Below, one piece after another: positions 1-56,554 of a stretch of 56,554 bases of DNA. Below the pieces are notes generated by a model. That model had not been told where the DNA came from. It searched no databases and saw only the letters and a list, made by a program, of their open reading frames with translations. Position numbers and translations under genes: made by a program. Within the stretch, counting starts at the first letter, position 1, and each line of letters opens with the position of its first letter. Origin of the DNA: Heterotrichella gracilis (taxonomy: Eukaryota > Sar > Xanthophyceae > Tribonematales > Xanthonemataceae); contig JAULBX010025763.1 in NCBI GenBank assembly GCA_032358255.1, positions 1 to 56,554 of the forward strand, written 5' to 3'.

Positions 1-79
1 GGCGCCGCATGTGCAAGACTGACTGCTAATCTGGCTATTTTGCTGGAATGCATGTAACTAACTAACTAACTAACTAATT
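1..79 (+). mobile_element. LINE (non-LTR retrotransposon) 3' end with TAAC-repeat tail
   Basis: Bases 3-29 encode R-R-M-C-K-T-D-C followed by a stop. This is identical to the C-terminus of the reverse-transcriptase-type reading frame in the LINE at 48036-48363. After a short 3' untranslated stretch the sequence ends in about five TAAC repeats (from about base 55). The element runs off the left edge, so its 5' extent is unknown. It probably sits in an intron of the U-box gene that follows. Identity of the family rests on near-identity to the better-preserved copy in this window. Confidence 0.85.
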
Positions 80-482
80 ACAAATGGTGGATTTGATCAA
101 ATGGACTACCCAAACTGCGGCACATACACCTTCTTGGTCCATACAAACCGGCGCAGGCAGTACTCCCAGGCTGGCTTGTTGTCCATGTGGTAGTCCAATT
201 GATCACAACTCCACCATCATAGTTACCCAGCATCATTGTGAAAATCTTGAAGGGACTGCTCTCATTGCGTTGATCACTGATGAGCCACAATTCGAACCCA
301 TGAATCCTAAATCTAAAGCACAGGTCTGTGCCCTGCACCGCGCTGTGTGGTGATGCCAAATTGGTAGCAAGGCACACCTACAGCAATTAGTGGACTTCCC
401 TTTGCTATTGCATACCAAGGCTTGATCTGAAGAGTTTATGGCAATGGTGAGCTGCATTTACTATCGTGGTGGTGATTTGCAG
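80..482. other. Presumed intron between the LINE tail and the first visible U-box-gene exon
   Basis: No exon recognised. An antisense open frame covers 78-377 but starts only at GTG and matches nothing I can name. An acceptor (TTTGCAG) ends at 482. Confidence 0.3.
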
Positions 483-3400
483 TGGTGGTTCCCAGATTGG
501 ATGCGTTGGATGCAATGGAGATGCTCCGGGGCACATTGAAGGGGGCGGAAAAGGCAATGCAGTTCTACCAGGAGTCCAAACAGGCACTGGCCAGGCTGCT
601 GCGGGAGGCCAATGACCCTGGGTAAGGGATTATGTTGCACAGGATTTACCATTTGTTTATCACTAATGAGCTGGGTTTACTTGAGTAGGGGATTATGTTG
701 GCCAGCCTGCTGTGGGGCTGAGACCCTAGACAAGGGTTTCTTGTCTCCCATGGCGCATAAAATAGGCCATTGCACATGACACAAGCCCTTGCCGCGGGTG
801 TGTGATAAACATGAATGGGCTATTTGCAAAATATGGCAACAAATGGCATAAAACCGTAACAGGATGAAATTGCTTGGTGTCGCTTCTGCAAAGCTGTCTG
901 ATGAACTGGTGCTTTACTGCTAAATTCTTGTAACTGACGCGGTGCGGTGCATTGTGGTTTTAAGCATCACCCAACGCTTCAAAGCCATTGCACTGCAATG
1001 CACTTAAATGGGGTTGATGCTACGCATCATCACTGGATACCACTTTGACAGCCGACCCTGCACTAAATCCAAATCAATAGCAGGAGTTCTTTCCTGCTGC
1101 CTCAAAGGCCAACACTTACCCTTGCTGCCCCTTGTATGCAGCTGCAGCATGGAGCAGCTGTGGGATTCCTGGGCCAAGCAGCTGAGTGGTCTGCTGGCTG
1201 AGACAGAGGCTGGCCTCGCCTCCAACCGAGAGCATGCATGGCACCAGCTGGAGTCACTGGTAGGTCGAGGGCAAGTCAGGGCTCCTACACACGTTTATAG
1301 TTTTCATGTGTATAAGGGCTGAATTTCAAGCTGTATGGGATTATATCAGCGCATCTTTTTGGTCTGTAAGGGAATCTGAACTGAAAATTGTGGATGGCAC
1401 TTCATCGTGGGTAGTGAATCGCCCATGATGAAGGGAGTCTATAACTCTATGGTGAGACATTGGGGTTGTAAATTATCAAACTTTGAAAACAAACAACTTT
1501 CCTCCCAACAATGATGTAGTAATGCCCTAGGATTGCAGTATTTGTGATCGGGAATATAGGGTCCTGTGGAATGCATCATGGCTATTATTAGTTGCAATAA
1601 ATTGCCCATGGGTTGCCTCTCATCCCAAATGCCAAAGGGGTACCCAGTGTGGCACTGCATGAACGCTAAAGCCTTTCATTTGCCTTCCCTGCAGCTCATC
1701 AGTGACAAACTACTGGAGACCAGGCGCAAGGCACACGTGCAAAACTCACGTGTTGAGGATCGGAGTCAAAATGGTTCTCCAGAGGAGTACCCTTCTGGTG
1801 TGATTGCCCAACACCTGACCTGGATGCAGCACGTGGGAGGGGTGCGTCGGGGAGCCTGAGGCGGTGTGGCGGGAGGGGTTAGGGTTTGGGTGTTGATGTT
1901 GCTGTTGGCATTGGGAATTTATGGGTTATGCATGGCAGCAGGCTAATCATGCAGAAATGTTGAATTTCCTTGTCACTATTATCCATCCCAGCCAATGATG
2001 GGTTGCTTTGCATAAGTTTGTGGCACACAGGGTTCCCTGAATTGGTGACAGGCATTTTGTGTTCCCATTGCAGGTGGTAGGACTAGTTGGATTTGCGGAG
2101 GAAGGCTGGTTCAAAACCCCAGATTGTAGCCCCACATTCTGCAGGACCATGTGGAGAAGTCAAACAGAATATTATGGGCCAGAGTTGTTTGGAAATGTAG
2201 TTGGTACGGTGAAGTCACAAATCATGAACTTTGTCTGAAAGCATGTGTTATGGCAGAAAAAAGACATTGTTCAGTGGCAAATCTGAACAGAGTGAGGGGG
2301 TCTGTATTATCTTTTTCTGTTTTTGTGGAGTTATGTACATCAGCAAAGGTCAGCAAGGAACAAAATCCAAAACATTGATTCAATATCGATTGGGGGTACA
2401 GTTGGCGCATACTAGCACATCAAGTGCAATGCTTCAGAAGAGAATCTCCCTGAGTGTTGTCTCGCATTTCAAGCACCTGAAAATTCAAGATTGACATCAA
2501 AATGCTTGCATTTCTGTGGTACAGCAAACCAGGGGGACCATACCACCATCCAGACAAGTATACGGCCGTCAGATTGTGAAATGCATGCTATATATAGTCC
2601 GAGTGGATGATACTAGCTTATGTTTTTGGCACCGCAGGGAATGTAGACATGCCTGGCAAGCCCCCGCCAGCGCCCCATCCACAAGCGGACATACTGCGGA
2701 GAGTTTCTTGTCAGACAGGCCACAGCCTGGGTATCAGCAGTGTCGACCTGATGATGGCAGATTCACGCCTGCAGAGCATATGTGCTGTCGGGTGTACGTT
2801 CAGGCTCGCTCAGGTGGGTTTGGTGCATGTGCACCAGGTACTGCCTGAGGTTGTAGTCAAGGTAAGTGCCTGGTCATTGGTAATTTAAATCCCACACAAG
2901 CAGGGGCACAAAGGGCTCGTTATGTGGAGGATGGTTGCCACAATAAGGTGCATTTTTTTGACGCTTTTTAGGAAATGCGACACGCATTTCATTCGTGCAC
3001 ATGCATACTTGTGCCAGGCTGTAAGGTCTGGGATTAGGCATGGCATCGCTTGCATGGCTATTGGGTACCAGAGCTCTGAGCAGCTTCAGAACCTGTGATG
3101 CTGATGGCAGTGGTGTATAACTGTTTAGCTGAACCAATTGGGTGACATTGGTTCATTCAGGATTGCCTCGACCAGCTTGCCAGCGCACGTCAGCAGGGCC
3201 AGCCCATGACTGCTGAGGAGGCAATGCTGGCTGTCAAGTCCAAGGAGGGTCCAGTCAGGTGCTTCAGACCCCACCTCAAGCCACCAGACACCTTTGCATA
3301 TGCTGCAGCGACTGAGCAACAGGTTAAGGTGCAAGTCAATGTGCACTACCTGCCCGATGACTTTGAGGAGGATATGGTGCAGCACATGCTCAACAAGCAG

Positions 3401-4709
3401 ACATTCACCAAGGTAAGAAATGGGCATTGTGACACTGCATAGCAGAGCTGTCAACCTCCGCGGTGTGCTATCAACACACTTCAAGCCATGCATGTTCCAG
3501 CTCCAGGTCGTTGCTCATTGCGAGGGATTCCTGCTGATACCACAAGGAATCCTCCTGACATGTGCTTTGTGATGACATCTTGTCAAGGACACTTCTCATT
3601 AGGGCTCTGTATGTGTCCGCATTGAGTGCCATGATATCATCAAGCGGCTGGTTTACCTGTCTTACATGTCTTCACCACTGCAATCGTTAGCCATTGTGAG
3701 GTTCCTCACATGTAGTCTGTGCTTGTTTGCGCACACAGGCTGCTCAGGCTCTGGTTCGGTATTGGAGGCATGAAGCCGGACTACTGGCCGTCAGCGCTCA
3801 GTTTGCCTTCAAGCAGTTTGTTCAGGCCTGCTGCTTTGATTTGGACAGGCATGTCTTCCCCTTGTACATGCAGTGCCTCAGGGCGCATGTGGACCGAGTC
3901 ATCACACACAATCTTGCAGCAGAAGGCCTGGTACGTGTTTGTAATCACATAGCGTCATCGCCAGTTGCTGCAGATTACATATGCTCTGGTTGTTCATCAT
4001 CTGCTACAAAGCCTACATTTGGATACCAAGTCGTTCCACAGGCTGAGCTGAGCGCAGGTCTTGGTACATTGCCTGGCTGCCGCATGTGTACGTCAGAATG
4101 CAGCTGATCACCTTGCAACACATGCCACACGCTGAGCTACTGATGTGAACCCTCCACAGGCTACTGAGTCCGCAGAGAGGGCCACTGCTGCTGCCGCTGA
4201 GCAGTTGCTGCGTGAGGAGGAGCATCAGAAGGATCAGGAGGCAGCCAAGGCAAGGAAGAAAGCAGACAAGAAAGCAAAGCAGGCAGCGGCAGCAGCAGCA
4301 GCAGCAGCTCGAGCAGCTGAGCATCATTGTGACCCCGCACATCTGTGAGATAAATCGTGGCTCTGCTGTGCATAGAGCCATTCATGACATGGCATTGCGG
4401 GTGTGCAATTTGTCACTGCGATGCAAGCAACTTGCATGGCACAGGTGCAATAGGTACACCACATGTGCATGCACACTGCCACCCTGCTGCTGAGGTATCA
4501 TGTCCTGGGTTGTGCAGGAGCTGCTGCGTGACCCCGTGATTGCCGCTGACGGGCACACCTACGAGGCCGCCGCGCTGCGCGACTGGCTGGCGCACCACAA
4601 CACCTCCCCCGTCACGGGGGCGCCCCTGGAGCACAGCCACCTGTTCCCAAACCACGCTGTGCGGTCAGCCATTGCGGCGCTGAAGGAGGAGATGGGCAGA
4701 AGCACGTGA
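483..4709 (+). CDS. Coiled-coil protein with C-terminal U-box (putative E3 ubiquitin ligase), 5' end outside window
   Basis: Exons read by phase: 483-621, 1142-1259, 1695-1841, 2074-2197, 2638-2813, 3161-3412, 3739-3930, about 4160-4344, and 4518-4709 (TGA). The last exon is a U-box: ELLRDPVIAADGHTYE, then an A-A-L-R-D-W-L helix and SPVTGAPL, as in plant U-box E3 ligases that recruit E2 enzymes. The preceding exon is an Ala/Lys/Glu-rich helix (AKARKKADKKAKQ) followed by polyalanine encoded by GCA repeats. The first three visible exons are 139, 118 and 147 nt, exactly the lengths and phases of exons at 12190, 12916 and 13374 in the MYND gene, and encode similar sequences, so the two are paralogues. 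The F-x-C-P-I start of the U-box fold is not recognisable and the junction before 4518 is unresolved. E3 activity is therefore inferred and loss of function is possible. Substrates are unknown. Confidence 0.75.
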
Positions 4710-6452
4710 AGCACATGTGTAGGGTTGTCACAAGAAGCTAGTAGCAAGTGGGGCTGCCGCAGCTATGCTACTGGTTGCCACCGATGACACCCATTGCATT
4801 ACATTAAATTTTCATTAATCGGTCCACATTTGACCACATACAGCCAAGGCGAGCTTACTATTTTTGGTATTTTCTGCTGGCTTTGTTTTCTTGCAAAACA
4901 TTGTTATATGAAATTACTGCCGCAATTGTTGAGTACCTTCTTTGATCTTCGAGCTTCTCAACACGCTTGCATGCATGCCCATGCAGAAAACGTTTGAAAA
5001 TGCTACAAATGACTGTCAAATATGGGGGTGCCGGTGCCTGGCATTGCCTCACTTCATTTTTGCACACACGCATTGCCGTTTTTCTTTGCTTGTGGGCAGC
5101 ATGTGCATGACATGTGTCCCTTGCTTGAGATTCAGATAGTCAATGAGACAGACATAATCTCCCCTGCACACTTTAGACTGCATGCGTTTCCACGGACCAC
5201 CTTTCGCCAATACCTCTGCATCCACTTGTCCTCCATGGCATGCTCGTGCAGCTGCTCATGGCTCCTTTCTGAGGCTCACCCTCGATCACCCATGGGAACC
5301 CATGTTGAGTTAGCTTGTTCATGGGTTCATTGCAAACAAAGCAGAGCTGGGTGGTTCAAGCTGCGGGCCGAGTACGCTATGGTCCAGCCAAGCAAAGTGA
5401 GAACCAGTTTCCTGTAACACCACCTCCATATATCATCGCTGAATGGGTGACTACCCATTCTACCACCGCAGTATTTGCTCCGTGCATTGGTACACCTGAC
5501 TGACTTTTGAGGACTCGGTTCTTTCGTCTTTACTTGCCCATTCAAAGGGGCATTGCCCCTAAACAAAAGATGGAAATAACAGCAGAAAAAGAAAATAATT
5601 TCAAAATTTGTCAGGGGACGAAGCAATGGCCGGAAACGAGGACGCCTTCGGTTGTCAGACAGGCGAGTACTGCTGCAGCACAAAAAAGCTGGCAAACGGC
5701 ACATTGCTGTGCGGTGGTGTCCTCACCCTCGTGCAAGGTGGACGTTTCTACCTTGTGCTTGTGCTTGAAGGTATATATACACCAAGGGCGTTTCCGCTGC
5801 AGGCAGGCGGCCAGACTTTGGTGGGTACCCCTTCACCGGAAGCCCGCACACATTGCAAACCACGGCGCACCCCGAGGCAGTCCCAGTATACCGAGCAGAT
5901 ACATACCCCAGAGGTAACTTGCCACCTCTGGTACACCCATAGACGTTTCCTGAAGTCCTGCATTGGCATAAGTCGGCACTGGAGCATCGCACATCACGCG
6001 TGAAGTGCGAGTCCCTTGAAAGCGTTGTTGCCAGCTGGCTGTTTGTAGGGCTCCATTGCATCCAAAACAGCATATATTCGAACAGCTCACGTTTGATAAA
6101 GCTTGCCCAGTTTGACGGATGCACGCTATAGACAAAAGTTGCTACTGCCCACTTGCCCATCAATAATCCATTGATGCCATATTAAAAAACTGGGTTACTA
6201 GGGCTCAAGGTGTCTAATAGAGCAGGGTGTCACGTATTGCCACCTTACAACCAGGCGTGGGGGACCGTGTGTGCACTGAAAAGTTGCAAAACTAGGTTAC
6301 TCACCACTTTGTACAGGGCTCCATCAAAACTGCTGAGAATCTCCTTGCAACAAATGCACACAGATTACCCGAGATTGCCTTGAAAATTTTTCCTAGCTGC
6401 TACTTTCGCATCTATGCCATAATTGCCGTAATTTCTCACATGCAGATCCACC
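4710..6452. other. Intergenic region, no supported gene
   Basis: Contains the U-box 3' UTR and CHRD promoter. An ATG frame from 5608 (MSGDEAMAGNEDAFGC...) ends near a possible donor at about 5769 and overlaps an antisense frame (5723-6163). Neither has recognisable domains. A TATATATA-like stretch lies at 5772-5778. I do not call a gene here. Confidence 0.4.
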
Positions 6453-6989
6453 ATGACGCGTGCCGCTCTACTGCTATCCGTGCTGGTGGCGATTGCATCA
6501 GTGGCCTCAGCAGCAAAAGCAAAGCTAAGTACACAGCACAAAACCCCCACGCCAACCCCAGCCACTGGTATTTATTGGGCATCTGGTGCAGTGCTGGGCA
6601 AGAATGTGCAGCCATCCGTGAAGAATGCGGCCAAGGGAACTGTCACAGTCCTCCTCAGCGGCACCCGCCTCACCTATGCCATCACGGTCAGCGGGTTAAA
6701 GGATGTGACAGGCTTGACCTTCAAAAGTGCAGTGACAGGGCGCGCTTTCCCGGAGAAAAGCCTGGTGGTGGATGAAATTGTGACCCGCTCCAAAAAGCAC
6801 GTGGTGGACAGCAGCAAGAAGCCAATAATCGTGCGAGGTGTGGTGAACCTGTCAGGTGCCACCGCAAAGGCCTTTGCCAACAACCAGGCGTACCTGCTCG
6901 TGAAAACGCGGTCCAAGAGCAGCGGGGCAGCGCGCGCAAACCTTTTCGTGTACAAGAAACAGCTGCCCACCACCACCCCAAAGTCATAG
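6453..6989 (+). CDS. Secreted CHRD-domain-like protein, intronless
   Basis: A 178-residue protein. Residues 1-20 (M-T-R then a long A/L/V-rich stretch ending A-S-A) form a signal peptide with an A-x-A cleavage site. A short Thr/Pro linker (KTPTPTPA) follows. Residues about 50-170 show the CHRD (chordin-type) beta pattern: L-S-G-T-R-L-T-Y-A-I-T-V-S-G-L early, and a final strand pair A-Y-L-L-V-K-T...A-R-A-N-L-F-V that corresponds to the usual Y-V-N-V-H-T...G-E-I-R-G block. The family's His/Gly in that block are replaced by Lys/Ala, so it is a divergent member. It is likely extracellular or in the cell wall; the molecular role is unknown. The ATG (ACCATGA) gives the signal peptide directly. It is the only intronless gene in the window, which could mean retrocopy origin, although no poly(A) tail is seen. 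Confidence 0.75.
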   Translation: MTRAALLLSVLVAIASVASAAKAKLSTQHKTPTPTPATGIYWASGAVLGKNVQPSVKNAAKGTVTVLLSGTRLTYAITVSGLKDVTGLTFKSAVTGRAFPEKSLVVDEIVTRSKKHVVDSSKKPIIVRGVVNLSGATAKAFANNQAYLLVKTRSKSSGAARANLFVYKKQLPTTTPKS

Positions 6990-8577
6990 ATATGCGTGGG
7001 CCCCCCGATCCGCAGGCTGCCCGATGCGGAGCTTGAACAAACCTGGTGTGAAAGGCCCGGGTTATAATTAGCGCTCTGATGAGAGGCAGGTTGTGTCAGT
7101 AGGTCAATGTAGCAAACATACTCCGAGTTTTTTGGCAATCATTGTGGTCAGGCTTGTAGCTTGTGCCTTACTAATTAAGACCGATCATTTTGTTTTTTCA
7201 ATTTGTTGCCTAAATTGAGGTTGGTTGCAAGCTTTGTGGTAATCTGTCATGGCAATTTCAGGCATATGCATTTGATAGCAAAGCTATGTCAATCAGACTC
7301 AATCCCACTGGCAGTATGTGCAGACTGCAACAACCTTGTGGCAATTGATGACTGATAGAAGGAGAAAAAAAGAAGTGGAAGCGGAGTTAGGGGGCCACTC
7401 AGCGGCTGAAACTCATTGTCACTCCACTGAGTCCTTACACCGTACCTGTCAGAGGAACCTATTTTGTTGCGAAGTAAGCTGATCCATTTGTATCATCGTC
7501 AACCTTTGCTAGGTGATGGCATTGCCATCGATGGATCCTTTGTACTTCGTATTGCAAATCTGACATGTCTTTGACTTCAAGTAAATAACAGTTGTACGTT
7601 AGTGCTATGGATGGCAACCACTTGAAAGTGAAGAATAACGTGATCATCTGCAAAACCTACTTCAAGTAGCTGGATACCCCTTGGAACACATACCTAGAAA
7701 CACCATTGTGCTTGGAGTGGGAGGGACCATTTTTGTGGACTATCTAACTAAACTCATGGAACTGGGGGTGTCCAAATCAGAGGCGGAAAAGACGCTGACC
7801 AAGATACATTTCACATCAGTCATATGGCTACACAAAACAAATTGCTTCAAGTTGCACTGCAACAGCCAGCACACATCAAGACGAGGGTAGGTTGATCTAC
7901 CACCCTGTACTCCTGATGTTCCCGCACCATAAAGGAGTGCACCAGCCGCTTAGCAAGCGACTGATTGCGACCAGTAGACCCTGTTGCAGCAACCCTGTGC
8001 AGATTCCATTTGTGCAGAATCCTCAACAAGGTTGTACCTACGTTACGGGAGCTTTGTGTAATTGTCAACTCATTTGCCATCATGGGGTCCCTTTGCTCAG
8101 CCCTGTCAGCCCACGCCGCGCTGGTGCGCACCCACGCCCGCATGCCCACCGCAATACATATACTGACAGACACTATTGAGGGCTGCGCTTAGGTGCTATG
8201 CCCTTGATACCCACGCCATGTTCCACTGGTTGCTGCCCGTGATGTGCAGCCGTGTATGAGGGTCTTGCAAGAGTATGAGGTTCGTGTAAGAGGGTCTTAC
8301 ATGTATCTTCCTGGGGCGAAAACGATATCTGTGCCCTAATTTAGGGTTCTGGCTATGGCAATTGCCCGGAGTTTTGCCAGAGCACAGAGACTACAGCGAG
8401 CACAGAGCACAGATAGTTGAACGGGTATTGAGAAGAGGGTAATGTCAACACCACAAGTTGTCGCTGCGCACCTTACGAAAATGCTTTGCAAGGAGTGAGT
8501 AGGGGCTTGGCAGTTGGTAGGCACATGCCTCGGGGTGCGAAGTGAGCCGCGTTTGAACTAGAACCACATGTGCAATC
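6990..8577. other. Intergenic region with one orphan reading frame
   Basis: From about 7654 to 7890 a plus-strand frame reads L-L-Q-V-A-G-Y-P-L-E-H-I-P-R-N-T, then IVLGVGGTIFVDYLTKLMEL and a charged helix (SKSEAEKTLTKIHF). It has protein-like composition but no recognisable family and no start or splice context. It could be a transposon or gene relic. The rest shows nothing. A purine-rich patch lies at 7360-7380. Confidence 0.3.
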
Positions 8578-11500
8578 ATGGGGAAGTCCTCAAAGAAAAA
8601 GGTGCAAAGTGGTTTCGTAGAGGCAGGTGATGTGGCATCGGTTCAGAGGCTCGTGGAGGTGCGTCATGCCTGCAATGCATGCATGTGGCATAGCGTATGC
8701 ACCCCCAGAGCGCCACAAAACAAGTTGCAACGCAAAGAATGCAATATGTGCATTTCAAAGAAGTATAGTCGACAAGTTCAGGCGGTGTGTTCGGTCCTTA
8801 TCGAAGCCTGAGATTGCACATGCATGCATTGGCACTATGCCATTGCGCAGCTTCAAAAGGCCTGCTGCGCACATAGCACGATGCATCGCCAACTATCTCG
8901 TGCCAACTCTAACACAGCAAGCCTTGCGGGTGCGCCTCAATGCGTACTTCACGTGTGTGGTGCAGGGAGACGCAACTTGGCAGGATGAGCAAACCTTCGC
9001 ATTGGCTTGCTTTACTTCGAACCCGGACCATGCCTGTGGACTATACTGCGTACAAGCCACCGAGCTCTCAGGACGGGCAGATGAGCTGCCCTCCCATGAA
9101 ATCTGTGAGCGGCTCCACAAACTGTGTTTTGCCAACTCGCTTGGGCATACCCATGGCATGGGCCTTGAACCTGGCCATCTGCCATCGGCCTTCAACCACC
9201 CTGGCTGTGTGCGTTGCAGCCACGCTGGGACACTCGACCCTGGTCTCGGGGCGGCCTGGCATCGGCCACCTGCTGAAAGCCACGCGCGCCACAGATGGTA
9301 CTGGCAGCAGGGCGTGGTTCTGCCCCTTGTGCCCCGGGGGCCTCGACACGAACGCATATCAGGGCACCCACCAGCTGCTGCAGCACTTTTTGGAGGCGCA
9401 CCAGCACTTCCAGCCCCTGTTCAAGCAGCTGCTGCTGCCGCAGTGCAGCCCTGGCGCAAAGGAGGATGTCGAGAAGGGGAAGATAATACGGGAGGCAGTG
9501 CAGAGGATGGGGCGTGCATGGTACGGTCCCACCACTCCACACCCTGAAGCCCAGTTCCAAAATATGAGTGGATTGCGACACTCACGCACAACAACGCACA
9601 ACAATGGCGGACTCCTGACACCCAGATTGTTGCTTCACACTGCAAATGGACAAGCTCACACCCTCTTCATGGTCAAAACACAAATCCTATTACAAAACCC
9701 TAAACCCTGACGTGGCTTCCCACTGTGCAGGGCTCACACCCTCTCCATGGTCACCGAGCGGTCAAAGTTTGCGCAGCGCCTATTCTGGCAAGGGCTGGAG
9801 GATGAGCTGGATGGGAAACGCCAACTCTCCACCTCCCCGCTCCCCTCCACCAAGCATCTGTTCCTGTTCAACATATATGCCGTGTGTGTCAAGGCAACCC
9901 TCACGCACCGCTTGCTGTAAGTACCCTGATGGAGGTTTTGAGGGCAATTTGAGTTGCTCACTCGTGGCAAGGCAGCTGCTGTTGCCGATGCTAAAGTATA
10001 CGATGGGTTCAATGGCCAACTGTGCACTGTCGGTCTGAAATATCTATGTAGTGTATGCCACAAATTCAGTTGGACCTTGAAGGTTTCAACCCATTGCTTC
10101 CTATTGCTGACTGATTCTGACTGTGGAATGGTTCCCCAACAAAACAAAACAATTGGCTTTTCTTGATGTGTGTGCTTGTTGCGGCAGGGCGGCGTGCACT
10201 GTCATGCCCATCCTGCACAGCGCTGCCAAGACCCTCACTGGGGTACCGCAGGACGAGGAGCTGCCCCAAGAGCACCGTAAGCAGGTGTGCTGCTAGCTGA
10301 AAACCCTTGAGAAACCCTTGAGAAACCATGTGATACCAACTCTCCCAGATACCGTGGCAATGTGCTCTGGGACACCCTGAACACCAACCCTCTGGAAACC
10401 ACGAAGTGAATTTTGCGCTATGCATGCATACTGCCATACATGTAAGTGACGGCAACCCTCTCCCTCCCTTCAGGTGCTTGCAATCATTTACCGAGAGGCC
10501 AACCCCCACCAGATGTGGGTGGTGTGTCACAGGATACAGGAGGTGGCCAGGGGGATGGGGGCACACCTGGAGTGCATTGAGTGGAATCATGATGGGGGAT
10601 CAGAGCTCATGGTATGGCTGCATGGGGGCGGGGGTAGCACAGGGCATAGGTCCCAATTGAGACGGGGTGCAGCTGCTGGGTGTTGCCACTGCACGCCACA
10701 TTTAAGCTCAGTCATTTCGTACAGATTCGTCACCCACGTCCTCCTTATCAGGCCTTCACCATTTTCGAGTGTGTCCCAAGTGCAATTGGGTTGCTTATCA
10801 GGCCTTCACCATTTTCTAAGTGTGTCCCAAGTGTAATTGGGTTGTTCTTAGTAATCAGGGCAATACCTGTCCCCATGGATGTATTCAAATGGCAGTGCAC
10901 AGCATTTCACGGGGTCACAATAGCCAAACTGGTCATGTTGGCAGCTTACACATTTGTGCATTGCCAGAACGGATAGGTTCTGGATATCCCATTTTCTACG
11001 CGACCAATGCAACTGCATGGACCCGTGGTTCCTGCAATCTACTATCCGCTTAGTCTCAACAATATTTGGTTGCTTGCAGGCGCCTGCAGATAAGCCTAGG
11101 GTCTTTCACCATGAGGAGATTATTGATGTGGATGGAGTCATATCCCCAGGCTACGTGACTTTCAGCCATGCCTGGCTAGACCAACTGGTCGCCTCGCTGG
11201 GCACTCTAGGGCAGGTAAGCCTTGCGCCAGATGTGACTATTACTCATGTAGTTAGCAACATGCATTCCAGCAATACAGCCACAATAGCAGTCCGCCGTGC
11301 ACACGCGGCGCAAGTAGTCGATGTAAGAATGAAACCCTGCACGGAGGTTGCTGGCTGGACGTTTTTGGCTGCTGTGGGGTACCGGCCCCATTGCGGCTTG
11401 CAATGAGTCGAAAACGTCCCAAATCAAATATTCTAAATCCCCCCTCAAAAGGTTCTCAAATCCCAATCAAACTTTTTCATATCTTAACCAAAGGTCCTCC

Positions 11501-14500
11501 ATTCTGAAGAGTACTGGGCAGGCTACAGCACAAAGTGAAAGCACATTACTTTGAATGCACTGTCGGAGCAGCAACTGATAATGTATATACTGCCCTTCGC
11601 GGTGTAGGGCCAGACTCCATTGCCCAGCAATCCTCCCCTGGAGAGGCTCTCACCACATCTGCAGGCCCTCTACCGCTTCCTGAACGAGCCCTGCCAAGTG
11701 AGTGCCACAATCACCATGGCAGCAAATGTGTTCATCTGCTTTGTCTTGTTGTCTCCCATGTGGTTGGGAGGCAGTGAACTGTTCTAAGCTGCTGCTGTAT
11801 GGCTTGCATTGCTGGTTGGCAGTCCGCATGACACCGTATCCTAAGGGTTTATGCAACTGCCGCAGGTGAGTGATGGGGCGGCTTTTCCCGGCAATGGCAT
11901 GGACATGAGGCACTACTGCCTAAGCAAGGCATTGCGCGACAAGTGGCAGCCAGGTGGGTGGTGCATTGTCACCACAACGGGGGGGTTTGAATGCCCCACA
12001 AAGTGAAGGGTGCTTGCCAGGGCTTATGTGTGTCCGTCGTAAACTCCATGCCTTATTTAAAATTGAATAATTGAAGGTTAGATCTTCTATGGCAATTTAT
12101 GAAGAAGCTTTTCACGTCTTGAAATCTGATTTTACACTCATATTATTATATACGTTTCTACATGTAATATCGCTGGTTTTGCCCCGCAGAGGTCGTGGCT
12201 CAAATGACCGCTCGAGGTGCACATCCACTGCTCCACGCGGTGCTCAGCGAGCTGCAGGAGGCACATGATCGCTACCTTGAGGCCAAAGAGGGTTTGAGCA
12301 CACTGCTGCGGCAGCTGGTCGACCCTAGGTAAGGGTTTTGGCAGACCCTAAACGGACCATGAAAAATTCTGGAAGAGACGCTAGCCAGGAGGTGTTTGTG
12401 TTTTGGGCAAGCAAACAGTGGGTTGTGGATATTTTGTTCTTGCTCTTAACCCTACACCTTATATTGTTACATCAATTAGCTGGCTGCTGATGTGGACTCA
12501 CGGTGTCACAATTTGTAGCAGTTACGTAAAACAGCTTAGCGCAAGGTGGTCATGTCTTTCTGCATTGAGCATCCATTTGAAACCATTGTCAGCCAAATGC
12601 TGCAGATGGATGTGACCACGCGTCCCTTAGGCCAGGGACATGCACCTATGTATTCAGTAAGGACAGATCGCTGCACTGGGTACCATCTGAAACAATCCTA
12701 CCTGATACAGGCCCCTTAGTGCAGCAATCACGCGCATGCTTGCTACACTCTGGTGCTGAACATGTAATCAGGGGTAACATGTTTCAAGCAAACATTGTGG
12801 GGCCCCTGTATGCCCTCATTCACTCCTGCAGCTGCTCGCTGGTTTTCATGTGGCGTAGACCCTAAACCCTACACCCTAACCATGGACCCATACACGCGCC
12901 CACCCACTCCTGCAGCTGCTCCCTGGTTGCCATGTGGCGCACGTGGAGTGAGCTGATGGGGGAAAACCTGGCGGCCGCCAATGCTGCGCTGGTGGAGGAT
13001 CGAGCCGATGCCCCCCGACAGATGCAAGTGCTGGTGGGGCTGGGCTGGATAGGGTTTAGGTTCAGGGTTTAGGGTGGCCGAGGGTGTGGCTGGTTACCGA
13101 TGCCCGCCGACAGATGCAGGCGCTGGTAGGGCTGGGCTGGATAGGGTTTAGGGTTTAGAATGGCCGAGTGTGTGGCTGGTTACCGATGCCTTCCGACAAA
13201 TGGAGGCAATTTTTTATGCCAAATCTGCCATCTTTAATTGCCAAATCTGCCAACTACATTGCTACACAAGTAATAAAGTGTTTTTGCATTGTTGACAGGA
13301 TGCTGACTCCGGTTATCACTGTTGTTCTTGACCCCACTGCCCCCTTGACAAAACTTCAATGGCGCCTGCGCAGTGCATCGATAAGGATGTCCTAGCAGAC
13401 CTGCAGCTGCCCAAGCCGGCGGCACCAGCGGGGTCCTCCCGGGACAGAGGGGCAGGGGCACAGGCAGAGGTGTGGGAGATGGTTGCGGAAGGGGCGGTGT
13501 GGATGGCGCATGTGGACGAGGTGCGGAAAGGAATATCATGAAAATGAGCGAAGATAATAAAAACAATGTTTGAATTAATAATAGGAGATAAACCAATAAA
13601 TAATGCAACTTTCACTGCATTTACGGTTGGGGGTTTTGGCCAGGAATTATGTGAATATCCTCACATTTATTTGTTATGTTAGTGTACCCCTGGTTTGGCT
13701 GGTGCACATGCGGCCCTTTGCAGCGTGTGGCCTTCAGGGTTCAACTCAGGTCGAGGGTTTAGTGTTGAGGGATAGGTAAGGTGTGCTAGTCACCTTGAAC
13801 CCCTCCTCCTATTCCCAAAACTTTTACTGGGGGTTAACATATGTTCCTGGTTATATATTAACGCCCCTGCTCTGACCAATGCCGTGATATACCCTCATGA
13901 GGGTATGGCCAGGGGCACAGGTAGCCAATGCTGCTATTACCCTCGTGAGGGATGGCCAGGGGCACAGGTAGCCATGCAGTGATTACCCATGAGGGTATGG
14001 CCAGGGACAGATGGCCAATCCCGGGAGGTGTATGAACACCAGATGCTTTTTTCAGGGCACGGGACTGAATGTGAGTGGGCCAGAGGCTGATTATTGTCTC
14101 TGTAACACTTTCCTGTGGCCTCTTGCAGGTGGTGTTCCTGCGGGACATGATCGAAGCTGAGTGTCGTCGAGGGCCGCATATGCCCCATGTAACAACGGTG
14201 TGCTCTTTTCTTTGGAGCAAGCCCCTGGAGCCAGCATACAAGTTGCTTGCTGATATGGCGTGCGGTATGTATGCTTGGGAAACACCCACCTAGTATGCAC
14301 CTTTGCTCCCATTCGGTTGGTCATTGCGGTGGGAGGGATTCAGCTGTTCTGAAGGTCATTGCAAGTGGAAGTGGAATCCGCTGCTGACCCTTGTCACATG
14401 GTACATTTGTCCAATGCACTGTCTGTTGGCTTGCTGGGAAGGCATACCAAGGAAGTCGAAGCAAGTGAAGCCATGTCTGCTTGAAATTTGTTTTGTTGTT

Positions 14501-17500
14501 GCACTCTAGTTGGTTAGACCAGTTCATGCCCCTTGCACCCCTTGATGGTGATTGCTTCGGAGAAGCTTCAGCAATGCCTCGATGAGTCAGGGCCTGACTC
14601 ACATGGATGTACGCACGCATTATTATGCAGATTTGATGGGCCATCCGTCGCAGGTCTGGAATGCCAGCCCTGCAGGAGAGAAATCCCTATATCTTAAACC
14701 CTACACCCTTCCCCAGCCCTCCGGGAAGTTGCGAAGTTTGCAAGTCAACAGACAACTGTATGTTTGACTCACATGGCGTACAAGATGCTTGACTCATATG
14801 ATGCACTTTGACTCGCGTTACTCATATGCCGTGCGCACGTACGGTTATGCAGATCTGCTGGGCCTTCAGGCGCGCACCCCTGGGATGCCGCACCTGGAGA
14901 GTTGGGATTTCAAAGAGGTGACGGCACTGCGCATGGGAGCTGAAGTGGGGGTCAGCATGGGGGATGTGCTCATGGCAGAATCTTGCTGGCAGGGCCTGGA
15001 CACTGTCTCTCACACCAACAGCTGCATTCAGGTGTGGCTCGTGGGGTTGAGGGTGGAGGGTTTAGGGTTTTGGGGGAAAATCGTTGGCAGGGCCCGGACA
15101 CTGTCTCTCACACCAACAACTGCATACAGGTGTGTTCCTGCAGTGAAGCCTGATCACCACGGCTCACACAGGCTGCTTTAGACGTGCCTTCAGTCCAGAT
15201 TCAGCTCCAATGTCCAGGACCTCGGATTGCACAGTATCAGCACACGGTGGCGCTAGTGCCAGGGACCAGCCTGCTTGGCAATGCATGTGCAGGGTTGGGT
15301 GCTGATCTGACTGTATGCAGTAGAGTGAATATAAGTAAACTGACAACCCTAAACTGTGTGCAGATGTGCCTCACGGAAATGGACACTGCTGCTGCCAATG
15401 GCAAAGACCTCACGGCTGAACACGTCATGGACAGTTATTTTAATTGTTCCATGCACCTGAAGCCGCACCTGAAGCCGCCCCCTACCTTTGCGTCCGCACA
15501 AGGGCCTGAAAACCCGTACTACATCCCGGGGGTTGACTTGTTCCAAGCCTCAAACCACAAGATCAGCAAGGGGGCGGTAACAAAGGTGACACAGGGGTGG
15601 GCAATACATACTGACATGGCCGCAGGTCTTGGTACTGCCTGCTGCTGCTCAGGGTGTACGGTTAATTGAAATCCTGCTGCACTGCCTGCTGCTGTTTAGG
15701 GTTTAGGGTTTAGAATTTAGGATCCGCTGCACGGCCCGCTGCTGCCAATCACAGGGTGCATGTGGACTGCATCCGCCCAATGGCCAGCTGTCTCTTTCAA
15801 AGATGTCGCATGCTATGCAAGTATTGTGTTGTGCAAATGGGCGTTGCTCTCATTACTCAACATGTGACCAGCACTGGCTTGTGCAATGAGAAGTTACTTC
15901 TACCCTGGATCTGCACCCTGCGGGCCATGCTCTTGGTCATGGGGCAACGCCACTTCTTACTGTCAAAGTTGCCGCAGCTATTTGCTTGTAAACAGCCAGT
16001 GTTGTTGGAATTGGTTGGCGCGTACACAGGACTTCACCTGTGCATGCAGGCTTATGCAGGTGCCGCTGATGAGCGTGGATGCAGTGCGCTTTGCGTGCGC
16101 AAGTGACCCCCGCGTCTCAGTCATATCACAGGTGTGGGAGGAGCTGGTAGAAAACCCCCAGTAAAAGTACTTCAAAATGAAATGGAAAACATCGTGCTAT
16201 TCTTTATGTGTTTTTGTGGGGAACCACCTTTGTGTCAGGCGCATACAAGATGTTATTAAATCTGAAAAGTTTTGCCATTGAACAAGCACAGTTATCGTCG
16301 ACAATCCCAGAGGGAGACAATTTCTGGGGATCTCAGGCTGGGCGCTGGGCGCCTGTTTGGGAATAGGCAATGCCCTTCCAGAGACAGGAAATTGTCTGGC
16401 AATAAGCGACTTTGTTATGTTTTTTGTTCCGACTTGTTTCATTTCCTCGTTTTTGCCTTTCCAACCCCTGTCGCTTCAATCCCCACCATTCCATCATCCC
16501 AGTCCATGAGAAGTGTGTGGGAAAAGCACATGCTTTCCCTTTTTTTATTAATTCTGTTTCATCCTGCCCGCTGCGTGTACAGGTGCAGCTACTGGGGGCT
16601 CTGGTACAGAACGAGGCTCGGCTGCGCAGACACGGTGCCAAGCCGCAGGCAAAGCACAGGCGCGCACTGGCGGTGGCTGAGCCCTGGCTAGTGGCGCGGG
16701 CCACCTACGACGGTGCGGTCAAGGCGGTAGGGGCGGCAGAGGCGCCTGTGCTTATAACTGAGGCGCTGCGGGTGGTGCTGAGGATGTTTGTGGATGGGCA
16801 GGTGGCGCAGGAGGTTGTGGAGGTGCGGGTGGCCCATCCCGGAGGGGTTGACTGGTTCCGGGGGGCTTAATGTCTGCTTTTTTATCTTCCTTATTCCAAG
16901 TTTGCATGCACCTCAGCCCCACCCTACCATGCTCATTTTCATGCAGGCCCAGGCCCTGGCACCTCATGTGCACCTCTTTTACACCCAGTTTCATTAAATG
17001 TACGCATTCCTTTTTCCCCGCGTATACTTGAATTCCACCCCTTCTTGCCCCCGCAGGCCCAGGTCCTTGCCCCCACCTGCGCCATGCTCACCAAGGCCTT
17101 CACCACAGGCGAAGTGCGCGACCCCCTGCAGGGGGCGGCGGGTCCACCTATGCTCACCATCTGCTGCTGGTTCCTGCGCAGCCTGCATGCAGCGCTGATC
17201 GTGCGGATCGGGGGGGCCTTGCCCGCAGGTGGTATCATTGCCTCGCCTGCTGGTGGTACCTCCCCTGCGACGGATTCCTCCCCTGTGGATGCTGCCTCTT
17301 CTGCGGAGACTTCCCCTGGCGGTGGTTCCTCCCCTGCGGGTGGTTCTTCCCCTGTGGGTGCTACCTCGTCTGCAGAGCCTTCCCCTGCGTGTGGTTCCCC
17401 CCCTGCAAGTGGCACCTATAGTACCTCCCCTATGAGCGGTACCTCCCTTGCTGGCGGGGGCGGTGATTCCACCCCTGCAAATACCTCCCCTGGGGATCCA

Positions 17501-20500
17501 GCCTCCACCCCATTGGCGCTGGTCCGCCCCATGCAGCCCACAGGCTTCACACACCTCATGGGGGCGATCCTGCGCCGCTGGTGGACTTTAGGGTTTAGGG
17601 TACTGCGGCGGCTACTTGGGGCATTGGGGCCCTCACGCGAGAGGGGTGCGGCGCAGTCCGCCTGCGCCCCCCCGCCGCTGGCCCGCGCAATGCACCGCTC
17701 AGGCTACACGCGGCTCATAGGGGCGATTCTGGGGAGCAGGTGGGTGCTAGGGTCTGGTTTAGGGTGTAGGGTAATGTGCAGGCTACACGCAGCTCATTGG
17801 GGTAATCCTTGGGAGCATGTGGGTGCTGGGGTGTGGTATATGGTCTAGGATTCAGGGTAGTGCACAGGCTGCACGGGCCTCGTTATGCGCGCCTTAACAA
17901 AGGTGCCTCATTATGCGCACCTTTGTTAAGGCTTAGGCAGCAGGCGGACTCTAGCATCATCTAAAGCAACCAAGAAATCTTATTGTCAATTGTCAACTGC
18001 GCGAATAACTCGTTTTTGCCTGCCAAGTACATAACATTTCCTCCCACCCATTGTCAGGTGCATAGATGTAGTGGCGAGCATCCCTCCTTGATACCAACTG
18101 TATGTACACCGACGTCCTTGTTTGGTTTCCAGGAACAACCTGGACACAGCATTGGCTACCAAGTTCATGTACCCCGGCACAGCCACATCCCTGGTGGGGA
18201 AGCACACACCCGACTGGTCCCACCTGTCCCCCCCCCCCCCGCCACCCTGGGTCAGCTGGCGGAGGAGTGCCTGTGGGACATGGTGGTGGAGGGGGATGTG
18301 GAGGTGGCGCAGGGGGTGTACAACGATGCGCAGCTCATGGGGGGATCAATGAGGTGGGTGGCGGTATTGCGTGGGTTTGGAAAAGGGGGGTAACATGACA
18401 TGTTGGCTGCAGGGGGCCCCACATCATCACATATAATCGTATGATACATCATCACATGCCCTACCTGCTGCAGCGATCAGGCTGCAAGACGTGACTCAGT
18501 CTGTGGCAGACATGATCACAGTGTACCATCTTCATCACTTAATCATATAAGGGGCTATGCGTAACTGCTATGCCACCTTATGCACACCTTTGGCGTTTGT
18601 TTCCTTTTCTTTTCTTTTCTATGATCAGTGATCACACGTCATCACATGCCCTCCTCCCCAGGTACCTGCTGCAGCGATCAGGGTGCGAGCCGCGCCTCAA
18701 CCTGTGGCACATGTGGGCGGCACTGAGCAGCGTCATACAGCTGGCAAGGAGGGAGACAGGTGGGGGTAGTGCAACCAGGAGGGGGGGAGGCACCACACAG
18801 TACAACAGCATAACCAGTGAATGGCCATTGCATGCGCGACGCAATAGAAAATTTGCTTGTGGGCTGATGCTCATTGCTGACCCTCACTGTTCCGGGCGGC
18901 CCCCCATCATGTGTAATATGTTACCCAATAAAATACATGTATTTATTTTCTGCTTCCTTTGACCTGCCCTCCACCGTGGCCTGATGTTTGTGCGCAGGTT
19001 CTCCCCCCCTGCCCTCCCATGAGAAGGTGCCAGGAGCCTGGCAGCTGGCGGTGAGGGTGGACCCGGCGCTGCCACCTGGCGATGTGCTGTGGGAGCCAGG
19101 CAATGCCATGTGGCGCATAGGCAGCGACTGGGAGGAAAAGGTGTGGACACATTTTTTACCTCACCAACCGCCTCCCTGTCCACCCAGATGCATGCGTGCC
19201 AACCCTAAGCCGTAAGTCCTAAACCCTAAAAGTAGTCTCTGTGCCCGCAGGCCGCGCGCGTGTGCCGGGTGATGCACCGCGTGTGCCACGAGCAGTGGTC
19301 AGGTGCCGGTGGAGACGAAAGTGGCAGTGGCCCCACCACCCGCCACCTGGAGGTGGAGCTGCCAGGTGGCGCCAGCAGCATCGCAGTGGTGCGTTGTGTG
19401 CGCTATGTGGACGCCCCACCTGACATGCGTGGGCTGGTGACTGCGCTGGTGGTCAGTGGGGCATGGAGCGACGTCACTGCGGTGAGTGGGTGTGCTGCGG
19501 GTGCTGGGGGTGGTGGAGCAGCAGCAGGGGTGCCTCGTGTATTTAGATGTACACATGTGGCCAGTTGCGTGCTACACACCCACCGGCAGGATACACCTGC
19601 CCGCACATTATCTCATTGACTGCACCTCCATGAAATTATTAATATGAAAAATCTCATCTATGTAAATTAAATTGTTAACCAAAAACATTCAATTGAAGAA
19701 ATTACTTTTTCAACAAAAAATCATTACTATTGTGAGTTGGCTCCCCATATGCGACCGTCAAATTGTAGCTTGTACTTCTACCAATGAACCTGCTTGCAGT
19801 GCCAGCAGCAAGTCGCGGACCACATCCCACGCAAGCACGCCGCGCTGGTGGTGCGCTGGGGCGACTGGCGCGTGGACGAACCTGAACCAGCATCCAGCAG
19901 CAGAACCCCCAGCATCCAGCGCCAGGTGATGGCGGCAGTGGCGCAGCAGTGCGTGGCACCCCCGCCAGAGGGCCTGCAGTGGATGGAGCATGTGCGTGTG
20001 CTGTATGCGGAGCCTGATGCGGAGCGCGAGGATAGCGTGCACCTGTATGCCTACTGCAGTGACGCGCCGCTGTGGCCGCCGCTGGAGGGCGCACCTGGTG
20101 ATGTGCCATTGCCAGATACGCCGGAGGCGCCTGGAGAGGGCCACATGCAGGAGCCGAGGGTAAGAGACATAATATTAGTAGGCAAGGGGGGATTGTCCTT
20201 CCCTTTGTTACCTCCTCTTTCTCAATTCCCAACTCACCTTTTCTGGGACAAGCAGCATAATTATCTGGCTATTATTAATAACCACCTCACTAACTAAGTA
20301 TTTGATAGGCTCAAGTCAGGCTGCAGGGTCATTGTTACCTGTTCTGTTATCTGTTTTAATCATTTTGCAGGTGCCAAAGCGGCGTGTGCAGCGGTGCACC
20401 GGGTGCGGTGTGGCAGGAGAGGGTGTGGTGTTGCTCAAGTGTCCCTGCGGCAAGGCAAGGTACTGCGGCAAGCCCTGCCAGAAGCAGCACTGGCCGCAGC

Positions 20501-20538
20501 AGAAAAAGGCGTGCAAGGCGGCAAGGAAGTCTGGATAG
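8578..20538 (+). CDS. Large C2H2 plus MYND zinc-finger protein, multi-exon
   Basis: ATG at 8578 opens a Lys-rich N-terminus (MGKSSKKKVQSGF). Exons by phase: 8578-8658, 8966-9104, 9220-9530, 9731-9916, 10188-10284, 10474-10611, 11080-11214, 11614-11697, 11866-11953, 12190-12328, 12916-13033, 13374-13520, 14129-14188, about 14853-15031, about 15189-15300, 15364-15585, 16060-16146, 16583-16822, 17057-17580, 18133-18353 (internally ambiguous), 18662-18759, 18998-19140, 19251-19481, 19800-20159, 20371-20538. Exon 9220-9530 encodes C-x2-C-x12-H-x4-H, an exact C2H2 spacing. The last exon is a MYND finger (CTGCG...CPCGKARYC...C...QHW...KKAC). MYND domains bind proline-rich partners in transcription regulators and methyltransferases; no SET domain is visible. 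Exons 12190-15585 are paralogous to the U-box gene. Function is unknown; regulatory scaffold is a guess. The region around 14500-15300 is the least certain. Confidence 0.7.
9653..9758 (+). repeat. Duplicated intron end/exon start (MYND gene, exon 4)
   Basis: GCTCACACCCTCT(T/C)CATGGTCA occurs at about 9654 and again at 9732, where it is the true exon start after GTGCAG. The spacer contains CCCTAAACCCTGA. The upstream copy lacks a usable AG immediately before it. Confidence 0.75.
10745..10843 (+). repeat. Two tandem 49-50-bp units in an intron
   Basis: TTATCAGGCCTTCACCATTT begins both units (10745 and 10794). Each continues with a nearly identical GTGTCCCAAGTG(C/T)AATTGGG. It lies inside the intron 10612-11079 and has no coding meaning. 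Confidence 0.85.
11250..11340 (-). mobile_element. Degraded LINE 3' end, same family as the copies at 1 and 48036
   Basis: On the minus strand it reads L-R-R-V-C-T-A-D-C then a stop-proximal segment and GGAATGCATGTTGCTAAC, matching the R-R-M-C-K-T-D-C end and TAAC tail of the other copies with more substitutions. It lies in the intron after exon 11080-11214 of the MYND gene. Confidence 0.6.
12821..12939 (+). repeat. Duplicated acceptor plus exon start (MYND gene exon 12916)
   Basis: CACTCCTGCAGCTGCTC followed by CTGGTT..CATGTGGCG occurs at 12821 and at 12904. Both copies carry an intact CTGCAG acceptor. The first copy runs into TAGACCCTAAACCCTACACC, so splicing to it would meet an in-frame TAG. 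Spacer is telomere-like. Confidence 0.85.
13003..13210 (+). repeat. Exon end plus donor, three decaying tandem copies
   Basis: GCCGATGCCCCCCGACAGATG (true exon end, donor CTG|GTGGGG) recurs at about 13097 and, more degenerate, at 13183. The repeats are 86-94 bp apart and separated by GGGTTTAGG-type sequence. The second copy also has a GT donor (CTG|GTAGGG). Confidence 0.85.
13891..14020 (+). repeat. Three tandem units of about 47 bp
   Basis: ACCCTCATGAGGGTATGGCC, ACCCTCGTGAGGGATGGCC and ACCCATGAGGGTATGGCC start at 13891, 13939 and 13985. Each is followed by AGGGGCACAGGTAGCC or a variant. The CCCTCATGAGGG core is itself palindromic. Intronic. Confidence 0.85.
14590..14880 (+). repeat. Diverged duplication of an exon start
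   Basis: TATGCAGATTTGATGGGCC (14633) and TATGCAGATCTGCTGGGCC (14846) lie in similar contexts with preceding TGACTCACATGG/GACTCATATG motifs, about 213 bp apart. The first copy ends at a GT after CGTCGCAG. CCCTACACCC lies between. The second copy appears to be the expressed one because it runs into the open exon ending at 15031. Confidence 0.55.
14983..15134 (+). repeat. Duplicated exon end plus donor (MYND gene)
   Basis: TTGGCAGGGCC(T/C)GGACACTGTCTCTCACACCAACA followed by CTGCAT and a CAG|GTGTG donor occurs at 14986 and 15084. The spacer contains GGTTTAGGGTTTTGGGGG. Both donors are canonical. Confidence 0.9.
16943..17090 (+). repeat. Duplicated acceptor plus exon start, about 110 bp apart
   Basis: GCAGGCCCAGGCCCTGGCACC (16943) and GCAGGCCCAGGTCCTTGCCCC (17053). 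Both have a CAG acceptor. Only the second continues as a long open exon; the first meets a stop near TTCATTAAATG. This spacer is not telomere-like. Confidence 0.75.
17225..17500 (+). repeat. Coding Ser/Pro/Gly/Ala minisatellite in the MYND gene
   Basis: About ten degenerate units built on TCCCCTG(C/T)GGGTGGT and encoding S-P-A-G-G/S-S-P-V-type repeats stay in frame within exon 17057-17580. It predicts a flexible, low-complexity linker. Long antisense frames here are shadows of the repeat. Confidence 0.75.
17536..17885 (+). repeat. Exon end plus donor, four diverging tandem copies
   Basis: CAGGCT(T/A)CACACxxCTCAT followed by a (G)GGGCGATC-like stretch occurs at about 17541, 17699, 17788 and 17868. 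GGTTTAGGGT motifs lie between. Phase supports the first copy (CGCTG|GTGGAC joining to 18133) as the used donor. At least the second copy also keeps a GT (GCAG|GTGGGT). Confidence 0.75.
17891..17932. repeat. Perfect 16-bp inverted repeat (hairpin), intronic
   Basis: GCCTTAACAAAGGTGC at 17891-17906 and its exact complement at 17917-17932 enclose a 10-nt loop. Confidence 0.9.
18194..18255 (+). other. Candidate 62-nt micro-intron containing a 13-C tract
   Basis: The reading frame of exon 18133-18353 changes across a run of 13 C (18228-18240). Removing 18194-18255 (CTG|GTGGGG to GTCAG|CTGGCG, 62 nt) restores the downstream frame (LAEECLWDMVVEGD). The alternative is a length error or real indel in the C run. 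Confidence 0.45.
18450..18690 (+). repeat. Duplicated exon start about 205 bp apart
   Basis: TCACATGCCC then TACCTGCTGCAGCGATCAGG occurs at about 18451 (no AG acceptor left) and at 18640-18681, where CCCCAG precedes the true exon start at 18662. Confidence 0.8.
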
Positions 20539-20540
20539 AA

Positions 20541-20571
<31 letters not shown>

Positions 20572-20574
20572 CAA
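20541..20574 (+). repeat. (GGCA)n microsatellite
   Basis: About eight perfect GGCA units directly after the MYND-gene stop codon, in the 3' UTR. Confidence 0.95.
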
Positions 20575-22120
20575 AGCACACTGTACCTGTCTGGTAAAAC
20601 ATCCATTTCAATATTGGTATTGAATCGCCAGACGCCCGAATGACATCATGTCAACAGGGCAATTCAGGGAGCATAGCCTGGTGTCGGGTGTTGGAGTAAG
20701 TATCCCTGGTGAACACGGCTAGGGCAATTGCGTATCTAGTTAATTGTTACAATGTTGATTGTGACAGTAAGCATCCAACCAGTACTGCCACTAACAGTGG
20801 CGCCAGCCATAGGGCATGGTGCACGTGGGTACAGGGTCACACACAATCACCAGCATTACAGGGGTTGCTGCACCTTGTGGACCAAGTGGATCAGGTCTGG
20901 TGCAATCTAGAGTGTCCGAGTCCTCATGATGCAATATGATGTATTGTTAGTCTATTATCAGAATGATCCAATCTGCATTTGCCCTCATGGTCATACTTAG
21001 AAAAAGCATGAGCATACATGTTTGAATAGTATTCAGCGTCACACTGTCATAAACTTGATGTAGTACGGCTGCCAAGGGAAGCAGTTATTATTACACACAT
21101 TTTAATAGTATTATGTGCAACATCCTTTCGGAATGCGTTGCCAACAGCATTTGTACCGGCATGCAGGCCGGCTAAGATGCTGCACACTCAGTGCAATTGG
21201 TGTTCAAACTATTGAACATTATTGCAGCGTGGTACCAAGTAACAAGCTCAGTACTAGCGTTTTTGAAAAATGAGAAACAATTGCGATACAGCTTCTTTTG
21301 ATAGGCAGGGCAATTCCTAGGCTGGGCTAGATAGGGAGTGGGACCTAGTAACAAAAAGTGAGCCCTGTCAAAGAATATGGATCAAACTCAACTTGCATTT
21401 GCTTGTATTCATAGGGTTGACATGAATTATTCAAAAATAAAGGTTGTGCCACGCCTAAACCAGGTGAAGCAATCAACCTAGGAGTGCTCATCAGACCTCT
21501 GCTTGTGAAAACGGAAATTGCACGAGAAATAGCACTGCGGCAGTCCACAGTGTTGCAAAGAGTCACGTATAATGCAGTTTATTGCTTTCCTTGTTTCAAA
21601 ATGATCTTTAATTTGGATGAGAGTCATAAACCCTCCCAGAGTTGGGCAACAAAAAAATGAAAGTCGATCTACAATAACTCTCAACCCCTTCGAAAAGATT
21701 TATTCCCCGCAATGATCCCAAAGATCACTCGCACCAAAATTTGCACTCAAATGGACAACGGGGGCTCTCTCCCTTCCCCACACCACCACACAAAGGTCAC
21801 TCAAAATTCTCGAGATTATTCAGTATTTGACATCGCTGCATTTTGCCACTCGTGCAAAAGAGACATGGTTCTTGCCCTGGTCAATCTGCAAGGGGGCAAA
21901 AATACTCGGGTCAGGATGGGGATTAGGAGGGCTGCATGCAACAACAGGGAACATGCAGTGACATTGCTACATGACTGGCTGACCACTGGCTGTAGCACCT
22001 CGCGTTTTCGTAATTCGACAAGCAGTGGCCCTGGAGCTTGGCTGAGACATACCCAGCAACATTGCATATGACAAGCTGTGACTTTCAATTGACTTCAAAT
22101 GCGGCGAGGCTTACCAAGCA
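20575..22120. other. Intergenic region between convergent genes, no supported gene
   Basis: Holds the 3' ends of the plus-strand MYND gene and the minus-strand protease. A plus frame (21712-22071) and antisense frames show no domain. The protease's last coding exon should lie in the right-hand part but I could not identify it. Confidence 0.4.
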
Positions 22121-22139
22121 ACACTGGAAATGCATGTAG

Positions 22140-22240
22140 ATGCTCACCCGCGTGTGCATGTTCTTCAGGAAACCCCAAAGCCTCAACCCTAAATCCCATA
22201 AGCACTCACCCGCGTGTACAAGTTGTTCAAGAAATTGTTG
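22140..22240 (-). repeat. Duplicated exon end plus donor (protease)
   Basis: CTCACCCGCGTGT(G/A)CA followed by GTTCTTCA(G/A)GAA-like sequence at 22142 and 22205 (plus-strand reading). On the coding strand each is an exon end with a GTGAG donor. The spacer holds CCTCAACCCTAAATCCC. Confidence 0.75.
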
Positions 22241-25200
22241 CCCAGGATCCCAAAAGACTTGGAATTTTCGGCATCATCCCCCGTTGTCCCCGATGCGCTG
22301 TCGTTAAGCAATATGTAGTATAGCTGGGGATCCGAATCATCCTGAAGACATATACAAAGCGGTTGAGTTTACTGCGATGCATGATTTGCAATTTGTGACT
22401 TTCCATTGTGATCACGTAGGGTGTGTGGTTGGCATGACCCACGCCCCTGACCTGCTGGATGTCCCAGGCTGGCTAGGGCACGAGGGCAACTTTCTTGTGT
22501 TTATCATTTGTGAATGTGGATGTGAATGCTATTGTGACTTGTGATTGTGACTGCGGTTGCAGTTACCATTGTTCACTGATTTCACGGCCCACCTGCTGCA
22601 TGTACTGGGTTGGCTTGAGCGCAAGGGTGACTGTCTTTGAGGGGGCGGCAAGCGTGAATTTGATTGCGGGGAAGTAGCTGTTCAGCTCGGCGTCCGTCAT
22701 GCCCTTTTTGAAGTCATCAGTGAGCTGGATGGCAGGGTAGTCGCCGGTGGCAAAGCTCTGCAGGTGCGGGATTGGCTTGCTATCATTGCGGGCAGCTGAC
22801 ACGTAGAGGGTGTTCACACCTGCGCTTCCTAGGAGGGACGTAGGAGGGCTCCTAGGGTTCCCTAGGAGCTCGACAATGGGTTCCTAGGAGGAGCTCATCC
22901 TCCCAGCCGTAAATCCAAATAGTCAGTGGGACTCACAGCAAATGTCCTCATTACCCACCCTGTCTGTAAAGGGTCCCAAAGCAGATGCCCACTGGCAGCC
23001 AATTCTTTGAACTACGGCACCCATCTCAAGTGCAAGCTATCGCCCGGCACCTGTTTTGGTATTGCAAGGCAGACTACTGGCAGCTGGAACAAGTTTGAGA
23101 GTTCACCGGCATTGGCATGCAGGGCCCTTGCGCCCAGGCCACAGCCCTGGGACGTGAGTGATAGGAAACCTGGGGGGGCTCCTAGAAAAAGCTAGGAGCG
23201 ACCTGGGAGCTCAGGATGGACGTATGTGAAGACCCTCTTATAAGGGGTGGGGGACAACGAGTATTTTGGTCAATACCAATAGTGCATTACTGAATAGGTG
23301 CGCCAGCCAATGGTTTTGAAAATCATCATTATTTATTATTATTTGTTGGTATTTCAAATTCAATCAGTTGATAATATGTCATTTACATACTCATACATTT
23401 TTGGTATCATACCACCCCTCGGCTGCACACCCAGCCACTCACCGTTTTGTCGTACATGTAGCTCACCACCGGCACATAGTCGTTGTCATAGAAGGCTGTC
23501 AGGGTCTTCCACATCTTGTTAAATACCACGCTGGGCAGGTTGGTGGCGCTGGTGCCGGTGTCAAGGAGCATGGCAAACTGGGCCTTGCTGGCCTGCAGGG
23601 GTGGATAGAATTTAGGGATTCTAGTAATGGTTAATCAAGCGAATGAATAACCTCAAGGGTGTCCAAGGGAGCGTGGCGGATCCTGAACTATGAAACCGTA
23701 ACCCACTGAGCTGGGCAGGTTTATACTTTAGGGTTTTGAGGGCCACATGCGCATGGGTGGTCACATGGTGCCAATCATATGGGAGGGTATGAACCCCGTC
23801 CCACCTACACACAGGCACATGGATGTACTAATCTACACCTGCATGCACCTAGGGCTTTCCTAGGGTTTTATGATTTCCTGAGCCACCAGCGCCACCCACC
23901 AGCTGGTTGCTCGAGTCCTTGTCAAAGCCCTTGTTCACGCCCCAAACCCCTCCTAGGGTGAGCCCCGTCAGCTTCACATGCGCCCCATCGGTCAGGGTAG
24001 CAGCAGACCACTTGGCTGGGTTTAGAAGGCTGGCAACGGCGTACTTGAAACTGTTTTTTGGGTTTGCGCTGCCAAAGACAACGGTCCCTGGGCCGCCCTT
24101 TGAGGTTCCATCCCCGATGCAGATTTGGAGGGTGGGGTCGATTGCCTTGGACTTGACCAGCTGCAAAAATATAAAGGTTCTGTCCTTATTAAATCTTAAA
24201 AAAATATGTAATTTATACATAATCGATTGCCTTGGACTTGGACAGCTGCAAGGGAGGGGGGATGCTGCTCAAGGGGGGTGGATGTGTGAAAGGTGGATGC
24301 TGTTGTGAAGTCAATAGTAGAACACAAATAGAAAAAGGACGTTGTGTGGTTACGCGGATTCGACCAAGCCCCAGACGAAACCAAACTAGACCGGGCAATT
24401 GAATCCTAGTCTGGCGCACTGGAATGTGACGCACTGGGGCTCCAAGTTGCATCAAACAGGTTCCTGGTTTATAATTTCCACACCCCTGGTCCAATTGAAC
24501 CCTAAGAAATCCTGCCACGGGGTTACCTTACACCCTACACCCTACCACAGCAGCGTACCTGGGCGTAGAGCGATCCCGGGGAGTAATTTATCCCCGATAG
24601 CATGGTCACCGATCCCGAGTACATGTCCTTTACCGTAGAGGTGGCGCAGTGGAATGTGAGGCGCTGGGGCTTAAAGTTGGGGAACTGGGGGAAGGAAAAC
24701 ATGTCGGACATTGCGGGGCCAAATGCGCCAGAGTTGTCACCTGTGGCAAGGAGGGGGAGGGGTACACAGGATTCATATTCACAGGACGGAATCTGGAAAG
24801 CTTGGGTGGGATTAAAGGGAGCCCTAAGCAAGCACCGTGGGGGCTCTCCGCCTGGCGAATGCACTCATCCAGCCCCAAACCCTACACCCTACACCCTACA
24901 CCCCAAAGGAAGCCAGGACCACGCACCATAGGTGCTCTCCACCTGGCAGACGTGCTTCTTATCGCAGGAGCAGTTCACCACGCTGCACTCGTTGGGCCCA
25001 AAGCTGTCTTGGCACTGGCTATCTGACCCGCACAGCGCCTTGCAGGGGGCGCTGCCGCACTTGGCATAGCCCGAGTTGGTCTTGGATTTGGTCGGGCTGA
25101 AGATGGGCTTGAGCTGCGGGTGCAAGCACCAGGTGGTTAGGGTTTAGGTTTTGAGGGTTAGGGTTCAGTTACGAATCGGTTTTAGATTTGGTGGGACTGA

Positions 25201-27097
25201 AGATGGGCTTAAGCTGCGGGCGCCAGCACGCGATGTGGTTATGGTAGTAGGGTTTTGGGCGGGTGCAGCTTGTGCATCCTGTGCACGCCATGATGACTGC
25301 CCCACCAACTACACATGCCCCTATTGCTCTATTGCAATCATTTGTGATGCTAACGGCTGAGCCGGCAGGCTTGTGCGCAGTCAAGGCAACACTTTAAGGC
25401 AAATGCTGCCATCGCCCAAGCACATGCGCACTCCCAACCTCCAGATAAAACCGTATCCCACCTTGGCGCAGCCCTCCCCCGTGCACGCTATGAAGATTGC
25501 CCCGATGGTTACATACACCCTAGCTTAACAGCTGAGCTTATTTGCGCGCAATCAGGGCACCAAGGTGACGCAAACAACCCCAGGCAAACGCTGCCGTCCC
25601 AAACAGCACAGGCGCCCATTCCCCCCTTCCAGGATCTTCCCTATGCTACATGGGGATGAGGCCATGCTGATTCCCACGAGGCAAGGGCCAGCACACCCAC
25701 CTTGGCGCAGCCCTCCCCGGTGCACCCTGTGCATGCCATGTTAATTGCTCCGCTGCCAGTGTCAAGCACCGAGGTCAGCTTCTGAGGCGGGGTGCCCACG
25801 CTGATGTCGATGGTGTACACCCTACACAAGGGTTTGGGGGCGGCGTTAGGGTCTAGGGTTTATGTGAGGGTTGAGGACACCGTACAAGGGTGCCCACGCT
25901 GATGTCGATGGTGTACACCCTACACAAGGGTTTGGGGTTGGTGTCAGGGTTGAGAACACCCTACAAGGGTGCCAACACCTGATGTCAAGTTGTGGACATC
26001 CTATACAGGGTTTAGGGTTGGTGTCAGGGTAAAAATCGTTGACGTCGATCGTGTACACCCTATGTTACAAGTCTCTTTGTCAGGATCAGTATGCAGTGTG
26101 TGGGCGGGGGTCCCTAACAAAATCCCCTTTAGAAGTTCATGAGCTGTGCATTGGCGCAAGGGTGGCTTGTGGGCCGCTGCAGGGTTTTGCCTGTGGGTGC
26201 TTTCGTGCACATCGAGGGTGTAGGGTTAAGGGTTTCCATGCATCTTGGCCGTACCCTAGGCTCGTGGGCCCAGTCTTGAGGTTCAGGGTTTAGGGTTTAG
26301 GGTTTCCGTGCATCTTGGCCATACCCTAGGCTCGTGGGCCCAGCCTTCAAGTCGAGGGTTTAGGATCTAGGGTTTCCATGCATCGTGGCCTTACCCTAGG
26401 CTCTTGGGCCCTGCCTTGAAGTTGAGGGTGGTTGAGAACGTGGTGTAGCGGGGGCGCACGATGGGCACCTTTGCCAGGTGGCGCTTGTGGTAGGCCACCT
26501 GGAACACCATGCTGCCACCTGGCAAGGTGGTGGGTGCGCGTTTAGTGCAAGGGACACTGAAACTGTGGTCATGAGGGTGTGGAATTATGGTGTCCTGTAG
26601 TGTGCCCATAGCTAAGTCATGTGGGCCCATCAGGGCCACACAAGGCAGTAAGCCGGTCATGGCTGGGATTGCCTTGTTGCTATAATTGTAAAGGACACAA
26701 GCTGGCGCAGGTGGCTCGGTTCAACACCAGCGGCCTAATTTCAGGGGTGATTTTGGAAAAGGGCAAAAACAGTATTACTTGGGTGCCTGGGTGGAAGTGC
26801 CAGGTGTGCAGCATGCATGCATGCATATGCGCATGCGACATGGCCAAGAACGTGCGCGCATGCAGACCATTGTTACAGCCAGATGCTCAAATAGCTGATA
26901 CAAGCATACACACCTAGCCCACCACAAAGAAACCGGGTGTAATTGACTTCAATTTCTTCCAGCTGGCACCCCATACCTACTACCGTACCTTGGGTGCTCG
27001 TGCTGTTACGCTTGATTGGTACCCCCATCACGCACATCGAGCACAGGGCTACCCATAATACCGAAAAAAGCAGCAAGGGCGGCCAGTGGCGCGCCAT
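22210..27097 (-). CDS. Secreted aspartic protease (pepsin/nepenthesin type, family A1)
   Basis: Coding-strand exon order: 27097-26989 (signal peptide MARHWPPLLLFSVLW...), 26518-26395 (pro-segment), 25821-25701, 25113-24927, 24740-24559, 24160-23900, 23592-23443, 23146-23051, 22819-22593, 22341-22210. Phases agree through 23443. Exon 25821-25701 carries VGTPPQ and the first catalytic motif DTGSG. Exon 23592-23443 carries the second, LLDTGTSATNLP. Exon 22341-22210 carries FGILGNNFLNNLY, matching the family's I-L-G motif near the C-terminus. Exon 25113-24927 is a Cys-rich insertion (CGSAPCKALCGS...CSCDKKHVC), followed by STYGDNSG, which fits the nepenthesin-type insertion and flap. Predicted action is acid endoproteolysis in the vacuole, wall or medium. 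The junction from 23051 to 22819 is out of phase, so a small exon may be missed, and the last few residues are not located. Confidence 0.85.
22800..23190. repeat. Cluster of CCTAGGA palindromes in a protease intron
   Basis: GCTCCTAGGGTTCCCTAGGAGC (two 10-bp arms) lies at about 22847-22868, with further CCTAGGAG copies from 22827 to 22900. GCTCCTAGAAAAAGCTAGGAGC-type dyads lie at about 23177-23197. They flank the exon at 23051-23146. Confidence 0.75.
24130..24255 (-). repeat. Duplicated acceptor plus exon start (protease exon 24160)
   Basis: ATCGATTGCCTTGGACTTG(G)ACAGCTGCAA occurs at about 24138-24165 and 24222-24250 (plus-strand reading). On the coding strand both are GCAG followed by the exon start encoding L-(V/S)-K-(S/A)... 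Confidence 0.8.
24408..24690 (-). repeat. Exon fragment copy inside an intron (protease)
   Basis: GGCGCACTGGAATGTGACGC at about 24412 copies GGCGCAGTGGAATGTGAGGC at 24643 within exon 24740-24559. Downstream (A/T)AAGTTG is shared. The copy has no clear splice sites. CCCTACACCCTACC lies between. Confidence 0.7.
25078..25240 (-). repeat. Duplicated acceptor plus exon start (protease exon 25113)
   Basis: TTGG(T)CGGGCTGAAGATGGGCTTGAGCTGCGGG and its copy at about 25189-25220 encode LKPIFSPTKSK twice on the coding strand, each after a GCAG. The spacer is TTAGGGTTTAGG...GGGTTAGGG, i.e. C-rich on the coding strand. Confidence 0.9.
25250..25760 (-). repeat. Three diverged copies of the exon end encoding the first active-site region
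   Basis: Coding-strand fragments equivalent to A-I-N-M-A-C-T-G-C-T with the following intron recur at about 25255-25480, 25465-25690 and 25690-25760 (plus-strand cue: CAGCCCTCCCC(G/C)GTGCAC...CATG). Intron tracts with GCTGAGC..GGCA..CAAACGCTGCC are shared by the first two. Only the last is joined in phase to VYTIDISVG. Confidence 0.65.
25798..26062 (-). repeat. Four tandem copies of acceptor plus exon start (VYTID exon)
   Basis: Plus-strand (G/C)TGATGTCGATGGTGTACAC ends near 25821 and 25921, with degenerate versions ending near 25997 and 26060. Each is followed by CCTA(C)ACAAGGGTTTGGGG or a variant. On the coding strand each unit is a C-rich tract, TGTGTAG acceptor and GTGTACACCATCGACATC. 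Only the most downstream copy (25821) continues into the active-site exon. Confidence 0.9.
26229..26410 (-). repeat. Three tandem copies of exon end plus donor (pro-segment exon)
   Basis: GGTTTCC(A/G)TGCATC(T/G)TGGCC followed by (G/A/T)TACCCTAGGCTC(G/T)TGGGCCC at 26229, 26303 and 26371, separated by GGGTTTAGGGTTTAGGG. On the coding strand each is GGGCCC..GAGCCTAGG|GTA(A/T/C)GG. The copy at 26395 is the one joined in frame. Confidence 0.9.
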
Positions 27098-27412
27098 AGC
27101 TGCCGGTTATAGCTCGACCTGTGTCCTTGTTAAAATGCGTGGGCTCGAGTTGGGTTCGACCCCGTGGTGACCCAATAAGAGAATTGAACCCAGTACAGCA
27201 CGACACTTGCTAAGGACTCACTTGATTTGTGCTACTAGTGTGGAGTATGTGGGCTGGTTGCGACAGGTGTGTACATGCTTTGGACCGCTAGGCCGATCAG
27301 GCCCTTCCACGGCAGCTTCCCTAGCCGCAACCCTTGCCTAGGGTTTCCTTCCTTGAATAAAGTCTCTATAATTTTACACTCCCTGAGAGGGGGGTTACCC
27401 AGCTCACTGTCA
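27097..27412. other. Protease promoter/5' region
   Basis: No gene. Two GGTTCRA-like motifs (27153 plus, about 27190 minus) resemble pol III B boxes but no tRNA fold can be drawn. A (GCAT)n alternating tract lies just inside the gene at 26814-26840. Confidence 0.3.
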
Positions 27413-27793
27413 CACTTGAAGAACCTACTTCACCATTGTTCACCAAGCACTGTAAGAAAATAAGGGGTATGCCCATGGTTGGTCATGCTGCCTTGGGTCG
27501 GGGCGCCCTCCCCTTCCGCGCGCTGCACCCCTCCCTGTGACCCCCCTGCCAGTGCTCCAGCTGGCAGCTGCGCCCACAGTACCAGGCACCACCGCACTTG
27601 CACCTGCGCAGAGGCGCACCAGCAGTGGGGCCGGCACCGCACTGGTAGCACTGGAAGGGGGGGTGACAGGGAGGGGTGCAGCGCGCGCAAGGGGAGGGCG
27701 CCGTGCCCCAAGGTAGAGTGACTGTGAGCACCGCTTGAACGCACACTATGTGCTTTGTGAACAATGGTGATCATGATATAGGTTCTTCAAGTG
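27413..27793. repeat. Foldback element: about 130-bp inverted arms around an orphan MYND finger
   Basis: CACTTGAAGAACCTA at 27413 is the complement of TAGGTTCTTCAAGTG ending at 27793. Moving inward the arms keep matching: CACCATTGTTCAC(C/A)AAGCAC, CTTGGG.C.GGCGCCCTCCCC, GCGCGCTGCACCCCTCCCTGT and CCAGTGCT. The unique centre is only about 80 bp. Arms contain insertions relative to each other, so the duplication is old. The structure could fold into a long hairpin as RNA. Confidence 0.85.
27483..27764 (-). pseudogene. Orphan MYND zinc-finger exon
   Basis: The minus strand encodes a complete MYND pattern: CYQCG, then about 10 residues, CKCGGAWYC, G-R-S-C, EHW, G-G-H-R-E-G-C. Both ends of this frame lie in the arms of the foldback. 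The frame opens at a non-ATG codon and ends at a stop, and I find no upstream exons between 27765 and 28330. Most likely a broken-off or duplicated last exon of a MYND gene rather than a functional gene. It is not closely similar to the MYND exon at 20371. Confidence 0.6.
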
Positions 27794-28114
27794 GTTCAAC
27801 CTTTGGGTGAACTTTGAGCTTGGCTGGCGAGCTTTTGGGTCGACACTTGGGTGCGAACATAAGAGGGCCGGGAACTGGTCACAGGCTACTGCTGTATTGA
27901 ATGGCAAGTACATTCATCCTGATCCTTATTTCGAGTTCAATTCCAATTTGGTTTGAAATGGGCTGTAGCTACGGCTACCCTGGTCAAGAGACTCACGCCA
28001 AGCAACCGTTTTCGTGCTGGAAAGTGGAAGTTGAGAAGATAGAGCTTGGGTCTTCCCGCGAGAAGGTTTGCAGTTTAATTTGTTTTAATACAACCTTGGT
28101 CTGTTAAGGCGATG

Positions 28115-28225
28115 GACTGCCTTGATGCATGCACCCCCCACCCAAACCCATAAACCCTAAGCCCTCAACCCAAACCCTAAACACTCCACAATGCATGCAT
28201 ATTGAATCAATATTATTGATGCATG
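28115..28225. repeat. Dispersed repeat, copy 1
   Basis: ATGCATGCACCCCCCACC, then CCCATAAACCCTAAGCCCTC, AACCCAAACCCT and a closing GCATGCATAT. The same layout recurs at 30180-30265. Both copies lie upstream of members of the tandem gene pair. Confidence 0.75.
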
Positions 28226-28339
28226 CACTTTCGACAAAACAAAACAGAGCCAGAAAAGCTTTGTATGTGTGAAATCCGTCTTCGAGGGGGTCTACTTGTT
28301 TTTTGGGGGTCACAAACGCGCTTTTAGTCGCAACCGATC

Positions 28340-29414
28340 ATGTCCAAACCTTCAGCAAGCAGCTCAGTGCAACGACGTCTGCCAGTTTTTTGGCGCAGCG
28401 GGTGTGTAGCAGGATGCCAGGGTAGGCTTTTCTACGCAGGTGGCTTTGCTCAGCCTGTCCAAGCGGCAGAGGCAGGGACGATCCGGCCGGCGTGCATCGG
28501 CCGTGCAGGCTGCCAATGGGTGGAAGGTGGCGTTGCCCGCTTTTTTGGTTGTCCCACACGTTGTATGTTGTGCGTGGAAACGTGTGTTGTGGAGTCTAAG
28601 CTTTGTCAATACTTCTGCAGGGCTGGGAGCACGGCTGGGAAGCTACCAGCGACGTCTCTGACAACCCGTACAGGACGTCATTGTACACTATTGTGCTGGC
28701 CAATGCAGCCAGCGCGTGGCTGACCTGGCTGCCATCCCCGAGGACTACAAGGTACCCTCCACCTTTGCCGGCTTGCCTCCCCGACCCACTTGCCATTTCA
28801 CTCCATTCTCTCCTGTGCACGCCTTGATGCGCTGTGCACGCCTTGATGCGCTGTGCACAGACCAGCTTTGCACGTTTCAAGCAGCAGACTGCATCCTAAC
28901 AGCTAAACGCCCTTGTTCCTGTTGCAGGACCTGGTCGATGTGCTGGGCGTACTTGTGTGTATTTATGCTCTCATCGACGCCCAACTGAAGTACAGAAAAC
29001 TTCCTCTCAAAGTGAAGGAGAATGACAAGGAGGACTCCAGGATGCTGGGGGTACGTTGTGCCCCCAACCCCACCCCACCCCACCCCTCTGCACAAGCAAA
29101 GCAATGCACTGTGGTTCTCACTGAAAGGTAACGTCTTGCAGGTGGACATCAACGATGGTGACGTGCTGTTGTCCCAGTTTGCACGCCCAACTTCCTTCTT
29201 CCTGGCGGGATCTGCCGACCAGCTCATCCGCTTGGAGCCCTTCCTGGAGGAGCTGGCAAGGGGCTACACACCCGCGGCGGTCAGTGCTACCAAGAGGCTC
29301 AAGATTGAGCTTGTGTTTGCCAGTGGTTCTGCATACCCATTGGCAGACGTGGCGGCGCCCAGTGTGCGCGCCGCCCTGGGCAGCACCACCACCATCCGCG
29401 CTACCTGGGTGTAG
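28340..29414 (+). CDS. Unknown protein, tandem paralogue A
   Basis: Well-supported exons: about 28706-28751 (Q-R-V-A-D-L-A-A-I-P-E-D-Y-K), 28928-29050 and 29142-29414 (TAG). An ATG at 28340 (MSKPSASSSVQRRLP) with a GTAGGC donor near 28421 is a plausible start, and a Gly/Ala-rich stretch at 28436-28500 resembles copy B. Exon 28928 begins with a hydrophobic segment, LVDVLGVLVCIYALIDAQL, likely a membrane helix, followed by a Lys-rich charged stretch. The last exon holds LEPFLEELARGY and PLADVAAPSVRAAL. I recognise no family. The last exon is paralogous to that of copy B (PLADMAAGSVRAAL). Confidence 0.55.
28814..28860 (+). repeat. Tandem 19-bp repeat in a paralogue A intron
   Basis: TGTGCACGCCTTGATGCGC occurs twice plus a partial third copy. 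The flanks (CTCCTGTGCAC...GTGCACAGACCA) match the intron of paralogue B, where the interior is a telomere-like hairpin instead. Confidence 0.9.
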
Positions 29415-30084
29415 ATAGCTGGTCATGGGCCCATGAGGTAGCGGGGTAGTGGTCACGGGGTACAGGGTTGGCGGACTGGCAAGAGGGGAACTTGAGTGGA
29501 GGTGCCCGGCCTTCGTGCCTGGGGGGGATTTTTCTGGTCTTTGTGCAAAGTATTGTTCTTTTAGTAGTACTTCTGCAGCAGGGTCTTTAGCAAGCTGTGA
29601 CGAGGCCATTGCCCATCACGCCAGGGCCCCTTGTGTAGTTCAATGTGTGTGTTGCGTTACCCTGGGAGCTCCCGCGTAAGGCTGTTTGCACTGCGGCGGA
29701 CAGCAAGGGGCCGAGTGCCCCAGTGACTGTTGCTGTCTCACTTTCTGCCAAGACACCGATCTGCGCCATCACCAGCTGGCAGGCATACATATGTCTTGGT
29801 AGAAAGAAAGAAAGCAACAGTCCTCGAGGCACACTCATTCTTTGCTTTCCGCTCACATTTGGTCGAGAAGCAAGGACTGCGTGCGGGCTCATTGTATGTT
29901 GTACAGGAGTTATACCCTTGTAGTACTAAGAAGGCATGTTGGTGACCATTGTGTGCACCTGCAGCTGCCACACCACAGACATGCACAACCCCTGGGAAAC
30001 ACCGCCAAATCTCGAGATCCCTATGTAACATATCCATAACAAAACATTCCCAATCTATTGCCAAGTGCCAGAATAGCCAGCAAC

Positions 30085-30165
30085 AAAACCCTGCACGAGC
30101 CCCCTTCGCCCCACCAAAACCCTACTTAGTGCCGCGCACCAGAACAGCCTGCTGGGGACTGCCTT
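30085..30165 (-). pseudogene. Ectopic fragment of the LETM1-like exon border
   Basis: AACCCTACTTAGTGCCGCGC followed by ACCAGAACAGCCTGCTG matches AACCCTACCCAGTGCCGCGC/GCCAGAACAGCCTGCTG at 35365-35401. On the minus strand it encodes S-R-L-F-W-C-A-A-L, versus [10 protein letters not shown] in the gene. The adjoining intron sequence (CCACCAAAACCC/CTGCAAAAACCC) is similar too. It lies about 5.2 kb from its source and has no gene around it. Confidence 0.8.
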
Positions 30166-30169
30166 GATT

Positions 30170-30330
30170 GCTTGCATTCGAATGCATGCACCCCCCACCA
30201 ACCCCATAAACCCAACCTCAACCCAAACCCTGAACACGTACATTGAAATGCGTGCATGCATATGAACAGGAGGGACTAGGGTTTGGATTGAGGGCCTAGG
30301 GTTTATGGGGTTGCGTGCATGCATTAAGTG
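30170..30330. repeat. Dispersed repeat, copy 2, with a partial inverted second half
   Basis: ATGCATGCACCCCCCACC with CCCATAAACCC and CTCAACCCAAACCCT repeats the unit at 28115. After GGAGGGACTAGGG comes an inverted partner (GGATTGAGG..., GGGTTTATGGGGTTG, CGTGCATGCAT), so this copy is a loose palindrome. Confidence 0.75.
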
Positions 30331-30622
30331 CGGTTTGTAGTTCCCAAGAAAATAAGAAACCCTCCCCTTTCTGTGATACAACTATCGGCCAACGTCTGTG
30401 CAAACAGCGCGCGTTGCCGGCTTTAAGCAGCCTTGTCGTAGATCCCGTTAGACCTTGTCGAGGGGTTGATTGCGCAAGTGTTTCCGGTACCAGATTGGTG
30501 ACAAAATTTACAAGGTTCCAGAGGTGGAAATGACTGGAAGAAAGACAAGATAGCCAGTACTTGACTCGACACACGAACCTGCTGGACAAGCTTGGTATAG
30601 CTACGTAGCCCAGACCTCCACC

Positions 30623-32238
30623 ATGCAGCTCAGCTGCGATCGCGAAACGCAGTTGTCAACCAGCAGTGCATTGGCACACGGGCCCGTGGTGCCCCACAGG
30701 AGGCTTTGCCTCAAAGTACACGCAGGTGGCTATGCCCAGGCCACCTTTGTGGTCCAAACAGTGCAGGCAGGGGCACTTTGGCGGAGCCAGGGGCACCAGC
30801 ACTGCAACTCTAGCTGTGAAGGCCAGCCTTAAGGCGAGTGTTTCCTGCTTTGCTCTTTACACCATGGTATATATATGTACACACGTAGTTTATGTGAGAG
30901 GGTACAAACCGTGTGGATACCCTGCAGGAAAGGGCAGAGGTCTGCTTCAAGCCCCTGCCATCATATAGGGCATGGCTCTACACGTTGCTTCTGGGGTTCA
31001 GTGCCAGGAGCGTGTTGGAGATTGCAGGAAGCCCAGACCCCATCCAGCTGCAGGTAACAACCAACTATGCCCTGCAAGCAGACTTTGTCTCCAAGACCCA
31101 CTTGCCTTCCCACTCCAGTGTCTCCTGTGCACGGCACACTACAGTAGGCGTTTAGGGTTTAAGGTTCAGGGTTTAGGGTTTGCTTACTGTAGTGTGCCGT
31201 GCACAGACCATCTTCCAGAACACCACACAGTATATCGGCTGCTTGTTGCGCTCATATCCTTTCATTCATACTCTGGGTGTTAAACCAGAATAAACCTCTT
31301 GTTGCTGTTGCAGAACTTGGTACCCGGCGCCATGGTGCTGTTGACCCTGATTACCATCCCGTTGGATTGGATGACGGCGCAGGAGGAGGTGGAGGGGGAG
31401 GAGAAGCGGGTGAGGGATCTGAGGGAGAGGGAGGGGGATTTGAGGGTGAGGGAGAGGAAGATGGAGGGGGAGAGGCTGATCCCGGTAAGAAACCCTCGGA
31501 GGGGTGGGGGAGCTGAGGGAGAGGGAAAGTAAAGCAGCCGCTGCATTCATAGGCAGAACATGTGGCCCCACATGTGTACACCATGCTCCAAAAGCATTAG
31601 CATCGTGCTTCACACCAAAAAAGCACCATTGGATGCAGGTGAAGGTGTTTGACAAAGGCGTCCTGGCGATGAGCTACGAGATGAAGTTGTCCTTCTTTGT
31701 GAAGAAAACCGTAGACCAGCTCGTCCTCCTTCAGCCTTTCCTGGAGGCCAATTCAAGCAGGTACTGGAGCTCGACGTCCATAGGCACCCCGCAGTGTGTG
31801 GTTGAGCTGGTGTCCGACACAGGAACTGCGATCCCATTGGCAGATATGGCGGCTGGCAGTGTGCGCGCCGCGCTGCGCAGCACACTGAGCATTCGCGCAG
31901 GCTGGGTCGAGCGACCGGGTCGTGGGCTACAAGAGGGCTGGCAAGAGGGGACATTGGGGGGGCGGTGCCGTCCCTTGGTGAATGTCTCAACAGTACCTGC
32001 CCACTACCACAAGTTGGTTGAGATAATTGTACTGCATGGCCTGAGCAATTGCGAGAACAGGCACAGATCATCTGGCATTTTGCAGTTGCCGGGGGCATTG
32101 AATTGCGTGCACCTGGGGGCCAGGTACTGCAGACTAGCATCGTTTTGCAGTGGCAGTTCAATGAAAGCCTCGATGGCCAGCTGGCCTAGGCGAGCGAGTG
32201 GACTGTGCTGGACTGTGACAAGAGTGGTGTGGATTTGA
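30623..32238 (+). CDS. Unknown protein, tandem paralogue B, with C-terminal extension
   Basis: Exons: from ATG 30623 (MQLSCDRETQLSTSSALAHG, end uncertain), 30928-31053, 31314-31484 and 31639-32238 (TGA). Exon 30928 includes LYTLLLGFSARSVLEIAG. Exon 31314 starts with a hydrophobic LVPGAMVLLTLITIPLDW, then about 35 residues of E/R-rich helix (coiled coil or single helix). The last exon encodes LLQPFLEANSS and PLADMAAGSVRAAL, paralogous to copy A. Copy A stops right after R-A-T-W-V; B reads A-G-W-V-E-R and continues about 105 residues through sequence that aligns with copy A's 3' UTR. No family recognised; a membrane protein is suggested by the hydrophobic segment. Confidence 0.55.
31125..31206. 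repeat. Perfect 22-bp inverted repeat enclosing TTTAGGG repeats
   Basis: CTGTGCACGGCACACTACAG plus TA at 31125-31146 is the exact complement of 31185-31206. The 38-bp loop reads GGCGTTTAGGGTTTAAGG...GGGTTTAGGGTTTGCT. It lies inside the intron 31054-31313 of paralogue B. Confidence 0.95.
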
Positions 32239-33772
32239 TTGAGTTCACAAGCCATTGCTGGCCCAGGCCTGAGGCCTATATATATCATGCAGTGCAGCTT
32301 TGCTGGGTGGTGTATTGCAATTCCGGAATAGCGTGCTACAGGCAAGCCTGATGTGGCCCAAGGGCCTTGGGGATATGGTTTTTGTCAATCTAGAACTCCC
32401 TTCCCCTGCACTTTGTACAATATGCACGAGTCTGCAATTTGCACAAAGTCATTACTAATACTTAGTTTTTATCGTAGTCTTCTGCTGCATGCGCATTTCA
32501 ATAGCAAACAGTCACTGTGCCTTGGCCATTGTCGATCATGATCAGGCCTGTACTTGTTCACAAACATGCCATGCACTACAACGTTATATTATTAATATAT
32601 TGCCATGCACTGCAACGTTGGCAATTTTACTCCCAGTGGGAGCTCCCCCATGGTGCTAATAGTGGTGATGTCGCGTTGCGTGCCAAGTAGATGCATCACA
32701 TGTTGCGCTATAATTTCTTACGTTGACCACAGGCCTTCCTTTCAAAGTGAGAAAGGGAGAAGGACACAGTTTTTTGAGGGACCCCGTGCATACGACTCGC
32801 ATCTGGTTGAGAAGGCAAGCACTGAGTGCGCGCTCAGTGTTTTCGAAAGACTGGTACATCTCATTGTTACATACCTTGAGCACATTTCGGGCTGCCACAA
32901 TGTGTAACACTTAATAGTGGTGAACAATGTGTACAGCTGCAGATCTGCGACGATCCTCGTGCCACTGGGCCTGGGCCAGATGGTACAACATGGATTTCCC
33001 CCCCACATACGACTTGCTAATAGCCATTATAAGGAGGCGCGCCTCAAAACAATTATTGGCAGTGCACGCACAAAATTAAACCGGTTCCCTACTCCAGCAG
33101 TTTTCCGCCCGATCCCACATGTTATGCCAGCCTATCCCCACTTCTCATTGGCTAAAAATGGCCACAGCATGTGGCCTGGACATTCCATTGCTGTGGCAGC
33201 CTGAGGGTACTCCTTGCCTGTAACACAGGCTGTGTGGCCGCCACATGGCGCACCAATGCCAATGCTGAGTCTGCTCGTTCTGCTTGTTTGACTAGTCGTG
33301 ACGACCTCGGAACTACCGGAAAAAACTTATCTGTTGCTATACCGCTCATCCGTCAGTACAAACCTACACATCCTGGCATTAGTTGTGGACAGAAATGCCC
33401 CACCTTTGCATATGCGGCACGTACACACACTATTGGTACGTCTTACCTTGGCACATGTGGTACGTCCAGGCACATGGCACGGAAATTATGCTCAAACCTC
33501 CAGTGCTAGGTGGGCAGCTCTCTATTCCAAACTCGCATTGCATAAACTTGCATTGCAAAACCCCTTTTCCAGGCAGAGTTTGGTTTGGAATTCATCGGGC
33601 TCTAAAAAACGGGGTGAACCCCTGCATTCCTACCATGGCTGACATGGCCATGCCGCTCTCTCACCTGGTCCGCCACCGCACCCCACTCAACCTACATCCC
33701 CATATACCAACGTAATCGTAATGTATCGCACATTGCAATCGATGCATCATGGCGTCCTCCCCGCTGCCCGCC
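32239..33772. other. Intergenic region between convergent paralogue B and LETM1-like gene
   Basis: No gene supported. 32792-32950 (CGCATCTGGTTGAGAAGGCA...) is a diverged copy of 29850-29960 behind paralogue A, so the tandem duplication includes downstream sequence. A TGTAA polyadenylation-type motif is at 32901. Confidence 0.45.
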
Positions 33773-36700
33773 TCAGTGTTGCTTCTTTTCCTCTTCTCCC
33801 CCCTCGTGGTCCTCCAGCGCCGCCTGCTCAGCAGCTTCCTCCACCTGCTGCGCCAGGCTGGCGGCCTTGAGGGCGGCTGGCCCCGGCGCCTCCCCCCCCT
33901 CATCGCCCTCGGTGTCTCCCCCTAGGGACATAGATCCCCTGCGGGTGGGGGTTGAGGGATGGTGAGTGTGTGTACATGTGGGAGAATTGGGCGGGCAGGG
34001 AAGCATGTGCATGCGCAGACGAAAGTGTTTTCGGGATGGTGATGGTAGGGGGGTGCTTGTCTCATAAGTGATACCCTCCCCTGGGCCAGCCAATCTCACT
34101 CCTTGCTTTCCGCCGCTTTCTCACAGAGGGTGCGTAATGGACCATCTCCTTCCAACAAGCCTCCCCTCACCCCACACCTCCTCCCCCCAACCCATCCCTC
34201 CCACCCCCTCCGCGCACCATGACGCGCCCCCCTGGCCGCTGCCTGACCCGCTCCCCTCGCCCCCCCTGGCCCCCGCCATGGCCGGCGCAGTGAGGCGCGC
34301 CACTGCTGCAGCCGCCCTGGCGAGTTCCTGCTCCTCATCCTCGGCAACCGCTGCCTCCTGCGCCTTCTCCAGCTGAGACTTGAGCTCCTCGTACCTGCGG
34401 GGTTGAAGTCAGAGTGTGGAGTAGGAGCTTGAATCACCAAAACCCTGCTAAAACATTATTAATGCATCAACATCCTGCACACCATACTAGTAGCTATCGA
34501 GCTGTACACATGAAACCCTTGTCGAAACCCTACCAATTGCCTGGCACATCTCGTACATCCCACCCTCCCGGCATATGCCCGACATCACCATGGGAGTTTT
34601 TTAATTTTGTCAGCGAGGGGGTTTGAAATGTAGGTTTTGGGATCAGGGTTGGATCAATCCAGTGGACTGGGGGCACAACCAGTGAGACTTCAAGGCCCTG
34701 GATCAGGTTTTGGTTCAACATGTTGGCGCGGCGATGGCTGCCTCCCCATCCTACTGCACTCCTAGTCCCTAAACCATAGGTACAAAATCTTACACATAAC
34801 CTTAGGCACAAACCCCTCACCGCATCATGAGCTCCTGCCTCTTGAGCGAGAACTGCGACGGGAACAGGCCCGGGAAGTATCTCTGTATGAAGCCAAATAT
34901 GAGCACATGGCCCACCGGGGTCAGGGGGGCCACCAGTATGACAGTGAAGGGGATGAAGGTGAGCACGTCCTTGAGGGTGCGGCGCAGGGCCATCACCTCG
35001 CGCGGCTTCAGGGTGCCGCCTGCAGGGAGGCAGGGTGTGTCAGTAGAGTCAATCATGCCATTGGGGTTTTCCACTAGGATCATTCGTTCTAGTTTTCCGA
35101 TAGGGTAATTTCATGCCACACGCACCCCTTAATACCCATTTTCTTGGGTTATGAACTCTTAAAGATTAGCCAAACCACACATGCCAAGTGAACATTTATT
35201 GAACATGTATAAACGCCACAAAAGCAATACCCGACTCCAATGGCATGCAAAGACATCTCCATGTCTACAGAGTAGATACAGTTGCTCAAGCCCCCTGCCA
35301 GGAACACCACCCCTTGGAAGTCCCTTTGCAACAAATCCCAAAACCCCAAAGCCCCCTGCAAAAACCCTACCCAGTGCCGCGCGCCAGAACAGCCTGCTGA
35401 CCCCCCCCACATCCGACCCCAGCAGGCGCACGCCCCTTGACCCAAACTGGAACCCCTCCTCAAGCTTGGCCAGCCCCTCCTTCACCTGCAGCTGAAGCTT
35501 GGCAAGGGACAGGCCGCCGCCAGCAGCCACCGTGGCGTCCCTGGGGTGGGGATTGGGATGTGATTGGGAATTGGGATGAAACTGAAATAGACATTCAAAA
35601 ATCAGAAATAGATATTCTGCGTTCCTGGAGCAAAGATTGGTGGGTGAGAGGTGGGATAGGGTGTCAAGGGTGTTGGGTGTGTGGAGGGGTAAGGCTGCTA
35701 GCAAATGTAAATGTCGCACCGCGGCGCCCTTAATGAGCCCCTAGCCAGCGTGACAATGCATGGTCCATGGAAATGCGGATGGTGCGCCAAGGCGCACGGC
35801 AGAGATGGCGGTGCCTTCAGGGTCTAGGGTCTGCCTTTTGGGTTCAGGGTTTGCGGCCCCTCACTGTATCCCCAGGCGCTGGCGCAGGTCTGGTATGTCT
35901 GTCGCCAGCTGCAGCAGCAGCCCCTCAGCCCCACCCCCGCCCCCCTCCTCCAGCGCCCCCTGCACCGCCGCCAGCTGTCCCTCCAACAGGGCAAACTCCG
36001 CCACAAGCAGCGCAAGCTCGTCGCTGGTGCCCTGGTAGAAGGGGAGATAATACAGCATGAAAACCCAACCAATATAAACTTACGACTACTTTTCCAGGAA
36101 GACATGAATACGGTAGTCTTATTCTAGTCCCCCTGACATTTTTGGCTGATTGCTCCTTCCCTCACCGTCTTTACCAAACACCGTGTTCTTACCATGACCT
36201 GGCACAGGGCATGGAGGCCCGCTGCTAATTCTGCTGCCTTGCTGGAACGCACAAATTTCCAATTGCGTTCACCAACCCACCCCTCCACCATCCTCACCTG
36301 TCTGAATGGGAACGGGAGGGCGATCGAGTCCAGCGCCATGTCCAGCGCCTCGTCCTCCAGCGCCTGGTAGATGCACAGCATCTCGACGCCAAGCGTGCGA
36401 ACCTGCGGGGGTGGGTGAGGGCAGGTGGGTAAATGAATGTGTTAGTGGGTACTGATTCATGGTTCTTGAGTGGCCTGGTAGGATTTCACCAGGATCTACA
36501 GTCCCATTAAGTAACCATAAAGTTTAGGGTTTCTTGCCAATTTAAGATCCCCACTCACAGCGCAGCCCCGCTAGGGTTTTGTCAGGATGCAGGGTATTCC
36601 CCAAAGTTGAGTTCTTTGCACTCACCGCCAGACCCCGCGACGTGGCCGCTATTTCCTCATCCAAGTCCCTCAGCGCCTTGGTCAGCGAGGCCCTCTCCCT

Positions 36701-39700
36701 AGGGTTTGCCTTGCGCAGTCGTGCCTCCCTTGCCTTGCTTGCCTCCACCAGCTGCTTCTCAAGCTCCTCAATCTCGCGCTGGGCGGAGGCCATGGCGGCG
36801 GAGGTGTCCTCCTGTGGCGGTGGAGGGTGGTGGATGTGGGGATGGGTGATGTGTATCGATGTGCATGGACTGGTTCAGCGGGATGTGTGGTGGGATGTGG
36901 GTGAGCCCTCCCATTTTGGCTGCTATCATGCTATGTTCCCAGGCCCACAAGCTGCTCCTCTTTATCCCACTGAACCCTTAAACCCTGACCAAAAACCCTA
37001 GTGCATCACAATGTCTCCAATCAATAATTATCCAGTACCATTGTGGAAACGGGCAGCAGCATGCTTGCCAGCCCACCCCTGGCAAACCCGCCCCCAAAGT
37101 GATCCCTAAGCCAAACCCTAAACCCTTGTGCAATCCCAGCAAAACCCCAATGCCACACTACTATTGAAAATCTTGCCCATATCTAAACCCTAGGGCGCAC
37201 CTTTGTTGATACGGGCAGCGGCATGCCTGCTGGCAGCCTCCTGGCCGCCGCGCTGCCCCCCCCGTTCAGTCGAATCCACAGCCCCTTGGCGTACTGGGCA
37301 CCATTCTTCACACCCACCACCCACTCTTTGGGGGGCGTCTCGCGCACCTGCAGTGGAGGGTGGGTGGGTGGGTGCAGGGGAATGAATGCATGATGTGTGC
37401 GAGGAAAGGACCTTAATGGGATGCGCACTTAGGACCGCCACCGGACCGTGCAGGAAGATGAACAACTAGATTTTCATTCGTAGGGTTTAGTACACTACAT
37501 TGACCCCCACACAGCACCACCCACATCCTGCCAAATCTGCCTTATATAGGACCTCACCCTCACACCCCCCCCCACCCCCCACCCCCACGCACCGCCTGCA
37601 CCGCTGGCTGGATCCTCCTTGCCAGGTACTGCTCAGCCTTCTCAAGCTGCTCAACAGGGGAGCGAAGGCTCAGCCCAGAGTCGGAGCCCCCCTCCTCGCC
37701 CCCAGCCCCCCCCTCACCCTCCGCCCCCTGCTGCGCCTTGGTGGCACGCGTGGGCAGCAGGCGGTAGCGCGCGTTGCGAGCGTCGATGGCGGCCTGGGCG
37801 GCGCGTTGCCTGCAGAGTTGACGTTAGGGTTTGTTAGGGTTGCGGCGGTGGGCATTTGAGGGTTACATGGTCTCCCCCCGCCAAACCACTCACATTGGGA
37901 AGGGCAAGCATGTCAGCTCTTGGCCGCCCACTCAGCCGGCTCTGCACACACCTCCCTCACACGCCCCTTGCTACCCCCCATCTAATTTCCGTTTTCCAAA
38001 TAATTCCCCCCCTTCCTCCAGAAAATGCAGACCAGGCTACACTGCGTGCACATGGTTAAACAACAGATCGTCTACCCATCCACCGCCCGCCACACCACTC
38101 ACGTTGGGAAAGGCAGGCACGTCAGCTCCTGTGCCGCCCGCTCAGCCAGCTCCGCACACACCTCCCTCACACGCTCCCGCACCCTCTCCTCGCGCCGCTG
38201 CTCGCTGCCCCGCTTGAACACAAAGCCAAAGGAGGCGGGGAGGGAGCGCATGTGGGCCTGCAGGGACCACAGGGGAAATTACTTATGGCTTATTGGGGTG
38301 GTGGTGCCAATATTGGGACTTGTGTTGATGAATTATGTGCGTGTGCCTGCGCGCTTTTGGGTTGTATTATATTCTTTGGTTTCGGCGCAAGGTGAGCCAA
38401 TTTGATGGCTATGGGAGCGGCTGCGGGATGCAGGGGTATTGAGCATGGTGTCGGGGCTATTTGGGGAGGGGATGGGGGTTGGTGGGGCAACTGCGCATGA
38501 AAGCTGGGGAATTGTGGAGTGGTGCCGGTGGTAAGATATGATGACCCAACCCCACATGTGCATGCTGCGGGTCTGACATAAAACCAGCCATTGTGGCTAC
38601 CAGATCCCCAGCTCCCTCCCTGCCAGCTGCACCAATCATGCCACTGTCATCCCTCTGCCATCCATCTTGCACTACCATGCTAGCCACCACAAAAGCTGCA
38701 TCTACGTGGTGATTGCATCCCCACCGTGCATAACTGCTCCCTCATCAAGTGTGCCATTGCATTCCAAGCCGCGCTGTGCTACATGCTGCGCCCCTCCCCT
38801 CCCCTCCCCTCCCGTCCACCCCCCACTCCCATCTGACCAGCTCCACCACCATCCCACCCCTCCCCCACCTTGAGCTGCTCCCCCGCCAGCTGCATCTCAG
38901 CAACAACCTCCATGGCCGCAGCCACCCTCCCCTCCTCCTCGGTCTCAAACGCCTCTGCCTCTTCCTCGCTGCAGCCTGGAGGGAGAGGGTTCTAGGGTTT
39001 TTATCTTGTAAGGCTAAGCGTTTTAGTGGCTTCTAGGGTTGTAACCTGGTAGAGCATTGATACTTTTAGAGCTCGGTGTTTAAGGGTTTGGAGTTTAGGG
39101 TAAATTTCCTCCAATGGCCTCAGCCTCCTCCCTGCCGCAGCCAGTGGATGGGTGCAGGAAGATAGGCAAGGTGGGGTAAGGATTGTGCACTGGTTTCTCG
39201 ACTGCCCCAGGCCCGCCATGCACAAGACATCGTTGGGTTTCCATCAGGTTTGACACAAGGGGGAACCTGCTAGCCATAGCACTGCGGGTACACAAGAGTG
39301 CCATGCATAACGGTCCGTAGGGAATACTGTACGCCTCCCCATGGACTCCCCAAGGCTGTCCTTGGGTGTATGCCAAAACTCGCAGGGTTTCCTGTAGGGT
39401 TTCGCCCTTGCCACTCGCTAGGGTTCAAAGGGTTTCCTGTAGTATTCCGCAGCACCCCCCCCACCTGTCTGCGCCGCTCGGGGCGTGTACACCGGCGACG
39501 GCAGCTTGAGCAGGTAGTCTGCCCTCACCAGGTTGCGGTACACCTTGCGCAGCAGCACCAGCACGCGCAGGCGGGTGACGCGGGAGGAGGGGGGGGTGTC
39601 GTCGTCGTCCTCGACAGTGTGGGGGGGGAGGGTGTCCACGGCGCTGCAGCGGTGGTGGACACATGGCGGTGGATGGATACCCTTTGGGGTTCAGGTATGG

Positions 39701-40405
39701 GCGGGGGCCTTGCAGTGGTACCCACCCACCATAATCCCACCCCCCGTGGCATGCTGCTGCCGCACCCACCACTGCTTGCACACCCGCCACACCCACCACA
39801 TATGCACCCCGCGACCTGGGCAAGGTCAGGGCATATGCACATGCACTTGCACAAAACAGGGAGACCCTCCACTGCACACCCACCACCACCACAAGCAAGG
39901 CACACCATACTAAATTCCTCTCCCACATGTGACGTGCACATATAGTCATGACCCGCTTACACAGCACTTGTACCTGGAGCTGGCAACGGCTCCACACCCA
40001 GTAACAAGCATGCATGCGGTGTCCACAGGACCTCTAGGTCTGTCCAACCACCCTGGCTACCTCTCACCCTCGTGCATTGAAGCATACAAATGCACCCAAA
40101 CCCTCCCACCTGGACTCAACCCTTGTGTACTGGGGTCCGGCACCCGCCCTGCCCGCAAACAGGCCCGCCAGCGCTTGCCACTGAGCATACACGCTCGCAT
40201 GCTGGGCACCGCTGAACATGCGGCTGTCGAGTCCAGATGCCCCGTGGGATGGAGCCACCAGCTTCCTAGCTCCTTGCGTGGCTTGCTTCCGACGAGAGGT
40301 GCTGAACGGGAGCCATCGGGAAGGGGTTCTGTGCAGCAGCTGTTGCGAAGTGCTGCTGCTGGCTGTTGACATTACATCCATCCTGGTTCCCATGGTCGGG
40401 CTCAT
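33773..40405 (-). CDS. LETM1-like membrane protein, plant/plastid type
   Basis: Coding-strand exons: 40405 to about 40145, 39640-39465, 38975-38869, 38257-38103, 37809-37593, 37348-37201, 36811-36626, 36402-36298, 36031-35865, 35540-35371, 35019-34821, 34394 to about 34270, 33938-33773 (TGA). The N-terminus ([20 protein letters not shown]) is Ser/Arg-rich and acidic-poor, like a plastid or mitochondrial transit peptide. The diagnostic block spans two exons: [20 protein letters not shown], then [17 protein letters not shown], a hydrophobic [19 protein letters not shown] segment and [10 protein letters not shown], the LETM1 transmembrane signature. Upstream exons are long charged helices (e.g. 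[19 protein letters not shown]). The C-terminus is short and Ala/Glu-rich with no EF-hand. LETM1 proteins act in inner-membrane cation/proton exchange and organelle volume control; the plant long-form relatives are less understood. Some internal junction phases were not checked. Confidence 0.8.
37040..37250 (-). repeat. Duplicated exon end (LETM1-like exon 37348-37201)
   Basis: TTGT(G/T)GA(A/T)ACGGGCAGC(A/G)GCATGC(T/C)TGC occurs at 37043 and 37202 (plus strand). The downstream copy on the coding strand lacks a clear donor. CTAAACCC motifs lie between. Confidence 0.8.
37880..38185 (-). repeat. Duplicated exon end plus donor (LETM1-like exon 38257-38103)
   Basis: CCGCC(A/C)..CACCACTCACATTGGGAAGGGCAAGCATGTCAGCTC at 37880 and its copy at 38088, about 208 bp apart, share GCTCAGCC(G/A)GCTC(T/C)GCACACACCTCC. 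The coding strand has GTGAGTGG donors in both copies. Confidence 0.9.
38950..39140 (-). repeat. Duplicated acceptor/exon start (LETM1-like exon 38975)
   Basis: GCCTCTGCCTCTTCCTCGCTGCAGCC at 38951 and GCCTCAGCCTCCTCCCTGCCGCAGCC at 39117. TCTAGGG, TTTAGGG and related motifs lie between. Confidence 0.75.
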
Positions 40406-41541
40406 ACAAAGAGCATTCGAGGCAGTTGGCGTGCCGGAACTGGTTTTATTACGTATGGATGTGTCGGAGGGATGTCACGATTGCCAGTAAACCCGGAAGT
40501 TGTTTGTTTGTTTGTTTGTTATCCAATTGGGTGACACAAGGAAAAAACTGGAAGAGCGCAGGATGTCAACACCAGCTAAACTTACTACAACCTGCGGTAC
40601 TAGCAAGAAAAATCATAAGCGCAACGCAGCAAAGCGCTGAAAGCAACGACTTGGCAACAAAAAAGCCCCTTTCACGTGTTTTTCGGGGACTGGCAATGCG
40701 CCTGGTCAACAGCGCTACAGACGAGCTCGCTCCCTGTACGAAATACCCTTTGGTTTAGAACACGTCACGACTCAGCAACTCGTATTGAGCGCGAGTTGCA
40801 GCATGCACAGCATAAATGCCGCTAAACCTTTGCTATTCCTGAGGCATGAGCTGCAGCCTCACGTATTTTGACACACCCTCTTTCGTTTTGCTATGTCTCT
40901 TCCCGGGCCCCTATTCATCACCCTATCCATTTAAAGCATTGCAAGCTGTTGTTTGGGTGCTATACCTGACGGGCTTCTCCACTTTAACTGCGGTCTAAAG
41001 GGTTGGGTGAACGTGGGTGCGAGGCTTTAGTGCTCTGACTAGGCAATACGGCTCCCATATCCCTTCCATCGCGCCCTAAGCATGCATGCATAAGTGCTTT
41101 GCTCTGCCCGAGCGGTGGTAAGCCAATATAACTGCAAAAAGCCCACTGATCATATACCTAATATACGCGAGCCCTTACAGCGCATCTCCTGCGATGTCGG
41201 TCGCTTCGGAGCGGTCATGGGTGGCGTGCACATCAGGGCGCATCGCCCAAAGAAGCTCGCAGCGTGGTTTCACCGGCGGAGCACGTCAGCAAAGATCACA
41301 CATGCCCCTCAGGTAGAGATCTCAACCTGTCACGGATAGCTTTGCCATAGTTTGGGGCAGAGGTGTGGGTCTGTGGGTATGCCACCTGATGGCAGCCACT
41401 TCCAACGTATGTTGCAGCCACAAGCATCACACTGCATGTTGCACCCAGGTGCAACTTCGTAGGGGTAGGGATTCTTTGTGCATATGAACCTGCACTCACA
41501 CGCTGTCGAGTGGCTATCCTACCAAAGCACAGTCTAGGTTG

Positions 41542-41660
41542 GCATGCAATGGCATGGAGGGGGCGGGGCAATGAGAAAAACCATAGGACGGTAGCATGGA
41601 GCCCTTAGCCCGGTTCGCTGCTGATAAAAACTACTAATCGAAATATTTGAGCCCCGCCCT
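41542..41660 (+). repeat. Direct repeat copy 1 (about 115 bp)
   Basis: Shares CATAGGACGGTAGCAT(G/A)GAGCC, TAGCCCGGTTCGCTGCTGAT and AAAAACTACTAATC(G/A)AAATATTTGAGCC with copy 2, over 90% identical in the core by eye. No inverted ends, no splice sites, no frame conservation. Confidence 0.9.
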
Positions 41661-42022
41661 CTCCACAACCTACCAGCACCCCTACCCCATGCCGCTTTGG
41701 CTATCACGGCTAGCACCACCCAGAGGGCCAACCCCCGCCCCATCACCCATGCCTACCCAGCCAATCGCCAGCACCGTTGGGCCATCATTGCACCGCATAC
41801 GCCCATCATATGTTCATGCCCATCCCTGTGCTAATCTTGTACCACTTGATGTGCACACCCCCTATCTGTCATCCACACGCGCACCGCGTTTGCACACAAC
41901 ATGGCGAAATGCAGTGGTTATATCATGCCAGATAAACACTAGTAGAGGTACCCCATGGTGCCGCAACGCCCTGTATGTGGTTACTCACTAAGGCCCAGGA
42001 AACGCAATTTGTGCAACGCAAT

Positions 42023-42140
42023 GCAATGCATGTAGGGAGCGCGGGCAGTGAAAAAAACATAGGACGGTAGCATAGAGCCCCTAGCCCGGTTCGCTGCTGA
42101 TAAAAACTACTAATCAAAATATTTGAGCCTCGCCCTCCCT
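42023..42140 (+). repeat. Direct repeat copy 2
   Basis: Second copy of the 41542 repeat, about 480 bp downstream and directly upstream of the FKBP20-2 gene. Followed by a C/T-rich stretch. It could hold promoter elements or be a short non-autonomous transposon. Confidence 0.9.
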
Positions 42141-42214
42141 CCCCCCCCTTCTCCTCTCCCTCTCCTCTCCTCCCCCTTTCTCAACCGCCACTCCATCAGC
42201 ACTCGCCCAGTTGC

Positions 42215-45200
42215 ATGCGGACTCTCGGCACGTGCACATGTCATCACCCTGCCGCTGCGGCTATCAATGCACTATCGAGAGTGGTCGTGCCTTGTCTATC
42301 TACACTAGTGCAAATGGCCGCCCCATCCCTTTGGGCGCCCTGGGTCAGCTAACCCACCTCACCCCACCCACCCCGACCCCCGCAGGCACAATGGGGCAAT
42401 GTGCGTGCAGCAAAACGAGGAGGGGAGCTCAGCCGGCAGCCGGGACACTCCCCCTTGCCAGATGTCACGCAGGCAGATGATGCAGGTGGCTGTGGGGGTA
42501 GCAATGCTGCAGGTGAAACCTCGTAGGGTGTATGATTTTCTCAGGGTTCTTGGAACTTAGTAGGGGCAGCGCATCCCGGGGAATTGTAAACCGACACAGA
42601 AACGTCAGATGTGGCTATTTTTACATGGATAGATTTGACACCCATTTTTAAGATACGAGTACAATGCTCTCTTTGTTGACATGTCTGCGCGATCACGTCC
42701 CTCCTTGCCTTACCCTTGCTGCTTCACCATGCCTTGATTTCCTGTGCAGCGGTCGTATGTCCCCCCATGCCACCCCACCCTGCACACACCCCGTGCCCCC
42801 ACCTCCCCATTGTGCCCCGTCCAGGTTTCCTTCAACCCTAAACCCTCAACCTGAAACCCTAATATCTCATGTTGTGCCCCGCCCAGGTTTCCCCCAGCCG
42901 CGCCGACCCCGTTGATGGTGTGACCACCCTACTCCCCACATCGATAGAGATGGAGCTGTCGCTGCAGCAGAAGCAGGTGTGGCTTGGGTGTAGGGTGTAG
43001 GGTTTAGAGGTGGAGCTGTCGCTGCAGCAGAAGCAGGTGTTACTGGGGTGTAGGGTTTAGGTTCGCTGAAGCAGAAGCAATTATAAGCAGGCTGTACACC
43101 TATACTAGAGGTGTATATAGTATATGGGCTATAGACTTATGACTCGGTAATTAGGTAGTAAAAGTTACAGCCAGACGCAGCACCCTACCATACAGCCCTT
43201 GCACCAGACAGCCGCATGGCATGCGGTCCCTTCCATTTCCCATTGCACCTGTCAACCCTACACCCAAAACATAAAACCCCTTGGTCCCCACCCCCGCAGG
43301 TGTTGGAGTACAACAAGCGCATCCAGAAGCAGAATAACGCCCCCCAGGGCTTCCCCAGGTTCCTGCGGGAGGGATTTGACATCAAGGTAGGGCACCGTTA
43401 GGGGCCTAATTTGGACCCCCCAGTGGCATCCACAAATTTGTGCAGCCTTGGCATTACTTGGCTGTTGTAGAGCTATGGGGCAGTGGTTGGTAGCGCCAGG
43501 GGTGTATACACTTTAAACCAAAGGTTGACAGGAACAACCTCTGGTAGCCGATGTTGCGGCAATCTATAAATGCTTGCCTGGGAAGAAGGCATGGTGTTGC
43601 ATGTGTCTCTTGGAATAGTCGCAATTCCTTGTAAAATCCTTGTGCGCCGCAGAATGTATTTTTTATTTTTCATAATTGCAGGGCAATTTCCTTGTTATAG
43701 ACAATGTACATGTTGCTGATTGGAGGCTGTATGTGGCTCGCATTACTTGTTTGCCCAACTCAGCGCTCGCTAACCTCGGATGCACAATTCATCTTAAAAC
43801 TTGGCACATTTCCCTCCCTAGGTTATTGCCGATGACTACCAAACCTCCCCTGAGGGGGTGATATACCGCGACTACACCGAAGGGGAGGGACCCACGCCCA
43901 CCGACGGCCAGCAGGTGGTGTTCAACTACACGGCTTTCAACGAGTCTGGTGCACGCATCGACAGCAGCTACACCAAGGGCAGGCCAGCCGAGACCCGGCT
44001 GGGGATCAATGGGCTCATTCCAGGCGCGTGCGATAGGGCGGGGGTGGTTGGGTGGGGTTGGAATGGCATCATTGCAGGTGGCATAGGGAGAGGGTGCTTA
44101 GGCTTGGTCAGGTATATCATGGTCGATGAGTCTGGGGTTTGCATCGACAGCAGCTACACCAAGGGCAGGCCCGCTGAGACCCGGCTGGGGATCAATGGGC
44201 TGATTCCAGGTGGGTGCCATGGTGTGGGGATCAACGTCCTCGTACCAGATGCATCAGTGTGGAGGGGGGGGTGGGGCCGGGGGGGGTGCGGAGTGGGTGG
44301 GGGGGCCTGCCAGGGCCAGGCCCCTCCTTTCGATAGAATTTTGAGCTGAACCTGGCCAGTAGGCTAGTAGTCTCATGGGACCAACCACGCTCAAAAGAAT
44401 GCTCCCCCATCCCTCCCCGCAGGGTTTGAGCTCGGCCTGGCCAGCATGCGCGTGGGTGGCAAGCGCCGCATCATCGTGCCCCCTGAACTGACCCTCTCTA
44501 TAAGTCCATGCAAATTTAAATTGAGTCCCCCCTCACCCCCCTTTCTGCAGGGTTTGAGCTAGGCCTGGCCAGCATGCGCGTGGGTGGCAAGCGCCGCATC
44601 ATCGTGCCCCCAGAGCTTGGGCCCCCTGTTGGGCCATCCACCTTCTTCTCAGCCAAGCAATGCGAGGTGCGTGAGGGGTGGATGGGTGCAAATCCTGATT
44701 TTATAATAATTTCCCACAATTCTGCGGGGGGATAGGGGCTGACCTGGGTGTGTGGTGGTGAGCCACTGATGGGTTGGCTACCAGCTGTCCACTAAGCCCT
44801 AAAACCTCCCTATTAGCTTGAACCCTTGTGCGGTGCAAAGTTGAGCTTGTGCTTGTGTATGTGGACCCTAGACCACCAACTCTCAACGCCTAAACCCTAA
44901 ACCCTATCTTCATCCTGTGCAGGTGTTTGATGTGGAGCTGGTTGCCATCCGCACCTGCATCCGCCTAAACCCTAAACCCTAAACCCTATCTTCATCCTGT
45001 GCAGGTGTTTGATGTTGAGCTGGTTGCCATCCGCACCTGCATCCGCCTAAACCCTAAACCCTGAACCCCATCTTCATCCTGTGCAGGTGTTTGATGTGGA
45101 GCTGGTTGCCATCCGCACCTGCATCCGCCTAAACCCTAAACCCTAAACCCCATCTTCATCCTGTGCAGGTGTTTGATGTGGAGCTGGTTGCCATCCGCAC

Positions 45201-45249
45201 CTGCATCCGCCGCCAGACGCTCATGTTCTCAGACGTGGTGTGCGAGTGA
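42215..45249 (+). CDS. FKBP20-2: FKBP20-2-type peptidyl-prolyl isomerase, thylakoid lumen
   Basis: Exons: possible transit-peptide exon from ATG 42215 (MRTLGTCTCHHPAAAAINAL, junction unresolved), 42386-42512, 42887-42976, 43300-43386, 43822-44023 (or to 44209), 44551-44666, 45169-45249 (TGA). MSRRQMMQVAVGVAMLQ is a twin-arginine plus hydrophobic lumen signal. Then VLEYNKRIQKQNNAPQGFPR, VIYRDYTEGEGPTP, F-N-Y-T-A-F-N-E-S-G-x-R-I-D-S-S-Y, FELGLASMRVGGKRR, PPELGPPVGPSTFFS and VFDVELVAI. These agree block by block with plant FKBP20-2, which is needed for photosystem II supercomplex accumulation. The two C-terminal Cys (R-T-C ... V-V-C-E) that form the redox-active pair in plants are kept. As in the plant lineage, several FKBP active-site aromatics are altered, so isomerase activity may be weak. 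Four of the exons have tandem partial copies (separate entries). Confidence 0.92.
42823..42900 (+). repeat. Duplicated acceptor/exon start (FKBP20-2 exon 42887)
   Basis: TGTGCCCCG(T/C)CCAGGTTTCC(T/C) at 42813 and 42873. Spacer is AACCCTAAACCCTCAACCTG and similar. Both copies have a CCAG acceptor. Confidence 0.85.
42947..43080 (+). repeat. Duplicated exon end plus donor (FKBP20-2 exon 42887-42976)
   Basis: GAG(A/G)TGGAGCTGTCGCTGCAG followed by CAGAAGCAG|GTGT occurs at 42948 and 43008, then a third partial GCTGAAGCAGAAGCA at 43066. TGTAGGGTGTAGGGTTTAG lies between. Confidence 0.95.
43838..44215 (+). repeat. In-frame 186-bp tandem duplication within FKBP domain exon
   Basis: GCATCGACAGCAGCTACACC and GGGATCAATGGGCT(C/G)ATTCCAG occur in both halves. 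The first copy ends CAG|GCGCGT, the second CAG|GTGGGT. The distance between the two possible exon ends (44023 and 44209) is 186 nt, so both keep phase 1, and the sequence between is open. Confidence 0.95.
44413..44620 (+). repeat. Duplicated acceptor plus 5' two-thirds of an FKBP20-2 exon
   Basis: GCAG|GGTTTGAGCT(C/A)GGCC up to ATCGTGCCCCC(T/A)GA(A/G)CT at 44423-44491 and 44551-44619, 128 bp apart. The first copy ends in ACCCTCTCT with no GT donor; the second continues with GGGCCCCCTGTTGGG. Confidence 0.95.
44905..45210 (+). repeat. Four 82-bp tandem units: acceptor plus start of last FKBP20-2 exon
   Basis: Exon starts lie at 44923, 45005, 45087 and 45169, exactly 82 bp apart. Each unit is CATCCTGTGCAG, then 42 nt encoding V-F-D-V-E-L-V-A-I-R-T-C-I-R, then CTAAACCCTAAACCCT(A/G)AACCC. 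Units differ at only a few bases. Only the fourth runs into the true C-terminus. If an upstream acceptor were used the frame would read L-N-P-K-P then stop. Confidence 0.97.
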
Positions 45250-45593
45250 GGGGGCTGAAATGCCTATCGGGGGAGGACTGTAGGGAAGATGGAGGAAAGG
45301 GGGTTGCAAGGGGCTTTGCGGGTTGACCCATAGAGCGGAGTAGGAGCGGCCAGGGGGTGCGATTTTGGAGAGGGTGCTGTAGCTGTGCAACCTGCAGGGG
45401 CTGCCAGGTGTACTTTCGTTTTCCAGGGGTGGGCGTGCAAGGTGGCAACCCCTTGCGAGTGAGGAACGGGCAGGGTTTGGGATTGAGTGTGTTGTCGCAC
45501 TAGTACCTGGGGCATATGCAAATCATGGCAGGAGCGAAAAGTCAAGTCGGGTGCTGTGAGTCGAGTGCTGCAGCTACAGGCGAAGGCTCGAGC

Positions 45594-45602
45594 TTATAAA
45601 TA
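45594..45602 (+). promoter_or_regulatory. TATA-box candidate for the THI5-like gene
   Basis: TTATAAATA about 290 bp upstream of the ATG at 45888, in an otherwise GC-rich stretch. Position allows a long 5' UTR. The motif alone is weak evidence. Confidence 0.35.
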
Positions 45603-45634
45603 CTGCTTCGTTGCAAATGAACATCAACATTTTT

Positions 45635-45639
45635 TGTAA
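45635..45639 (+). terminator. TGTAA polyadenylation-type signal behind FKBP20-2
   Basis: TGTAA, the usual chlorophyte poly(A) signal, 386 nt after the FKBP20-2 stop codon. It lies downstream of the TATA candidate, so assignment is uncertain. Confidence 0.25.
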
Positions 45640-45887
45640 TCACCGCCCCTTTGAAAGCTACGTCACAATCGCAGCAGCATCTAGGCCGCCTGGCCCATCT
45701 TTGGCAGCCCTGTTGAAAACATCGTAAACCCTGAGATAGGGTTTTGACTCCCCTGCCACCACCATCATCGTCTTATCACCAACTGCTGCCTCTGCACGGG
45801 CCTTTATAGCGACACACGCACCACTCCCACTCGCCCACTTGTTCGTCAGAACCACCCTCCCACCACCGCCACCCCACCACACCCACC

Positions 45888-48800
45888 ATGGAGTGCACAC
45901 CCACACTGGCGTGGCCCGCCGGGGTCACTCTGGCCCTGGACTGGACCCCCAACACAAACCACGCCGGCTTCTTCGTGGCGCAGTCCCTGGGGCTGTACGC
46001 CAAGCAGGGCATCACCGTGCGTTTCTTGAGCCCGCACACCGACGAATACAAAGCCACACCCGCCTCTAAGGTCAATGATGGCTCAGCCACGTTTGCCATC
46101 TGCCCCTCCGAAAGCGTCATCTCATACAACACCTGGCCCGTACCGGGCGCCAAGGCTCCCATCAAGGTGAGAAGAATGGCTATAGTGTGTTCAGATAATG
46201 CTTTATGGTGATGGGGGGCGGTGTGCCTCGCATGTGTAACCCTAGTACCTAGGAAAGCGGGGCATAGGCGGCGGTGAAAGTTACAGCTGCAGCTAACCTT
46301 GTCTGCGAAGCACGTGCCTATGTGTCTCTATCAATATAGGTGACTAAGAAGAGGCCATCGCAGGGTGTCGTGGAAGGATCAGCGGCCGCATCACCGACCG
46401 CTGCATATATGCATGCACATGGGGACACACACATAGCATTGAGTGTCTGAAACGGCCAGTTGTACCCTGCATCGGTAACATAGGTGGCAGTGCCGCTTTT
46501 AGTTGATAGAAAACAGTGTATTGCATTGCACGCCAGTACAATGCAAGCACGTGGATGCACACATGTGCAGACTGCCACCACCACCAACGCCAACACCCCC
46601 GCCCTCACCCCCCGCAGGCCATCGCCACCCTGCTGCAGCGCGACACCAGTGCGGTGGTGACCCTGGCCTCCAGCGGCATCACCAGCCCCAAGGAACTGGA
46701 CGGGAAGAAGTACGCCTCCTACGGAGCAAGGTGCGACAACAGTAGTACTGCCAATACGAATAACTGACTTCAGTGACGTGAGTAAACTCTTGAAGATATT
46801 CCCGGTACTACCTACTTGAAAGTGCTCAATGAGTTGGCTGCATTTAAAAGTCCAGCCAGAGATGCAGCCTGTACAAGGGCCACTGCATACAGAAATGCAT
46901 TTGGGTACTCAACCTGCAGGCAATTCTCTGCCGGTCACTTGTGTCACATCAAAACCCTAACAAAACCCTGCTGTGTGGTGGCCCAGGTTTGAGGGCCGCA
47001 TCGTCCAGCAGCTGATCCAGAATGACGGCGGCAAGGGGGACTATATTGAGGACACCCCCCCCATGCTGGGCATCTGGAACACGCTGCTGGAGGTAAAACC
47101 CTACATTAGGGTGTGAGGGTGTGTGGCATCCTGACGCGCACAATATTATGATTGTGATCCATTGAATGTGCGTATCTACATACGTGTTTCAGGGTCTATG
47201 TATGTGGGACCATCCAGCTCCACCCGTGCCGAAGGACACCTTAGGGTATTTTTTGTACCCTCCCTGCCTCCTCCCCACCCACAACCCGTGTGTGCAGGGC
47301 AAAGCCGACGCCACCTGGGTGTTCATGGGGTGGGAGGGTGTAGAGGCGAAGATCAAGGGGGTGGAGCTGAATGCCTTCCATTTCAGGGATTTCGGGGTGC
47401 CCTACGGCTACTCTCCGGTGCTGGTGGCACACCCCGACATCCTAAGGTAGGGTTTACGCCCGGCAGCGCCATCCCCACATTTGCACGTTGTTAACATCCG
47501 GCACATACAAGGCCGGGAGGGCTGTCACCACATACAAGGCCGACTGAGTGTATTGTTGATCCCTGAATGTGACTGTCAATGAAAATATTGTAATAAATTG
47601 CAATTAGAATCTTGTAATATTGTAATTGAAATCTTGTAATAATTAAATAATGTTGTTGACTTACCTGAGGTGGTGCTCAGCGAGTGCATCTCCTGAAAGC
47701 CTTCCTTCTGTATTCCACACGCCAAGTACCCTTAGCAAAACCCGGGCTCCCCCATTGGCCAACACACCCACCCACTTATTTCCAAATCACAATCCCCACC
47801 CACCCCCAATCCCAGGGACAACGCCCCGACCGTGCGGGCATTCCTGGCCGCCACCGCGGAGGGCTACCAAATCGCATCCAAGCAGCCTGCGGTGGCCGCA
47901 CAGGCACTGCGGGACACCTGTCGCCAGCTGGAGGTGCCTCAGCCGCCCTCTGCTGAGCTGGCGGCGCAGTCAGCGGAGTATTTGGCGCAGGTGCGGGGGT
48001 GGATTGGGTTGGGTGCGGCGCTGCCATCTGGCAATAGTTAGTTAGTTACATGCATTCCAGCAAAATAGCCAGATTAGCAGTCAGTCTTGCACATGCGGCG
48101 CCACGCAGCTCTTTCCTGGCACTGTTTGAACCATCTATTGATCCCACGCGACTTGAGGTCCTGCTGGAGTAGGTCAGCCCACGTGGCCCTAGGCTTACCT
48201 ACCCCCTTTGCCCCCTCTACCCTACCAAACACCATACATTTAGGAAGCCGATCGCCTGATAAACGTCCTAAATGTCCCAACCAGCTTAGCCTTATGTCCC
48301 TGAGTTTGTCACTTATGCTTTGTTGCCCACACTTGCTAAGGAGAACGGAGATAGGGGTGTGCACCATCTGGCAATGGAGCCATTTAATGGTTAATATGCA
48401 TCCGCATATATGAGAATCTGCAAAAATTGCAACATGTATCACCAGATGGTGGGCACAATCGCCTGCTGCTGAGCTGGCAGTGCATCCAGCAAAGTATACT
48501 TGGGAGTGGTGCAGGGTACGCTTGCGGCTGGGGTTGGGTCTACATGTGGCGGCGGATTGAGTGTGGCGAGCGTGTGGCATTGATGAGTACTGCACCTGCA
48601 TTTGTGTCCATTGACAAGGGATGAACTATAATATGTAATGTGCTTCCCCCCTTGCAGGAGTTCCTGACCCCCGAGGGCGCCTGGGGACGCATGGACGGCG
48701 CCACATGGGATGCCTTTTTGGACTGGCTGTCCCAGAAGGGCCTGCTGACCACCAAGGTGCAGTCCCGGGAGGGTGACGTGACAGGGGCCACCACCACTCT

Positions 48801-48891
48801 CGATGGGCTGAGGGGAGGGGACGTGGGGGAGAAGATTGCACGGGACCAGGTGTCCTCTGAGGCTCTCTTCAGCAATGATTTCCTGCCCTAG
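45888..48891 (+). CDS. NMT1/THI5-like substrate-binding-fold protein
   Basis: Exons, all in phase: 45888-46166, 46618-46730, 46987-47092, 47298-47446, 47816-47990, 48658-48891 (TAG); about 350 residues. The start ATG has an ACCATGG context. TLALDWTPNTNHAGFFVAQ near residue 14 and L-G-L-Y-A-K-Q-G-I-T-V are hallmarks of the SsuA/THI5-like (NMT1) periplasmic-binding fold; A-T-F-A-I-C-P-S-E-S-V, GKADATWVFMGWEG and F-G-V-P-Y-G-Y-S-P-V-L-V continue it. Fungal THI5/NMT1 makes the thiamine pyrimidine from PLP and histidine and needs a Cys-rich CCCFC motif; I do not see that motif here. Bacterial ThiY-type members bind pyrimidine precursors. The algal protein is therefore better called a binding-fold homologue, perhaps in thiamine or pyrimidine handling. 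No clear signal peptide. The last intron (47991-48657) contains a LINE insertion. Confidence 0.88.
47940..48530 (+). repeat. Exon-end duplication flanking the LINE (THI5-like gene)
   Basis: GCTGAGCTGGCGGCGCAGTC...GGAGTATTTGGCGCAG|GTGCGG (end of exon 47816-47990) has a diverged copy at about 48473-48515 (GCTGAGCTGGCAGTGCATCC...AAAGTATACTTGG), followed in both by GGGTTGGGT. So this exon border was duplicated too, and the LINE lies between the copies. Confidence 0.65.
48024..48375 (-). mobile_element. 5'-truncated LINE insertion with 12-bp target-site duplication
   Basis: CCATCTGGCAAT flanks the insert at 48024-48035 and 48364-48375 as a perfect direct repeat. The 328-bp insert on the minus strand encodes the C-terminal end of a non-LTR retrotransposon polyprotein: LSWLGHLGRLSGDRLPKCM, then GVGKPRATWADLLQQDLKSR and R-A-A-W-R-R-M-C-K-T-D-C stop, followed by GGAATGCATG and TAAC repeats abutting the target duplication. 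This is the classic 5'-truncated product of target-primed reverse transcription. It is intronic and antisense to the host gene. Confidence 0.93.
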
Positions 48892-50994
<2,103 letters not shown>

Positions 50995-52310
50995 GCTGGT
51001 GCCAAACAGCAGGAGGGTTGCCCATGGTCCACAGGGCTGGGATACCGTTGTCACACTGGTATCACACTTGGTGGTGGCTTCTCTTGACTGCTAGCAGCAG
51101 CAAAGACGTCTCCTTACAGCAGCAGCATGCTGGTATCGCACTGCCACAACCAGCTGGTGCACCACAGCAGCTGCTTGCCTGGTTACATATTGCCTGCTTG
51201 TGTTTTCTTAGCCTGACTGACAGAAACCGCGTTGTCTCACTTCTTTGCTGAAGCAGTTGTTTGTGTGTTTGCTGCCTGCGCCTTTTCTGCAAGTGCATTG
51301 CCTGTCAGTGTGGGCTACCCTCCCTGGTTGACGGGGTGTGGGCAACTGCCCAGCTGGCTTGTGCAGCACTCTTGGCGCACCTATGTATTTTATGATCCTC
51401 TTTTGGGACTCTCTGTAAGATACCGTACCAACTTGAGCCAGCTTCCCTGCATCAGTGATAGTGGCTGTCCACTGCCTGACTGCAACCACACTCTGCAAAA
51501 TGCCCGCAGGTGCAACACCTACAGGTATCAGCATTGATGCACTCAAAGCACTCCCCAAAATGCTGTGCCTTGAGGCGGTCAGGCAGGCCTTTCCACCGGC
51601 AGCCTGTGAGATGCATGTGTGTCTTGCCAAAGGCTCCCCAAAGCACGACACCAAAGGGACCACCAGCCACCCGCCAGCTGCAACCGCCTCGGTGCACAGT
51701 CCTCATGCCACGCTGTGCAGGTTCTATCAATAGGTCATGATTAATTTGATGGCACGTTGTTGACACTGAACCTTAGGTTACATAGGGTAATGGTCTCCAG
51801 TTGCGTTTTCTTGTCTCAAAAGTACCAGTGTAGGCAACTTTTCCACTGTCGCTTGTCACTAGCCTTTCTGCTACTGCTACATGGCCCCAAACCAACCGAC
51901 AGCTGGGGAAAAGGTTTCACAACATCACACTCGCGGGGCAGCACCATAGGAAGGGCTTTTTAGAGAAAATCGCGTGTATGGACCTGCTTGTATGATGTCA
52001 CAGTCTGGGCTTGCTGCATGCAATCAGCGCCCCGGCACACAATGTGCCCCCAGATTCCTAACTTGCACCACACCTCGGCAACACCGTGTCGCCATAGGGT
52101 GAGGCGCAGACTGGACCAGGGAGCGAGTCCCAAAATCCCGTTTTCCCCTGGAGGACATGACAGAAACGAAGCCAGGCACTGCAAGGAATACCCTGCCCCT
52201 AGTCCCCCTGGCAGCCCCAGTGGAATCAAACCCGCGCTCCCCTCCCCTCCCTCCTGCTGCCCCTCCCCTGCCCCTCCCCTCTGGCTGCTGCTCTCCCGCC
52301 CTTCCCTCCC
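50995..52310. other. Intergenic region between H3 and the convergent M14 gene
   Basis: H3 3' UTR with TGTAA at 51414-51418. Frames at 51208-51766 are short and unrecognised. No gene, no repeat noted. Confidence 0.45.
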
Positions 52311-55300
52311 CTAATTCCCCTTGGTGGCCTGCAGCGAGTACCTGTTGATGCGCGGCATGGGCCCCTGGCGCGACTGCGACGCCGCCCCCCTGCCGCGCGA
52401 CCCGTTGCCCCCGCACAGCCCCCACCGCCGCAGGGGGGCGATGTATATGATCACGCCCACCACGATGACCAGGGTGAGGGCGGTGGTGGTGATGGCGGCC
52501 CCTTGCAGGCGGGAGGGGACCCTAGACAAGGGTTTGCGGGGGGGCGTCTTGGACAGGTACTTTGCCTGGAACTCGGCGCCTGTGCAGGCGGGAAGGGGGG
52601 AGGAGGGTTAAGAGATGCTGGGCAGCAAAATGAACATGGAACCAGTGTTGTAAGGTGGGTATAGAGGTGAACAAGGCCAAACAATGAGAGGCCGGCCGGC
52701 ACAGCAGGTGGCCAGTGTTGGAGGATGGACCTAAATGGGGCACGCACGTAAATTGCAAGTGCAGTTAACTGCAATAAATTACAGTGTGGGTGTGGCATCA
52801 GTCATCAGAATGGTACTACAAGAGCCATTTTCTTTTTATTTACCTGTCATCTCCACCGTCACAGAGGCCCCCTCCTCCGCCCTCCCCGCCCCCTTCCCTC
52901 CCCTCTCCCCCTGCCCCGCATCCACCGTGGCCACGTCGCTGACATGTTTCCTCCCCTTCACAGTCTCGTTGTCCCATTTGCTCCAATTATCCTCCTTGGC
53001 GACGGTGGCGGTGGTGGTCCCCGAGCCGCTGCTGCAAACCACACAGGGTGCGCAGTCACAACCCTAATCCAGGATTTCAAGTTTTCAAACCCACACAGGC
53101 ACATGGTATCAAATCCTGGTGTGAATGACACGCGCACACGCTCAGCACCTGCTGTCTTCAACAAATTAGAACCCCCAAAAAAGAACCTCCACAGATTTTG
53201 GGATCTTGGATTCCACATGTAATTGTCATGTACTAGAGAAGACTAGAGAAGCCTTCACTTCATTACCTCCATATGAGTGGGGGTGAGGTATATCATAGTG
53301 GGGGTGATATACCTCACCCCCACTCCTTTTGGCCCCCTCATGGAGGGTTTGAAAGATACTATTCATCATTTCAATGAGTGACAAGTGCCCACTTTGTCAG
53401 CAAAAGCTTGGTGCACCAGCATCTGCCCCGCCACAGCATATAGCCCCAACAAAACCCTCTCCTCGTCCACGGAAACTGCCTTCCTCATGGTCTCCAAAAT
53501 TCCCAACTGCACCACCGGCGTGCAACCCTAGCGCCATGCCACCCTCCCCACCAGAACCTCGCCAAACCCCTCCACCCAGGTTTCCAAACTCACCCCACGA
53601 GCTCCGGTTCCCTCGGTGGCTCCTGTGGCAGCGGGTGCGAGGTTTCGCCTGCATCCGCATGGTTGGCCACCATCTTGGAGGCAGGGTGGGTTGCCACATG
53701 ATCAGCCAACACAAGGAAAGCAGCCACCCAGGTTGCCACTGTGGTCTGATACTCCCCCTGGTGCGAGGGGTTGTAGGCCGCAAAGCAGGAGTTGACCTTG
53801 CCACGGATGTTGTTGGCCTGGGGGGAGAAGTTGGGTGTTGTTCACTAGGGGTTTAGGATTGAAGGGCAGGGGGACGTGTCACCACAGCACTACAACCACA
53901 CTCATCCACCATATCGTAGCACCAACACCCACCCACAACACAACACTTGCAAGGTACAACCCCCACCATCCCCTCCCCTCCCGCACCATTACCCACCGAC
54001 TGTAATCGCCTCGACGATACTCTCCCCTCTCCCAATGATCCCCCGCTCCCAAACCCTGCCGTGCCATTTGCCCCCTGCACAACCCCACCACCCTCAACAC
54101 CACCAGCCCCTCTCAAGTGGGCAAGGTGGCGGTGATGGTGGTGGTGGTGGTGGCGGTGGCGGGGGTGCCCGCCATTGGCCAACTTGCCTATGCCATTCTC
54201 ACCATACACCTGCACAGGAGGAATTAATTAACACCTTTGATTGAAGCTTGTGGCGATTCTGAATGTCGGTTTACACAGGCAGGCAGAATCCAGAGGGCGC
54301 ATGGTGACTTGCGTTTGAATGTGCCGAGGATTTGTGCAGCAAAGGAGTTAAGCGCCCCCCTAGGGTTTCACCCCCACTGTGATAAGGGTACTCCGTGTGC
54401 AGCTCCGCGTAGAACCAGTCCATGGATGTGCATAGGCCAGGTAGGGTTTCACCAGGTTTTGTTAGGGTTTTGCTAAGGTTTCACCTCCACTGTGATAGGG
54501 TACTCGGTGTGCATCTCTGTGTAGAACCAGTCCATTGATGTGCCATATGCCAGGTAGCCAGCCACCTCCCCCGCAGCGCCCGCCATGCACTGGCAGTGGG
54601 TGTTCATGCGCGCAACCACAGACAGGGTGTCGGCCTGCGCAGGGGAAGGGAGAAAGATAAAAAAAGAGAAATGTGCAAGGGAGTAATGGAAAAGCGGCGA
54701 GGCATATGCAAATGGCAGCGGGTGTTTTATTGAGGGTTGACTCACTCAACAAATCCCCAGACAGCTAACCACTCCGGCCCCGTCGCAACAACATAAACCT
54801 CCAGTGAGTCTAACCTTGTCCTGCGTCCGAAACCTTAACTTTTCATAGGCACTGCCGCGCAACAAACCTAACCCATTACCATCCCTCAAACTGTGCCTTT
54901 ACACCATTCATGAGCACCGCGCAGCATCAACCCTAGACCCCAAAACCCTGCCACAAATCCTTACCGGGAGGTCTTTCCCCAGCTCCTTTTTGCTGTCCCA
55001 GGGCACATAGATGGCCCACTCCCCGGAATGTATATTTACATACGCCCTGGGGGGCTGCTTTTTGGCCAGGGATGCGACGATGCGCGTCTGGGGTTCCGAA
55101 AAAGGAGCCTCCCCCCCGTAATCCTCGTTGCGTGCGCTCGGCACCTTGACGAATGCGTAGGGCCAATTCCGATTTAGGTCCACACCTGCAGGGGGGACAA
55201 TGCTGGTGAATGTGGGGAGGGATAGGAAGGGGGCATATTGTAGTGCAAGCTCATTGAGGGGTTAGTTGATGTGACGAAATTGAGGCAGGGGTCATAAAGT

Positions 55301-56554
55301 TGGCCATACATGATGGGAGAATACATTGTAAGTAATTACTACCGAGCTGGGCTCCGCAAGGGAAATTGTGGTGCAGTAGATTGTAGCTGGTATTTAATGC
55401 AATTTGGCCAACAATCATGTGTATGCAACTCCCCATTGTATGCATGAATATGTAGGAGTGGACCGGTGCACTGGGGCAACAATCACGTAAATGAAGCTTC
55501 ACATTTTGTGCATAACTAGTAGTACGTAGTTATGGACCAGTGCTGACTGCACAGAATACTTGGGCACAAGCGCAACGCTATTGTGCCATGCAACAGCTCT
55601 CACCCTTTAGGGTTTTCCTGAGACACAGGTCTCCATTCTCCGCTGCCTTCCTCCCCTCAATATTGGCAATCGGCACAATCTGCATGCACCACAGGGGACG
55701 AATCACACGCAGCAAGGCAAACCATACGCATTACATTTCATGGAGATGATACAAATAAGCCAGCGGGAATTCCAGAGCAGTACAGTTTTATTCCCTGACC
55801 TCCCGCAAATCTGATGTGACGTTGAGGATTAGGGATTGAACTCTAGGGTTTGGTGTAACTTACCTTGAACACCACCTTGTGCATCAGGGATCGGGCCCAT
55901 CCCAGGAAGTCATTGGGCCAGCCGATGGTTGCATTGCGGTTGGCTTCGTGAATCTGGTAGCAAGGAAGGGCGGGTGCTTTTAGATGGTGGGGTGGAGCGG
56001 AGTGAGGGTGAGAGTGGCCACTGTATGAACTCTTTGTTTGGCCCTGCCACTCTCCCCAGCTAACACAGTACATGCACCAGCCACCAGCAACATCACCTCA
56101 TTTGCAAGGGTATTTCCACCTGCCCCAAATGCCCCCAAAGCCCCTTACCTGCTGCACCGCCGGCCACTGCATGAACTTCTTTGCCGGGCCCACCAGGACC
56201 CTGCCCAGCCAGTACACAATCTCGCTGGTGATCAGCTCGCGCGCGTGCTCCCCAGCCACCAGCAGCACCACCTCCTTGCCGCTCTCCCCACTGGCAAAGT
56301 CGGTGATGGTCACCACGGGGAGGTAGGTGCTGGTGTCGGGGTCAAGGAGCTCCTCATACCTGGGGTTTGGGGGGGGATATGGTGTGGGGGGGTGGGGTCG
56401 GGTGGGACAGATCCCATAGAGTGGAGGAGTGGGGTGGGTGGAGGGCAGTGGGGTGGGGTGGGGATTGGGTGGAACTGTATCGCACATCCCTGGTGACCAC
56501 GGGGAGGTAGTAGTTGGTGTCGGGGTCCAGGAGCTCCTCGTACCTGTGTGTGTG
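52311..56554 (-). CDS. Membrane-anchored M14 metallocarboxypeptidase, N-terminus outside window
   Basis: Coding-strand exons: 56359-56149, 55953-55864, 55679-55604, 55185-54965, 54634-54485, 54209 to unclear, 53818-53594, 53031-52844, 52579-52311 (TAA). Zinc ligands H-x-x-E lie in VAGEHARELIT and the third His in AYVNIHSGEWA. The substrate-binding motif is GVDLNRNWPY, and the catalytic Glu is in ITVEVYGENG after GYLAYGTSMDWFYTE. ENGDLCLRKT and APFSEPQT resemble the plant At5g42320-type family. A large Gly/Ser/His-rich C-terminal region follows, then one membrane helix (TTTALTLVIVVGVIIYIAPL) and a short Arg-rich cytosolic tail. It would remove C-terminal residues from peptides in the endomembrane lumen or at the surface. 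The stretch around 54130-54000 includes GGT-repeat-encoded polyhistidine whose exon status is unclear. Confidence 0.88.
53275..53325. repeat. Perfect 21-bp inverted repeat (hairpin)
   Basis: GAGTGGGGGTGAGGTATATC plus A at 53275-53295 is exactly complementary to 53305-53325 around a 9-nt TAGTGGGGG loop. Outer CCTCCATATGAG/CTCATGGAGG adds imperfect pairing. In an M14-gene intron. Confidence 0.95.
54125..54172. repeat. (GGT)n trinucleotide tract
   Basis: GGCGGTGATGGTGGTGGTGG... ; on the M14 coding strand it would read as a polyhistidine run. Confidence 0.85.
54355..54560 (-). repeat. Duplicated exon end plus donor (M14 catalytic-Glu exon)
   Basis: GTTTCACC(C/T)CCACTGTGATA, GGGTACTC(C/G)GTGTGCA and GTAGAACCAGTCCAT occur at 54365 and 54479. 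Both encode the D-W-F-Y...E-Y-P segment and a GTGAAAC donor on the coding strand. GGTTTTGTTAGGGTTTTGC lies between. Confidence 0.93.
56300..56554 (-). repeat. Duplicated acceptor/exon start (M14 exon 56359) reaching the window edge
   Basis: CACCACGGGGAGGTA followed by G(T/.)(A/.)GT(T)GGTGTCGGGGTC(A/C)AGGAGCTCCTC(A/G)TACCTG occurs at 56313 and 56496. On the coding strand each encodes Y-E-E-L-L-D-P-D-T. The outer copy is cut by the right edge region, so more copies may follow. Confidence 0.9.

Follow-up and report, generated by a model that had tools for sequence, protein, structure and literature searches.

Duplicated exon edges in the window

We analysed a window of 56,554 nt from Heterotrichella gracilis (contig JAULBX010025763.1) together with stretches from other contigs of this genome. 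The window includes aspartyl-protease, LETM1-like, FKBP and M14 carboxypeptidase genes in which segments spanning an exon–intron border recur as direct copies, with telomere-like sequence (TTTAGGG on the G-strand, CCCTAAA on the C-strand) at many of the joints. Along the forward strand, an acceptor border is doubled at 12800–12939 (84 bp period, 79% identical) with CCCTAAACCCTACACCCTAACC in the spacer, and a donor border at 13005–13207 is found in three partial copies at 86–92 bp, a TTTAGGG-like tract following copies 1 and 2. Two copies of an acceptor border (14592–14899; 223 bp period, 71%) enclose a short C-strand tract, GGGTTTAGGGTTT lies between the well-matching parts of a donor border repeated at 96–98 bp (14945–15134), and the three copies of a donor border at 17497–17872 (periods of 160 and 79 bp) have TTTAGGG tracts at their joints; the acceptor border doubled at 18441–18736 (201 bp period) is without a telomere tract.

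On the reverse strand, a weak donor-border pair at 22143–22234 (62 bp period, score 22) exhibits TTTAGGG in its spacer, an acceptor border is doubled without a telomere tract at 24138–24251 (85 bp period), and at 24412–24679 a short exon-internal piece is copied into the next intron at a period of 230 bp, with TAGGGT-like words between. The acceptor border of the aspartyl-protease exon is present twice (25072–25278; 100 bp, 76%), with AACCCTAACCC and CCTAAACCCTAACC between the copies. Higher in the window lie a doubled donor border (25457–25731; 239 bp period, 92% over 36 bp), an acceptor border in three copies with C-strand telomere-like words (25790–26030; 98 and 79 bp) and a donor border in three copies, each followed by a AAACCCTAAACCC-like tract (26193–26429; 70 bp). 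The LETM1-like gene on this strand shows a doubled donor border whose spacer lacks a tract (37874–38184; 209 bp, 86%). The FKBP gene, on the forward strand, contains doubled donor borders at 42945–43061 (60 bp, 91%; both copies followed by TAGGGTGTAGGGTT or a variant) and at 43937–44229 (186 bp, 86%; no telomere tract), and a doubled acceptor border at 44402–44640 (128 bp period), where telomere-word bases occur away from the joint and the joint itself has no tract. The acceptor border of its last exon is found in four near-identical copies (44889–45211; 82 bp, 97%), with CCTAAACCCTAAACCC or a close variant in front of each and an older copy of about 60% upstream. The M14 carboxypeptidase gene, on the reverse strand, carries two copies of an exon end with its donor (54360–54557; 113 bp, 88%; CCCTAA-like spacer), and on the same strand the acceptor side of a carboxypeptidase exon is doubled (56307–56554; 184 bp, 86–89%; no telomere tract). 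Duplications confined to introns occur without telomere words at 10744, 13876 and 17246, and with them at 15634.

Repeats were detected by sliding local alignment, each 48-base piece being compared with the 600 bases after it, as BLASTN self-comparison overlooked many arrays. An earlier note on this DNA had listed 14 border repeats, and a direct repeat was found at every one of them (scores 22–48), against a top score of 18 in one shuffle of the same sequences, runs of N aside; in the sequences of these arrays, both copies carry either the exon end with GT or AG with the exon start. Against a proposed unit size of about 50–210 bp, periods are 60–210 bp in the 14 arrays and have a median of 105 bp and a 5–95% range of 48–234 bp in 87 refined pairs. 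The identity of the copies varies, as had been described, from near-complete to less than 70%, with a median of 79%. At scores of at least 24, similar pieces are direct in 358 cases and inverted in 9; direct orientation and a short unit are what is expected of fill-in duplications. The presence of duplicated exon edges with telomere-like spacers is thereby confirmed, and the pattern recurs in sampled stretches of separate contigs. This recurrence, together with an identity of 68–92% for the middle 90% of refined pairs, makes an assembly or collapse artefact hardly credible, even though the array with 97% identity over four copies is of the kind that such an artefact would give.

The pattern is patchy: by our own count, border arrays are present in 6 of the window's 13 multi-exon gene models, so that the earlier wording, "nearly every multi-exon gene", was too strong. 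The histone H3 and U-box genes lack border arrays and the THI5-like gene has one weak pair; the pattern also varies by region, being nearly absent from the window's first 10 kb and from several sampled stretches with ordinary introns. A scan of the window against Rfam gave zero matches at curated thresholds. That the copies are target-site duplications of a mobile element or introner whose ends resemble telomeres is a very remote explanation. A small dispersed intron repeat does exist (window 48035–48169 and 11249–11311, and also in L031 and L016); however, no common element body was visible in the array spacers inspected, the copied segments are exon edges of the locus itself, and introns of different genes gave only 24 matches for 355 introns in this small genome sample, several of them from one small repeat. 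On this count, introners are not supported.

Telomere-like tracts at joints and splice borders

All 45 exact matches to seven telomere units are terminal, no more than about 300 bases from an end of one of 11 contigs, five of which have right-hand matches; they read CCCTAAA at starts and TTTAGGG at ends, which is the expected strand: the chromosome-end repeat is TTTAGGG, the same unit as in the interior tracts. Long telomere arrays were found only at contig ends, and the 202 tracts of at least 10 bp in the sample are short (median 16, longest 42). The two-unit word has at least 5629 matches genome-wide, compared to 5 for a reversed control; genome-wide pattern counts here and below are lower bounds that include overlapping matches in longer tracts. 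A unit equal to the chromosome-end repeat and a short interior tract are both features by which interstitial telomeric sequences from break repair are recognised. In the statistics that follow, stretches L001–L008 were kept out as they had been chosen for containing the motif, L022 (all N) was excluded from counts, and three stretches without predicted genes (L025, and L023 and L028, whose GC is below 0.39) were excluded from later counts, whilst remaining in the circular-shift border test and the regional comparison.

The earlier statement that the arrays usually include CCCTAAA/TTTAGGG-like sequence holds for 12 of the 14, in which telomere words make up 10 bases or more, and fails for those at 37874 and 56307. 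The association of border duplications with telomere-like spacers is genuine and is seen again across the sampled genome: telomere words cover 0.134 of the spacers of 125 pairs, against 0.044 of introns, 0.059 and 0.033 of the two flanks and 0.036 for the reversed unit in the same spacers. Amongst 44 pairs with a spacer of 8–150 bp, a tract lies in the spacer in 17, upstream in 2 and downstream in 5, and the excess of spacer-only (15) over outer-only (5) pairs is moderate. When the gene strand was considered for 34 arrays (leaving aside another 13 pairs that involve both kinds of border), the tract was at the joint only in 11, at the outer-equivalent place only in 2, at both in 7 and at neither in 14. 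Arrays hold 57 of 167 intronic tracts in 10% of the intron bases (57 of 148 in 14% within telomere-rich stretches).

These tallies bear on an order of events in which the tract came first by any route, and a fragile site or microhomology then provoked an ordinary tandem duplication, breaks there placing the tract at the joint. Such an order finds support in the seven arrays with tracts at matching places in both copies, in the duplication at L031:5522–5682, which has GGCAA at both ends and a tract next door, and in the 94 of 157 intronic tracts that lie outside any detected array. It predicts joint-only and outer-only arrays in equal number, though, whereas 11 and 2 were observed (15 and 5 by spacer); we regard it as possible but clearly the less probable course.

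Gene models came from a codon-usage gene finder, which replaced a Markov coding model that had drifted to few long frames. For border-share tests, 80 of 103 refined pairs were retained, fixed thresholds having removed low-complexity and low-scoring pairs: 42 border, 15 intron, 10 mixed, 2 exon and 11 non-genic. The first test, by circular shifting, was crude and shows little (44 of 108 arrays at borders, against a mean of 34.5 and a maximum of 50), and a placement null (42/57 against 28%; under the stricter gene set, 33/44 against 25%) favours the finding too much, as it takes no account of detection or of how long introns were before duplication. As the fair test we took a model of geometry and detection, in which geometry alone places 38–46% of tolerated duplications at borders and a generous two-fold detection advantage raises this to 55–63%; the observed border share of intron and border duplications is 42/57. 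Duplications without telomere-like sequence fit geometry (11/20 at borders), whereas those with it exceed geometry and detection together (31/37; p 0.0002–0.0045 after correction). A preference for splice borders among tandem duplications in general is therefore not supported; the excess is seen in the telomere-bearing class. In direct comparison, the permissive gene set separates the two classes at p 0.028, and the stricter one, which lost true genes and shifted real border arrays into the intergenic class, shows no significant difference (p 0.17). Random tandem duplication in introns rich in telomere words, with the border excess arising from short introns and longer-lasting exon similarity, would account fully for the telomere-free class and gains from the p of 0.17; since it fits neither the 31/37 nor the concentration of tracts between copies and inside arrays, we consider it rather improbable.

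Orientation depends on the splice site. Amongst 157 intronic tracts, those within 60 nt of donors are 24 G-strand and 22 C-strand, compared to 3 and 37 near acceptors (37/40 C-strand). Genome-wide, acceptor-like TGCAGG is preceded by at least 664 C-strand and at least 254 G-strand matches, and donor-like CAGGTG is followed by at least 428 G-strand and at least 534 C-strand matches, the latter count standing without a control hexamer. One might suppose that selection holds tracts near splice sites as splicing aids, CTAAAC serving as branch point near the acceptor and G-runs near the donor, with duplications riding along. Tracts outside arrays are indeed somewhat near borders (47/94 within 60 nt, p 0.007), and CTAAA occurs 25 times in the branch-point zone of telomere-rich introns where 6.9 are expected; yet both orientations are about equal near donors, telomere-poor introns of the same genome do without tracts, and G-strand tracts on the 5' side show no co-occurrence with C-strand tracts on the 3' side (p 0.61), which also led us to reject a 5' TTTAGGG/3' CCCTAAA hairpin. 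This selective explanation is very unlikely.

A possible origin in break repair

Break repair that adds telomeric repeats, raised speculatively in the earlier note, is the best fit. What the sequence shows is the duplicated edges, their direct orientation, telomere repeats at many joints, the strand bias, the decay of copies and the repeat type at contig ends; staggered breaks, the enzymes involved and the selective cause of the strand bias are inferred. There is about an even chance that the arrays are scars of staggered-break repair in which a few TTTAGGG repeats were added at the joint. A staggered break would leave overlapping ends, and fill-in on both sides would give the overlap B in two copies; before joining, one 3' end would be extended by telomerase, or by a polymerase copying telomeric sequence, so that the product reads A-B-(telomere repeats)-B-C. 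The machinery may be telomerase or CST/Pol-alpha. Where B lies across an exon edge, one copy would keep the intact exon, which is why the gene survives, and the other would stay in the intron as a decoy and subsequently decay. On the acceptor side, selection would leave almost only the CCCTAAA orientation, presumably because TTTAG/GG would be a ready-made 3' splice site, and both orientations would be kept on the donor side. Arrays with three and four copies could stem from repeated events or from slippage of existing copies. Several observations count against addition at the joint or exceed this simple scheme: 7 of 20 tract-bearing arrays have the tract in both copies, as expected if it predated the duplication, 14 of 34 arrays have no tract, and at 26193–26429 and 44889–45211 a tract also flanks the outermost copy. 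The border excess of telomere-bearing duplications is left unexplained by the break model alone.

Copy identity is 85.3% (2255/2645) in exon parts and 77.7% (1518/1953) in intron parts, as if one copy were constrained and the other free. Splice dinucleotides are still present in 38 of 47 decoys, which we judged to be close to neutral decay; thus, nothing indicates that they are kept up for alternative splicing, to which, it had been suggested, duplicated splice signals could contribute. Nor did intron gain by AG/GT tandem duplication find support: donor and acceptor flanks are no more alike in register than expected (6.57 against 6.46, sd 0.11, of 26 positions; 6.52 against 6.62 in a second comparison), although old gains could have decayed. 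In potato, introns have reportedly been gained by tandem duplications that include splice motifs near exon edges.

Comparison with known systems

Tandem duplications including splice motifs near exon edges are likewise described for intron sliding and gain in Drosophila, in the part of that report available; those events create or move introns (PMC2891723), whereas in the alga a border already present is duplicated and the surplus copy stays within an intron that was there before. Direct repeats at intron–exon borders are also the subject of PMC11782384, where, in the available part, they measure 4–30 bp and lie at both ends of one intron, unlike the algal units of ~50–230 bp, which repeat one border and are in many cases telomere-spaced. 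Short direct copies further resemble the small tandem duplications produced by CST-guided Pol-alpha (primase) fill-in at break ends in mouse and human cells, with overhangs down to 43 bp and a telomere-maintenance complex at breaks; the accessible portion of that paper describes neither telomere repeats at the joint nor gene position (PMC8355091).

A likeness is also seen with mammalian interstitial telomeric sequences, short tracts inside chromosomes that are attributed to break repair and in some cases exhibit target duplication: 6/130 in rodents and 4/25 in primates (PMC2246262), and 3/66 plus 2 complex cases in the horse (PMC7215372), according to the available parts of these sources. There, duplication is a minor outcome, and in human, where no insertion lies in an exon, the 31% found in introns is called compatible with random insertion (PMC2246262, PMC7215372); the algal tracts, by contrast, concentrate in introns and between exon-edge copies, and two-unit words number in the thousands. 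The algal arrays would most likely be a variant, with duplicated exon edges, of the known insertion of telomeric repeats at breaks. Judging by titles and abstract openings, papers in the open-licence literature report telomere tracts neither at splice borders nor in the introns of algae.

If the break-repair reading is right, this genome would be a natural archive of very many repair events with joints marked by telomere repeats, spanning ages from near-identical to barely readable copies, in which the frequency of telomere machinery in repair away from chromosome ends, the birth and death of decoy splice sites and the lengthening of introns could be studied directly. The comparison of strands at donors and acceptors offers a clean view of splicing selection on otherwise neutral insertions. 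A stronger version, in which telomerase-coupled repair works at or near splice borders, at breaks perhaps made by transcription or splicing, and is a main engine of intron growth via decoy exon edges, we hold to be doubtful. Were it true, long tracts would mark spliced-in decoys for nonsense-mediated decay: the seven-base repeat has a stop codon in each reading frame once per 21 bases, and 41 of the 202 tracts measure 23 bp or more.

Gene models and duplicated splice borders

The genome holding the window comprises 68.5 Mb in 903 contigs. A further 23 stretches were chosen by contig number, not content; four of these were left out (all N, or gene-free), and the later statistics cover 19 stretches and the window. 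A gene finder based on codon usage and splice sites, trained on these sequences, returned 62 genes with 355 introns for this sample (median intron 283 bases, median exon 133 bases). As a check, four of the proteins predicted in telomere-poor stretches were scanned and recognised as members of conserved protein families (TLC ATP/ADP transporter, papain, UbiA and GcpE); the models, which are sequence-based predictions, are therefore usable. In the window, predicted genes resemble members of the U-box, aspartyl protease, LETM1, FKBP and M14 carboxypeptidase families; the nearest named matches of its THI5-like thiamine-pyrimidine synthase in protein comparison are green algae (61% identity to Chlamydomonas schloesseri, Gonium and Chlorella variabilis). 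Stretches L023 and L028, themselves of 35–39% GC, hold no predicted genes and are possibly of organellar or foreign origin.

All 14 window sites at which the earlier note had placed duplicated exon-intron borders are direct repeats scoring above the shuffled maximum. The usual donor layout runs, in gene orientation, from an exon end, its donor and a few tens of intron bases through a tract such as GGGTTTAGGG to a second, decaying exon end and donor; the acceptor layout is the mirror image. In the FKBP-like gene, a single copy of each piece gives one contiguous domain match (profile 2–93 of 94, 63.4 bits); with the extra pieces kept, the match is broken into two stretches (best: 15–93), and the higher whole-protein score of this version (75.7 bits) presumably reflects pieces counted twice. 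We read the extra pieces as putative decoys: spare exon edges with a splice site, lying inside the intron. At 44029–44213 of this gene, copy 1 of a duplicated donor is CAG|GC and copy 2, 186 bp apart, is CAG|GT; the open frame runs through both, and thus either reading of the exon is possible.

Copies are 85.3% identical in their exon-side and 77.7% in their intron-side parts. GT or AG is retained in 38 of 47 decoys, by our estimate near the neutral expectation (0.853 squared = 0.73), and no reading frame is favoured among the repeat periods (remainder 0 in 34, 1 in 27 and 2 in 26).

Geometry and telomere sequence at borders

Predicted introns of the sample (approximately 118 kb) contain 132 occurrences of CCCTAAA or TTTAGGG, whereas exons (approximately 64 kb) contain 6 and intergenic sequence 16. 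Of the 57 pairs at borders or within introns, 37 include 10 or more telomere-word bases, compared to 33% of random genic spans; in telomere-rich stretches alone, the values were 36 of 54 pairs and 40% of random spans. As a null for the border share we used a forward simulation of tolerated duplications, which gave 38–46% from short introns alone and 55–63% with two-fold longer visibility of exon-side copies. Overall, 42 of 57 duplications lie at borders (p 0.003 to 0.054 against the simulation). Duplications without telomere sequence show no excess (11 of 20), whilst those with telomere sequence do (31 of 37; p 0.0002 to 0.0045 after visibility correction); compared directly, the two classes differ at p 0.028 under the gene set used here, and under a stricter gene set the value is p 0.17. 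Taken as a whole, duplication across borders thus mostly reflects geometry, whereas the telomere-bearing duplications appear not to be explained by it.

Tracts at the joint and their orientation

The spacer between copies has the highest telomere-word coverage (0.134); coverage falls to 0.08 inside copies and is near background outside. A tract is present in 17 of 44 spacers versus 2 upstream and 5 downstream flanks, and arrays carry it at the joint only (11), outside only (2), at both (7) or at neither (14). These values, including the 11-to-2 excess, therefore favour addition of the tract at the joint in many arrays and a tract older than the duplication in some. The earlier note's observation holds within limits, and the telomere link that it proposed is real; its reading as intron gain by AG|GT duplication found no support. 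Seven CCCTAAA units (a 49-base pattern) give 45 genome matches, every one of them at a contig end; of the 11 contigs concerned, six have matches at their starts and five at their ends. The two-unit word gives 5629 matches. With 10 bp as the minimum length counted, the longest tract in the sample measures 42 bp.

Inside and outside arrays taken together, 24 G-strand (TTTAGGG) and 22 C-strand (CCCTAAA) tracts lie <60 nt from donors, and 3 and 37, respectively, <60 nt from acceptors. Genome-wide exact-pattern counts, which are lower bounds and include overlapping matches within longer tracts, are 664 (C-strand) and 254 (G-strand) before acceptor-like TGCAGG. The control hexamer TGGCAG follows C-strand sequence 159 times; scaled for how often each hexamer occurs (1.111 against 0.694 per kb) this becomes ~254, equal to the G-strand count, and the excess near acceptor-like sites is therefore C-strand only. 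After CAGGTG, 428 G-strand and 534 C-strand matches were counted (control CAGTGG before G-strand: 128, ~211 once scaled). The balance at donors suggests that the process itself is without strand preference, and the most plausible reading of the skew at acceptors is that TTTAG|GG, which would offer a ready-made 3' splice site, has been removed.

CST acts at telomeres and at breaks alike, and hence a 3' overhang meeting CST and telomerase could yield A-B-(TTTAGGG)n-B-C, the letters being segments around the break; we infer that such a route may operate in this genome. For mammals, passages of published work describe telomeric-repeat insertions at breaks with occasional target duplication, interpreted as staggered breaks (PMC2246262, PMC7215372), and another describes small tandem duplications from CST-guided Pol-alpha fill-in (PMC8355091). 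We rate the phenomenon as a variant form of telomeric-repeat insertion at breaks: the latter is already known, the variant is new.

Tract-rich and tract-poor regions

Four stretches from other contigs (L009, L011, L013 and L018) contain ordinary multi-exon genes with zero filtered duplications and almost no tracts, and by tetranucleotide composition the opening 10 kb of the window cluster with L009, L011 and L018. The genome seems to be split into tract-rich and tract-poor regions of similar intron length. These four stretches and window 1–10000 are tract-poor; window 10000–56554, L010, L015, L020, L029 and L031 are tract-rich, with the boundary in the window near 9.6–10 kb. On C2, another contig, no 14-base telomere word is among the matches listed from 4.5 to 117 kb, and a 12-base word lies at 20.8 kb.

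Other repeats were also observed. A short dispersed repeat, with copies 77–88% identical, occupies introns at window 48035–48169 and 11249–11311 as well as introns in L031 and L016, its host genes being unrelated. At 41544–42137, where predicted exons are only weak, two 118-bp direct repeats lie 477 bp apart (91% identical) and are free of telomere sequence, as is an intronic minisatellite at 17242–17412 with units of 18–69 bp.
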